Positions 1-37,852 of a stretch of DNA of 37,852 nt are shown piece by piece. The stretch comes from a virus. The notes below the pieces were generated by a model. It was given only the letters and a program-made list of their open reading frames with translations, did no database searches and was not told where the DNA came from. Made by a program: the position numbers and the translations under genes. Within the stretch, counting starts at the first letter, position 1. Every line of letters starts with the position of its first letter. The stretch is from the IMG/VR virus record IMGVR_UViG_3300012984_000005, positions 1 through 37,852 of that record; one strand, given 5' to 3'.

Positions 1-123
1 AGGACCTATTAGAGACATTGTATAACCACGAAGAACAGGGTATCCTTAAATTCCCCAATGGAGCACATGATGATCTGAATGATGCCCTGGTACAATCAAT
101 TAATAGACATTATAAAAAGTCGC
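1..123. repeat. Terminal direct repeat, left copy (circular join)
   Basis: These 123 bases are identical to 37730-37852. Both copies lie inside the terminase large subunit reading frame, which continues in frame from the right copy into the sequence after the left copy. This is what an assembler leaves when a circular or circularly permuted molecule is cut at an arbitrary point. The unique length is therefore 37,729 bp. A genuine short terminal repeat in the virion is possible but less likely, because it would fall in the middle of a gene. Confidence 0.93.
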
Positions 124-143
124 CACGTGTATGGGCTGGCTAA
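1..143 (+). CDS. terL: Terminase large subunit, 3' end (continues from the window's right end)
   Basis: This is the carboxy-terminal piece of the terminase large subunit, read in frame from base 3 and ending at the TAA at 141-143. It includes the segment GAHDDLNDAL, which in this family carries late acidic residues of the nuclease domain. Joined through the 123-bp overlap to the gene that starts near 36469, it completes a protein of about 467 residues ending HYKKSPRVWAG. The portal gene follows 30 bases later, the usual terminase-portal order. Confidence 0.88.
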   Translation, partial: DLLETLYNHEEQGILKFPNGAHDDLNDALVQSINRHYKKSPRVWAG

Positions 144-173
144 AAGTATTATATTTGGCTTATATATTATAAT

Positions 174-1643
174 ATGGCAAACTTTTTTCAGCGTTTTTTT
201 GGTGGCAAGCCGGCAGTCATACAAAGCGTAAAGGCTGCTCCTGGTGGTCCCGGTTTCAGGTTTATTGGTGGCGGATTGGTCCCATATGATACCCGGAAAC
301 TCACATTCATAGATAAAGGATATGCAGCCAATGACATGCTTTTCAGCGTGATCAAGCTCATAACGAAGAAGGCGCGACAGGCCCCAATGGCTCTTTATGC
401 CATTCAGGATGAAAGGAAGTTCTTCGAGTATACAAAAATGATCGGAGCATTGGGAGAAGGCACCCAACTAAGCGCGAAAGACATGATAAAGTTGAAGGAT
501 CTGAGGCATAAGGCACTAAAGCTGGATACTTCCGATGACTATATGAACGAACGGCTACAAAATCCAAACGACACCAATCAGACAATGGCCGACCTTAACG
601 AGGCCCTATTTGCATTTAAGCTAGTTACCGGGGATTATTATGAGGCCGGATGGTCTCCGCTTACCGGGGGCTTCAATAGGGGGAAGCCTTCACAATTCTA
701 TGAACTGCCTTCCCAGTATATGTCAATTGTCTCTACCAGGACGTTACCGCTTATTGAACAAAGCTATGAATTGATGCTTGGCGGCCGGCAGACTTTTGAT
801 GCTGATGACGTGTTGCATGAAAAATATGTAAATCTGCAATGGGATACAGCCGGCAACCAACTTTATGGTATGTCGCCCATACAGGCCGCATTAGCCAGAT
901 TGCAAGCGTCCAATGAGGGCATTAAGCGCCAGGGGAAGGCTATGAAGAATGCCGGTGCCGATGTAGCCGTCTACCAAGATGATCCGGAGACTACCCGACA
1001 GTTCCCGGATTACTCCATTGAGCAAATGGGGGCTTCAAAAGAACGATGGGAAGCGGAACAGTGGGGAAGTGAGAATGCAGGTAAGGCTATTTGGTCACCT
1101 ACTAAATTGGGCGTAGCTCGTCTCGGCCTTTCGCCAGTTGATCTGGCGCAATTACCGGCAGAATTGGCCAATCTGCGCTGGTTTTGTAATCTTTATGATG
1201 TGCCAAGCCAATTGATGAATGATCCAGAGAACAAGATTTATTCGAATCAGGTGGAAGGACAAAAGGCGCTTCTGTACAATGCAGTACTTCCGTTGCTCAT
1301 TTCCAGGCAGCAGAATTTCAATAAGAAGCTCCGACGTATGGACGCGTACCGGGGCACTAACAAAGTAGTAGAGTTCGATATATCCATTTATAAGGAACTG
1401 GAATCAAATAAACAGGAGCTTGTAGGATGGCTGAAAGACTCCCGTTTTAACATGGAAACGTTCTATAAATACATGGATCAGGAAATTCCTGCTGACATGC
1501 CGGAAGAGGTTCGTAAGGCCATTCTAATACCAACAGGATATCAGTTGATTGATGACCTATTCATGTCACAGCAGGATCAGGGAGCGTTAACCCAGCAATT
1601 GAATAATTCAGGCGATAACCCATATAATTTACCAGTTTCTTGA
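174..1643 (+). CDS. Portal protein (HK97 family)
   Basis: At 489 aa this has the size and position, directly after TerL, of the dodecameric portal. The portal forms the channel at the unique capsid vertex for DNA entry and exit. Family-typical stretches include the early YAANDMLFSVIKLI region, the central YGMSPIQAAL segment followed by a long helical region near residues 235-265, and a C-terminal part with DVPSQLMNDPENKIYSN, close to the lambdoid portal motif. The start ATG is preceded by an A/T-rich TATAAT context without a Shine-Dalgarno sequence. The last four residues are LPVS, an ending shared with three other virion proteins here. The family call rests on recognition of the sequence, order and length. 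Confidence 0.9.
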   Translation: MANFFQRFFGGKPAVIQSVKAAPGGPGFRFIGGGLVPYDTRKLTFIDKGYAANDMLFSVIKLITKKARQAPMALYAIQDERKFFEYTKMIGALGEGTQLSAKDMIKLKDLRHKALKLDTSDDYMNERLQNPNDTNQTMADLNEALFAFKLVTGDYYEAGWSPLTGGFNRGKPSQFYELPSQYMSIVSTRTLPLIEQSYELMLGGRQTFDADDVLHEKYVNLQWDTAGNQLYGMSPIQAALARLQASNEGIKRQGKAMKNAGADVAVYQDDPETTRQFPDYSIEQMGASKERWEAEQWGSENAGKAIWSPTKLGVARLGLSPVDLAQLPAELANLRWFCNLYDVPSQLMNDPENKIYSNQVEGQKALLYNAVLPLLISRQQNFNKKLRRMDAYRGTNKVVEFDISIYKELESNKQELVGWLKDSRFNMETFYKYMDQEIPADMPEEVRKAILIPTGYQLIDDLFMSQQDQGALTQQLNNSGDNPYNLPVS

Positions 1644-1670
1644 TTGGTATCATATTTGTCTGTATATTTG
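1639..1670 (+). promoter_or_regulatory. Promoter, GGTATCAAA family (copy 1)
   Basis: A TTG at 1640-1642 and TATATTTG at 1663-1670 are separated by 20 bases, matching the Bacteroidota -33/-7 promoter. The spacer holds GGTATCATA at 1646-1654 followed by TTTGTCTG. Four other promoters in this genome share this spacer box. It overlaps the portal stop codon and lies 15 bases before the ATG at 1685, which argues against the in-frame upstream start at 1640. Confidence 0.75.
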
Positions 1671-1684
1671 GGCTAAAAGATACT

Positions 1685-1912
1685 ATGAAAGTAAAGGCAT
1701 TTTATCGGCCCGGTATTGGATATTTATTATATTACCCCGATGGGCGTCCGTTAGATGTTCCTAATATGGGGCCGATAAATATTTCAGAGGAAGTAATTGA
1801 CGCAATATCCAAGTGCGGTAAAACCAGGTTTGCAGGAGAAGTAATAGCTTCTATTTCTTTCCCGATTGAAATAGTAAATGTAGATCCTGACATTAATCTT
1901 AAAAACTTATAA
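1685..1912 (+). CDS. Hypothetical protein, 75 aa
   Basis: No family was recognised. The protein begins MKVKAFYRPGIGYLLYYPDG and is a compact mixed-polarity product with no membrane segment or Cys motif. An in-frame start exists at 1640, but the promoter occupies that stretch, so the ATG at 1685 is preferred. It is the first gene after promoter copy 1 and probably heads the short transcript that includes the following genes up to the minor head protein. Confidence 0.6.
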   Translation: MKVKAFYRPGIGYLLYYPDGRPLDVPNMGPINISEEVIDAISKCGKTRFAGEVIASISFPIEIVNVDPDINLKNL

Positions 1913-1922
1913 AACGCACTAT

Positions 1923-2555
1923 ATGGCACTAATGGTTGTATCAAAACAATTCAAAGAAAGAAATCCGAATCTATTTCAGATGATGATAGATAAATATGGA
2001 GAGTTCAAGCAGATAGAAGAGAATGAGGCAAAAATAATATTCAGATTCAACGCGCCAGGTACAGAAGAAAACACCTATTATAATCAATGGTTTAATGAAA
2101 TTAGCCATGGAGTATACGCGATGGGAGGATTAATGGAGGACGATGAGGACGAAAAAAACCGCCGATGCATGTTAGAGCATATTGCACAAATTAATGAGGA
2201 TGTAAGATTACAAAAAGAGATAGGGAATAATGTTGGCTCCATTTCTGATGGATACCACACATTTGATGAACTTTACGCGCACCGGATCGGGTTATTTAGA
2301 GCGCTTTGCTGCTTTCTGCATTATAATGTGGTAAATCCAACGCCATACGTTTGGAAAGCAAAAAAACATCATGATGGCACCGAGTTTAATGGATGGTTTC
2401 TTGCTGGCATTGGAAGCGAACCGGGCAAACAAATAACATATCATATACCAATGCAAGAATGGGACACGTGGCCTGGGGAAGAATTTGATCAATCGCCTTA
2501 TGGATGGGATGGCCATACATCTGCTGACGTACTTGAAAGATTGAGAAGATTATGA
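1923..2555 (+). CDS. Conserved phage protein of unknown function, 210 aa
   Basis: The central part has the pattern SDGYHTFDELYAHRIGLFRA, then WKAKKHHDGTEFNGWF and GKQITYHIPMQEWD. From memory this recurs in uncharacterised phage and prophage proteins from many hosts, with the same DGYHTF...ELY.HR and TYHLP motifs. No enzymatic role is established for the family. The N-terminal 80 residues look like a separate acidic segment (MEDDEDEKN). It overlaps the next gene by an ATGA junction, implying translational coupling. The start ATG sits in the A/T-rich context TATATGG. Confidence 0.7.
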   Translation: MALMVVSKQFKERNPNLFQMMIDKYGEFKQIEENEAKIIFRFNAPGTEENTYYNQWFNEISHGVYAMGGLMEDDEDEKNRRCMLEHIAQINEDVRLQKEIGNNVGSISDGYHTFDELYAHRIGLFRALCCFLHYNVVNPTPYVWKAKKHHDGTEFNGWFLAGIGSEPGKQITYHIPMQEWDTWPGEEFDQSPYGWDGHTSADVLERLRRL

Positions 2556-2749
2556 AGGAAGAATTAAATATACTTGATCGCCTTTTAAGGAGCAGATATT
2601 TCGTTTCCCATATTGTGGTTTATAAAATAGACGGGCATTTGATATGGTCTATGTTTGATAAACATTCTCAAATAAAATATCCAGATGGGCGTATTATAAA
2701 GGATAGATGGCCTTTACCTGCCTTTATCATAAAACCAAAGAAGAAATGA
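2552..2749 (+). CDS. Hypothetical protein, 65 aa
   Basis: A small basic protein (ends PAFIIKPKKK) with no recognised family. It starts inside the stop codon of the gene before it (ATGA) and ends with another ATGA junction into the glycosyltransferase. This makes it a translationally coupled link in the operon and supports it being real despite its size. A tryptophan/hydrophobic stretch (HLIWSMFDKHSQIKYPDGRI) resembles short phage proteins that accompany the SDGYHTF family, but I cannot assign a role. Confidence 0.55.
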   Translation: MKEELNILDRLLRSRYFVSHIVVYKIDGHLIWSMFDKHSQIKYPDGRIIKDRWPLPAFIIKPKKK

Positions 2750-4299
2750 TCATGCAAGAGAACAACATGGAATCGGAACAAATATTCCCTCAAAATTTGC
2801 TTGATAAACTGACAGGCATTGCTGATACAATATCTCAATCTTCTGATATTTTTAAAATAGGCATAGGGATAACCACACATAACCGGCCAGAAGCGTTTGC
2901 AAAAACATTATCGCACATAATAGCATTATTGCCAGAAAATGCCTTTATCGTAACGATAGATGACTGTAGTGATACCAATTATGCATACAAAGCGACTGGA
3001 AGCAATAAGAAGTATTTCAGATTCGATACAAATGTAGGAATAGCCAGAGCAAAGAATAAGGCATTGGAGCTATTATACAATGCTGGGTGCGAACACTTCT
3101 TTCTGTTTGATGACGATACTTATCCTACTACGGACGATTGGTGGAAACCATATATAGAGAGCAGAGAGCCGCATTTAATGTACATATTTGAGCATTTCGC
3201 CAATGCGAAAGGGCCAAACGATATGATTAAAGTGTATCAGGATGAGGAAATTTCCGCTTACTCCCACGTTAGAGGCTGCATGCTTTATTATGAGCGTGTT
3301 GTATTAGATACCGTGGGCGGAATGGATGTTGCTTTCGGCAAATGGGGGCATGAGCATGGCGATCTATCAAATCGTATTTATTCAGCGGGACTTACTAGGT
3401 TCAGATACATGGACGTGGCTAATTCAAAAGGCCTATTTTATGCGGCGGATGAACAGGAGCATGGAAAGTTCATGAGCACGGTTCCGGGTCACCAACGAAT
3501 TGATCTGCTAAATGCATCTAAAGCTATATATGAAGCGCAATATAATAAGCCATTTTATAGAGAATTCCGGGAAAAATCCGATTCGATACAAAGGGATGGT
3601 AAAAAGCCTTTATTCTTGACGGCTTACTTTACAACGCTGGATGATCCGCAGCGGCCAGGGCAGAAAAAGGAATTCTTCAGTCCCGATTTCGCTGCATATG
3701 CCGGTTCAATTGCATTGTATCATAGTCATTGCACTATATTGACAGATCATCATAGCGAAGTTTTATATGATAGATGTAATTTAGTCCGGGTTCCTGTATG
3801 CGGAAATCCATATTTTCAGCGATGGATGAGCTACTACGAATATCTGATCAGGCATAAAGACTCAATTTCATGGACATTCATGACGGATTGTACTGATGTT
3901 GAACTGCTGAAGATGCCAGAGCCGGAACGTGGTAAGATTTACGTAGGAGACGAACCAGATTTGATAGGCAAGTCAACATGGTTGCAATATCACCACAAGC
4001 ACCCAAAGCTACAGACATTCTACAAAATTTACAGACTGAATCAAATGGTGAATGCCGGCATACTGGGCGGTTATGTGGAAGATGTGCTGCCATTCATCCG
4101 GTCGATAATTGATACATATATACAAATGCTACATGAGTCTGCAACGAATAAGGTATTTGGTCCTGGCATGACCGACATGGGGATATTCAATTATGTGGCT
4201 TATGCTCAGTTCGCAGATAAGATTAGCCATGGTAAGCATGTGAATACACGATTCAAGGCGAATGAGCGGAATGACATTTCCTGGTTTAAACACAAATGA
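2746..4299 (+). CDS. Glycosyltransferase (family 2-like, two domains)
   Basis: A 517-aa protein. The N-terminal half is a GT-A fold glycosyltransferase. It has a nucleotide-binding start (GIGITTHNRPEAF near residue 38), the IVTIDDCS strand, the RAKNKALE segment and a FDDDTYP metal/nucleotide-sugar DxD near residue 120. The GHEHGDLSNRI region resembles the GT2 acceptor-side acidic motif. The C-terminal half, from about residue 290 (PLFLTAYFTTLDDPQ), looks like a second transferase-type domain. It lies between portal and minor head genes, so a virion protein or phage DNA could be its target, but donor and acceptor are unknown. An earlier in-frame start at 2707 is disfavoured because ATG 2746 overlaps the upstream stop. 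Confidence 0.75.
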   Translation: MIMQENNMESEQIFPQNLLDKLTGIADTISQSSDIFKIGIGITTHNRPEAFAKTLSHIIALLPENAFIVTIDDCSDTNYAYKATGSNKKYFRFDTNVGIARAKNKALELLYNAGCEHFFLFDDDTYPTTDDWWKPYIESREPHLMYIFEHFANAKGPNDMIKVYQDEEISAYSHVRGCMLYYERVVLDTVGGMDVAFGKWGHEHGDLSNRIYSAGLTRFRYMDVANSKGLFYAADEQEHGKFMSTVPGHQRIDLLNASKAIYEAQYNKPFYREFREKSDSIQRDGKKPLFLTAYFTTLDDPQRPGQKKEFFSPDFAAYAGSIALYHSHCTILTDHHSEVLYDRCNLVRVPVCGNPYFQRWMSYYEYLIRHKDSISWTFMTDCTDVELLKMPEPERGKIYVGDEPDLIGKSTWLQYHHKHPKLQTFYKIYRLNQMVNAGILGGYVEDVLPFIRSIIDTYIQMLHESATNKVFGPGMTDMGIFNYVAYAQFADKISHGKHVNTRFKANERNDISWFKHK

Positions 4300-4300
4300 T

Positions 4301-4639
4301 ATGTATGCAAAAGAGATATTAATAGAACAGACCGAAAAGGGGCTGTATTGGAGCAACCTGGTTTTGGTGACGCGCAATCACCGTAAGGATACAAAGGAAC
4401 CTATTGGCAACGCGTGGATAATGGAGGTGGGGGGAAAGTATTATGCAGACATCAGCGAACTTACCATTGATCCTACTGGTATGTACCCATCAATAGGATG
4501 GATTAGTCATTCGGATAATACCAATACCCCATCCGGTAAAATATTCGAGCTGTCTATTTGTGATGAGAAAAATGTAGATGATTTAATCCTGCCTATTGGG
4601 ATGGGGAATGGAGAGGTAAAGGCGAAATCCTATATATGA
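4301..4639 (+). CDS. Hypothetical protein, 112 aa
   Basis: No recognised family. It contains WIMEVGGKYYADISELTIDP and a hydrophilic, probably beta-rich body with no signal or membrane segment. The ATG at 4301 comes directly after the glycosyltransferase stop. An in-frame start at 4262 would overlap that gene by 38 bases and is less attractive. It ends in an ATGA overlap with the next small gene, so it is part of the same coupled operon leading to the minor head protein. Confidence 0.55.
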   Translation: MYAKEILIEQTEKGLYWSNLVLVTRNHRKDTKEPIGNAWIMEVGGKYYADISELTIDPTGMYPSIGWISHSDNTNTPSGKIFELSICDEKNVDDLILPIGMGNGEVKAKSYI

Positions 4640-4842
4640 ATTACGAGCAAATGAAGCTGCAACCGCTGCCAATGCCAAAAGGATTGTCTGAAGTAGATCA
4701 GGAAGTTTGGAGACAATTGCCTGATCTTTGGGGGGATTGCGCTTCAACCAGGAGCCGAAAAAAGTATCAACGTGCCCGCATGCGGGATCAAATTATATCA
4801 AATGCCCAATCCAACACTGACACAGGAGCGCAGCCTTTATAA
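4636..4842 (+). CDS. Hypothetical protein, 68 aa
   Basis: A short protein with a proline-rich start (MKLQPLPMPKGLSE) and a basic helix (STRSRKKYQRARMRDQI). It starts within the stop of the preceding gene and overlaps the beginning of the minor head gene by 41 bases. Its place directly before a Mu-F-like protein suggests a small head-assembly accessory protein, but this is inference from position only. Confidence 0.5.
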   Translation: MNYEQMKLQPLPMPKGLSEVDQEVWRQLPDLWGDCASTRSRKKYQRARMRDQIISNAQSNTDTGAQPL

Positions 4843-5641
4843 TCAGTTATCCAGGAAGCAGGCCAAACGAGAGGCCGCAGCAGAAACGCGTATCTTATAT
4901 GCTATTCATCGGCAGATATCGCCTGTTCTGGATATTCTGCGTGAACGTGGGTATACGGCTGCCATAAACGCGGTTTCATCGATATCAAATTATCCAATTG
5001 AAGGCGTATTACGCGGCTTATATCGGGATTTCGGAACAGATTCAGCAAATGATACTTATGCATATATTCAGCGTTTTTGGGGTGATGAAATAAATGGACA
5101 AAAGGCGTTTGGATTCAATGCTATATGGTCCGCCATCATGAATGCTTTCTTTCAGATTTCAGGAGCCAGGAACGTGACGAGGATAACTGAGTCTAACCGA
5201 GAGCGGCTGCGCAAGGAGCTTATCCAAGGGCAGAGTGACGGGATAGACAACTATACACTTGCCGAACGGCTGCAAGGGCCTCAAATTTGGCGCGTTAGGG
5301 CAAAGCTGATAGCAAGGACGGAAACAGGAATAGCGTCCAGCTATGGGGCCGAAATAGGGGCAAAGCAGTCAGGCATTCTTATGAATAAGAAATGGCTGTC
5401 TGCCCGAGATAAGAGAACCAGGAGGATTCCGCCGGATCAGACCGATCATTATGTAATGAATAACATCCAGGTGGCTATGAATGATTTCTTTATGGTGCCA
5501 AGCGAATCTGGTTTCAATATGATGCTACGCCCTCACGCGGAAGGAGCACCAGCAAATCAAGTATGCAATTGCAGATGCAAGGCTATTTATATTCCGGCCA
5601 GGGACGCCAGAGGGCGAATAATAAGAACTAATTCTCGATAA
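4802..5641 (+). CDS. Minor head protein, Mu gpF / SPP1 gp7-like
   Basis: A 279-aa protein whose C-terminal half has the family hallmarks: a helical region, then LIARTETGIASSYGAEIGAKQSG, then KKWLSARDKRTR, a histidine (TDHYVM), and the closing HAEGAPANQVCNCRCKAIYIP. Proteins of this family bind the portal and are incorporated inside the procapsid, where some help DNA exit or ejection. It follows the portal gene after five intervening small or accessory genes. A start at 4772 is open, but ATG 4802 removes an atypical leader. It is the last gene of the transcript; a hairpin terminator follows. Confidence 0.82.
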   Translation: MPNPTLTQERSLYNQLSRKQAKREAAAETRILYAIHRQISPVLDILRERGYTAAINAVSSISNYPIEGVLRGLYRDFGTDSANDTYAYIQRFWGDEINGQKAFGFNAIWSAIMNAFFQISGARNVTRITESNRERLRKELIQGQSDGIDNYTLAERLQGPQIWRVRAKLIARTETGIASSYGAEIGAKQSGILMNKKWLSARDKRTRRIPPDQTDHYVMNNIQVAMNDFFMVPSESGFNMMLRPHAEGAPANQVCNCRCKAIYIPARDARGRIIRTNSR

Positions 5642-5658
5642 ATCTTGTGTGACAACAG

Positions 5659-5685
5659 GGCGGTATTTCTATGCCGCCTTAAAAT
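5659..5685 (+). terminator. Intrinsic terminator after minor head gene
   Basis: GGCGGTA at 5659-5665 pairs with TGCCGCC at 5672-5678 (one G-U pair) across a six-base loop and is followed by an A/T-rich tail. It ends the portal to minor-head transcript and abuts promoter copy 2. Confidence 0.75.
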
Positions 5686-5688
5686 TTA

Positions 5689-5720
5689 TTTGGCCGGTAT
5701 CAAATTTGTCAGTATGTTTG
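5689..5720 (+). promoter_or_regulatory. Promoter, GGTATCAAA family (copy 2)
   Basis: TTTG at 5689-5692, a 20-base spacer and TATGTTTG at 5713-5720. The spacer contains GGTATCAAA at 5696-5704 and then TTTGTCAG. This is the best match to the family consensus. It drives the accessory block that starts at 5742. Confidence 0.82.
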
Positions 5721-5741
5721 CATTAACAAAACAAGGGTACT

Positions 5742-6080
5742 ATGATAACAGAAATTCTTATAAATGATCAATCGTCTTATAACGAAAGGGGGAAAGGAGA
5801 TCTTATTCAGTTGTCATCTGACATTCATTCTATTGGAGTGGGCTTTGAATCATTTGATGAGGCAGAGGAATTCTGCGCGAAATTCACAAAATCAATGAAG
5901 ATACGGGTGGTGACTGTTAATTCTCATACATTTTTAAATAATGATATACAGGTGTTGAAAAAGCCGTTTGTAATGTGCAGACGTATGATTCAAAACGGAA
6001 TAACAGGAAGTGTAAATGAGATGGGGGATAAGAGAATGAAAAGATTTTACGATGAACTATCAAAATATAAACAAAAATAA
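5742..6080 (+). CDS. Hypothetical protein, 112 aa
   Basis: No recognised family. The sequence has a beta-alpha pattern (IHSIGVGFESFDEAEEFCAKF), a short basic C-terminus and no signal or membrane segment. It is the first gene behind promoter copy 2, with an ATG about 20 bases downstream of the predicted -7 element, so its leader is very short. First-gene position after a phage promoter fits an early accessory function, but nothing in the sequence identifies one. Confidence 0.6.
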   Translation: MITEILINDQSSYNERGKGDLIQLSSDIHSIGVGFESFDEAEEFCAKFTKSMKIRVVTVNSHTFLNNDIQVLKKPFVMCRRMIQNGITGSVNEMGDKRMKRFYDELSKYKQK

Positions 6081-6102
6081 TATACACATAAAAATAAATA
6101 AT

Positions 6103-6456
6103 ATGTTCACAACTCAAATTTCAAATAAAAAGGAACACACGAATGGCATAATAACTTTCACGGTAAAAAATACTTGGATGACTCAATATACATTTTCTAA
6201 ACATGGCTGGGGAAATGGATATATTGGATTGCCAAAAGAGCATCCTCTTTTCGGCAGAGAATATGAAGATCTAAACGATGTGGCGCATGTCCATGGAGGC
6301 TTTACATTTGGTGAAATAGGTGAAATTGATGGAAAAGAATACCATGTATTCGGATTTGATACATGTCATGGTATGGATGATATGCAAAGATGGCCAGAAT
6401 CGGCGGTAATTGAGGAAATAGAGTCTGTGGTTAATGCATTTGTTGATTTCGTTTAA
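6103..6456 (+). CDS. Conserved phage protein of unknown function, 117 aa
   Basis: The region GNGYIGLPKEHPLFG, then VHGGFTFGEI, YHVFGFDTCHGMDD and a final W..SAVIEEIESVV matches a pattern I recall from many uncharacterised phage proteins (GYV.VP..HP..G ... VHGG.T ... FGFD..H). The conserved His and Asp residues could suggest a metal site, but no activity is known to me. The ATG at 6103 sits in an AATAATATG context; an earlier in-frame ATG at 6052 would overlap the previous gene and add an Asn/Lys-rich leader, so it was not used. Confidence 0.68.
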   Translation: MFTTQISNKKEHTNGIITFTVKNTWMTQYTFSKHGWGNGYIGLPKEHPLFGREYEDLNDVAHVHGGFTFGEIGEIDGKEYHVFGFDTCHGMDDMQRWPESAVIEEIESVVNAFVDFV

Positions 6457-6489
6457 TAATTAATCCATCCGGGCGCGGTACGCGATAGT

Positions 6490-6912
6490 ATGATAATTAA
6501 AGCCACTAAATGTCCCGCATGCGGTAGATCAGACGTTCTCTGGAATGGAGAGAAGGGCATATGTACTGATTGTGGCGCGGATGTAAAAATACAAGATAGT
6601 AATGAATCACATGACCCATATAAGACAGAAGTTCGCCGGATAGCGGAGATACTTGCAAAGGTCGGTAAGCCAAACCTTATTGAATTCTATAAAAAAAAGA
6701 ATGACATAAGGTATGATAAGAACATTTCAAGACATTTAGAGCAAGCCCGCGCAATGGTTGCTGAAATGGCGAAACAGTACGAGCATGCCTATTTTAGCAA
6801 TTATCCTGGTGACGAGGATTCGCCTGAGTACGAATTATGGAACCAGAACTGCATTGCTGAAATGAAGGAACGCGGCCTCATTCCATCCCCAACAAAAGAT
6901 ATTGAAAAATGA
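6490..6912 (+). CDS. Zinc-ribbon protein, 140 aa
   Basis: Two CxxC knuckles at residues 8-11 (CPAC) and 25-28 (CTDC), 13 residues apart, form a treble-clef or zinc-ribbon like those used for nucleic-acid or protein contacts. The rest is helical and charged (RRIAEILAKVGKP...; MVAEMAKQYEHAYF), suggesting a helical tail after the ribbon. From memory, Lar-type phage proteins show a similar N-terminal CPxCG ribbon, but the body does not match closely enough to name it. It overlaps the next gene by ATGA. Confidence 0.6.
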   Translation: MIIKATKCPACGRSDVLWNGEKGICTDCGADVKIQDSNESHDPYKTEVRRIAEILAKVGKPNLIEFYKKKNDIRYDKNISRHLEQARAMVAEMAKQYEHAYFSNYPGDEDSPEYELWNQNCIAEMKERGLIPSPTKDIEK

Positions 6913-7103
6913 CACAAGACAGAAAATCACTAATGGTATTGATTGGTAATTTATTGAAGGGCCTTGTTTCAGGATCAAAGTTTCTTGTAATTATCAAGCA
7001 TCCAGATGATTCAATAGACTTTGCTGCAAATAATAAGGATGCGATTGAAATGGCTGTTAGGTTCATTGAGATAATTGAAACTGATAAAACAAGCAAGCAA
7101 TGA
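6909..7103 (+). CDS. Hypothetical protein, 64 aa
   Basis: A small protein starting in the stop codon of the zinc-ribbon gene and ending in a four-base overlap with the next gene, so translational coupling supports it. The N-terminus (LMVLIGNLLKGLVSGSKFLVII) is hydrophobic but short and may be a core strand-helix rather than a membrane anchor. The C-terminus is DSIDFAANNKDAIEMAVRFI. No family was recognised. Confidence 0.5.
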   Translation: MTQDRKSLMVLIGNLLKGLVSGSKFLVIIKHPDDSIDFAANNKDAIEMAVRFIEIIETDKTSKQ

Positions 7104-7321
7104 CGTACGAAGAAAGATTGCAAGCAGAATATAAGTATTGGGATGAAGCAGAAACGGAGAATGATCTTTATGTTGATGACGCATGGTTAATTGCTAAAAG
7201 AACAGTTTCGATGCAGGCAGCAGCAATAAGGAAGGCGAATCGGCAATGGGGTATACCAGTAGCATGGACTGAGTCATATTTAGAACAAAACGGGTACATC
7301 CCGGAAAAGGAGGAAGAGTAA
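7100..7321 (+). CDS. Hypothetical protein, 73 aa
   Basis: An acidic, largely helical protein (EERLQAEYKYWDEAETENDLYVDDAW) ending in a glutamate run encoded by the GA-rich stretch that also supplies the Shine-Dalgarno of the next gene. It overlaps both neighbours by a few bases. No family recognised. Confidence 0.5.
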   Translation: MTYEERLQAEYKYWDEAETENDLYVDDAWLIAKRTVSMQAAAIRKANRQWGIPVAWTESYLEQNGYIPEKEEE

Positions 7322-7326
7322 TGAAT
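7305..7326 (+). promoter_or_regulatory. Ribosome binding site, first copy of a 22-base repeat
   Basis: A strong AGGAGG Shine-Dalgarno lies nine bases before ATG 7321. The 22 bases from 7305 to 7326 recur at 7557-7578 with a single mismatch, ATG included. Strong Shine-Dalgarno sequences are exceptional in this genome. Confidence 0.65.
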
Positions 7327-7557
7327 ATTAATACACTAAACTCAAAAGTGAGGACTTTCTTATTGGAACATTGCATTAGCAAAAGAGGTGCAGATGCAAT
7401 TGCTGTTGTTTCTGGATTTATTAATTCAGATGAGGTAAAAGAATTAGTGATAGAACGTCGAGATGGCAAATGGTATTCTGTTTCAACAGGTCAATTAGTA
7501 TTAAGTGCTTGCATAACTATAGACTGCCTTCATCTTTCAAAAACAACATTGGTTTAA
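7321..7557 (+). CDS. Hypothetical protein, 78 aa
   Basis: No recognised family. Begins MNINTLNSKVRTFLLEHCIS, followed by an alpha-beta pattern (ADAIAVVSGFINSDEVKELVIERRDGKWYSV). It has an unusually strong AGGAGG ribosome binding site, duplicated in front of the 31-aa frame downstream. A start shared with the upstream stop indicates coupling as well. Confidence 0.5.
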   Translation: MNINTLNSKVRTFLLEHCISKRGADAIAVVSGFINSDEVKELVIERRDGKWYSVSTGQLVLSACITIDCLHLSKTTLV

Positions 7558-7578
7558 AAAGGAGGAAAAGTAATGAAT
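7557..7578 (+). promoter_or_regulatory. Ribosome binding site, second copy of the 22-base repeat
   Basis: Matches 7305-7326 at 21 of 22 positions, including AGGAGG and the ATG with its next codon. It precedes a 31-codon frame at 7573. This looks like a short duplicated start region. Confidence 0.6.
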
Positions 7579-7668
7579 TGTAAACCGTACAGAGCCTGCA
7601 CCGTTCGTTACTGGTGGAACAGGTATAGCTTTTTAAGTGCCATATTAGTAACTAAATACTGGAAGTGA
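7573..7668 (+). CDS. Small protein or gene remnant, 31 aa
   Basis: A 31-codon frame (MNCKPYRACTVRYWWNRYSF...KYWK) with one of the best Shine-Dalgarno sequences in the genome. It ends in an ATGA-type junction with the next gene. It is basic and rich in Trp, Tyr and Cys. Because its ribosome site and start duplicate those of the gene at 7321, it could be a remnant left after a duplication, a real micro-protein, or a leader that couples translation to the downstream gene. Confidence 0.4.
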   Translation: MNCKPYRACTVRYWWNRYSFLSAILVTKYWK

Positions 7669-7877
7669 TGTCACAGAAAGGACAGATAATAAAGCATGAG
7701 TGGGTGCACGACTATAAATGGTTTTTTAAATGCTCATATTGCGAATGCGTTATGGTACTTTCTGACGTTGGGAATATATGCTATATCCCAAAGGACCATA
7801 AAGGGGCATCACTTGCTTTAGAACCACCATGCATCACCCGTAAAACACAAACAGATGGAGACAGTACAACAACATGA
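7668..7877 (+). CDS. CxxC small protein, tandem paralogue A (69 aa)
   Basis: Contains HEWVHDYKWFFKCSYC with CxxC at residues 22-25 plus Cys27, then GNICYIP and a closing EPPCITR. The next gene repeats the same skeleton (HEWV, KCxxC, V..xDxGxIxY..P, EPPCITR), so the two are tandem paralogues. The four conserved Cys/His-like positions suggest a small zinc-binding or redox module. An in-frame GTG three bases upstream is possible, but ATG 7668 overlaps the previous stop. Function unknown. Confidence 0.6.
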   Translation: MSQKGQIIKHEWVHDYKWFFKCSYCECVMVLSDVGNICYIPKDHKGASLALEPPCITRKTQTDGDSTTT

Positions 7878-8055
7878 GTGGGTATATACCCACACTGATA
7901 TTTTTTCTCAGAAAATACATAAATGTATTCATTGTCAGTGGGTAAAGGTAATAGATATAGATGGCGATATTACTTATGAATATCCTGGGCAGGTATATGC
8001 ATTTTTTGACGAACCACCATGCATCACCAGAACAAAACAACAGAATAATATATAA
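7855..8055 (+). CDS. CxxC small protein, tandem paralogue B (66 aa)
   Basis: Paralogue of the preceding gene. HEWV at residues 7-10, KCIHC (Cys24, Cys27), WVKVIDIDGDITYEYP and DEPPCITR occur in the same order and spacing. It overlaps paralogue A by 23 bases, which helps to confirm the start. Divergence is high outside the shared residues, so the duplication is old or the copies were kept for different partners. A small zinc-binding fold is inferred from the Cys pairs. No function recognised. Confidence 0.6.
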   Translation: METVQQHEWVYTHTDIFSQKIHKCIHCQWVKVIDIDGDITYEYPGQVYAFFDEPPCITRTKQQNNI

Positions 8056-8081
8056 GCATTTAATCAAAAGAACAATAAAAA

Positions 8082-8573
8082 ATGAAACAGACGATTACAA
8101 TTATTTTTACATTTTTAGCACTCAATGTTTTTTCACAGGATTTACGATTTGCAACAAGCCTTACTCCTGCTACCGATTTTAACAACGCATTAACTGCATT
8201 GAGCATTGATTTTGGATTTTATGGACAATCACGAATTCATTCAGTCCAGGCCATTGTAGATATTGAGTCAATAACAAATAACGATCTGATACAATATAAT
8301 AGATTAGATCTCATTCCGCGCAGAAGGAATGAAAAAGAGGTATTCATTCTTGGATTAAAATATGCCTATCGTGCATTTAAAGTGAGCCATGTGGATTTCA
8401 GAGCAATTGCCGAACCGTGGTATTCGCCGACGCTAAAACGTAGTTCTTTATATGCTGGGTCAAGAATTGATTTCAATCATAAAGGAGACATGATAGGAAT
8501 TGAATTTGTAACAGATCCTTTTGTAAGCAGATATTTACTGAGATTTGTTTTCACTGCTTTTAAGAAGAAATAA
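8082..8573 (+). CDS. Secreted, outer-membrane beta-barrel-like protein, 163 aa
   Basis: Has a clear N-terminal signal peptide (MKQTITIIFTFLALNVFSQ, likely cut after Ser-Gln or just before), then alternating beta-type segments with aromatic residues (SIDFGFYGQSRIHS; KEVFILGLKYAYRAF; DFRAIAEPWYSP; IGIEFVTDPFVSRYLLRFVF). The pattern resembles small Bacteroidota periplasmic or outer-membrane proteins of the porin/OmpW-like type, though it lacks a canonical terminal Phe. In a phage accessory block this is a candidate for host-surface modification such as superinfection exclusion. That role is inference. Confidence 0.6.
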   Translation: MKQTITIIFTFLALNVFSQDLRFATSLTPATDFNNALTALSIDFGFYGQSRIHSVQAIVDIESITNNDLIQYNRLDLIPRRRNEKEVFILGLKYAYRAFKVSHVDFRAIAEPWYSPTLKRSSLYAGSRIDFNHKGDMIGIEFVTDPFVSRYLLRFVFTAFKKK

Positions 8574-8578
8574 ACGTC

Positions 8579-8596
8579 CCGCAAACGACATTGCGG
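8579..8596 (+). terminator. Short hairpin, possible weak terminator
   Basis: CCGCAA at 8579-8584 pairs with TTGCGG at 8591-8596 across a six-base loop, directly after the secreted-protein gene. There is no T-run, so it may instead be a transcript-stabilising or regulatory hairpin in front of the gene at 8607. Confidence 0.4.
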
Positions 8597-8606
8597 ATAC
8601 ATATAT

Positions 8607-8945
8607 ATGAGTACAATAGCTATTGATTCAAAGTTCTCAGTTCGCACCGGTAATTTAATTCCGCTCGAATTGGCATTCAAAATGATTGAGGCGCATAAAT
8701 CTGCGACAGTAAATGATCCAGATGCAGTGCATTCTATTTTCTTTGGAAAGGAAAAGCTTCAGTTATTATTGGATCATCCGGATGCAGCTGGCCTACGTTT
8801 CCATTTCGCAAAATACGAAGATGGCTCTGCGAAACTGGTTATTTTCCCAGCAGACGAATATGGAGAGAATTTGCATGTGCAAACACATTCTGGTGTTGAA
8901 TCTGCCCTTGATTGTGGTGTTCCTTGCCCCCCTTATTGCCCGTGA
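8607..8945 (+). CDS. Hypothetical protein, 112 aa, Cys-Pro-rich C-terminus
   Basis: A cytosolic-looking protein with the central pattern FGKEKLQLLLDHPDAAGLRFHFA and KLVIFPADEYG, reminiscent of uncharacterised Bacteroidota proteins of similar size whose role I do not know. The C-terminus CGVPCPPYCP is Cys- and Pro-rich, unlike the rest. ATG 8607 has the A/T-rich ATATATATG context typical of this genome. A strong hairpin follows the gene. Confidence 0.6.
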   Translation: MSTIAIDSKFSVRTGNLIPLELAFKMIEAHKSATVNDPDAVHSIFFGKEKLQLLLDHPDAAGLRFHFAKYEDGSAKLVIFPADEYGENLHVQTHSGVESALDCGVPCPPYCP

Positions 8946-8954
8946 TTTAAAATG

Positions 8955-8990
8955 TCCGCAGTGTTTTTATTGAAACACTGCGGATTAAAA
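8955..8990 (+). terminator. Intrinsic terminator, 12-bp perfect stem
   Basis: TCCGCAGTGTTT at 8955-8966 pairs perfectly with AAACACTGCGGA at 8973-8984 across a six-base loop, followed by TTAAAATT. It lies between the genes at 8607 and 9000. It rules out the in-frame upstream start at 8952 for the next gene, because that start would put the hairpin inside the coding region. Confidence 0.72.
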
Positions 8991-8999
8991 TTGTATATA

Positions 9000-9167
9000 A
9001 TGAAATTGACAAATAGGAAAGAGGTATTAGAAGCAATAATAGGCGACAAGGATGATTGTCAGAATATTATTGATCTACAATCAGAAATGATATATGGATG
9101 GATGCAAGATGCAGGGTTTTCTGAAGAAGCCATTACTCACTACTTAACCGCTAATGGATTAAAATAA
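9000..9167 (+). CDS. Hypothetical protein, 55 aa
   Basis: A small acidic protein starting MKLTNRKEVLEAIIGDKDD, probably three short helices; the last segment (MQDAGFSEEAITHYLTANGLK) reads like a small helix-turn-helix or UBA-like bundle, but that is only a resemblance. The start at 9000 was chosen because the alternative at 8952 runs through a terminator hairpin. One base separates it from the next gene. Confidence 0.5.
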   Translation: MKLTNRKEVLEAIIGDKDDCQNIIDLQSEMIYGWMQDAGFSEEAITHYLTANGLK

Positions 9168-9168
9168 G

Positions 9169-9741
9169 ATGACAAAAAAAAGAGGTAGAAAGCCGGAAAT
9201 AAAGGCTGATGATTTAATCAAAGCAGGGTATACCTATAAAATGGATATCCTAACTGATGATGAGCGCGACGAATGGGTAAATGGTAAAAAGGGTGTAGAT
9301 AGCCGAGGCCGGCCAGCAAGGTATGAAAGTGATGACTTTGATTATTTCTTTAAAGCCCTGGCAAATGGCACCGAGATTCGGATTTATCACGCCATAAAGA
9401 AATTTTACTACAATAACGTTCGTATACGATATGGAGATAGTTTGCCGAAATATGAAAAGCATGCATCTGAGCAAAAGCAATGGAATGATCTGCAATTAAA
9501 GATAGATGATACCCCTCCCGCTGATTTTGTAATGCCAGATACTATAAAGCCGGGACAAGAGATAATAATACTAAAAGGCGGTCCATTGGATGGGAAAGAA
9601 CGTGTATATCTTCCAATACTTAAGTTCTATCTGGAACCATACGACTTTAAGATAATAGAGGGCCGTAGATCATCCATTTCCGCACGGTATATCCAGGATA
9701 AGGAAAATAAGCTAATTTATCACTTCGAAAAAATAATCTGA
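9169..9741 (+). CDS. Hypothetical protein, 190 aa, with basic N-terminus
   Basis: Begins TKKRGRKPEIKADDLIKAGY, an AT-hook-like RGRKP element, suggesting nucleic-acid contact. The middle has SRGRPARYESDDFDYFF. The C-terminal third (KPGQEIIILKGGPLDGKERVYLP ... YHFEK) resembles the GGP.DG strand motif of small beta-type phage proteins. No family with known function was recognised. Its TGA overlaps the next ATG. Confidence 0.55.
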   Translation: MTKKRGRKPEIKADDLIKAGYTYKMDILTDDERDEWVNGKKGVDSRGRPARYESDDFDYFFKALANGTEIRIYHAIKKFYYNNVRIRYGDSLPKYEKHASEQKQWNDLQLKIDDTPPADFVMPDTIKPGQEIIILKGGPLDGKERVYLPILKFYLEPYDFKIIEGRRSSISARYIQDKENKLIYHFEKII

Positions 9742-9938
9742 TGAAAAAGATAAAATCAACCGATGAATTAATAGGAGGTGAATATTTGCTTATACAGTCA
9801 ATCGGCGGAACGGACATGTGGGCAATTGGCCGATTGCATAGTATAGAAAACGGAACTATTTATTTGTCATATAATGATGATTGTGTACAGGAGATAAATA
9901 TTGATCGCGCAAATGAAGGTGATATTTATATAATCTAA
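9741..9938 (+). CDS. Hypothetical protein, 65 aa
   Basis: A small, beta-rich, acidic protein (KSTDELIGGEYLLIQSIGGTDMWAIGRLHSI ... EGDIYII) that looks like an SH3- or KOW-like barrel by its alternating pattern. This is only a fold impression. It begins in the stop codon of the previous gene (TGATG) and precedes the RNA ligase by 11 bases, so all three probably share a transcript. Confidence 0.5.
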   Translation: MKKIKSTDELIGGEYLLIQSIGGTDMWAIGRLHSIENGTIYLSYNDDCVQEINIDRANEGDIYII

Positions 9939-9949
9939 ATACATATATA

Positions 9950-10552
9950 ATGAAAAAAATACCCTCGCTCTTTGTAAGGAATTACGAAATGATTGGAACC
10001 GTAGATGGAGTTAAGAATAGAGTTCTGGCCACCGAACAGGTAACGCCAGGATGTGAATGGGTGCTTAATGGCGAAGGCATAGCAACCCGTAAATGGGACG
10101 GAACTGCTGTATTAATTACCAATGGTGTGCTATATAAGCGATACGATGCCAAACATGGGAAGACGCCACCACCTAATTTTGAGCCATGCCAAGAACCAGA
10201 TCCCGTTACCGGTCACTGGCCTGGTTGGGTGCCTGTATATGAGCATCTGCCAGAAAACAAGTGGATTATTGAGGCATTTAGTAATTCATGTGAAGTAAGA
10301 AAGCCTCATGGCTTGCCGGACGGCACATACGAGGCAATAGGGCCAAAAATCGGTGGCAACAAAGATAAATCCACAATACATCAACTAAGGAAGCATGGTG
10401 CGGCAAAAATATGGACATCGGAAACGCTGCTAAGAACATTCAAGTCAATAAGAGATTCATTAGAGTACTATAATATTGAAGGGATAGTTTTCCATCATCC
10501 AGACGGCAGAATGTGTAAGGTTAAACGTTCTGATTTTGGGTTGCCGTGGTGA
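9950..10552 (+). CDS. RNA ligase (RLIG1 / former DUF5565 type nucleotidyltransferase)
   Basis: A 200-aa member of the covalent nucleotidyltransferase superfamily that seals RNA ends through a lysyl-AMP intermediate. Motif I is KWDGTAVL (catalytic Lys near residue 47), followed by KRYDAKHGKTPPPNFEP and DPVTGHWPGWVPV. Motif III/IIIa-like YEAIGPKIGGN and motif IV/V IEGIVFHHPDGRMCKVKRSDFG complete the core. The combination KxDGT...KRYDAK...PDPVTGHWPGW...IEGIVxHHPDGRMxKxKRxDFG is what I recall for the RLIG1 family, which includes human C12orf29 and bacterial and phage proteins. It is the last gene before a strong terminator. RNA or tRNA repair during infection is the likely purpose. Confidence 0.82.
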   Translation: MKKIPSLFVRNYEMIGTVDGVKNRVLATEQVTPGCEWVLNGEGIATRKWDGTAVLITNGVLYKRYDAKHGKTPPPNFEPCQEPDPVTGHWPGWVPVYEHLPENKWIIEAFSNSCEVRKPHGLPDGTYEAIGPKIGGNKDKSTIHQLRKHGAAKIWTSETLLRTFKSIRDSLEYYNIEGIVFHHPDGRMCKVKRSDFGLPW

Positions 10553-10576
10553 ATTTTTCAATGATATGAATAATGC

Positions 10577-10608
10577 AAAGGGCCTGGATTGAAATCCGGC
10601 CCTTTTTT
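10577..10608 (+). terminator. Strong intrinsic terminator after RNA ligase
   Basis: AAAGGGCC and GGAT (10577-10589, one bulged T) pair with ATCC and GGCCCTTT (10594-10605) across a short loop, and a run of six T follows the pairing Cs. It separates the accessory block from the head operon. Confidence 0.85.
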
Positions 10609-10612
10609 CGTA

Positions 10613-10707
10613 ACCATTAATTGTTGTAAAAACTTATGCCAAAAGTAAGAAATATAAACCAAAATTATATATTTGCTGTATATTACGTGTGTGACCATTA
10701 ATTGCTG
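10613..10707 (+). promoter_or_regulatory. Head-operon promoter flanked by a direct repeat
   Basis: TATATTTG at 10668-10675 is a perfect -7 element for Bacteroidota; no good -33 element or GGTATCAAA box is seen. The sequence ACCATTAATTG(T/C)TG occurs at 10613-10626 and again at 10694-10707, 81 bases apart, bracketing the -7 element. The arrangement suggests a regulator that binds on both sides of the late promoter, but this is inference. The prohead protease starts at 10731. Confidence 0.55.
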
Positions 10708-10730
10708 AAGACTGCAAATCACGCAGATTC

Positions 10731-11456
10731 ATGAGGCAATATGCAATAAAATTAAATAACTCACTGGATTTCAATGTCAAAGATGTTGATACTAATGGCC
10801 GTGTGGTATCTTTATACGCCGCAGCCTTTGATAACATTGATCGGGATGGGGACGTAATTGTAAAGGGGGCATTCAAGAAAACGATAAAAGAACAAGGGCC
10901 GCAGGGTATAGATGAAATTTGGCACTTATTATATCATAACCCAGATATGCCGGTTTCAAAGGCATTCGAACTAACAGAAGACAATTACGGATTACTTGCC
11001 CGTGTAAAAATGCCTACAACTGACCGTGGAAATGATACCCTTCAAATGTATCTGGATGGACATTATAAGCACCATTCTATAGGATATCAGACAATCCGTA
11101 AACAGGATAGACAGCAATATAAAGAACTTCAAGAGCTGCGCCTATTTGAGAAATCTACTGTATTGTGGGCTGCGAATCCGGCCGCAACTGTTGTGGATGT
11201 AAAATCATTGCTGAAAGAATTCTCAAAAGATCAGCTACAAAAAGAAATAGACCTGACTATTAAGTCTTTCCGATCAGGTCATTATACCGACGAGACATTT
11301 TCTTTATTGGAAATAAAAATGAAGCAATTAATTCAGGCCGTTTCCGAAACGTCTGACACTCCTGCCGTTCCTGTTGAGGAAACACAGGAGCCGTCCGAAA
11401 AAGGAGTTAGTGCCGAATATGCAAGAATGAAAATCAAATTATTAACAACATTGTAA
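10731..11456 (+). CDS. Prohead protease (HK97 gp4-like, S78)
   Basis: A 241-aa protein. The N-terminal 160 residues are the HK97-type serine protease that cleaves scaffold domains during capsid maturation. Family patterns present are VVSLYAAAFDNIDRDGDVIVKGAF, the His of LYHNPDMPV (near residue 67), LLARVKMPTTDRGND and the Ser of HHSIGYQTI (near residue 117). Histidine and serine are in the expected order for the catalytic residues. The last 80 residues are charged and helical, and may act as an internal scaffold. It is the first gene of the head operon and directly precedes the major capsid gene. Confidence 0.88.
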   Translation: MRQYAIKLNNSLDFNVKDVDTNGRVVSLYAAAFDNIDRDGDVIVKGAFKKTIKEQGPQGIDEIWHLLYHNPDMPVSKAFELTEDNYGLLARVKMPTTDRGNDTLQMYLDGHYKHHSIGYQTIRKQDRQQYKELQELRLFEKSTVLWAANPAATVVDVKSLLKEFSKDQLQKEIDLTIKSFRSGHYTDETFSLLEIKMKQLIQAVSETSDTPAVPVEETQEPSEKGVSAEYARMKIKLLTTL

Positions 11457-11465
11457 TTATTTTAT

Positions 11466-12680
11466 ATGTCAGACGTTTTAACGAAACAGGACTTTGACAT
11501 GGTGATTGACACCGTGGCAAAACACAAAAAGTCACAGGATGAAGCATTGGCGGCAGTGAAAGAACTAATTCGCACCGATTATGCAACCCCTGGTGCGCTA
11601 AAAGAGCTTGAGGATAAGTTTGAGGCCAAGTTCAAAACCATGAACGACTATTCCGAGCAGCTTGAGCGCCAGATCAAGGGCAAAGAATTGGCCAAGGAAG
11701 AGCAAAAAGGATTCGCTACACTGCTGGCGGAGGGCCTGGAAAAGGACTGGTCCGAAATCACCCGTTTCAAATCATCCTCAAAAGGAAAGGTATTCACGCT
11801 TACCAATATGAAGGCAGCGGCAGACATGACGATTGCCAACTCTGTGACTGATCCAGGCGCATACTTTACTACCGTTCTTCCTGGCATTCGTACACTGCCT
11901 AACCGTCGCGTACACATGCGTGATATTATCAATCTGGGAACTATGACTAATTCCAGCGTTGATTATGTGCGCGAAGAGTCTGTAACAGGAGATTTGACTA
12001 CTGTTGCAGAAGGAGCGGATAAACCGCAGATTCAACCGCTTTTCTCTGAAAGGCAAGCAACTGCTCAGTATATTGCCGGATGGCTTCGTATTTCCCGTAA
12101 GATGCTGGATGATATGCAGGCACTTCGTAGCTATTTGCAGATGCGCCTGATGGAAATGTATTTGAAGGTGGAAGATGCACAAATTCTCTCAGGCGATGGC
12201 ACCGGCTCAAATCTCGAGGGCATTTTGACCGTAGCGGCTGCATTGAATGATAATACCGGCCCTAATGTTGAGCGTATTGTTCATGCAATTTCCCAGCTTG
12301 AAAGCGCTGATTACTATGCTACTGGTGTAGTACTGCATCCTGCTGCGTATTATGAAATCGCGCTGAATAAAGCATCTGGTAGTGGTGAATATGATTTGCC
12401 ATTAGCTCTTGTCGTAATCCAGAATGGTCAGTTATATGTAGCTGGCGTACCAGTGTACAAAACTACTGCAATGCCACGCGATACGTTTGTTGTGGGCGAT
12501 TGGGACCTCGGTGCGCAGCTATTTATTCGTGAGCAGCCCGTAGTTGAATTCTTCGATCAGGATGCAAATAACGTTACTACCAACAAGATCACCGTACGTA
12601 TTGAGGGCCGTGTAGCGCTTGCGATATATCGCGAAGCCGCCTTTGTGCAGGGTACATTTGAGAATATTCCAGTTTCGTAA
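11466..12680 (+). CDS. Major capsid protein (HK97 fold)
   Basis: A 404-aa protein. About the first 110 residues are a charged, helical delta-like scaffold domain (LEDKFEAKFKTMNDYSEQLERQ) that the protease is expected to remove. The mature shell fold follows: VTDPGAYFTTVLPGIRTLPNRRVHMRDIINLGTMT, RISRKMLDDM, DAQILSGDGTGSNLEGIL and the C-terminal strand region KITVRIEGRVALAIYREAAFVQG. GDGTG is the usual E-loop/spine-region signature of HK97 capsid proteins. It ends IPVS, like three other virion proteins here. A terminator hairpin follows, which suits high-level expression. Confidence 0.93.
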   Translation: MSDVLTKQDFDMVIDTVAKHKKSQDEALAAVKELIRTDYATPGALKELEDKFEAKFKTMNDYSEQLERQIKGKELAKEEQKGFATLLAEGLEKDWSEITRFKSSSKGKVFTLTNMKAAADMTIANSVTDPGAYFTTVLPGIRTLPNRRVHMRDIINLGTMTNSSVDYVREESVTGDLTTVAEGADKPQIQPLFSERQATAQYIAGWLRISRKMLDDMQALRSYLQMRLMEMYLKVEDAQILSGDGTGSNLEGILTVAAALNDNTGPNVERIVHAISQLESADYYATGVVLHPAAYYEIALNKASGSGEYDLPLALVVIQNGQLYVAGVPVYKTTAMPRDTFVVGDWDLGAQLFIREQPVVEFFDQDANNVTTNKITVRIEGRVALAIYREAAFVQGTFENIPVS

Positions 12681-12689
12681 TTTATTCAT

Positions 12690-12724
12690 ATCACGGGAGT
12701 GAGCATTCATTCCCGTGATCTTAT
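12690..12724 (+). terminator. Intrinsic terminator after major capsid gene
   Basis: ATCACGGGA at 12690-12698 pairs perfectly with TCCCGTGAT at 12711-12719 across a 12-base loop, followed by CTTATATTTTA. It probably partly stops transcription, giving more capsid than connector mRNA. Confidence 0.75.
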
Positions 12725-12791
12725 ATTTTAATAAATGCTATCTCTTCTTCATCATGATAAGCCTATAACAAATAACCGGGTATTATATCCC

Positions 12792-13292
12792 ATGAAGGAA
12801 TTAATATCAGGCGACCCAATTATTACATTGGATCAGGCAAAGTCATGGCTAAAAATGGATGGTATTACTGCAGATGATGACGTGATCCAAGGCATTATTG
12901 ATGCGGGCGTAGAATGGATTGAGCGTATTTGCGCAATATCTATTCAGGCATATACTATTACCGCTACAGTAGAAATACATAACCGGATTGAATTGCCATA
13001 TGGTCCAGTAACAGAGATTGTATCGATAAATGACGTGCCGTTTTCGGACGTAAAAGCATGTCAGATCATTGGCCCATCAATAGGTTTTCCCAGGCTTTCC
13101 GGATATGGATTGTTTGTGGTCATCTATAAAACGGGTTATAATCCAATTCCTCCTGGCATTATCCTGGCTTTAAAAGAATATGCATCCTGGTGCTATGAAC
13201 ATAGAGGTGACAGCTATGATGAAAATGATAGTGATTTCTGTTTAGTTGCTAAGCGTCAATTATCCACTTTTAGAAGGAATATAGGAGTATGA
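12792..13292 (+). CDS. Head-tail connector (HK97 gp6-like)
   Basis: A 166-aa protein beginning MKELISGDPIITLDQAKSWLKMDG, the usual start of gp6-like connectors (LxxAKxxLrid) that form a ring below the portal. The body has helical DDDVIQGIIDAGVEWIERICAISI and beta segments, ending with LALKEYASWCYEHRGDSY. A longer in-frame start at 12735 would add 19 residues with no family match, so 12792 is preferred. It begins 68 bases after the capsid terminator and overlaps the next gene by ATGA. Confidence 0.75.
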   Translation: MKELISGDPIITLDQAKSWLKMDGITADDDVIQGIIDAGVEWIERICAISIQAYTITATVEIHNRIELPYGPVTEIVSINDVPFSDVKACQIIGPSIGFPRLSGYGLFVVIYKTGYNPIPPGIILALKEYASWCYEHRGDSYDENDSDFCLVAKRQLSTFRRNIGV

Positions 13293-13621
13293 TTGGCAAA
13301 ATGAGAGATAGGATATTTGTGCAGGAGAACATCCGTATTCCTGTTCCAGGTGCTGGCGGTATATCATCCTGGCAGACTGTATTGGATGTATGGGCAAATG
13401 TAAAGCCACTGAGCAGCCGGGGTACATTGCAGGATAATCAGTCTATAATGAAGAACGCGAAAACATTCACTATACGGTTCATCGACGGAATGAATTTGAC
13501 GCCAGAAATGAGGGTATTGCATGAAGGTGCAATATATACTATCAATAGCGATGTAAATGTGAATGAACGGGATAGATTCGTACAATTTAATGCTTATGCA
13601 AATGGATTCCCGGTAAGCTGA
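13289..13621 (+). CDS. Head-tail adaptor / joining protein (SPP1 gp16-like)
   Basis: A 110-aa protein with the pattern IGKMRDRIFVQENIRIPVPGAGG, WQTVLDVWANVKPLSSRG, KNAKTFTIRFIDGMNLTPEMRVLHEGAIYTINSDVN, which is the layout of the phage head-tail joining family (TV.W..I.P........). It seats under the connector. It overlaps both neighbours (ATGA upstream, TGATG downstream). The last four residues are FPVS, shared with portal, capsid and tail tube. Confidence 0.8.
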   Translation: MIGKMRDRIFVQENIRIPVPGAGGISSWQTVLDVWANVKPLSSRGTLQDNQSIMKNAKTFTIRFIDGMNLTPEMRVLHEGAIYTINSDVNVNERDRFVQFNAYANGFPVS

Positions 13622-14154
13622 TGGCAATAAGCATACAAATACGAGGGTTTGACCAGTTATTAGCCACTTTCGATAATTTAGAAGAGGCTTTGGTCGTGGA
13701 TATAGATAATGCCTGTCGCGCCAAGGTATACGACATAAATGCAGATGCATCTACGTTCATTCAGGGTGCCGCATTGGACAACGGGGAGCTTTTACAGTCA
13801 CAACAGGTGATTGAAGACCCACACAATAGATCATATTCAGCCGTAAATACGGCGCCGTATGCGGGATATGTACATTTTGGAACTGGTCAAAAAGTAGAGA
13901 TTCCGCAGGGGTGGCAAGACGTGGCCGCTGAATGGAAAGGAAAGAAAGGAGGTACTTTTTCTGAATTTGTACAAAGGATGCGTGAATGGTTAGGACGACA
14001 TGGGGGAAATCCAGATAAAGCCTATATTGTATGCGTTTCAATTTTAACAAATGGATTGGAAGCCAGGCCATTTCTTTCAGTTCCATTTCAAAAAGGAGTT
14101 TCAGAATTAACGAAAGAAGTTAACGACATTGTAAAGAGCGCTTTAAGATCATGA
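13621..14154 (+). CDS. Tail-completion protein (HK97 gp10-like)
   Basis: A 177-aa protein in the usual position between joining protein and DUF3168-like gene. It begins ISIQIRGFDQLLATFDNLEEALV and contains PYAGYVHFGT, the family's Y..YVEFGT motif, then RPFLSVPFQKGVSELTKEV near the end (family form RPFL.PA). These are the signatures of HK97 gp10-like proteins, which close the tail tube at the head end. Both flanking junctions overlap by one to four bases, showing tight coupling. Confidence 0.82.
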   Translation: MAISIQIRGFDQLLATFDNLEEALVVDIDNACRAKVYDINADASTFIQGAALDNGELLQSQQVIEDPHNRSYSAVNTAPYAGYVHFGTGQKVEIPQGWQDVAAEWKGKKGGTFSEFVQRMREWLGRHGGNPDKAYIVCVSILTNGLEARPFLSVPFQKGVSELTKEVNDIVKSALRS

Positions 14155-14603
14155 GAGATGCTTCAAAGGATATACGGGTTTTCAGTGCTTTGGCATTATC
14201 TAATATCAATGTAACAGATGATTTAGGAAATGCGTATAATGTCCCGGTTTATGATGGGAAGGCACCTACGGGGGCACCATTTCCAAGGATTATATTGGGC
14301 GGCATCTCTTCGCCATCTGGAAATGTCCGCTTCAGCAAATGTGCTTTTGGGGGCGTGTGGTCACAGACGATAAAAGCCAGTATGTTCTACCAGGGAGATG
14401 TAACAAAAAATTTGGTAGACGATATTAGTAATGAAATCAGTGTATTGCTTTGCCCACTGCTACCTCCTTACATTAGCCTGAGTCCAGATTTCAATGTCTT
14501 TAAGGTTGATGTGGTCATGGGGCCTCACTTGGAATATACCGATGAAATCGGAAACTATATAGATAAAAATATAACTATAAATTATTCAATAACACAAAAT
14601 TAG
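14151..14603 (+). CDS. Tail terminator / completion protein (DUF3168-like)
   Basis: A 150-aa protein with the tail-terminator layout: N-terminal helix, then VPVYDGKAPTGAPFPRIILGGISSPS (family form VYD..P....FPYV..G), TIKASMFYQGDVTKNLVDDISNEISVLLC and a terminal strand ENITINYSI-like segment. In the family it caps the tail tube at the head-proximal end. It begins inside the stop codon of the gp10-like gene and precedes the tail tube gene by four bases. Confidence 0.75.
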   Translation: MRDASKDIRVFSALALSNINVTDDLGNAYNVPVYDGKAPTGAPFPRIILGGISSPSGNVRFSKCAFGGVWSQTIKASMFYQGDVTKNLVDDISNEISVLLCPLLPPYISLSPDFNVFKVDVVMGPHLEYTDEIGNYIDKNITINYSITQN

Positions 14604-14607
14604 TATC

Positions 14608-15051
14608 ATGGCAAACGAACCTGTTAACGGGTCAGACATTATCTTACAATATGATACCACAAATGGCGTCGGGATCGCTGACTGGAACCTCGTTGCCTGT
14701 GGTACTGAAAGCGGTATTGACGGAACCGTAGAAACTATTGACGCGACCAGCAAATGCGGGCCAGCTCAGTTACCCGGTACGCTGACGGAAACCTATAATT
14801 TCACCGGGTTCATGGCCAAGAATCCGGCAGCTGATACGGTAAGCATTAATGAAATGCGTGCCATCTTCAAAGCTAAAACCATTGGTCACTGGCGCTCATT
14901 TGACCAGGAAACCGCAGGCGCAACATATTATCGTGGGTTCTTTGGCGCTATTACCACATTCAATGAAACGACGAATCAGAATGAGGCTGTAGGGTTCAAT
15001 TTGGTAATCTCAATTACCGGCAATACTGTGGATGTGCTGCCGGTAAGCTAA
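14608..15051 (+). CDS. Major tail tube protein
   Basis: A 147-aa protein located directly before the tail assembly chaperone and tape measure genes, as expected for the major tail protein. The pattern NGSDIILQYDTTNG, LVACGTESGIDGTVETIDATSKCG, ETYNFTGFM and a closing VGFNLVISITGNTVDVLPVS matches the tail-tube beta-sandwich (target strand, glycine-rich turn, terminal strand). It is short, so it lacks an extra Ig decoration domain. It ends LPVS like portal, capsid and adaptor. Confidence 0.82.
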   Translation: MANEPVNGSDIILQYDTTNGVGIADWNLVACGTESGIDGTVETIDATSKCGPAQLPGTLTETYNFTGFMAKNPAADTVSINEMRAIFKAKTIGHWRSFDQETAGATYYRGFFGAITTFNETTNQNEAVGFNLVISITGNTVDVLPVS

Positions 15052-15071
15052 TAATAAAATACACACACTAT

Positions 15072-15395
15072 ATGTTATACAAAATCGGAGGTTATACTCT
15101 TCAATTAGATTGGGGTGCTTTTTGTATCGCTGCTGCCGCTACCGGCAACGATGCTGTAGCGCCATTGAAAGACATTCCAACGTCTGACGCTTATGCAGTG
15201 ATCTTATACGCGGGCGTTGAAAGGAAATCTGAGGCTGATGGTGTTGCCCCTTCATTGACACTGCAACAGGCGAAAGAAATTCTAAGGTCATTTCGGCCCG
15301 TGTGGATTTCAAAATTAGATGCCGCCTGGCAAGAAGTGACGACGATTGACATCGATGAAGACGTGGAGATAAGTGAGGATGCAAAAAAAAAGTAA
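15072..15395 (+). CDS. Tail assembly chaperone, short form (gpG-like)
   Basis: A 107-aa protein placed between tail tube and tape measure, the position of lambda gpG. It is followed at its 3' end by an A9G slip site (15383-15392) just before TAA 15393-15395. Chaperones of this type bind the tape measure protein during tail assembly. The C-terminus is acidic (DIDEDVEISEDAKKK). The start has the ACACACTATATG leader found in front of several structural genes here. Confidence 0.8.
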   Translation: MLYKIGGYTLQLDWGAFCIAAAATGNDAVAPLKDIPTSDAYAVILYAGVERKSEADGVAPSLTLQQAKEILRSFRPVWISKLDAAWQEVTTIDIDEDVEISEDAKKK

Positions 15396-15763
15396 TCACT
15401 TTTAAGCAAATTCAACGGTTTGCATTAGGTGAACTAGGCTTAAAGCCCTGGGAGTTTAAAGCAATGACTGCGAACGAATATGCTTTATGCTACCGGGGCT
15501 ATTTTTTAAGGCATGCCAGGAATCAGGAACCGATCAGGGAGCTTTATAGGCTTATCTGGAATTTGGCGCCAACATCGCCAAACGACAAGATTAGGTCAAA
15601 TGCCGGATTAGCCAGACATTGGCCTTTGTTAACTGATCCTAAAGGATTGCTTGTTTTGGAGGCAGCCACTATTAAGGAGAGATTGGAGCGTGCATTGGAA
15701 TTAACGAGAAAAATGAAAAACAAATCGAGTGGCAACACAGACGCTGGGCATCAATATAACTAG
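15072..15763 (+). CDS. Tail assembly chaperone, long form by -1 frameshift (gpGT-like)
   Basis: A slip on A AAA AAG at 15386-15392 lets ribosomes avoid the TAA and read on in the -1 frame to 15763, giving about 230 residues. The added part begins VITFKQIQRFALGELGLKPWEFKAM before the ATG at 15464 and matches the tail-chaperone motif GELGLSPxEFWxMTPxE. This motif is encoded upstream of any start codon in that frame, so frameshifting is needed to make it whole. In long-tailed phages the long form appears as a minor product. Starting only at ATG 15464 would cut the motif. The 3' end overlaps the tape measure start. Confidence 0.82.
15383..15395 (+). promoter_or_regulatory. Programmed -1 frameshift slip site
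   Basis: Nine As followed by G immediately before a TAA stop in the zero frame. The heptamer A AAA AAG at 15386-15392 is a classical -1 slip sequence in bacteria, and the stop right behind it is a pausing aid. The -1 frame is open to 15763. Confidence 0.8.
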
Positions 15764-17783
15764 TAATGTTTCCGGAGCACTCCCGGGGATTAATCGTGCT
15801 ACAAATGCATTGGAAGGGCTGAATACTGAGGCCCATAATGCGGCAAGTGGACTCGATGATGCCCGTAGTGGCCTTGGAAGATTTGGCTCGGGATTGGGTG
15901 GTATAAACTCATCTATAGGCAATCTTTCCAGCGGCATAGCTGCATTGGGTGCAACATTGGGCGTTGGATTTTCTACTAAAGCCCTCATTGAATTTGGTGC
16001 CCAAATAACCAGCGTTGCCGGCAAATATGAAAAGTTTACATCAATACTCGAAAATACAATAGGCCAAGAAGCCGCTGCCAGAACGTTTGCGCAAATCACT
16101 CAATATGCCTCTAAAACACCATATCAGGTAGATGAAATTACATCCAGCTTTATTAAGCTCGTTAATAGAGGATTCAAGCCTACTACCCAGCAATTAACCC
16201 AAATAGGCGATTTAGCGGCCTCGCAAGGTAAGTCATTCGATCAATTGACCGAAGCTATTCTTGATGCCCAAACAGGAGAATTTGAGCGCCTGAAAGAGTT
16301 TGGCATTATCGCTAAACAAAGCAATGATGGTGTAACACTTTCTTTTAAAGATCAGACAGTTACCGTTGAGAAGAATACAACTGCTGTTAGGAATGCTATT
16401 CTTTCATTTGGTGATCTGAATGGGGTGGCCGGGGCAACAGCAAAGGTTTCAGAAACATTAGAAGGCAAAATTAGCAACCTGGGGGATAGTTGGGAACAAT
16501 TTCAGGCCCAGTTGGGTAAAAATCTATTGCCAGCGACAAAAGCAACCATCAATGAACTAACCAGTGGTCTTGATGAATTGACGCGCACTCTGCGCACATT
16601 TGGCGAAGGGGCCAGGGATACACGTATCCAAGATAGTATCAATAAGACTTTCAATGAAACCTTGAATGGTCTTAATGCGGCATCTGTGAAGGGAACGGAG
16701 ACCGAAAAGAAATATAGACTGGAACTCGCCAAACTGCAGGATGATTTCTATAATAAGGAAATTGACGCACAAAATCGTGCAGTAAATGCACGGGGTAAAA
16801 TACAAAAAGAGCAAGCGCAAGATCAGGCGCGGGCCTTTTCTGGTTCTATAAAAGCGATCCAGGATGCTATAACAGAATTTGAAAAACAGCGGGACGCTGC
16901 CAATAAGGGTCTCAGTTTTGGTGCTTCTTCTAAAACTACTAAAACGCTTTCAGATGCGTTGAAGGATTTGAACGCAGACTTGTTGGCGCTAGATGTACAA
17001 TTTGCTGCAACTGGGGGGAGCCTGGATAAACTGAGTGAAGATAAAATAAAAACAATCTCTAATGCGTTAAAAGAGCTATCTACATTTGGTGTAGTTCCTG
17101 GTACAGCATTATTTGCTGATCTGCAACAACAAATAAAGACGCTGCAATCTACCCTACAGAGCACACCAGTAACGCTAAATATTCCAATTGCTATTAACCC
17201 GTTGCCAGCTGCACAAAATACAGCAGCAATACAAGGGATCGCAGCCGCGCTGAATGATGATTTTAGCAGAGCATTTAAAACGGCAAATGATAAGGCCATT
17301 TCTCAAATATTAGAAGCTGGAACCGAGAATGGCATTGAAGCTATTTCGTCCGGGATCGGGAAAGCATTATCCGGCGGAGGATTATCATCCGTATTTGATG
17401 CGTTTATTAATAGTATCGCCAGTCTTGGAGAAAGTCTTGGGAAGCAATTAATTACTACGGGCGTTGCAATAGAGGCATTTAAAACATCGCTTTCCAGCCT
17501 ACAAGGGTTTGGGGCTATAGCCGCCGGTGCGGCTTTGATTGCGGCCTCAGCAGCTTTCCGCAGCCTGGCAAAAGGTGGCGTAGCTTCCTTTGCTACAGGT
17601 GGTGGCGTAATTGGCGGCCCTCAATTGGCCCTAATTGGAGACAACCCTGGCCGCGAAGAATATGTGATACCTTCTGAGGTATTGGATAAAATGGGAACGG
17701 GATATGGTGAAGTAGGCATGAGATTGACAGTAAACGAATTTTTAATCTGGCTGGATAGGGGGCGGCGTAATTTAAATGGCTAA
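15729..17783 (+). CDS. Tape measure protein
   Basis: A 684-aa protein beginning with GTG, overlapping the chaperone gene by 35 bases. The N-terminal 250 residues carry the tape-measure domain (EFGAQITSVAGKYEKFTSILENTIGQEAAARTFAQI ... YQVDEITSSFIKL ... LTEAILDAQTGEFERLKEFGI ... LEGKISNLGDSWEQFQAQLG). Coiled-coil and Ala/Gln-rich segments follow, then a hydrophobic Gly/Ala stretch (LQGFGAIAAGAALIAASAAF) and the common end FATGGGVIGGPQLALIGDNPGREEYVIPSEVL. At about 0.15 nm per residue the tail would be near 100 nm, which fits a siphovirus. Confidence 0.88.
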   Translation: MATQTLGINITSNVSGALPGINRATNALEGLNTEAHNAASGLDDARSGLGRFGSGLGGINSSIGNLSSGIAALGATLGVGFSTKALIEFGAQITSVAGKYEKFTSILENTIGQEAAARTFAQITQYASKTPYQVDEITSSFIKLVNRGFKPTTQQLTQIGDLAASQGKSFDQLTEAILDAQTGEFERLKEFGIIAKQSNDGVTLSFKDQTVTVEKNTTAVRNAILSFGDLNGVAGATAKVSETLEGKISNLGDSWEQFQAQLGKNLLPATKATINELTSGLDELTRTLRTFGEGARDTRIQDSINKTFNETLNGLNAASVKGTETEKKYRLELAKLQDDFYNKEIDAQNRAVNARGKIQKEQAQDQARAFSGSIKAIQDAITEFEKQRDAANKGLSFGASSKTTKTLSDALKDLNADLLALDVQFAATGGSLDKLSEDKIKTISNALKELSTFGVVPGTALFADLQQQIKTLQSTLQSTPVTLNIPIAINPLPAAQNTAAIQGIAAALNDDFSRAFKTANDKAISQILEAGTENGIEAISSGIGKALSGGGLSSVFDAFINSIASLGESLGKQLITTGVAIEAFKTSLSSLQGFGAIAAGAALIAASAAFRSLAKGGVASFATGGGVIGGPQLALIGDNPGREEYVIPSEVLDKMGTGYGEVGMRLTVNEFLIWLDRGRRNLNG

Positions 17784-19701
17784 TTATCCAGTACAATATA
17801 GAATGACATTCCAGGATGCAAAATTATTGCCTTGGAGAATAGATTTGTGCCTGAAAGATGGGCCGGCATTGGCAGAGCCAATTAATATTGTCGGTAGTTC
17901 AACACCGCTTATAATAGACAGGCAAAACAACGATGAGACTAAATTCTCGCCTATTATACAGTCTCAAGTGACTATTCAATATACCATTCGTCCAGATAAT
18001 TTGACCGATCCGGTACCAGAAACTTTCATATTGATTGAAAGCGATACATGGCTCGTTAATATATATAGAAACGAAATAATATATTGGAAAGGATTTGTTA
18101 ATCCTGGGAAGAAAAATTATCCGTGGATACCACCGCCGTATTCATTTTCGTTGGTGGCGTCAGATTTTAGTTTTGCCAAGAGCACGTCCATCGATCTGAA
18201 TGATCCAGTCTTGTTTTTGTATGATTACATTTCTTTGGGGAGCTTTTTCAAAAGAACATTATTTCATTCGGTGGGATATGATGACGTGAAATTAAATATC
18301 ATTTATTCTCATCAGCCGGCAAGCATTGGTGCAGATGAAATAGCCGATGGGTTATACTTGCATACAGATGCCTTTTATGATTTCAGTAAGGGCGCCAATA
18401 CAGCGTATGATGCGATAGAGAAGATAGTGAAAAGTATGGGTGCGCGTATATTTCATGATCAAGGCGTCTATTGGCTACAGTTTATTGAAGATATAGGCAA
18501 TTCGGCGGTAAATATCATACAAATTACACCAGATGATATCATCGGTCAGATAATGCCAAATGAAGGAACTACGGCCATATTAGGTAGCGTTGCCGGTGAT
18601 CAAATAGTCTACAAAGACCTTTCACAGGAGATTAATATTCAACAACCTTTAAAATCGCAATTGTTTGATTACAATCTTAAAGTAATCAATAAGATACCGA
18701 ATTTTGATTGGCGCACAGATACACAAAGTCCATTTGATGACTGGGAGGGAGATGTAACAGGATTTTATCAACGTGTCGGAACCGGATCGTTACAAGACCA
18801 GTTTAGATTGCATATTGATGATTTCCCCTCACCGGGCGCACGTTCAATATGGAGCAGGATACCCGTACAAGTGAATCAGCGTGTAAGTGTTACTATGAAA
18901 GCGCGATCATTCCTGACATTGGGATCGCCATCAAGCGATAATTTTGAGGTATTTGTCAATGCAATAGTAATGCTTGTGAAGGCCGGTACACTTGGCGGAT
19001 TGGAGCGTAAATTCTTATCCCCATCCGGCTCATGGGAGAGTTTTGGCGACCTGGATGCAGATTCATATTATCATATCTCATCCCGACCCAATTCAGACGA
19101 TATTGGCACCATTGAAATACTAAGTAATCCGATCCCGTCATTGCCAGGGGTAACTGATTATGAAATATTATATATAATATTGGATACAGGAATCAATATT
19201 CCGCCACCAGGAGGGTCTACGTACTATTCAGAATTGTATCCAGTATTCATGGGGATTTATAATAACCCATTTATAAAATATGAAGAAACGATATCTACGA
19301 CAGCGAGATATTCACTAACCGCTGACGATGATGAATTATTTTTAATAGATACACAAGACCCGGCATATAGCAATAACTTCTATACTAAAAACGATAGTGG
19401 TGCTTATTTCCCGCTGCCATTTAAGGATTGGGGAGGGGAAAATATAGATGAGATAGTAGTGAAGCAATACGCAGATGAACAGCCATCCCCGGCAATCGCT
19501 GTAATGGGTAGTTTTTACGGTAATATGCTCAACTTTTCTCAAGGAGTATTATTGCGCGATAAGGACATGCTATTGACGATGCAAATCAGAGACAAGTATA
19601 ATGTGCGTGCTTGCACACATGACTTAATGCTCACAGAATTGTTTGAAGCAGGTGCAGCAAATGCAAACTATATTGTAAGGCCACTAACAAAAGACGATTG
19701 A
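17776..19701 (+). CDS. Tail-tip / baseplate hub-like protein, 641 aa
   Basis: Large protein directly after the tape measure, overlapping it by eight bases, where siphophages encode distal tail and hub proteins. It begins NYPVQYRMTFQDAKLLPWRIDL and has the patterns SQVTIQYTIRPDN, WKGFVNPGKKNYPWIPPPYSFSLVASDF and YDAIEKIVKSMGARIFHDQGVYWLQFIE, which read like the domain order of Bacteroidota tail hub proteins. No enzymatic motif was recognised. Role assigned from position and general resemblance only. Confidence 0.65.
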   Translation: MANYPVQYRMTFQDAKLLPWRIDLCLKDGPALAEPINIVGSSTPLIIDRQNNDETKFSPIIQSQVTIQYTIRPDNLTDPVPETFILIESDTWLVNIYRNEIIYWKGFVNPGKKNYPWIPPPYSFSLVASDFSFAKSTSIDLNDPVLFLYDYISLGSFFKRTLFHSVGYDDVKLNIIYSHQPASIGADEIADGLYLHTDAFYDFSKGANTAYDAIEKIVKSMGARIFHDQGVYWLQFIEDIGNSAVNIIQITPDDIIGQIMPNEGTTAILGSVAGDQIVYKDLSQEINIQQPLKSQLFDYNLKVINKIPNFDWRTDTQSPFDDWEGDVTGFYQRVGTGSLQDQFRLHIDDFPSPGARSIWSRIPVQVNQRVSVTMKARSFLTLGSPSSDNFEVFVNAIVMLVKAGTLGGLERKFLSPSGSWESFGDLDADSYYHISSRPNSDDIGTIEILSNPIPSLPGVTDYEILYIILDTGINIPPPGGSTYYSELYPVFMGIYNNPFIKYEETISTTARYSLTADDDELFLIDTQDPAYSNNFYTKNDSGAYFPLPFKDWGGENIDEIVVKQYADEQPSPAIAVMGSFYGNMLNFSQGVLLRDKDMLLTMQIRDKYNVRACTHDLMLTELFEAGAANANYIVRPLTKDD

Positions 19702-19702
19702 T

Positions 19703-20461
19703 ATGAATGTAATAAAAGGGGCTGATTTCATGTTTTACCTTACAGTAGATGGCACAAAAAAGGTGCTTTGTCACGCTACTGACTTTTCTTTAGTGACTAC
19801 TACTGAAGAAGTGGAAATTACCGGCCCCGGCTCCGGAGCATGGCGCCAATTCATTCCAGGATTGAACAGCTATACATTATCAGTACCCGGGGCAATTGCT
19901 TTTACGGATGAGTTGAATGCAGTTCAATTGGGGGATATTCAAAACTCAAGACAGATAATTGAATGGACGGCTGGCATGTCGCCAGATGGAGGATTGCAAT
20001 ATCACGGATTCATGTTCATTACCAGTCTGACTATTAATTCACAGGTCAGGGATGCAATGCGTTTTGACATGTCGGCCAGGGGGACAGGGCCAGAAGATAT
20101 ATTAAAACTGCCAATAACGAAATCGGTGTATCTGGCGAATAGACAAAATCTAAGATTGCCTGGATGTCCGAATCCATACCCAGTAGGGGTATTGTGGTAT
20201 GATGGCACTTTAATTGGGCCTGCCTCAAATGCAAATGACGTAATCACTCTTTTCAATAATTATTCCATTACGCAAGGGGGATTTTTAACATTGTTGACAT
20301 TTACGTCCGGCTGTGATTTTACAATGCAAGTTGCATGGAATAGTCCATTAAATCCCGATGTTATATATGCTACAGAATCAGGAGCCTTTGTATTAAGGGG
20401 AACAATGGATGATGAGGCGATAGGTGGAGCAGATAATACTAACGAAGTAATAAGCGCATAA
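19703..20461 (+). CDS. Second tail-tube-fold protein, 252 aa
   Basis: The first 150 residues (KGADFMFYLTVDGTKKVLCHATDFSLVTTTEEVEITGPGSG AWRQFIPGLNSYTLSVPGAIAF) have the TP901-1-type major tail protein pattern: target strand, a conserved lysine/threonine-rich strand, E-E-hydrophobic turn, W, and Y/W.I. A C-terminal domain of about 90 residues (YSITQGGFLTLLTFTSGCDFTMQVAW...) follows. This genome already has a shorter major tail tube gene at 14608, so this copy is likely a tail-tip tube-like or decoration component. It is located after the hub gene, an unusual place for a tail tube protein. Confidence 0.6.
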   Translation: MNVIKGADFMFYLTVDGTKKVLCHATDFSLVTTTEEVEITGPGSGAWRQFIPGLNSYTLSVPGAIAFTDELNAVQLGDIQNSRQIIEWTAGMSPDGGLQYHGFMFITSLTINSQVRDAMRFDMSARGTGPEDILKLPITKSVYLANRQNLRLPGCPNPYPVGVLWYDGTLIGPASNANDVITLFNNYSITQGGFLTLLTFTSGCDFTMQVAWNSPLNPDVIYATESGAFVLRGTMDDEAIGGADNTNEVISA

Positions 20462-20462
20462 T

Positions 20463-21725
20463 ATGCCAGAGGATATAGTAGAAATAATACCCATTATAAA
20501 TTTGCCGGCCATTTCCGGCGCTTCTTTGACAACAAAGATACCAATGGCTAATGCAGGTGATCCGAATAGCAAAAGCGGAGACATTCAGCTATTAGCTACC
20601 ATTATCAGCGAACAGATAGGAAGCGTAACCGTGCCTGATCCGTTTTTTTACCGGGTAGACGGCCCCGAATCAACCGACCCTCCGAGTGCAGGCGGCAATA
20701 GGAATTGCCCTGACCCAGCATTGAATGGTTTGGATTATTCGATATCCAAATGGGGAGTGGGGCCTATTCGAAAAGGTATTGAATGGCAAAACGATATCGT
20801 GGGCGGAGGATGGCGGCTACTTGATGAAGATTTCCTCCCTGGTGAAATGTTTGTGGTAATCCCCAAGCCGGAAGTCAGCAATATATTGGCTGCACCGGAT
20901 GCAATTGCCAGGTTCGTTTCTGGATTTGCATTTTACCCGGCCGATGGCACTATTGGCAGCGGGGATTATCGTAAGGCTATTGTGATCAATGGAGCCAAAA
21001 ATATCACATTGCCCCTATGTAGCTCATACCCGGCAAATGTGGCACTTTTCCTTTTCACCTCAGAAGGGCCACAGCGACAAACCAAAATATCACGCGCTGG
21101 TTCTGATACGATTTATTCTCAATCCGGCGCCGTCACTAATTTCTATTTAAGCAATAGGGAGTTTGCTGTGTTAATAACGGATGGGGCAAAATGGTATGTT
21201 CAATCTTGCTCAGATATGGTATTCAAACAGCCATATACTTCTTTTGGCTGGCTACAAGGAATCAATCAATTTCTTTTAGATGGTACGACCTATAATCGGT
21301 CTGATTATCCCAAAGTATATGATTTTATCGTCCAATTGGCAGCTGCAAACCCTTCTGCTGTAGTAGACGGCGGAACATGGAATGCTAATAGGACACTATG
21401 GAGTACTGGCAATGGGACAACAACATTCATTGTACCTGATTTTAGAGGACAGTTTGTACGGTCGCTTAACCTGACTAAATCACCGTCTCTTGACCAGGAT
21501 AGAACGGATGCGGGAACAGCAAGTTTGCAAGGAAGTCCAGAAGTTTCCGCAGTAGAAGCACATACACATGGACTGGATGCCAGATTATTAACTGAAGGGG
21601 TCCCAGGCGCAGGACCAGGAGGCCCGACGCCCGGCAGTTCTGGTATCATACCCTCCACTTCAAGTTATGGCGGAACTGAAACACGGCCTATTAATGTCGG
21701 ATTACCAATATTTTTTAATTATTAA
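20463..21725 (+). CDS. Tail fibre / collar domain protein, 420 aa
   Basis: The C-terminal half contains a phage tail collar domain pattern: GWLQGINQFLLDGTTYNRSDYPKVYDFIV, then GTTTFIVPDFRGQFVRSL, DxxG and AVEAHTHGL, ending YGGTETRPINVGLPIFFNY. The form P.DFRG.F.R...  HTH ... ETRP.N..L..F is typical of collar and receptor-binding proteins. The N-terminal half is probably the tail attachment region. It should be part of the host-adhesion apparatus. It starts one base after the upstream stop. Confidence 0.8.
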   Translation: MPEDIVEIIPIINLPAISGASLTTKIPMANAGDPNSKSGDIQLLATIISEQIGSVTVPDPFFYRVDGPESTDPPSAGGNRNCPDPALNGLDYSISKWGVGPIRKGIEWQNDIVGGGWRLLDEDFLPGEMFVVIPKPEVSNILAAPDAIARFVSGFAFYPADGTIGSGDYRKAIVINGAKNITLPLCSSYPANVALFLFTSEGPQRQTKISRAGSDTIYSQSGAVTNFYLSNREFAVLITDGAKWYVQSCSDMVFKQPYTSFGWLQGINQFLLDGTTYNRSDYPKVYDFIVQLAAANPSAVVDGGTWNANRTLWSTGNGTTTFIVPDFRGQFVRSLNLTKSPSLDQDRTDAGTASLQGSPEVSAVEAHTHGLDARLLTEGVPGAGPGGPTPGSSGIIPSTSSYGGTETRPINVGLPIFFNY

Positions 21726-21727
21726 AT

Positions 21728-22375
21728 ATGATTGAAACCGTCGTTTCTGGAAGAAATATAACACAACTAAATGGACCATTCGAATTGCCCATATGGGATG
21801 GTCTGGATGGCTTGAGGGAAGGACAATTTGCATATGATGCCACTGGGACTGTAGAGCCATTGGCCGGGCCGGGTACAATTTGGTGGGATGGGGCAGCGTG
21901 GCACAGGACCGGTAGTACGGACGAAGTACCAACGTTGCAGCAGGTAACGGATGAGGGAGCCATCACTACAAATAGTATGGCGGTGCGGATAACAGGAGCA
22001 GACGGTCCTGTTGCTGATGTCGAGGTATCTGCAAATAGTGGTGCTGCGTTGGTCATGATCAGGGCGGCCAGGGAATCTGGAACCGACTTTGCTTTCATTC
22101 AAATGACTGGCACCCGGGCGCAAATTGCCATATCTGATAACGTGCCGGTAGAATTCGTTAATGGAACAGCAGCGGTTTTGTTGACTATTCTGGCGGATGG
22201 TTCCGGCACTGTCGATAGAAATGGTGTTAAGAGAGTGTCTGGCACTGGTAATCCGGAAGGAGTTATAGCAGCAATGCCTGGGTCAACTTGGAGCCGGATT
22301 GATGGCAATCCAGGTGAAACATTATATGTAAAACAATCCGGGAATAGCACTACTGGATGGGCGCCTATTGGATAA
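21728..22375 (+). CDS. Tail fibre-associated protein, 215 aa
   Basis: Follows the collar-domain gene with a two-base gap. It has short repeated strand-turn segments (MIETVVSGRNITQLNGPFELPIWDG, VPTLQQVTDEGAITTNSMAVR, AVLLTILADGSGTV) and a closing GNPEGVIAAMPGSTWSRIDGNPGETLYVKQSGNS. The final part resembles the small Gly/Trp-rich domain at the end of many Bacteroidota phage fibre proteins. A fibre or adhesin role is inferred from these resemblances and the place in the order. Confidence 0.6.
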   Translation: MIETVVSGRNITQLNGPFELPIWDGLDGLREGQFAYDATGTVEPLAGPGTIWWDGAAWHRTGSTDEVPTLQQVTDEGAITTNSMAVRITGADGPVADVEVSANSGAALVMIRAARESGTDFAFIQMTGTRAQIAISDNVPVEFVNGTAAVLLTILADGSGTVDRNGVKRVSGTGNPEGVIAAMPGSTWSRIDGNPGETLYVKQSGNSTTGWAPIG

Positions 22376-22387
22376 AATACACACTAT

Positions 22388-23374
22388 ATGATGAAGTTCA
22401 TTAACATTAAAATGCTGATAATCAGCATATCAATTTTTTTACCTTTTTCGCTTTTTGCACAATCGCCTACGTTCACAAAGCAGGCGAATATGAATCCAAA
22501 TCGGATGTATGTAGATTCAACCGCTAAAATGCCTGTGTTGAACACTGATCGTACGTTTGCCACAAACAAAGACAGTATTGGGCAGTTTTGGATGCGCACC
22601 GATTCGGTTAAAATGTTTGCTCGTTTTCCGGGCAATATCATAAAGGCAATTGCCACAGAGGATAGCGTAAGATCGGTACTAAATAATAGTATCCGAAATC
22701 AATTTTTCTTTACGCAGCCCGCAAATTTCAATATAAACGGAGTGGGTGCAGGATCAAGATTTGTTGGAGTGAATGCAGATAATGCAGCTTTCCAACGATA
22801 TTTTACGATGGGCAGAGATGCTATAGATACCACAAAACAATTATGGTCATTAGGCGTTACTGGTACGCCTGGGGGTAGCCCTTTCCACGCTGGCGGTACA
22901 TTTCTTTTAAGATCATACAACACATCCGGGGCATTCTTATCAAATGCGTTTACAATTGGCCGTACAGGAAATGCTACGATTGCAGGCTCTTTGAATACTG
23001 GCAATACGATTACCTCAGCTGCTGGTATTATAGCTGGGGGATCGCTTCAGGCTGCTACAGGATTGTCTACGGCAGGAGCCATATTGCAAAATACCACTAC
23101 TACCGTTACGGGAGACTATACGGTATTAGCGTCTGACCTATACATAAATGTAAACAACAGCGCTAACTGTACAATTACGCTGTTTGCGCCTGTGGCCACT
23201 ACGGGAGGCCAGGGCCGTTTGTGCCATGTAAAGAAGATAAGTAATAATGCCGCAACCGTTACGGTCGTTGTTTCGGGAGGTGCTAATATAGATGATGGTG
23301 GATCTGTGGTAATTAGTTCTTACAAGGACGCATTGACGTTTCATGATGATGGAACCAATTATTGGATATATTAA
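22388..23374 (+). CDS. Fibre-like protein with N-terminal signal peptide, 328 aa
   Basis: Starts with a lipophilic leader (KMLIISISIFLPFSLFAQ) with a typical signal-peptidase site at FAQ-S, unusual for a virion protein. The rest (NKDSIGQFWMRTDSVKMF, ATTGLSTAGAIL, GDYTVLASDLYINVNNS, ATVTVVVSGGANIDDGG and SSYKDALTFHDDGTNYWIY) is repetitive, beta-rich and resembles fibre tips. It has the same TACACACTATATG leader as the tail chaperone gene. Either the leader is retained as an anchor, or the product is exported to act on the cell surface. Confidence 0.6.
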   Translation: MMKFINIKMLIISISIFLPFSLFAQSPTFTKQANMNPNRMYVDSTAKMPVLNTDRTFATNKDSIGQFWMRTDSVKMFARFPGNIIKAIATEDSVRSVLNNSIRNQFFFTQPANFNINGVGAGSRFVGVNADNAAFQRYFTMGRDAIDTTKQLWSLGVTGTPGGSPFHAGGTFLLRSYNTSGAFLSNAFTIGRTGNATIAGSLNTGNTITSAAGIIAGGSLQAATGLSTAGAILQNTTTTVTGDYTVLASDLYINVNNSANCTITLFAPVATTGGQGRLCHVKKISNNAATVTVVVSGGANIDDGGSVVISSYKDALTFHDDGTNYWIY

Positions 23375-23383
23375 ATAAATTAT

Positions 23384-23815
23384 ATGAAAATCTCTATCTT
23401 ATCTGTGGGCGTATTCATCGGATTAGCTATTTTAGGCGTTCTATCCTTCAAGGGCACAGCCTATCATACTGCTGCGGCTCAAAATATTACCACTCGTGCA
23501 TTTACTACTGGATTCCAGCCAAATGCACAGCGTGATTGCATCGTTGGGTATAGTGTAGTAATTACTACGTCTTCTACGCTAGTTGCTGGAATGACAGGAC
23601 AGATTCTTTTGCAGGTATCGCCAGATAGTACTACTTGGACAACCATCATGTCAGCACAAAGTGGATTAGCAGCCGGCTTAGTGAATCCTGGAACAACGGG
23701 TAGCGTAACTGTGTTTGGCCTAATTAAGGCCAGGCAATGGTGTCGTATCATTACAAATAATATTGCTGGCTCCCCTGCATATAGCACACCTACAGGAACC
23801 GAATTGAGTATTTAA
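23384..23815 (+). CDS. Signal-anchored beta-rich protein, 143 aa
   Basis: N-terminal hydrophobic segment of about 20 residues (KISILSVGVFIGLAILGVLSF) then a likely beta-sandwich body (VGYSVVITTSSTLVAGMTGQILLQVSPDSTTWTTIM). It directly follows the signal-peptide fibre-like gene and precedes the membrane/lysis cassette. Together with its neighbour, it may be exported. No lipobox or Lys/Arg-rich n-region beyond MKIS was seen. Function unknown. Confidence 0.55.
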   Translation: MKISILSVGVFIGLAILGVLSFKGTAYHTAAAQNITTRAFTTGFQPNAQRDCIVGYSVVITTSSTLVAGMTGQILLQVSPDSTTWTTIMSAQSGLAAGLVNPGTTGSVTVFGLIKARQWCRIITNNIAGSPAYSTPTGTELSI

Positions 23816-23816
23816 C

Positions 23817-24080
23817 ATGGATTTCAAAGACTATCATTTTAGAATGATATTTTGGTTCCTGGTAGTTTTATCAGCAATTATATTGATATATGATTTTGGT
23901 ATTACATTTTTATCTATACCAGAGAAAAGTATTAGGTTTGCGGATGCGCATTCATCATCATTTACTAATATATTGATTGCCATAGTATCATTTTTCACAG
24001 GTGCCGCTGTTGGCACTATTTCTAAAAAGAAAACACAAACTGATGAAACTCAAAATCACAATGACACAGGCGTTATTTGA
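23817..24080 (+). CDS. Small membrane protein, 87 aa (lysis cassette)
   Basis: Two predicted transmembrane helices (MIFWFLVVLSAIILIYDFGIT; TNILIAIVSFFTGAAVGTI) and a hydrophilic, charged C-terminus (SKKKTQTDETQNHND). Small two-helix proteins next to a three-helix candidate holin could be an antiholin or second holin. It overlaps the next gene by 38 bases. No sequence family recognised. Confidence 0.6.
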   Translation: MDFKDYHFRMIFWFLVVLSAIILIYDFGITFLSIPEKSIRFADAHSSSFTNILIAIVSFFTGAAVGTISKKKTQTDETQNHNDTGVI

Positions 24081-24270
24081 AATCCTCATGGAAAATGTGA
24101 CGGATTCGCCTGTACCTTCCTTTGAAATAGGAAACAATTATGAGGTTACAATTTTGCCCGCTACGGAATCTTCTAATGAGGTAATAGAAAATTCAGCATC
24201 GAATGATGAGGCCGCTACTGATGGCGATGTAGATGTTGTTGGCGGAGGGACTAAACCACCACGCCCTTGA
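24043..24270 (+). CDS. Hypothetical protein, 75 aa, acidic
   Basis: A soluble acidic protein (ATESSNEVIENSASNDEAATDGDVDVVGG) that ends in PPRP. A GTG start at 24001 is open, but ATG 24043 gives a cleaner N-terminus (MKLKITMTQALFEIL). It overlaps genes on both sides. The location in the lysis cassette is the only hint of role. Confidence 0.45.
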   Translation: MKLKITMTQALFEILMENVTDSPVPSFEIGNNYEVTILPATESSNEVIENSASNDEAATDGDVDVVGGGTKPPRP

Positions 24271-24623
24271 TCACTAAAGACCATATACTAACTTTTTTGT
24301 TAGCCGTTGGCTTGCTGTCTTTCTGGGCGGCAAGCCAATTTTATGAATGGAAGCTTATATCTGGGGCTGGATATGATAGATTATATTCATTGGGCCTCCT
24401 TTATTGGGTATTCCGCCAACGATTTCAAGCCATATCGTTGTTTGATGCCATGATAGGTAATATTGCCGTTTGGCTATGCATATTCAACGTATATGATGAA
24501 TTTTTCAGTAAAACACCCGCTACACCCTACAAACCAGGGATTATTACTACTGTTGTGATTGTTACCTGCGTTTTTACATACTATCGCCAATGCAACAAAT
24601 CGAAGAAGGATTTAAAGAAATAG
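24267..24623 (+). CDS. Membrane protein, 118 aa (lysis cassette), TTG start
   Basis: Starts with TTG overlapping the previous stop (TTGA). Three hydrophobic stretches (HILTFLLAVGLLSFWAAS; LYSLGLLYWVF; MIGNIAVWLCIF and PGIITTVVIVTCVFTYY) indicate a multi-pass membrane protein with a basic tail (NKSKKDLKK). A role in the holin/antiholin group is possible. No family recognised. Its end overlaps the start of the candidate holin by 34 bases. Confidence 0.5.
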   Translation: MITKDHILTFLLAVGLLSFWAASQFYEWKLISGAGYDRLYSLGLLYWVFRQRFQAISLFDAMIGNIAVWLCIFNVYDEFFSKTPATPYKPGIITTVVIVTCVFTYYRQCNKSKKDLKK

Positions 24624-24919
24624 CAGCAAAATTAGTTTTATTTATTCCCGGCTTAGTTATTGGTGTGGCATTAAAAATGAGCCATATCAGTAAAAGAAAA
24701 AAATTGACAATGAAAATAGCATTGTATGAGATTCTTTTAGCCATGGGAGCCTTTTGGGTGGTCTGGTGGGGATGCGAACATTATCATGTAAATGATTTTG
24801 TCAAAGCATTGGCCGTATTCGGCGCTGGCCGGTTCGGAGATGTGATTATTCTTTATACATATAAAGCAATTGTATTGCTGGCTAAGTTTGCCTTTAATGA
24901 GATTAAAAAACAACAATAA
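24590..24919 (+). CDS. Putative holin, 109 aa
   Basis: Three transmembrane segments: AKLVLFIPGLVIGVALKM near residue 13, ILLAMGAFWVVWWG near 47, and FVKALAVFGAGRFGDVIILYTYKAIVLLA from 68 onward. The segment ALAVFGAGRFGDVIILY recalls the GRFGxxxL motif of Bacteroidota phage holins. Holins open the inner membrane at the end of infection. It lies 13 bases upstream of the putative spanin. No endolysin gene was found next to it. Confidence 0.55.
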   Translation: MQQIEEGFKEIAAKLVLFIPGLVIGVALKMSHISKRKKLTMKIALYEILLAMGAFWVVWWGCEHYHVNDFVKALAVFGAGRFGDVIILYTYKAIVLLAKFAFNEIKKQQ

Positions 24920-24932
24920 ACCAAAACCCGCT

Positions 24933-25472
24933 ATGTATAAAAACTTTAATTGGTCGGCATGCGCAATAATGTGTTTCATATTTTGTTGGCTTGCATGTCG
25001 CACAACGAAGCAGACGCCGGAGGAAAAGGCATATGAAGAACGTGCCGCCCGCATTAAGTTATTGGCAGATGCCAGGAAAATGTTTCCTTGTGATACTATT
25101 CATACTGAAACGGTTAAGATAGACACGGCCTTTTTATGGATGACGCGCCAGGATACCGTACGCGTTTCAGATAATGGCGATTCAATTTATTATATCGATA
25201 GGTATCACACCGTTGAAAAGGTGATCACCAAAACAAATATGGTGATCGATCAGGCTGCATTACAGATGGCACGCGATAGCATCGATAATCGAGGCTTTCT
25301 ACTGGATGCCGCCATAAAAGCGAATTCAATATGTGAACAAGATAAAACCACATTAAAGGCACAAATTTCCACTCTAAACACATATAAAGGGGTGATTATT
25401 GGAATGTCGATATTATTGGTTGTTTTGGGCGTGTATATCGCTTATAGGGCCATAAAAAATACTTACTCGTAG
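24933..25472 (+). CDS. Putative unimolecular spanin (u-spanin), 179 aa
   Basis: Has an N-terminal hydrophobic leader ending in a Cys (FCWLAC near residue 22) that looks like a lipoprotein signal, although the Leu at -2 and Trp at -3 make the lipobox imperfect. A long charged central helix (EEKAYEERAARIKLLADARKM; QAALQMARDSIDNRGFLLDAAIKAN) follows, then one C-terminal transmembrane segment (GVIIGMSILLVVLGVYIAY). Outer-membrane lipid anchor, periplasmic link and inner-membrane helix in one chain is the plan of u-spanins such as T1 gp11. These disrupt the outer membrane after holin action. An in-frame start at 24870 would lie inside the holin gene. Confidence 0.55.
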   Translation: MYKNFNWSACAIMCFIFCWLACRTTKQTPEEKAYEERAARIKLLADARKMFPCDTIHTETVKIDTAFLWMTRQDTVRVSDNGDSIYYIDRYHTVEKVITKTNMVIDQAALQMARDSIDNRGFLLDAAIKANSICEQDKTTLKAQISTLNTYKGVIIGMSILLVVLGVYIAYRAIKNTYS

Positions 25473-25496
25473 CGGGGTATGGTGAATATAGTGTGT

Positions 25497-25525
25497 AGAG
25501 GGTGGTATTCTTGCCACTCTCTTTC
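25497..25525 (+). terminator. Intrinsic terminator after lysis cassette (first)
   Basis: GAGGGTGG at 25498-25505 pairs with CCACTCTC at 25514-25521 (one G-U) across TATTCTTG and is followed by TTTCC. First of two terminators in tandem. Confidence 0.75.
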
Positions 25526-25561
25526 CTGTCAAATCATAAGTTTTACATTGAGTGATGAACT

Positions 25562-25590
25562 GTCCCGGGTGTTTACCTGGGACTTTTTAT
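25562..25590 (+). terminator. Intrinsic terminator after lysis cassette (second)
   Basis: GTCCCGGGT at 25562-25570 pairs with ACCTGGGAC at 25575-25583 (one G-U) across GTTT and is followed by TTTTTATT. A closely similar hairpin recurs at 34805. A -7-like TACATTGA sits upstream at 25544. Confidence 0.85.
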
Positions 25591-25600
25591 TAAAATAAAT

Positions 25601-25631
25601 TTTGTTGGTAGCAAAATTGTCTGTAACATTG
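25601..25631 (+). promoter_or_regulatory. Promoter, GGTATCAAA family (copy 3)
   Basis: TTTG at 25601-25604, a 19-base spacer, and TAACATTG at 25624-25631. The spacer contains GGTAGCAAA (one change from consensus) followed by TTGTCTG. It drives the block of small genes beginning at 25652. Confidence 0.75.
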
Positions 25632-25651
25632 TATTACAAAACACGAATCAA

Positions 25652-26143
25652 ATGGACAACAATGCATTTAGCAATGAACAAGTACTGAATCATGTAATAA
25701 AGAACACAATATATGTCGGGGCAATAAGAAAAGGCAGGCCAACATTTCTACTTAATGACTATGATCTTCGCGAATACATGAGAATGAAAATAGAAAATAT
25801 ATTGCCAATTGGATGGAAGGCAATACATGATAGGGTATCTGACGGATATAATGAACACGATTGCGTTTCGCTAATAGAAGTCAATATCAAGTCAGATGAT
25901 CCCGTGTCTACAAAAATATTCGCATTAGAAAATGCGCTAAATATTCTTCATTTAAATACGCCATTTGGTGGTTTTATAATGGATGGATTTATAGAAGTGC
26001 CTTTTGGTGCAATTGGGCCTAATGAAAAGTCATATAATATGATTCGATCTATATTCCCTCCATCATGGAATATAAAGATTGGCGCTAATTCAGCGAATAC
26101 CGAATGGAAGTCCATAATAATTTCATCCTCTCAATTTGAATAA
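25652..26143 (+). CDS. Hypothetical protein, 163 aa
   Basis: First gene behind promoter copy 3. A soluble alpha-beta protein (NTIYVGAIRKGRPTFLLNDYDLREYMRMKI; VSTKIFALENALNILHLNTPFGGFIMDGFI; PPSWNIKIGANSANTEW). No family recognised. Its leading position suggests an early accessory or takeover role, but that is inference. The ATG at 25652 lies about 20 bases after the -7 element. Confidence 0.58.
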   Translation: MDNNAFSNEQVLNHVIKNTIYVGAIRKGRPTFLLNDYDLREYMRMKIENILPIGWKAIHDRVSDGYNEHDCVSLIEVNIKSDDPVSTKIFALENALNILHLNTPFGGFIMDGFIEVPFGAIGPNEKSYNMIRSIFPPSWNIKIGANSANTEWKSIIISSSQFE

Positions 26144-26144
26144 A

Positions 26145-26291
26145 ATGTACACACTTATACAAATTATCGCAATCTCAATACTCCCCTTATCCATGATTTT
26201 AACAGGTATTAAAAATGGGGGCTGGCATGATCTATATAGCCAGTTTAAAAACAGCGTGAATGAACATAGAAAAAATGAAACAGTACATTAA
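26145..26291 (+). CDS. Small membrane protein, 48 aa
   Basis: A 48-codon frame with an N-terminal hydrophobic helix (YTLIQIIAISILPLSMILTGI) and a polar tail. Its ATG follows the previous stop by one base, and its 3' part overlaps the next gene at 26260, typical for compact phage operons. Small single-helix membrane proteins in early phage regions often affect host envelope functions, but no specific role can be given. Confidence 0.42.
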   Translation: MYTLIQIIAISILPLSMILTGIKNGGWHDLYSQFKNSVNEHRKNETVH

Positions 26292-26469
26292 AATGCATTC
26301 TTTTTTTCCTGCATTTGTACAAGGGATTAAATATTCTTCATATACCAGACATAAGTTACGCGGCACTGATAGCCACAACAATAAGGTAGGATTTACGAAG
26401 AAGGAGGAAATCGAAATCAAAGATGGGATTACTAAATTTCTGAAGGAAATAGGGTATTTTAATAATTAA
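26260..26469 (+). CDS. Hypothetical protein, 69 aa
   Basis: A basic protein (SSYTRHKLRGTDSHNNKVGFTKKEEIEIKDGITKFLKEIGYF) with no hydrophobic segment. Starts inside the small membrane protein gene (32-base overlap). A second in-frame ATG at 26275 is also possible. No family recognised. Confidence 0.45.
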   Translation: MNIEKMKQYIKMHSFFPAFVQGIKYSSYTRHKLRGTDSHNNKVGFTKKEEIEIKDGITKFLKEIGYFNN

Positions 26470-26480
26470 AACATAGCAAC

Positions 26481-26735
26481 ATGTACCTAACAGTTTGTTT
26501 TGAATCTGACAATGGAAAACAGGTTGAGGCTGAAATCTGCCTCGATCGAGAAGATTATTGCTTCGAACTCGAAGAATTATCAATTGACGGGACTGCATAT
26601 CCAGTAAGGGAAATGCCATTTACTAGACGCCACTTGATATGTAAAATCATAGAAGAGAATGTAGACATTCCTGCAAGAGTGTCAGAGGAATTGGAGAATA
26701 GAAGGGAGCAATATGAATTATCTTTCAACGACTAA
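26481..26735 (+). CDS. Hypothetical protein, 84 aa
   Basis: An acidic alpha-beta protein (MYLTVCFESDNGKQVEAEICLDREDYCFELEELSIDG) ending in a charged helix (VSEELENRREQYELSF). No family recognised. ATG 26481 follows the previous stop by 11 bases. It overlaps the next gene by 23 bases. Confidence 0.5.
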   Translation: MYLTVCFESDNGKQVEAEICLDREDYCFELEELSIDGTAYPVREMPFTRRHLICKIIEENVDIPARVSEELENRREQYELSFND

Positions 26736-26922
26736 ACTTTTTATCATGTATTCGATGTATATCATATTTGGCGCTTTATGGACTGCATCATTCATATTTA
26801 TATGGTTGATCTTAAAAAGAGATATTATAAGTCAATATAAACATGAAAAGAACTCAAATGAAAAGACTATTTATCCGATTAATGGGTCGGTTAAAATCAT
26901 TACAAAAGATCAAAGAAACTGA
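26713..26922 (+). CDS. Small membrane protein, 69 aa
   Basis: One predicted transmembrane helix (MYSMYIIFGALWTASFIFIWLIL) followed by a basic, hydrophilic tail (KRDIISQYKHEKNSNEKTI). Probably inner membrane with cytoplasmic C-terminus by the positive-inside rule. Third of four small membrane proteins between 26145 and 27255. Function unknown. Confidence 0.5.
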   Translation: MNYLSTTKLFIMYSMYIIFGALWTASFIFIWLILKRDIISQYKHEKNSNEKTIYPINGSVKIITKDQRN

Positions 26923-26950
26923 TTACCACCTATTTATTTAAATAAAAAAC

Positions 26951-27145
26951 ATGCAAGAAAAATTATTATATGTCGCAATATGTGTTTGTATGATCATGGT
27001 ATGGTCTGTATTTGTATATGGCCTAATATCGACTTTTAATGAAAAAGGATTGTGTGTTGGCGTTTATTTCTTTGCACTTTTTTGTATTATATTGGGATTG
27101 GGATTTTCAGCATTCCTTATAGAACTATATAAAAATATAAAATAA
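26951..27145 (+). CDS. Small membrane protein, 64 aa
   Basis: Two hydrophobic helices (LLYVAICVCMIMVWSVFVYGLI; GVYFFALFCIILGLGFSAFLI) connected by a short charged loop. Ends in a one-base overlap with the next small membrane gene. No family recognised. Confidence 0.5.
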   Translation: MQEKLLYVAICVCMIMVWSVFVYGLISTFNEKGLCVGVYFFALFCIILGLGFSAFLIELYKNIK

Positions 27146-27255
27146 TGACATTTTTATCCCATAAAAAAGCTACCAGATATTATTATGCTGGCATAGCGTT
27201 CACCATTTCACTAACCGCGCTGACAATATGGGCAGCCTCAAAAGCAAGATTATGA
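27145..27255 (+). CDS. Small membrane protein, 36 aa
   Basis: A 36-codon frame whose ATG overlaps the preceding TAA and whose TGA is embedded in the ATGA start of the next gene. It has a basic start (SHKKATRYYY) and one hydrophobic helix (AGIAFTISLTALTIWAA). Coupling on both sides argues that it is translated. Confidence 0.42.
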   Translation: MTFLSHKKATRYYYAGIAFTISLTALTIWAASKARL

Positions 27256-27578
27256 AATTAAAAGATCACTCATTAGACCGCCTCTCATTTATTGAGATTG
27301 ACGTAGAATCATTAGACAAAATGGGGATAGACCGGAATATAAACTCATTGTGCGCTGCCCCTTCAGCAATATTCTATATGCATGGTTATGGGGAAAGAGG
27401 CGATATAACAGCAGCAGCATGGCATTCACATTTCAAGCACCTTATTCTTGCAATGCCTGGATTGGTTCAAGCGGCGGCAAAAATATGTGATGCGTGTAAC
27501 AAAAATAACTTAATTGAACTTATACCAGAATATGAGGCGCTTTGCGATGCGCTTGAACCATACAAAAATATTATATAG
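27252..27578 (+). CDS. Hypothetical protein, 108 aa
   Basis: A soluble protein beginning MKLKDHSLDRLSFIEIDVESL with helix-forming segments (AWHSHFKHLILAMPGLVQAAAKICDACNKNNLIELIPEYEALCDALEPY). Two CxxC-like pairs are not present, though several Cys occur. ATG 27252 overlaps the previous stop. An in-frame start at 27228 lies inside the neighbour and is less likely. No family recognised. A terminator follows. Confidence 0.52.
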   Translation: MKLKDHSLDRLSFIEIDVESLDKMGIDRNINSLCAAPSAIFYMHGYGERGDITAAAWHSHFKHLILAMPGLVQAAAKICDACNKNNLIELIPEYEALCDALEPYKNII

Positions 27579-27601
27579 TCTAAGTTAGGTTTCAATAAAC
27601 G

Positions 27602-27631
27602 GGCGGTTATTCTTGACCGCCTTCATTTTTA
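27602..27631 (+). terminator. Intrinsic terminator before recombination genes
   Basis: GGCGGT at 27602-27607 pairs with ACCGCC at 27616-27621 across TATTCTTG and leads into TTCATTTTTATT. The loop matches that of the hairpin at 25498. It abuts promoter copy 4, giving the same terminator-promoter unit as at 5659. Confidence 0.8.
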
Positions 27632-27663
27632 TTTGCTTGGTATCAAAAATGTCAGTACATTTA
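27632..27663 (+). promoter_or_regulatory. Promoter, GGTATCAAA family (copy 4)
   Basis: TTTG at 27632-27635, a 20-base spacer and TACATTTA at 27656-27663. The spacer contains GGTATCAAA at 27639-27647 and then AATGTCAG. It drives the recombination and small-gene operon beginning at 27696. Confidence 0.82.
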
Positions 27664-27695
27664 CAATGTTAATCACACAATAAAATTCTATAAAA

Positions 27696-28634
27696 ATGGA
27701 AGTAATAACACAAGGCAATGATTCATTGTCTCTGATCACTAAGGCAGAGATAGATATTCAAATATCTACAGCAAAGGCTTTCCCCAGGTCAACAAAGACG
27801 TTTCTTGATAAAGCAATGTCAATAGCCACAATAAGCGAAAACGTCGCTGAATCATGTTCATATGCACTTTCTCGTGGAGGAAAGACAATTGCTGGCCCAT
27901 CAGTGAGGCTTGCGGAGATAGTAGCATCGGCTTATGGGAATATAAGATATGGTGCTCGTATTATTGCAAATGATGGAAAAAAGATCACCGCGCAGGGTAT
28001 TTGCCATGATCTGGAAAGTAATACCTCAACTACGATTGAGGTTAGCCGGTCAATATTGCAGCATGAGTGGAAGGACAATAAAAAAACTGGTAATATGATT
28101 ACCATGAATGAAGACATGCAAATCATTACCGGGAATGCCGCATGCGCCATAGCGCTTAGGAATGCAATATTTAAGGTAATCCCTTCTGCCCTGGTTGATG
28201 ATATTTACCAAAAAACAAAACAGCTTGTTGCCGGGACAGAACAGACATTGCCGGCCAAAAGAGAAAAGGCTATTCAGCATTTGAAAGGAATGGGAGTGAA
28301 AGAATCTCAAATATGTGAGGCATTGGATATTAAGCGTGTAGAAGACATAGACCTTGAAAAGTTATCAATTTTACGCGGGATGGTATCAGCCATAAATAAT
28401 GGCGAATCAACCGTCAAGGAAATGTTTGACCCAGAGCCGGCAAATTGGAAGGAAGCCACAAAGAAAGAGCAATCAGAGGCATTTCAACGGACAATGAAAT
28501 TCATCGAAACAACTACTTTCGAAAATATACAGGAGCTTAGGAAATTTGTGTCCAACGTTCCTGTAGAACAATTTAAAGAAGGAGAAACAATCTTGTTTAA
28601 TGAGGCTGTACGCCTTAAAGAGCTTTCATTATAA
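27696..28634 (+). CDS. Putative single-strand annealing recombinase-type protein, 312 aa
   Basis: Contains ITKAEIDIQISTAKAFPRS, then GPSVRLAEIVASAYGNIRYGARII and KKITAQGICHDLES, and NAACAIALRNAIFKVIPSAL. I recall this pattern (G.S.RLAEI.A..YGN.R.G...  ...A.A..RNAIF..VP) from a widespread phage family often paired with an exonuclease gene. It has been linked, mainly by context, to RecT-like annealing. The C-terminal 100 residues form a second helical domain. The next gene is an exonuclease and starts at the stop of this gene, which supports a two-part recombination system. The biochemical role is not proven by the sequence. Confidence 0.55.
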   Translation: MEVITQGNDSLSLITKAEIDIQISTAKAFPRSTKTFLDKAMSIATISENVAESCSYALSRGGKTIAGPSVRLAEIVASAYGNIRYGARIIANDGKKITAQGICHDLESNTSTTIEVSRSILQHEWKDNKKTGNMITMNEDMQIITGNAACAIALRNAIFKVIPSALVDDIYQKTKQLVAGTEQTLPAKREKAIQHLKGMGVKESQICEALDIKRVEDIDLEKLSILRGMVSAINNGESTVKEMFDPEPANWKEATKKEQSEAFQRTMKFIETTTFENIQELRKFVSNVPVEQFKEGETILFNEAVRLKELSL

Positions 28635-29350
28635 TGGATTTCTCTAATCATAAATTTAGATGCCATTCATTATATCACTTGATGACAGGCGATCCAGGTA
28701 AACTATCTAAGGGCGCAATGATTCATTTAGTCGATGTTTATTCATCGACTAAATATAAGCGGTCGAAGGATATCAAAAGCAAGTATTTTGAAAAGGGATT
28801 GGCTGTTGAAGAGAAAAATATCAGCCTTTACAGTGAGTTTAAAGGCGAATTGTATTTCAAAAATACAGTCAAGTTAGAGAATGAATGGCTCATTGGTACG
28901 CCCGATATCAGGACAAATATATATGTCGGCATCAAAGCACCTAAATTTCTCCATAAACGAGTGATAGATGTGAAAAGTTCATGGGATGTACATACATTCA
29001 ATCGTCATTTATTGGACGAAAAGCCAGAACCAGTATACTTTTGGCAAGGACAAGGATATATGTTTTTGGATGATGCAGAGGACTATATATTGGCATATGG
29101 ATTAATCAATACTCCTGAATTTCTAATAGAAAAAGAAGTAAGAAGGCTAAAGTATGAACTGCCAGAAAGCCAATTAGAAGAAGCTGAGCAAGAGTTGAGG
29201 CGCACTATGATTTTTGACGACATCTCGATGAATGAACGTATTATTGAACAATATTTTAGAAGAGATGAAGTAGCAATAGCAGAGATAAAAGTAAAAGTAG
29301 AATTGGCAAGAGAATTTCTTAACCATTTAAATAAAAAACAATGCAAGTAG
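28634..29350 (+). CDS. PD-(D/E)XK exonuclease (recombination, Cas4/YqaJ/lambda-exo type)
   Basis: A 238-aa protein with the nuclease core LENEWLIGTPDIRTN and RVIDVKSSWDVHTFN: the Asp of GTPD and the Asp-x-Lys of DVK are the PD-(D/E)XK metal-binding residues. YFWQGQGYMFLDDAED matches the conserved Q..QY.h motif of phage recombination exonucleases. It is expected to make single-stranded tails for the annealing protein upstream; the two genes touch at the stop/start. The C-terminal part is charged and helical. Confidence 0.72.
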   Translation: MDFSNHKFRCHSLYHLMTGDPGKLSKGAMIHLVDVYSSTKYKRSKDIKSKYFEKGLAVEEKNISLYSEFKGELYFKNTVKLENEWLIGTPDIRTNIYVGIKAPKFLHKRVIDVKSSWDVHTFNRHLLDEKPEPVYFWQGQGYMFLDDAEDYILAYGLINTPEFLIEKEVRRLKYELPESQLEEAEQELRRTMIFDDISMNERIIEQYFRRDEVAIAEIKVKVELAREFLNHLNKKQCK

Positions 29351-29643
29351 GATCATTAGTTGAAGTAATATATCCAAGCGATGGCTACGCCTATGTATAT
29401 GGAGAGCCGCAACCATTGGCTGAACCTATTTCCGTAGGAGAAATATTAATAATATCTGATATTATACCGGGATTAGCAATTGATGGGAATACGGTTGAGA
29501 CTGTGATATTATCTGAAAAATGGCACAAAATACATCCTGTTATAGGGATAAGAGTTGGATATCAAAGAGGGTTTTTCCGTGAAATTCAACGGCCAATGGA
29601 AATAAACCTGGAATTAATCATCTCACAATCGCAAACTATCTAA
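29341..29643 (+). CDS. Small protein, tandem paralogue C (100 aa)
   Basis: Starts MQVGSLVEVIYP and ends GFFREIQRPMEINLELIISQSQTI. The following gene has the same start (GSLVE), the FRE(L/I)Q.PM segment and the SQSQT end, so they are paralogues that diverged in the middle. The alternating pattern suggests a small beta-barrel. Overlaps the exonuclease by ten bases. Function unknown. Confidence 0.55.
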   Translation: MQVGSLVEVIYPSDGYAYVYGEPQPLAEPISVGEILIISDIIPGLAIDGNTVETVILSEKWHKIHPVIGIRVGYQRGFFREIQRPMEINLELIISQSQTI

Positions 29644-29653
29644 ACACTAAAAA

Positions 29654-29953
29654 ATGACAGAGGGATCATTAGTTGAATGTTTAAACTCATTTAATTACTG
29701 GGAACTTTCCCCATGGGAAGAATATAAAAAACATACCGGATATGACGAAGGTTATGGCCCAAAATATAAAGAATTAAGTATTGTGGACGGAATTAAAATA
29801 GAGGCTGGGATAAAATACATCTCATTATTGGAATATCCAAAATTGGATCAATTTGGTGAGCGTGAATGGTATGATGCAAAGGCATTCCGAGAGCTTCAAC
29901 CACCAATGAAATTAGAGATCGCTTCTTTTGTTTCACAATCGCAGACCGTTTAA
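29654..29953 (+). CDS. Small protein, tandem paralogue D (99 aa)
   Basis: Paralogue of the preceding gene: GSLVE near the N-terminus, FRELQPPMKLEIASFVSQSQTV at the C-terminus. The middle (DEGYGPKYKELSIVDGIKIEAGIKYISLLEYP) is unrelated in sequence or too diverged to align. Ten bases separate the two genes. No family of known function recognised. Confidence 0.55.
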   Translation: MTEGSLVECLNSFNYWELSPWEEYKKHTGYDEGYGPKYKELSIVDGIKIEAGIKYISLLEYPKLDQFGEREWYDAKAFRELQPPMKLEIASFVSQSQTV

Positions 29954-29954
29954 C

Positions 29955-30233
29955 ATGAAATGGATTTTCAAACAAGATGAGCCAAGTGTGAGGTATATTG
30001 AATCCTTGTATCTGCCCTCTATGTGGTTTGACAAATGCGTATTGAAGCAACGCAAGAAATGGTGGGGATGGAAAACTACGGCATGGTGTTATTCATACAT
30101 ACTGGCACCTCAAGGAATGGATTACGTTATAACATGGCTTAATTGGTACGAGTCACATACAGCACCATCAAAAACAAACACACTACATAAATTAACTCAA
30201 AAAAATAACAATGATCACTCTAAAATCATTTGA
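29955..30233 (+). CDS. Hypothetical protein, 92 aa, Trp-rich
   Basis: A basic, Trp/Tyr-rich protein (WWGWKTTAWCYSYILAPQGMDYVITWLNWYES) with an Asn/Lys/His-rich tail. An in-frame ATG at 29928 lies inside the previous gene, so 29955, just after its stop, is preferred. The end overlaps the next gene by 23 bases. No family recognised. Confidence 0.5.
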   Translation: MKWIFKQDEPSVRYIESLYLPSMWFDKCVLKQRKKWWGWKTTAWCYSYILAPQGMDYVITWLNWYESHTAPSKTNTLHKLTQKNNNDHSKII

Positions 30234-30588
30234 TTTGGCACGTTGGAGGACAGGAGATGAGGTAATGTATCGCGATGGAAAAGAGATATTGGATATGCAT
30301 TATTATGAACATGATGGATTGATTTTCCCTATCCATGCATTGGCGTGGGATGGATCATTTACTAGCCATCTACCAAATGGCAGTTTTGACAAACGAGACA
30401 CAGAGCATCCACGCGATATTGTAATGAAACCGAAAAAGGTTAAATATTATTTTGCTTCATGGGATATTTCCCTGGAAAATACCCGAGGGACTAGCGGACT
30501 TTTTATCAATAAGCGTGTAGTTGAAGATTTTATAAAAGCAATCAGTTGCACAAATACATTAATTCACGAAATAGAAATTGAGGAATAA
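30211..30588 (+). CDS. Hypothetical protein, 125 aa
   Basis: A soluble protein with the pattern ALAWDGSFTSHLPNGSF and KKVKYYFASWDISLENTRGTSGLFINKRVVEDFI. The WxxDGxxxS..PNG segment resembles one common in small phage proteins of this kind, but no function is known. It is followed by a UUCG-loop terminator that closes the recombination operon. Confidence 0.5.
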   Translation: MITLKSFDLARWRTGDEVMYRDGKEILDMHYYEHDGLIFPIHALAWDGSFTSHLPNGSFDKRDTEHPRDIVMKPKKVKYYFASWDISLENTRGTSGLFINKRVVEDFIKAISCTNTLIHEIEIEE

Positions 30589-30591
30589 AAT

Positions 30592-30612
30592 AGGGGTTCG
30601 CCCCTTTTTATT
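30592..30612 (+). terminator. Intrinsic terminator with UUCG loop
   Basis: AGGGG at 30592-30596 pairs with CCCCT at 30601-30605 across TTCG, an extra-stable tetraloop, followed by TTTTATTTT. It ends the recombination operon. Confidence 0.82.
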
Positions 30613-30634
30613 TTAAATAATTTGTTTACATTTG
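30613..30634 (+). promoter_or_regulatory. Promoter of the replication operon
   Basis: TACATTTG at 30627-30634 is a good Bacteroidota -7 element just after the UUCG terminator. A -33 element is not clear and there is no GGTATCAAA box, so this promoter differs from the five-copy family. It precedes ATG 30655 by 20 bases. Confidence 0.55.
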
Positions 30635-30654
30635 ATAAAACAAACAATATTTAT

Positions 30655-30903
30655 ATGAACATAGAATCAAATATTATTCCTCAATTCACAAAATCATCTC
30701 GTGGGCGCCCTCCCAGATATCCATTTCATGAATTGTTGCCAGGACATACGCTTATAGTTCCAATAAGTGGATATAAAGACAAAATAACTGCATTAAGAGC
30801 CGTTAGCAATGCAATTTCAATATACAAGACTAGGAATAAACTAGATTGGGAGACGGCATGTAGAACGACAGACAATAGCATTAATGTTCACCGCTTAAAG
30901 TAA
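30655..30903 (+). CDS. Small AT-hook-like phage protein, 82 aa
   Basis: Contains SSRGRPPRYPFHELLPGHTLIVPISG, a form I recall as RGRPxKYPFxxLxxGxSFxxP in many uncharacterised phage proteins, then LRAVSNAISIYKTRNKLDWETACRTTDNSINVHRLK. The RGRPP core resembles an AT-hook. It could bind DNA, possibly near the replication origin 800 bases downstream; that is inference. The in-frame start at 30622 overlaps the promoter and was rejected. Confidence 0.6.
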   Translation: MNIESNIIPQFTKSSRGRPPRYPFHELLPGHTLIVPISGYKDKITALRAVSNAISIYKTRNKLDWETACRTTDNSINVHRLK

Positions 30904-30907
30904 ACTT

Positions 30908-31096
30908 ATGCCAATTAAAAACATAAAACTTATACATCCAATAGACGAAAGCAATTCTTCTATAGAGATTTTTGCATCTTCCGATGGAATATGCATCAAT
31001 AATCAGGAAGATGATTTTTTTACGATAATAGCTTTTGAAGACTGGAAAGAAATTGCGGCTTTTATTTCAGATGAAATTAAAAAATATGGCGAATAG
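30908..31096 (+). CDS. Hypothetical protein, 62 aa
   Basis: A small acidic protein (KNIKLIHPIDESNSSIEIFASSDGICINNQEDDFFTIIAFEDWKEIAAFISDEI) with strand-then-helix pattern. It overlaps the initiator gene by 11 bases, so it is likely co-translated. No family recognised. Confidence 0.48.
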   Translation: MPIKNIKLIHPIDESNSSIEIFASSDGICINNQEDDFFTIIAFEDWKEIAAFISDEIKKYGE

Positions 31097-31874
31097 ACTC
31101 ACAGATACATTGAAGTGGAATAAGGGGTTCATGAGGGGCTTGCCTGGGGCTTACAAGCTGCTTTGGCTTTATCTATGTGATGAATGTAATCATGCCGGTA
31201 TTTGGGACGTAGACAAGGATATAGCACAAATAAAGATCGGTAATGATATGGTAATCGATTGGGAGAAAGCGCTTATTCTTTTACAAACTAAGATTATAGT
31301 TATAGACAATGGTCAAAAATGGTTCATCCCTTCATTTGTAAAATTCCATTACAAGGAACTAAAAGGGACAGATAACGCTACAAAATCTGTTATAACACAG
31401 TTAAAAAAGTATAATTTAATAACTGATGATTTACAAATATGTTTAAGGGCTGACGAGGGGCTGACGAGGGGCTGCTCAGCCCCCCTATATACTACAATAC
31501 TATATAATTCTAATTTAGAAAATAATATAGGCGTTGCATCTGAAAATAAAACGCCGGTAATTCACCTGAATGAAACACTGAAAAGTATCGATGTTTTAAT
31601 GACGGATGCATTGTCTGACAAAATAAATTTTGTTGAGCATGTCATGCGCGAAAACAAAATGACTGAATTCCAGATATCAAGTGCGCTTTCTTCTTTCGTT
31701 GGCTTCCTGAAATCTGGTGGGGAATTGGTAAAGACGAGTAAAGACTTCAGGTTTCATTTTCAGAATTGGCTCAAGAAACAAGACAAAACCTTATTCAGGA
31801 TAAACCCTATGTTCAATGGCAAACCACTCACAAACATCCCGAACGCGAAAGACGTTGTCGAAAAGTACAAATGA
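31086..31874 (+). CDS. Putative replication initiator / helicase loader, 262 aa
   Basis: The N-terminal 110 residues (RLTDTLKWNKGFMRGLPGAYKLLWLYLCDECNHAGIWDVD ... WFIPSFVKFHYKEL) are of the kind seen in replisome-organiser and initiator proteins with winged-helix DNA-binding domains. A flexible, A/T-rich-coded linker (near residues 118-150) contains the iterons, and the C-terminal domain (DKINFVEHVMRENKMTEFQISSALSSFVGFLKSGGE) may contact the helicase. It is followed directly by DnaB, as in lambda O-P arrangements. ATG 31086 is preferred over the in-frame 31035, which overlaps the previous gene by 62 bases. Confidence 0.65.
   Translation: MANRLTDTLKWNKGFMRGLPGAYKLLWLYLCDECNHAGIWDVDKDIAQIKIGNDMVIDWEKALILLQTKIIVIDNGQKWFIPSFVKFHYKELKGTDNATKSVITQLKKYNLITDDLQICLRADEGLTRGCSAPLYTTILYNSNLENNIGVASENKTPVIHLNETLKSIDVLMTDALSDKINFVEHVMRENKMTEFQISSALSSFVGFLKSGGELVKTSKDFRFHFQNWLKKQDKTLFRINPMFNGKPLTNIPNAKDVVEKYK
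31447..31540 (+). other. Candidate replication origin: 11-bp iterons plus AT-rich stretch
   Basis: Three consecutive 11-bp units start at 31447, 31458 and 31469: GGGCTGACGAG twice, then GGGCTGCTCAG. The last forms an inverted repeat GGGGCT-GCTC-AGCCCC. A very A/T-rich stretch (31487-31540) follows. The unit length equals about one helical turn and is not a multiple of three, so protein coding does not explain it. The setting inside the putative initiator gene parallels the lambda O origin. Confidence 0.55.
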
Positions 31875-33204
31875 TTTGCAACTTGTTCATTTAAAAGAAC
31901 ATATACATTATTCTTATGATCTGGAAGGGGCAATACTCGGTGCTTGTATGCTTGAAGCGGATGCTTTCCCAAGAATTAGAGGGCTTTTAACACCGGAGTG
32001 CTTTTTCAAGAATGCTAATATGATGATATTCAATATAATATCAGATATGTGGGGGCGTGGATTGGGATTAGATATAATTAGTATTTGTGTTGAAATTCAT
32101 AGGAAATCAATTGAAATTCAGGGAGTTGATAATATTCCTTACTACTTAACTTGCCTTACCAGGGACGTAGTGGGAACTGGTCATCTAGAGCAGCATTGCA
32201 TTTATCTGCGGGAGTATTACGCAAAACGTGAATTGCTTATCATCCAAATGGGCGCAGGATCTCAAGACGGAGAGATGGACACGGTTGCAAGAGCGTTAGA
32301 CGTGCAACGGCGCATACAGGATGTATTGTCACTGAAGACGACCGATGACTGGATGGATATAAGCACAGTCATGCATAGGCTTGCAATGCACATGGATAGG
32401 GTATCAGGTAAAGACATGATGGGCATCCCGACGGGATTTAATACGCTGGATCGTGCCACAGGAGGATGGCAGCCAGGACAGGTGATCATCATTGGCGCCC
32501 GACCCTCAGTGGGGAAAACGGCATTGGCGGTAGAAATTGCAATTGCTGCAGCACGCGCCGGACACGATACCGGGATCATTGAATTAGAAATGCCTGTGGA
32601 GCAAATTGGGGGTCGGATGCTATCAAGTTTTGCACAAATTGAATTTTGGCGTATTTGGAGGTCAAAATTCAATGATCAGGATCAAGTAAGTACATTATAC
32701 CACTTAATGGGAGATATGGCAAATTTGCCTATCCAAATTAGCGATAAAACGAATGTTTCAATATCTGATATCAGGGCAAAGGCAATAAAACTTAAAAAAC
32801 GTGGAAAATTGAAACTACTTATGATAGATTATTTGCAACTGATGGAGGACGATGAAAAATCATTTTCCAGGGAGCAAGCGGTATCAAAAATGAGCCGTGG
32901 TTTTAAGTTGTTGGCAATGGAGCTTGGTATCCCCATTATAGTGCTGATCCAAATGAACCGTGAGAGCGAAAAAACGGCAGATAAGAGACCAAGAATGAGC
33001 AATGCCAGGGAGTCCGGCGCCATAGAACAGGACGCTGATCTATTTATAATACTCCATAGAGATTGGAAATCAGGTATTTTAACGGACCAATTTGGCAATA
33101 GTACCGAACGGCAGGCACAACTTATTCTTGAAAAGCATCGTAATGGAGAGCCAATAACTTTAGATCTAAACTTTGATCCTGAAACAATGTATTTCTATGA
33201 ATAA
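31816..33204 (+). CDS. dnaB: Replicative DNA helicase (DnaB family)
   Basis: A 462-aa DnaB-type helicase that unwinds the template ahead of the host replisome. N-terminal domain: EGAILGACMLEADAFPRIRGLLTPECFF..NANMMIFNII; C-terminal RecA-like domain: GFNTLDRATGGWQPGQVIIIGARPSVGKTALAVEIA (Walker A GARPSVGKT near residue 230), then LKLLMIDYLQLM (Walker B), PIIVLIQMNRESEK, ARESGAIEQDADLFIILHR and a C-terminal KHRNGEPITLDLNFDPETM. The first 20 residues overlap the initiator gene; a TTG in frame at 31876, after its stop, is an alternative start. Confidence 0.93.
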   Translation: MANHSQTSRTRKTLSKSTNDLQLVHLKEHIHYSYDLEGAILGACMLEADAFPRIRGLLTPECFFKNANMMIFNIISDMWGRGLGLDIISICVEIHRKSIEIQGVDNIPYYLTCLTRDVVGTGHLEQHCIYLREYYAKRELLIIQMGAGSQDGEMDTVARALDVQRRIQDVLSLKTTDDWMDISTVMHRLAMHMDRVSGKDMMGIPTGFNTLDRATGGWQPGQVIIIGARPSVGKTALAVEIAIAAARAGHDTGIIELEMPVEQIGGRMLSSFAQIEFWRIWRSKFNDQDQVSTLYHLMGDMANLPIQISDKTNVSISDIRAKAIKLKKRGKLKLLMIDYLQLMEDDEKSFSREQAVSKMSRGFKLLAMELGIPIIVLIQMNRESEKTADKRPRMSNARESGAIEQDADLFIILHRDWKSGILTDQFGNSTERQAQLILEKHRNGEPITLDLNFDPETMYFYE

Positions 33205-33364
33205 AGCGGAGCTATTGAGATTTAGGAGGCGTTTTAAGAGATTCAGGAGTAGACCAAAAACGCCTAATTTTCTACCATACATATATGTTATATATGGTAA
33301 CATTGAAAACTATTTCAAGATAATGAATTTTAGAAAGAGACTTTACGAAACATTTAAAAAATGA
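33197..33364 (+). CDS. Hypothetical protein, 55 aa, very basic
   Basis: A small Arg/Lys-rich protein (AELLRFRRRFKRFRSRPKTP; FRKRLYETFKK) likely to bind nucleic acid. ATG 33197 overlaps the helicase end by eight bases. An in-frame start at 33173 lies inside the helicase and is less likely. An imperfect palindrome with ATATAT core (33276-33301) lies within its coding sequence. No family recognised. Confidence 0.45.
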   Translation: MNKAELLRFRRRFKRFRSRPKTPNFLPYIYVIYGNIENYFKIMNFRKRLYETFKK

Positions 33365-33367
33365 ATT

Positions 33368-33742
33368 ATGTCAAAAACAAAACACATTTCAGAGGTAATT
33401 GAACAGGTATTTCCGGAATTAACAGCTAATCAGCTGACAAAAATGGCGATTGAATATTTCAATGCCAGGGGATATAATGTATGGCGCCAAAATCAGGTGC
33501 CAGTTCGCGGACGTGGTTTTATAGGCAAAAAAGGACAATCCGACTTAATAGGTTTTGCCACTCAATTTCATGTTAACCCAGGTGCGTTTTTCGCAGGTGA
33601 AGTTAAAAGGCGTGGAGACGTATTATCGGATGAACAAAAGGATTTTTTAAGGGAGGTAAATGCTGCTGGTGGATATGGATTCCTGATAGAGGATGACGGG
33701 AAGGGATGTATAAAATATAGACTTTATACAGATAAAAAATGA
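33368..33742 (+). CDS. VRR-NUC nuclease, 124 aa
   Basis: A PD-(D/E)XK-superfamily nuclease of the VRR-NUC type. Key pattern: KKGQSDLIGF (catalytic Asp), FFAGEVKRRGDVLSDEQKDFLREVNAAGG (Glu-x-Lys) and a closing YGFLIEDDG. These small nucleases act on branched DNA in phage recombination and packaging; a resolvase-like role is plausible. It is in the replication operon, coupled by ATGA to the next gene. Confidence 0.82.
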   Translation: MSKTKHISEVIEQVFPELTANQLTKMAIEYFNARGYNVWRQNQVPVRGRGFIGKKGQSDLIGFATQFHVNPGAFFAGEVKRRGDVLSDEQKDFLREVNAAGGYGFLIEDDGKGCIKYRLYTDKK

Positions 33743-33987
33743 ATTGTAAAACCTCATATTGCTTCTACTCGAAATATAGATATGCCAGTGATGGTACCTT
33801 AAAGTCTACTTCATGCGTTCCGCTGTTTTGTGACCCTAAAGTGATTACAATTAAGGTGTCTAAGAAATGGGCGGAATCACAAACGCCACGATTCACGAAA
33901 GATCCCGAATTCTGTAAATGGGCAAAGAAGCAATTGGTTAAACTACATCTTGAATCAGACACTGAAATATTAAAACAAAACACATGA
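33739..33987 (+). CDS. Hypothetical protein, 82 aa, Cys-rich N-terminus
   Basis: Starts MNCKTSYCFYSKYRY and has further Cys residues (STSCVPLFCDP), then a basic helix (KKWAESQTPRFTKDPEFCKWAKKQLVKL). The Cys spacing could form a small metal site but no standard finger is evident. It is coupled to both neighbours by ATGA overlaps. Confidence 0.5.
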   Translation: MNCKTSYCFYSKYRYASDGTLKSTSCVPLFCDPKVITIKVSKKWAESQTPRFTKDPEFCKWAKKQLVKLHLESDTEILKQNT

Positions 33988-34403
33988 TCACCGCTACAGA
34001 GTTAAAAACGCTGATTGCAGAATGTGAGGAAAATGCAAGTATCCATATTTCTGCAATGGAATTGGCAAAAACAACCAAGAATAAGCCGAACGCCTTGCGA
34101 GAGAAAAAGAAAGCGCAAGGATGGAGGGACAGGCAGGAGCTTTATAATTTTTGCATACAGGCTATTGAGACTATGACACCTGAAAACATGGAACGACAGC
34201 GCCGGGAGTTAATGGTGAAAATTAGCACAGCAGAGAAAAGATCGTATGATCTTCTTTGGGCCAATAGAGCTGCTGCCGGGATGAAGAAAGAACCGGACTT
34301 AAAAGATGCAGGCATTAAAAAGGCTTATGATAAGCTATTAAAGGCATACGATATCGCCGATTGGAAAAGACAATTGAAAATTCTAAACATAATACTGAAA
34401 TAA
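33984..34403 (+). CDS. Hypothetical protein, 139 aa, helical
   Basis: Mostly long charged helices (ATELKTLIAECEENASIHISAMELAKTTKNK; QRRELMVKISTAEKRSYDLLWANRAAAGMKK), suggesting a coiled-coil or helical bundle. It is the last gene of the replication operon, starting in the stop of the gene before. No family recognised. Promoter copy 5 starts directly after its stop. Confidence 0.5.
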   Translation: MITATELKTLIAECEENASIHISAMELAKTTKNKPNALREKKKAQGWRDRQELYNFCIQAIETMTPENMERQRRELMVKISTAEKRSYDLLWANRAAAGMKKEPDLKDAGIKKAYDKLLKAYDIADWKRQLKILNIILK

Positions 34404-34404
34404 A

Positions 34405-34436
34405 TTTGCTGGTATCAAATGTTCTACCTATCTTTG
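34405..34436 (+). promoter_or_regulatory. Promoter, GGTATCAAA family (copy 5)
   Basis: TTTG at 34405-34408, a 20-base spacer and TATCTTTG at 34429-34436. The spacer contains GGTATCAAA at 34411-34419, but the TGTC half is altered (TGTTCTAC). No coding sequence follows; the transcript would be a short RNA ending at the terminator at 34497. Confidence 0.75.
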
Positions 34437-34442
34437 AATTGA

Positions 34443-34522
34443 TAAACGGATGTTGTGGAACATACTTGAGATTCTTTAATAGGTATAGGGAAAAACAAAG
34501 AGGGTATTTACCCTCTTTATAA
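34443..34522 (+). ncRNA. Candidate small RNA, about 80 nt
   Basis: Bounded by promoter copy 5 and the perfect terminator hairpin at 34497-34518, with no plausible start codon and reading frame. The body contains TGTTGTGGAACA, able to form a 4-bp hairpin. A promoter plus terminator around a non-coding 80 bases is the standard layout of a small RNA. The 5' end is inferred from the -7 element. Confidence 0.5.
34497..34518 (+). terminator. Intrinsic terminator of the small RNA
   Basis: AAAGAGGGT at 34497-34505 pairs perfectly with ACCCTCTTT at 34510-34518 across ATTT. The 3' arm supplies the T-run. Confidence 0.82.
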
Positions 34523-34529
34523 CTTTGAA

Positions 34530-34757
34530 AGTTCATTGAAATCATTATAAATTATTATCCAGTGCCGTAGAATTGTGTTGCTTCAGCTTTATTGTACACA
34601 ATCGCTTGTTGCCTGGGTATATTATTACGGTGTACGCGTAGGCTTTACAGCAGAGTGAGCCTGATCACAAGCAAAAACAATAACGTTGAGTTAATGTATT
34701 GGATTTTAGGTACGTGTTAGCTAGTCAAGCAAACCGGGTGTACCCCCCGGTTTGCTT
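34530..34757 (+). ncRNA. Candidate structured non-coding RNA
   Basis: About 230 bases without a coding frame, with several long-range helices: ATTGTGT (34573-34579) with ACACAAT (34597-34603), enclosed by CCGTA with TACGG (34566 with 34632 region), and AGGCT with AGCCT (34640-34665 region). It ends in an 11-bp terminator stem. A -7-like TAACTTTG lies at 34520-34527. It does not resemble tmRNA, 6S RNA or RNase P RNA in the features I could check. It could also be a packaging or cos/pac region, because terminase genes follow. Confidence 0.42.
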
Positions 34758-34761
34758 TTAA
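34727..34761 (+). terminator. Strong intrinsic terminator, 11-bp stem
   Basis: AGCAAACCGGG at 34728-34738 pairs perfectly with CCCGGTTTGCT at 34746-34756 across a seven-base loop, with TTTT following. It ends the candidate structured RNA. Confidence 0.87.
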
Positions 34762-34804
34762 TAAGATTTTGTTTTGGTTTTTCATAGGATATGATGAAAT
34801 AAAT

Positions 34805-34833
34805 GTCCCAGGTATAAACTTGGGACTCATCTT
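34805..34833 (+). terminator. Hairpin related to the one at 25562
   Basis: GTCCCAGGT at 34805-34813 pairs with ACTTGGGAC at 34818-34826 (one G-U) across ATAA. The same stem, with changes that keep pairing, occurs at 25562-25583. The T-run after it is weak, so it may be a processing or regulatory hairpin rather than a full terminator. Confidence 0.5.
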
Positions 34834-34866
34834 TAAGGAACCGGCATAAGCCGTTTATTATATGGA

Positions 34867-34895
34867 TTGATTAAATAGGATATGTTTTACATTGA
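34867..34895 (+). promoter_or_regulatory. Possible promoter of the tRNA-like cluster
   Basis: TTG at 34867-34869 and TACATTGA at 34888-34895 are spaced by 18 bases. The nine bases TTTTACATTGA-like are shared with 25541-25551. It lies 60 bases before the first tRNA-like gene. Weak match to the consensus. Confidence 0.4.
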
Positions 34896-34955
34896 AAGGG
34901 TGTAATTCGTTCATATTACTTGATTTGATGGACAGTCGGGAATAGACCGACAAAT

Positions 34956-35026
34956 TGGCTTATAGTTTAATGGAAAAACGCTTGGCTCATACCCAGGAAA
35001 TGCAGGTTCGAATCCTGAAACGCTCA
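34956..35026 (+). tRNA. tRNA-like gene, CAT anticodon (Met-type), imperfect acceptor stem
   Basis: The D arm (GTTT/AAAC with AATGG loop), an anticodon arm CTTGG-CTCATAC-CCAGG giving CAT, and a T arm around GGTTCGAATCC are well formed. The acceptor stem is poor (about 4 of 7 pairs between 34956-34962 and 35019-35025), and the first T-stem pair is mismatched. CCA is not encoded. It may be a functional but degenerate tRNA-Met/Ile, a decaying gene, or a tRNA mimic. Confidence 0.6.
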
Positions 35027-35125
35027 CGGCGGTAGATGTTGTTCTGCTTGTTTACGGCCCGCACAAAGTCGTTAAAAAAGCACGCATATACGTGGAATAA
35101 GGATTCAGCCTATATTGCGTTAAGT

Positions 35126-35213
35126 TGTGTGTTGGTAGAGTGGCCGAACATAGTAACACTACCGGATTTCATTCGGATAAGAACAGACGCGGGTTCGAAT
35201 CCCGCACACACAA
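35126..35213 (+). tRNA. tRNA-like gene, class II size, anticodon uncertain
   Basis: A perfect 7-bp acceptor (TGTGTGT/ACACACA) and a perfect 5-bp T stem (GCGGG/CCCGC) with TTCGAAT loop. The middle of 62 bases does not fold into a standard D arm: GGTAG pairs with CTACC over a 20-base loop. The anticodon stem is weak (ACCGG/TCGGA); the best loop ATTTCAT would read TTC. CCA is not encoded. Confidence 0.5.
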
Positions 35214-35231
35214 CAATTTTAATTTAAGTAT

Positions 35232-35537
35232 ATGAAACTATTAATTTTTACTATTTTATCATTTTTCTTTAATCCAGCAAAAGAACCAGTGGCATCAATA
35301 CCAGCTGGAACAATAGTAATATTGCAGGACTATTCTGGATACAACTTTTACCCGCAGCAATGGGAAAGTTCGTTTCAATCAGTTGTAGGTTTACGCGTGA
35401 AAAGCACTGGAACTGACGTAATACAGGATGTATTTACAGGGGAATTATTTTATAGAATGTCATTTACAGATCGTTTTGGAAATGTATTACCAGTTGTGTA
35501 CTGGCCAGCTAATAAGGTTAATATTGTATTTAATTGA
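35232..35537 (+). CDS. Hypothetical secreted protein, 101 aa
   Basis: Has a hydrophobic N-terminus (MKLLIFTILSFFFNPAKEPVAS) that could be a signal peptide, then a beta-type body (GTIVILQDYSGYNFYPQQWESSFQSVVGLRVKSTGTDVIQDVFTGELFY). It sits between two tRNA-like genes and starts 18 bases after the second, so transcription probably runs through all of them. ATG 35232 has the AAGTATATG context. No family recognised. Confidence 0.52.
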   Translation: MKLLIFTILSFFFNPAKEPVASIPAGTIVILQDYSGYNFYPQQWESSFQSVVGLRVKSTGTDVIQDVFTGELFYRMSFTDRFGNVLPVVYWPANKVNIVFN

Positions 35538-35543
35538 AATGAT

Positions 35544-35627
35544 GGATTATTGGCCGAGTGGTTTAAGGCGGATCATATTTGAATCGTGGGGTAATGCTCA
35601 CCGCTGGTTCGAATCCAGCATAATCTA
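35544..35627 (+). tRNA. tRNA-like gene, class II with variable arm, irregular anticodon arm
   Basis: Acceptor GGATTAT/ATAATCT (one G-U), D arm GCC/GGC with the GAGTGGTTTAA loop of Ser/Leu tRNAs, variable arm GTGGG/CTCAC, and T arm GCTGG/CCAGC with TTCGAAT are all good. The anticodon arm has only about 15 bases (GATCATATTTGAATC) with three or four pairs and no standard seven-base loop with U33, so no amino acid is assigned. CCA is not encoded. Confidence 0.55.
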
Positions 35628-35658
35628 CTTTTGGGGTTAACAAACAATGGATGAAAAT

Positions 35659-35690
35659 AGCCTGCTCGTCTCTACGGGTGGGCTACTTCA
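35659..35690 (+). terminator. Intrinsic terminator after the tRNA-like cluster
   Basis: An 11-bp stem (35659-35669 with 35674-35684; A-T, G-C, C-G, C-G, T-G, G-T, C-G, T-G, C-G, G-C, T-A) closes on CTCT and runs into ACTTCATTT. Confidence 0.75.
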
Positions 35691-35701
35691 TTTAAATTAA
35701 T

Positions 35702-35709
35702 TACATTTA
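35702..35709 (+). promoter_or_regulatory. Possible -7 element upstream of packaging genes
   Basis: TACATTTA, identical to the -7 of promoter copy 4, 16 bases before the ATG at 35726. No -33 or GGTATCAAA box was seen, so confidence is limited. Confidence 0.4.
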
Positions 35710-35725
35710 CTTAAAATATAATATT

Positions 35726-35959
35726 ATGGCACAACCATACATGGATGAATGGGCATCATCAAATCAGAAAAAGCATGAATCAAATGATTATGCCAGCGAG
35801 AAGAGAAATTTCTATAACATATTTGAAAGTGCTGAAAAGCATGCTGAAAAGTCTGAGCGGATTGCATTGAAGCTGGAAATAATGAAAATGGCTCTTGAAT
35901 GTACGGACCCTGTCAAGGATGCGGAGGCGATGTATCAATGGATAACTAAACCGGAATAA
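35726..35959 (+). CDS. Hypothetical protein, 77 aa
   Basis: A helical, charged protein (SEKRNFYNIFESAEKHAEKSERIALKLEIMKMALECTDPVKDAEAMYQWI) directly before the terminase small subunit, one base apart. Small genes at this position are often packaging-associated, but nothing identifies this one. Start at ATG 35726, TATTATGG context. Confidence 0.5.
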   Translation: MAQPYMDEWASSNQKKHESNDYASEKRNFYNIFESAEKHAEKSERIALKLEIMKMALECTDPVKDAEAMYQWITKPE

Positions 35960-35960
35960 C

Positions 35961-36500
35961 ATGGCAGGAGAAACCATAGGAGGCGATTTTTGGAGACATA
36001 TCAAGGTGGGACGACCTGTGTTGTATACGGAAGACGATCATGCGAAATTATGGCAGGAATTCCAGGATTATTGCCAATACTGCAAAGACAATCCAATAGA
36101 AATTGAGGATTGGGTTGGCAAAGATGCTGTGTATATCATCAGGAAAAAGCCACTTCCAATGACGATGCAAGGCTTTTGTTTGTTTATAGGGGCCTCATAT
36201 GCTTGGTGGAAGAAATTCAGAAATCAGCAGCATTGTCCAGAATTTGTAGCCGTCTTACACGCGATAGAGGACGGTATATCGAATCAGCAAATTTCAGGAG
36301 CAGCTGCAGGATTGTATCAACAGAATATTGTGGCCAGGATTAACGGGCTTGTTGATCGGAAAGAGGTGGAAAATTCCGGAAGCGTTACTGTAAAGAAAGA
36401 TGTGATTGATTACTCAAAACTAAGCGATGAAGCTCTACGAGAGATTGCAGCAGCGTCAAATTCAGATAATGCCGGAGAGGGCGAAAGCGGAGCTGTGTAA
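35961..36500 (+). CDS. terS: Terminase small subunit
   Basis: A 179-aa protein directly upstream of and overlapping TerL. It has the small-subunit layout: N-terminal region RPVLYTEDDHAKLWQEFQDYCQYCKDNPI, a helix-turn-helix-like MTMQGFCLFIGASYAWWKKFRNQ, helical QQISGAAAGLYQQNIVARINGLVDRKEV (family form GG...A..L......W.D), and an acidic tail. TerS recognises phage DNA and regulates the large subunit. Confidence 0.82.
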   Translation: MAGETIGGDFWRHIKVGRPVLYTEDDHAKLWQEFQDYCQYCKDNPIEIEDWVGKDAVYIIRKKPLPMTMQGFCLFIGASYAWWKKFRNQQHCPEFVAVLHAIEDGISNQQISGAAAGLYQQNIVARINGLVDRKEVENSGSVTVKKDVIDYSKLSDEALREIAAASNSDNAGEGESGAV

Positions 36501-37852
36501 GCGATATTTAAAGGAGTTCTTTAAAGAGTTTTGGGAAGTAATAGAAGCTGGGGAATTAATACCAAATTGGCATATAGATAAAATATGTGATCACATACAA
36601 GCCGCTATTGAGACATGGGAGCGTGGGGAATCACAGGATGATATTCTGATAAATGTGCCCCCGGGAACGAGTAAAAGTACGCTGGTTACGCAAATACTCA
36701 ATGCTTGGATATGGACACGCACGCCATCTGCCAGGATTATCAGTAGTTCGTATTCTCATGATCTGTCTACTGCACATGCAGTAAAAACAAGAGATATCAT
36801 ACTATCAGAGAAGTACCAGCGCTATTACCCAGGATTCATTACAATGAAGAAGGATCAGGCCGGGAAAACACACTTTAAAAACACAAAACATGGAGAAAGA
36901 TTCACTACCTCGACTGGGGGAAGAGTTACGGGAATGCATGGTGATATTATCATCATTGATGACCCAATAGACCCTCAGAGTGCTGATGTACATGACGGTA
37001 AGGCCCTTGAAAACGCTTCTCGTTTTGTTAGCCGCACGCTATCTTCCAGGAAGACGAACAAGAAAAGGTCACTGACTATCATGGTAATGCAACGGCTACA
37101 TGAGAAAGACCCAGCCGGCATATGGTTAAAAAAGAAGAAGCGCCTTAATCACATTTGTTTGCCTGGGAAGATTACGCCTAAAACAGTTGTTTCTCCAGTA
37201 GATTGGGTGCAATATTACATCGATGGTCTATTAGATGTTAATAGGCTTGACCAGGACGCATTAGATAAAATGAATGAGGACCTGGGTTCATATGGCTACG
37301 CGAATCAGGTACTTCAACTTACTGCCCCAGAAGATGGCGGCATCTGGAAGAAATGGTTAAAGCCAATCCCGCGCAATCAAATGCCCGAGCGCTCTTCTAT
37401 GACAGATTGTGGATCTGATTGGGACACAGCCTATACGGAAGATCAGAAAAACGATGCATCTGCATATGTATCAAGCGGGAAAGTAGGAAACAACCAATAT
37501 ATTTACGATTTGGGATTCAAAAAGCTGGAATTTCCCGAGCTTATTCATTACATGTCATTGAGAGAGGGGCCACATCATATTGAGGCTAAGGCAAGTGGAA
37601 AGAGCGCGAAACAGGCATTAAAATCAATGGGCATAGTAGCGCTTGAGGTACAGGTAGTAGGAGGTGATAAAACAGCCAGGACGAAGTTAGTAACGCCCAG
37701 GGCCGAGGCTGGGTTTATTTATATTGCTGAGGACCTATTAGAGACATTGTATAACCACGAAGAACAGGGTATCCTTAAATTCCCCAATGGAGCACATGAT
37801 GATCTGAATGATGCCCTGGTACAATCAATTAATAGACATTATAAAAAGTCGC
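36469..37852 (+). CDS. terL: Terminase large subunit, 5' part (continues at base 1-143)
   Basis: The motor and nuclease that packages DNA. No stop before the window end; the frame continues through the 123-bp overlap to 143, giving about 467 aa. Walker A-like PPGTSKST is near residues 64-71, Walker B IIIIDDP near 160-166, and VMQRLHEKD lies after it. The nuclease domain has TDCGSDWDTAY (catalytic Asp) and the late HDDLNDAL acidic segment. An in-frame ATG at 36427 would add 14 residues and increases the overlap with TerS from 32 to 74 bases. Confidence 0.9.
   Translation, partial: MPERAKAELCKRYLKEFFKEFWEVIEAGELIPNWHIDKICDHIQAAIETWERGESQDDILINVPPGTSKSTLVTQILNAWIWTRTPSARIISSSYSHDLSTAHAVKTRDIILSEKYQRYYPGFITMKKDQAGKTHFKNTKHGERFTTSTGGRVTGMHGDIIIIDDPIDPQSADVHDGKALENASRFVSRTLSSRKTNKKRSLTIMVMQRLHEKDPAGIWLKKKKRLNHICLPGKITPKTVVSPVDWVQYYIDGLLDVNRLDQDALDKMNEDLGSYGYANQVLQLTAPEDGGIWKKWLKPIPRNQMPERSSMTDCGSDWDTAYTEDQKNDASAYVSSGKVGNNQYIYDLGFKKLEFPELIHYMSLREGPHHIEAKASGKSAKQALKSMGIVALEVQVVGGDKTARTKLVTPRAEAGFIYIAEDLLETLYNHEEQGILKFPNGAHDDLNDALVQSINRHYKKS
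37730..37852. repeat. Terminal direct repeat, right copy (circular join)
   Basis: Exact copy of bases 1-123; see the left copy. The coding phase of terL is preserved across the join. Confidence 0.93.

What the first reader, a model, noticed from the sequence alone, without database searches (positions are those of the whole stretch)
1632..15051. Identical C-terminal Pro-Val-Ser on four virion proteins
The portal (LPVS), major capsid (IPVS), head-tail adaptor (FPVS) and tail tube (LPVS) all end with a hydrophobic residue plus PVS. Two use CCA GTT TCN and two use CCG GTA AGC, so conservation is at the amino-acid level. No other protein in the window ends this way. It could be a docking peptide, an assembly or sorting tag, or a site for modification; I know of no described tag of this sort.
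Basis: partly seen in the sequence, partly recalled or inferred. Interest (0 to 1): 0.75.

Follow-up and report, generated by a model that had tools for sequence, protein, structure and literature searches.

The report
Virion C-terminal sugar-attachment tags
Four proteins of this virus particle end in the same three amino acids, and comparison with dozens of related phages indicates that this tail is the site where a sugar-adding enzyme encoded by the phage decorates the particle, a modification so far demonstrated only in phages of mycobacteria.

Summary
Portal, major capsid protein (MCP), head-closure adaptor and tail tube all end in Pro-Val-Ser, and no other protein in the window does. In relatives the same proteins end in another shared tail: all four end in Thr-Thr in one relative (QTT, PTT, YTT, PTT), and PTT/TT is usual elsewhere. 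The tail therefore changes in concert within a phage.

It is about 39% identical to the enzyme of cluster-F mycobacteriophages, the group in which O-glycans have been found at the C-termini of capsid and tail tube (Freeman et al. 2023).

In phages carrying this enzyme family, MCP and tube end in the same Ser/Thr in 32 of 33 records, against 5 of 18 without it. Ser versus Thr changes only twice on the enzyme's tree. Near-identical virions that carry different enzymes carry different tails: ECP1 ends SGS/SGS, L047 ends TT/TT.

The model resembles peptide GalNAc-transferases fused to a GT6-like domain. Most likely PVS is a C-terminal O-glycosylation acceptor tag: a new variant of a known kind. 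No glycan has been measured in this phage.

The parts
174..1643 (+). Portal protein (489 aa), ends ..NPYNLPVS
   Evidence: Pfam PF04860 8e-25; portal homologue of the L007 phage ends ..NPYRQTT
1632..1640 (+). PVS tag of the portal (CCA GTT TCT)
2707..4299 (+). Two-domain glycosyltransferase (530 aa), proposed to glycosylate the tags; true start may lie a few codons downstream
   Evidence: PF00535 2.5e-8 and PF02709 3.7e-6, both above cut-off; about 39% identical to cluster-F mycobacteriophage glycosyltransferases; AlphaFold model pLDDT 79
2842..3558 (+). N-terminal domain (residues 46-284), like peptide GalNAc-transferases; DDD motif at residues 135-137
   Evidence: Z 18.5, rmsd 2.9 over 217 residues to human GalNAc-T2; D135 and D137 invariant in 15 homologues
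3553..4296 (+). C-terminal domain (residues 283-530), GT6-like alpha-1,3-Gal/GalNAc transferase fold
   Evidence: Z about 17 to bovine alpha-1,3-galactosyltransferase and blood-group A/B synthases
11466..12680 (+). Major capsid protein (HK97 type), ends ..GTFENIPVS
   Evidence: PF05065 2e-36; model residues 401-404 low confidence beyond the last strand
12669..12677 (+). PVS tag of the major capsid protein (CCA GTT TCG)
13289..13621 (+). Head-closure adaptor (Hc1, Phage_HCP), ends ..NGFPVS
   Evidence: PF05521 2e-15, phrog_25 8e-17
13610..13618 (+). PVS tag of the adaptor (CCG GTA AGC)
14608..15051 (+). Tail tube protein, ends ..VDVLPVS
   Evidence: phrog_1407 major tail protein 7e-12
15040..15048 (+). 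PVS tag of the tail tube (CCG GTA AGC)

Best explanation
Pro-Val-Ser is a C-terminal acceptor tag for O-glycosylation by the phage's own glycosyltransferase (2707-4299). The enzyme recognises the free, disordered C-terminus of the virion proteins. Its N-terminal domain, similar to peptide GalNAc-transferases, puts a first sugar on the hydroxyl of the last Ser (Thr-Thr or Ser in relatives). Its GT6-like C-terminal domain extends that sugar. Every MCP, tail tube, adaptor and portal subunit would then carry a short glycan at its end. Capsid and tube would expose many copies at the particle surface, probably to shield the particle or change what it sticks to. Shown here: the shared tails, their concerted change, their association with the enzyme, and the enzyme's homology and predicted fold. 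Inferred: that the enzyme modifies these tails, which residue carries the sugar, which sugar it is, and what it is for.
For: Concerted change: the same proteins share TT tails in relatives, and in the L007 phage all four do (portal QTT, MCP PTT, adaptor YTT, tube PTT). Enzyme-positive records: MCP and tube end in the same Ser/Thr in 32 of 33, against 5 of 18 enzyme-negative (p about 2e-7; dereplicated 22/23 against 4/16); background ORFs end in Ser/Thr in 11%. Ser/Thr needs 2 changes on the enzyme tree against a shuffled mean of 11.2. Four independent enzyme switches on the MCP tree, the tail follows in all four. ECP1 and L047: MCP 83% and tube 68% identical, tails SGS/SGS against TT/TT, enzymes in different clades. 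Homology to cluster-F mycobacteriophage enzymes, phages with glycans at capsid and tube C-termini (PMC12619734, PMC11256854); Bobi of that group ends DGS on both proteins. Fold like peptide GalNAc-transferases. MCP tail low confidence beyond the fold.
Against: No glycan has been measured in this phage. HK97 has SGS on its MCP without the enzyme. L010 shares PEE on MCP and tube with no Ser/Thr and no glycosyltransferase found. A portal C-terminus is expected inside the head (general knowledge), where a shield makes little sense. GT-A folds resemble each other, so the best fold match does not fix the acceptor. Many records share ancestry, and only four independent pairs were available (sign test p 0.125).
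Confidence: 0.85

Rival explanations
1. Recognition tag only: the glycosyltransferase docks on the C-terminal tail but glycosylates Ser/Thr residues elsewhere in the same proteins.
For: The association with the enzyme shows that the tail matters, not that it carries the sugar.
Against: The last residue is Ser or Thr in nearly every enzyme-positive phage, as expected of an acceptor. In mycobacteriophages the glycans are at the C-termini (PMC12619734).
Confidence: 0.07
2. Docking or assembly peptide: one phage or host protein binds the shared tails during assembly, without modification.
For: Sharing among four virion proteins, and concerted change.
Against: The tail type follows the glycosyltransferase clade rather than the capsid lineage. 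No other co-varying gene was sought.
Confidence: 0.04
3. Stability signal: the tail protects abundant virion proteins from host proteases that read C-termini.
For: The tagged proteins are mostly abundant ones.
Against: The adaptor and portal are not abundant. Phages whose HK97-type virions are nearly identical (ECP1, L047) differ in tail together with the enzyme.
Confidence: 0.02
4. Chance or local gene conversion produced four identical tails.
For: Short C-terminal identities arise easily: sharing of any tripeptide by 4 of 60 genes is about 2% under a repetitive null.
Against: 0 of 3,323 background ORFs end in PVS. Two different codon spellings. Concerted replacement by TT or GS on the same proteins in other lineages.
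Confidence: 0.01

Closest known systems
Virion glycosylation of mycobacteriophages (Che8, Rita and relatives; Freeman et al. 2023, Cell Host Microbe 31:1216)
   Same: Homologous phage-encoded glycosyltransferase; MCP and tail tube share a tail ending in Ser (Bobi DGS/DGS, Rita TGS/DGS); glycans reported at the C-termini of capsid and tail tube (PMC12619734)
   Different: Tag is PVS (TT in relatives) instead of GS; adaptor and portal are tagged too; the gene lies between portal and MCP, not near the end of the genome; not a mycobacteriophage (MCP relatives are a Chryseobacterium prophage and environmental contigs); glycan not measured
Polypeptide GalNAc-transferases (GT27, for example human GalNAc-T2)
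   Same: Predicted fold of residues 46-284, Z 18.5; acts, by hypothesis, on peptide Ser/Thr
   Different: About 15% identity; no lectin domain, a GT6-like domain instead; recognition of a free C-terminus is proposed here
GT6 alpha-1,3-Gal/GalNAc transferases (blood group A/B synthases, BoGT6a)
   Same: Predicted fold of residues 283-530, Z about 17
   Different: About 9% identity; fused to a peptide GalNAc-transferase-like domain; donor and acceptor unknown
Bifunctional chondroitin and heparosan synthases (K4CP, PmHS2)
   Same: Two glycosyltransferase domains in one chain; weak sequence match of the first domain (2.5e-5)
   Different: They polymerise polysaccharide; whole-chain superposition is poor (rmsd 12-18)

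Membership tests
Phage virion C-terminal O-glycosylation (mycobacteriophage type) | Phage-encoded glycosyltransferase homologous to the cluster-F enzyme | tested here: met
   38-40% identity over 92-96% of the protein; common tree
Phage virion C-terminal O-glycosylation (mycobacteriophage type) | MCP and tail tube share a C-terminal tail ending in Ser or Thr | tested here: met
   IPVS and LPVS; 32 of 33 enzyme-positive records
Phage virion C-terminal O-glycosylation (mycobacteriophage type) | Glycan present on the virion proteins | not testable with these tools
   Needs mass spectrometry of virions
Phage virion C-terminal O-glycosylation (mycobacteriophage type) | Glycan lost when the glycosyltransferase is removed | not testable with these tools
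   Needs a gene deletion
Polypeptide GalNAc-transferase (GT27) | GT-A fold with a DXD-type motif and a GT7C-like segment | tested here: met
   this is shared with other GT-A families and does not show membership
Polypeptide GalNAc-transferase (GT27) | C-terminal ricin-type lectin domain | tested here: not met
   Residues 283-530 are GT6-like; no lectin hit in Pfam. Not filed as a GT27 member
GT6 alpha-1,3-Gal/GalNAc transferases | GT6 sequence motifs and retaining alpha-1,3 activity | tested here: inconclusive
   Fold match at Z about 17 but 8-9% identity, and no Pfam GT6 hit

The most novel reading that the evidence does not exclude
Tailed phages of several bacterial phyla, including HK97-like coliphages, use an interchangeable C-terminal tag code. 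The glycosyltransferase reads the last residues of whichever virion proteins carry the matching tail, and tail and enzyme are exchanged or retuned together (GS, TT, PVS). Virion glycosylation would then be widespread and predictable from sequence alone.
Probability: 0.6. Interest if true: 0.82.

Novelty: new variant of a known kind. Interest (0 to 1): 0.72.

Why it matters
Glycosylated phage virions have been shown only in mycobacteriophages, and the glycans weaken antibody recognition (as cited in PMC12619734 and PMC11600133). The tail and enzyme rule found here predicts glycosylated virions in phages of several host groups, among them easily grown HK97-like coliphages. It names the likely attachment residue and offers near-identical pairs (SGS against TT) as ready experiments. 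A three-residue C-terminal tag with a matched one-gene, two-domain glycosyltransferase would also be a compact tool for protein glycosylation.

Tried and rejected
The genome-collection scan with the MCP profile gave one prophage only (Chryseobacterium). The glycosyltransferase profile in 395 genomes of that genome's phylum found one partial match, so the gene is mostly phage-borne and prophages could not enlarge the sample. The Freeman et al. paper itself is not held; its content is taken from papers that cite it. Literature searches for a described tag of this kind, or for virion glycosylation outside actinobacteriophages, found none in the held library. Considered and set aside: the end of a frameshifted Ig-like extension (the tails end at plain stops; HK97's tube carries a C-terminal extension of about 80 residues in place of the tag, Ig-like from general knowledge), and a nucleotide-level element (two different codon spellings). 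The first enzyme-negative control set proved impure: L030 and L032 carry sugar-synthesis genes, and L032 also other glycosyltransferase-like families, found only on inspection. They were left in the tests as negatives, which is conservative. No modifying enzyme was found among the proteins checked from L010's PEE phage, which is not exhaustive.

Full report
Observation. A scan of both strands finds exactly four Pro-Val-Ser-stop sites, each the in-frame end of a virion gene: portal, major capsid protein (MCP), head-closure adaptor and tail tube. Pfam and PHROGs confirm the gene identities. Codons differ between pairs as described. No ORF ending in PVS occurs among 3,323 non-nested ORFs of related loci.

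Relatives. The closest relative, L001 (MCP 98% identical), keeps PVS on portal and MCP. In further relatives (MCP 58-65% identical) PVS is gone, but the same proteins share another tail. MCP and tube end in TT in L003, L004, L006, L007 and L008; the adaptor ends in TT in L004, L005, L007 and L009. In the L007 phage all four proteins carry it: portal ..NPYRQTT, MCP ..FPTT, adaptor ..YTT, tube ..PTT. The window portal ends ..NPYNLPVS on the same stem. So the tail changes in concert on four unrelated proteins.

The partner gene. The ORF at 2707-4299 is a glycosyltransferase (PF00535 and PF02709 above their cut-offs). Homologues sit just after the portal in L003, L004 and L009. In a search of 30 records, this family or PF00535 was found only in five, all with PVS or TT tails. 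The L007 phage has a divergent GT2 gene and a GT4-like gene at the same place. The window protein is 38-40% identical over 92-96% of its length to glycosyltransferases of cluster-F mycobacteriophages. [quoted passage not shown] Che8 and Rita are named in PMC11256854.

The rule across phages. Mycobacteriophages with this gene also share a tail ending between MCP and tube: Bobi DGS/DGS, MooMoo SGS/DGS, Rita TGS/DGS. HK97-like phages do as well: ECP1 SSGS/ASGS, AsXd-1 SSGS/ESGS, ENT39118 SSGS/AAGS, HK542 SSGS/ASGS. Over all loci collected, MCP and tube end in the same Ser or Thr in 32 of 33 enzyme-positive records and 5 of 18 enzyme-negative ones (Fisher p about 2e-7; dereplicated 22/23 and 4/16, p about 5e-6). 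No Ser/Thr mixture occurs within an enzyme-positive phage. Only 11% of neighbouring ORFs end in Ser/Thr. The L007 phage was counted as enzyme-positive on its divergent GT2 gene. These counts are not free of shared ancestry, so three further tests were made.

Tests against ancestry. (a) On the tree of 57 glycosyltransferases, Ser against Thr needs 2 changes (shuffled mean 11.2, 0 of 500 as low): one Thr clade, and inside it the window lineage, which returned to Ser on a long branch. (b) On the MCP tree, built without the tails, enzyme type switches on four independent paths and the tail follows each time; with four pairs the sign test can only reach 0.125. (c) ECP1 and L047 have MCPs 83% identical with tails GTFSSGS and GTFQQTT, and tubes 68% identical with tails RIYASGS and RIRPATT. 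Their enzymes lie in different clades (the enzyme of L045, whose MCP has the same tail, stands for L047 in the tree). The tail follows the enzyme, not the capsid.

Mechanism. The AlphaFold model (mean pLDDT 79) has two domains. The first (46-284) matches best human GalNAc-T2 and other peptide GalNAc-transferases (Z 18.5, rmsd 2.9 over 217 residues). The second (283-530) matches GT6 alpha-1,3-Gal/GalNAc transferases (Z about 17). D135 and D137 of the DDD motif are invariant in 15 homologues. In the MCP model the last strand ends at 397 and residues 401-404 are low confidence; the family profile matches HK97 gp5 up to residue 382 of 385. The MCP tag is therefore probably a loose end beyond the fold. 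The simplest reading is that the first domain starts an O-glycan on the C-terminal Ser and the second extends it. Shown here: tails, co-variation, homology, predicted fold. Inferred: catalysis on these tails, residue, sugar and purpose.

Difficulties. HK97 has SGS on its MCP without the enzyme. L030 and L032 lack PF00535 yet end in Ser on MCP, adaptor and tube. On inspection both carry sugar-nucleotide dehydratase genes upstream of the portal; L032 also has glycosyltransferase-like (TOD1/MUCI70, GT-D-fold) and methyltransferase-like genes, and L030 an aminotransferase-family gene. They may be a separate solution to the same task. L010 ends in PEE on both proteins, without Ser/Thr and without a glycosyltransferase found; this is unexplained. 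A glycan on the portal C-terminus is hard to square with surface shielding.

Placement. The system works like mycobacteriophage virion C-terminal glycosylation, and meets the two sequence criteria of it that could be tested. The glycan itself is untested. It differs in the tag (PVS/TT), in tagging adaptor and portal, in gene position and probably in host. It is a new variant of a known kind.

Noticed in passing
L010 (MCP 6444-7754, tube 9602-10024): MCP ends ..VPEPEE and tube ..TEAPEE: a shared tail without Ser/Thr, in a record where no glycosyltransferase was found. Perhaps another modification, perhaps chance.
   Followed up: partly
L163:5514-11458 (L032 phage), L160:735-2483 (L030 phage): Sugar-synthesis genes upstream of the portal (GDP-mannose dehydratase family; aminotransferase family in L030; GT-D and TOD1/MUCI70 glycosyltransferase-like and methyltransferase-like genes in L032), in phages whose MCP, adaptor and tube end in Ser but which lack the GT2 gene. 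Possibly a different virion glycosylation system.
   Followed up: partly
L079:9842-11302 and other phage records: The same glycosyltransferase family lies in HK97-like coliphages (ECP1, HK542, mEp390) and in Klebsiella jumbo phages of about 300 kb (FBKp24, KpLz-2_45; 53-57% identical to ECP1's). Their virions are predicted to be glycosylated.
   Followed up: partly
L003:1944-2513, L009:2275-2817, L048:9480-10022: A second, small glycosyltransferase (phrog_14179, about 180 aa) accompanies the large one in several phages; none was found in the window.
   Followed up: partly
L003:1944-2513: That small glycosyltransferase itself ends in KIPTT, like the tagged virion proteins.
   Followed up: no
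window 9950-10552: RNA ligase-like protein (PF17720, 5.5e-11) in the virion gene region.
   Followed up: no
window 19703-20461: A second protein of a tail-tube family (PF06199, 252 aa) downstream of the tape measure; it lacks the tag (ends ..NEVISA).
   Followed up: no
window 1923-2555: WDGH-domain protein (PF25311, 1e-29) between portal and glycosyltransferase; role unknown.
   Followed up: no
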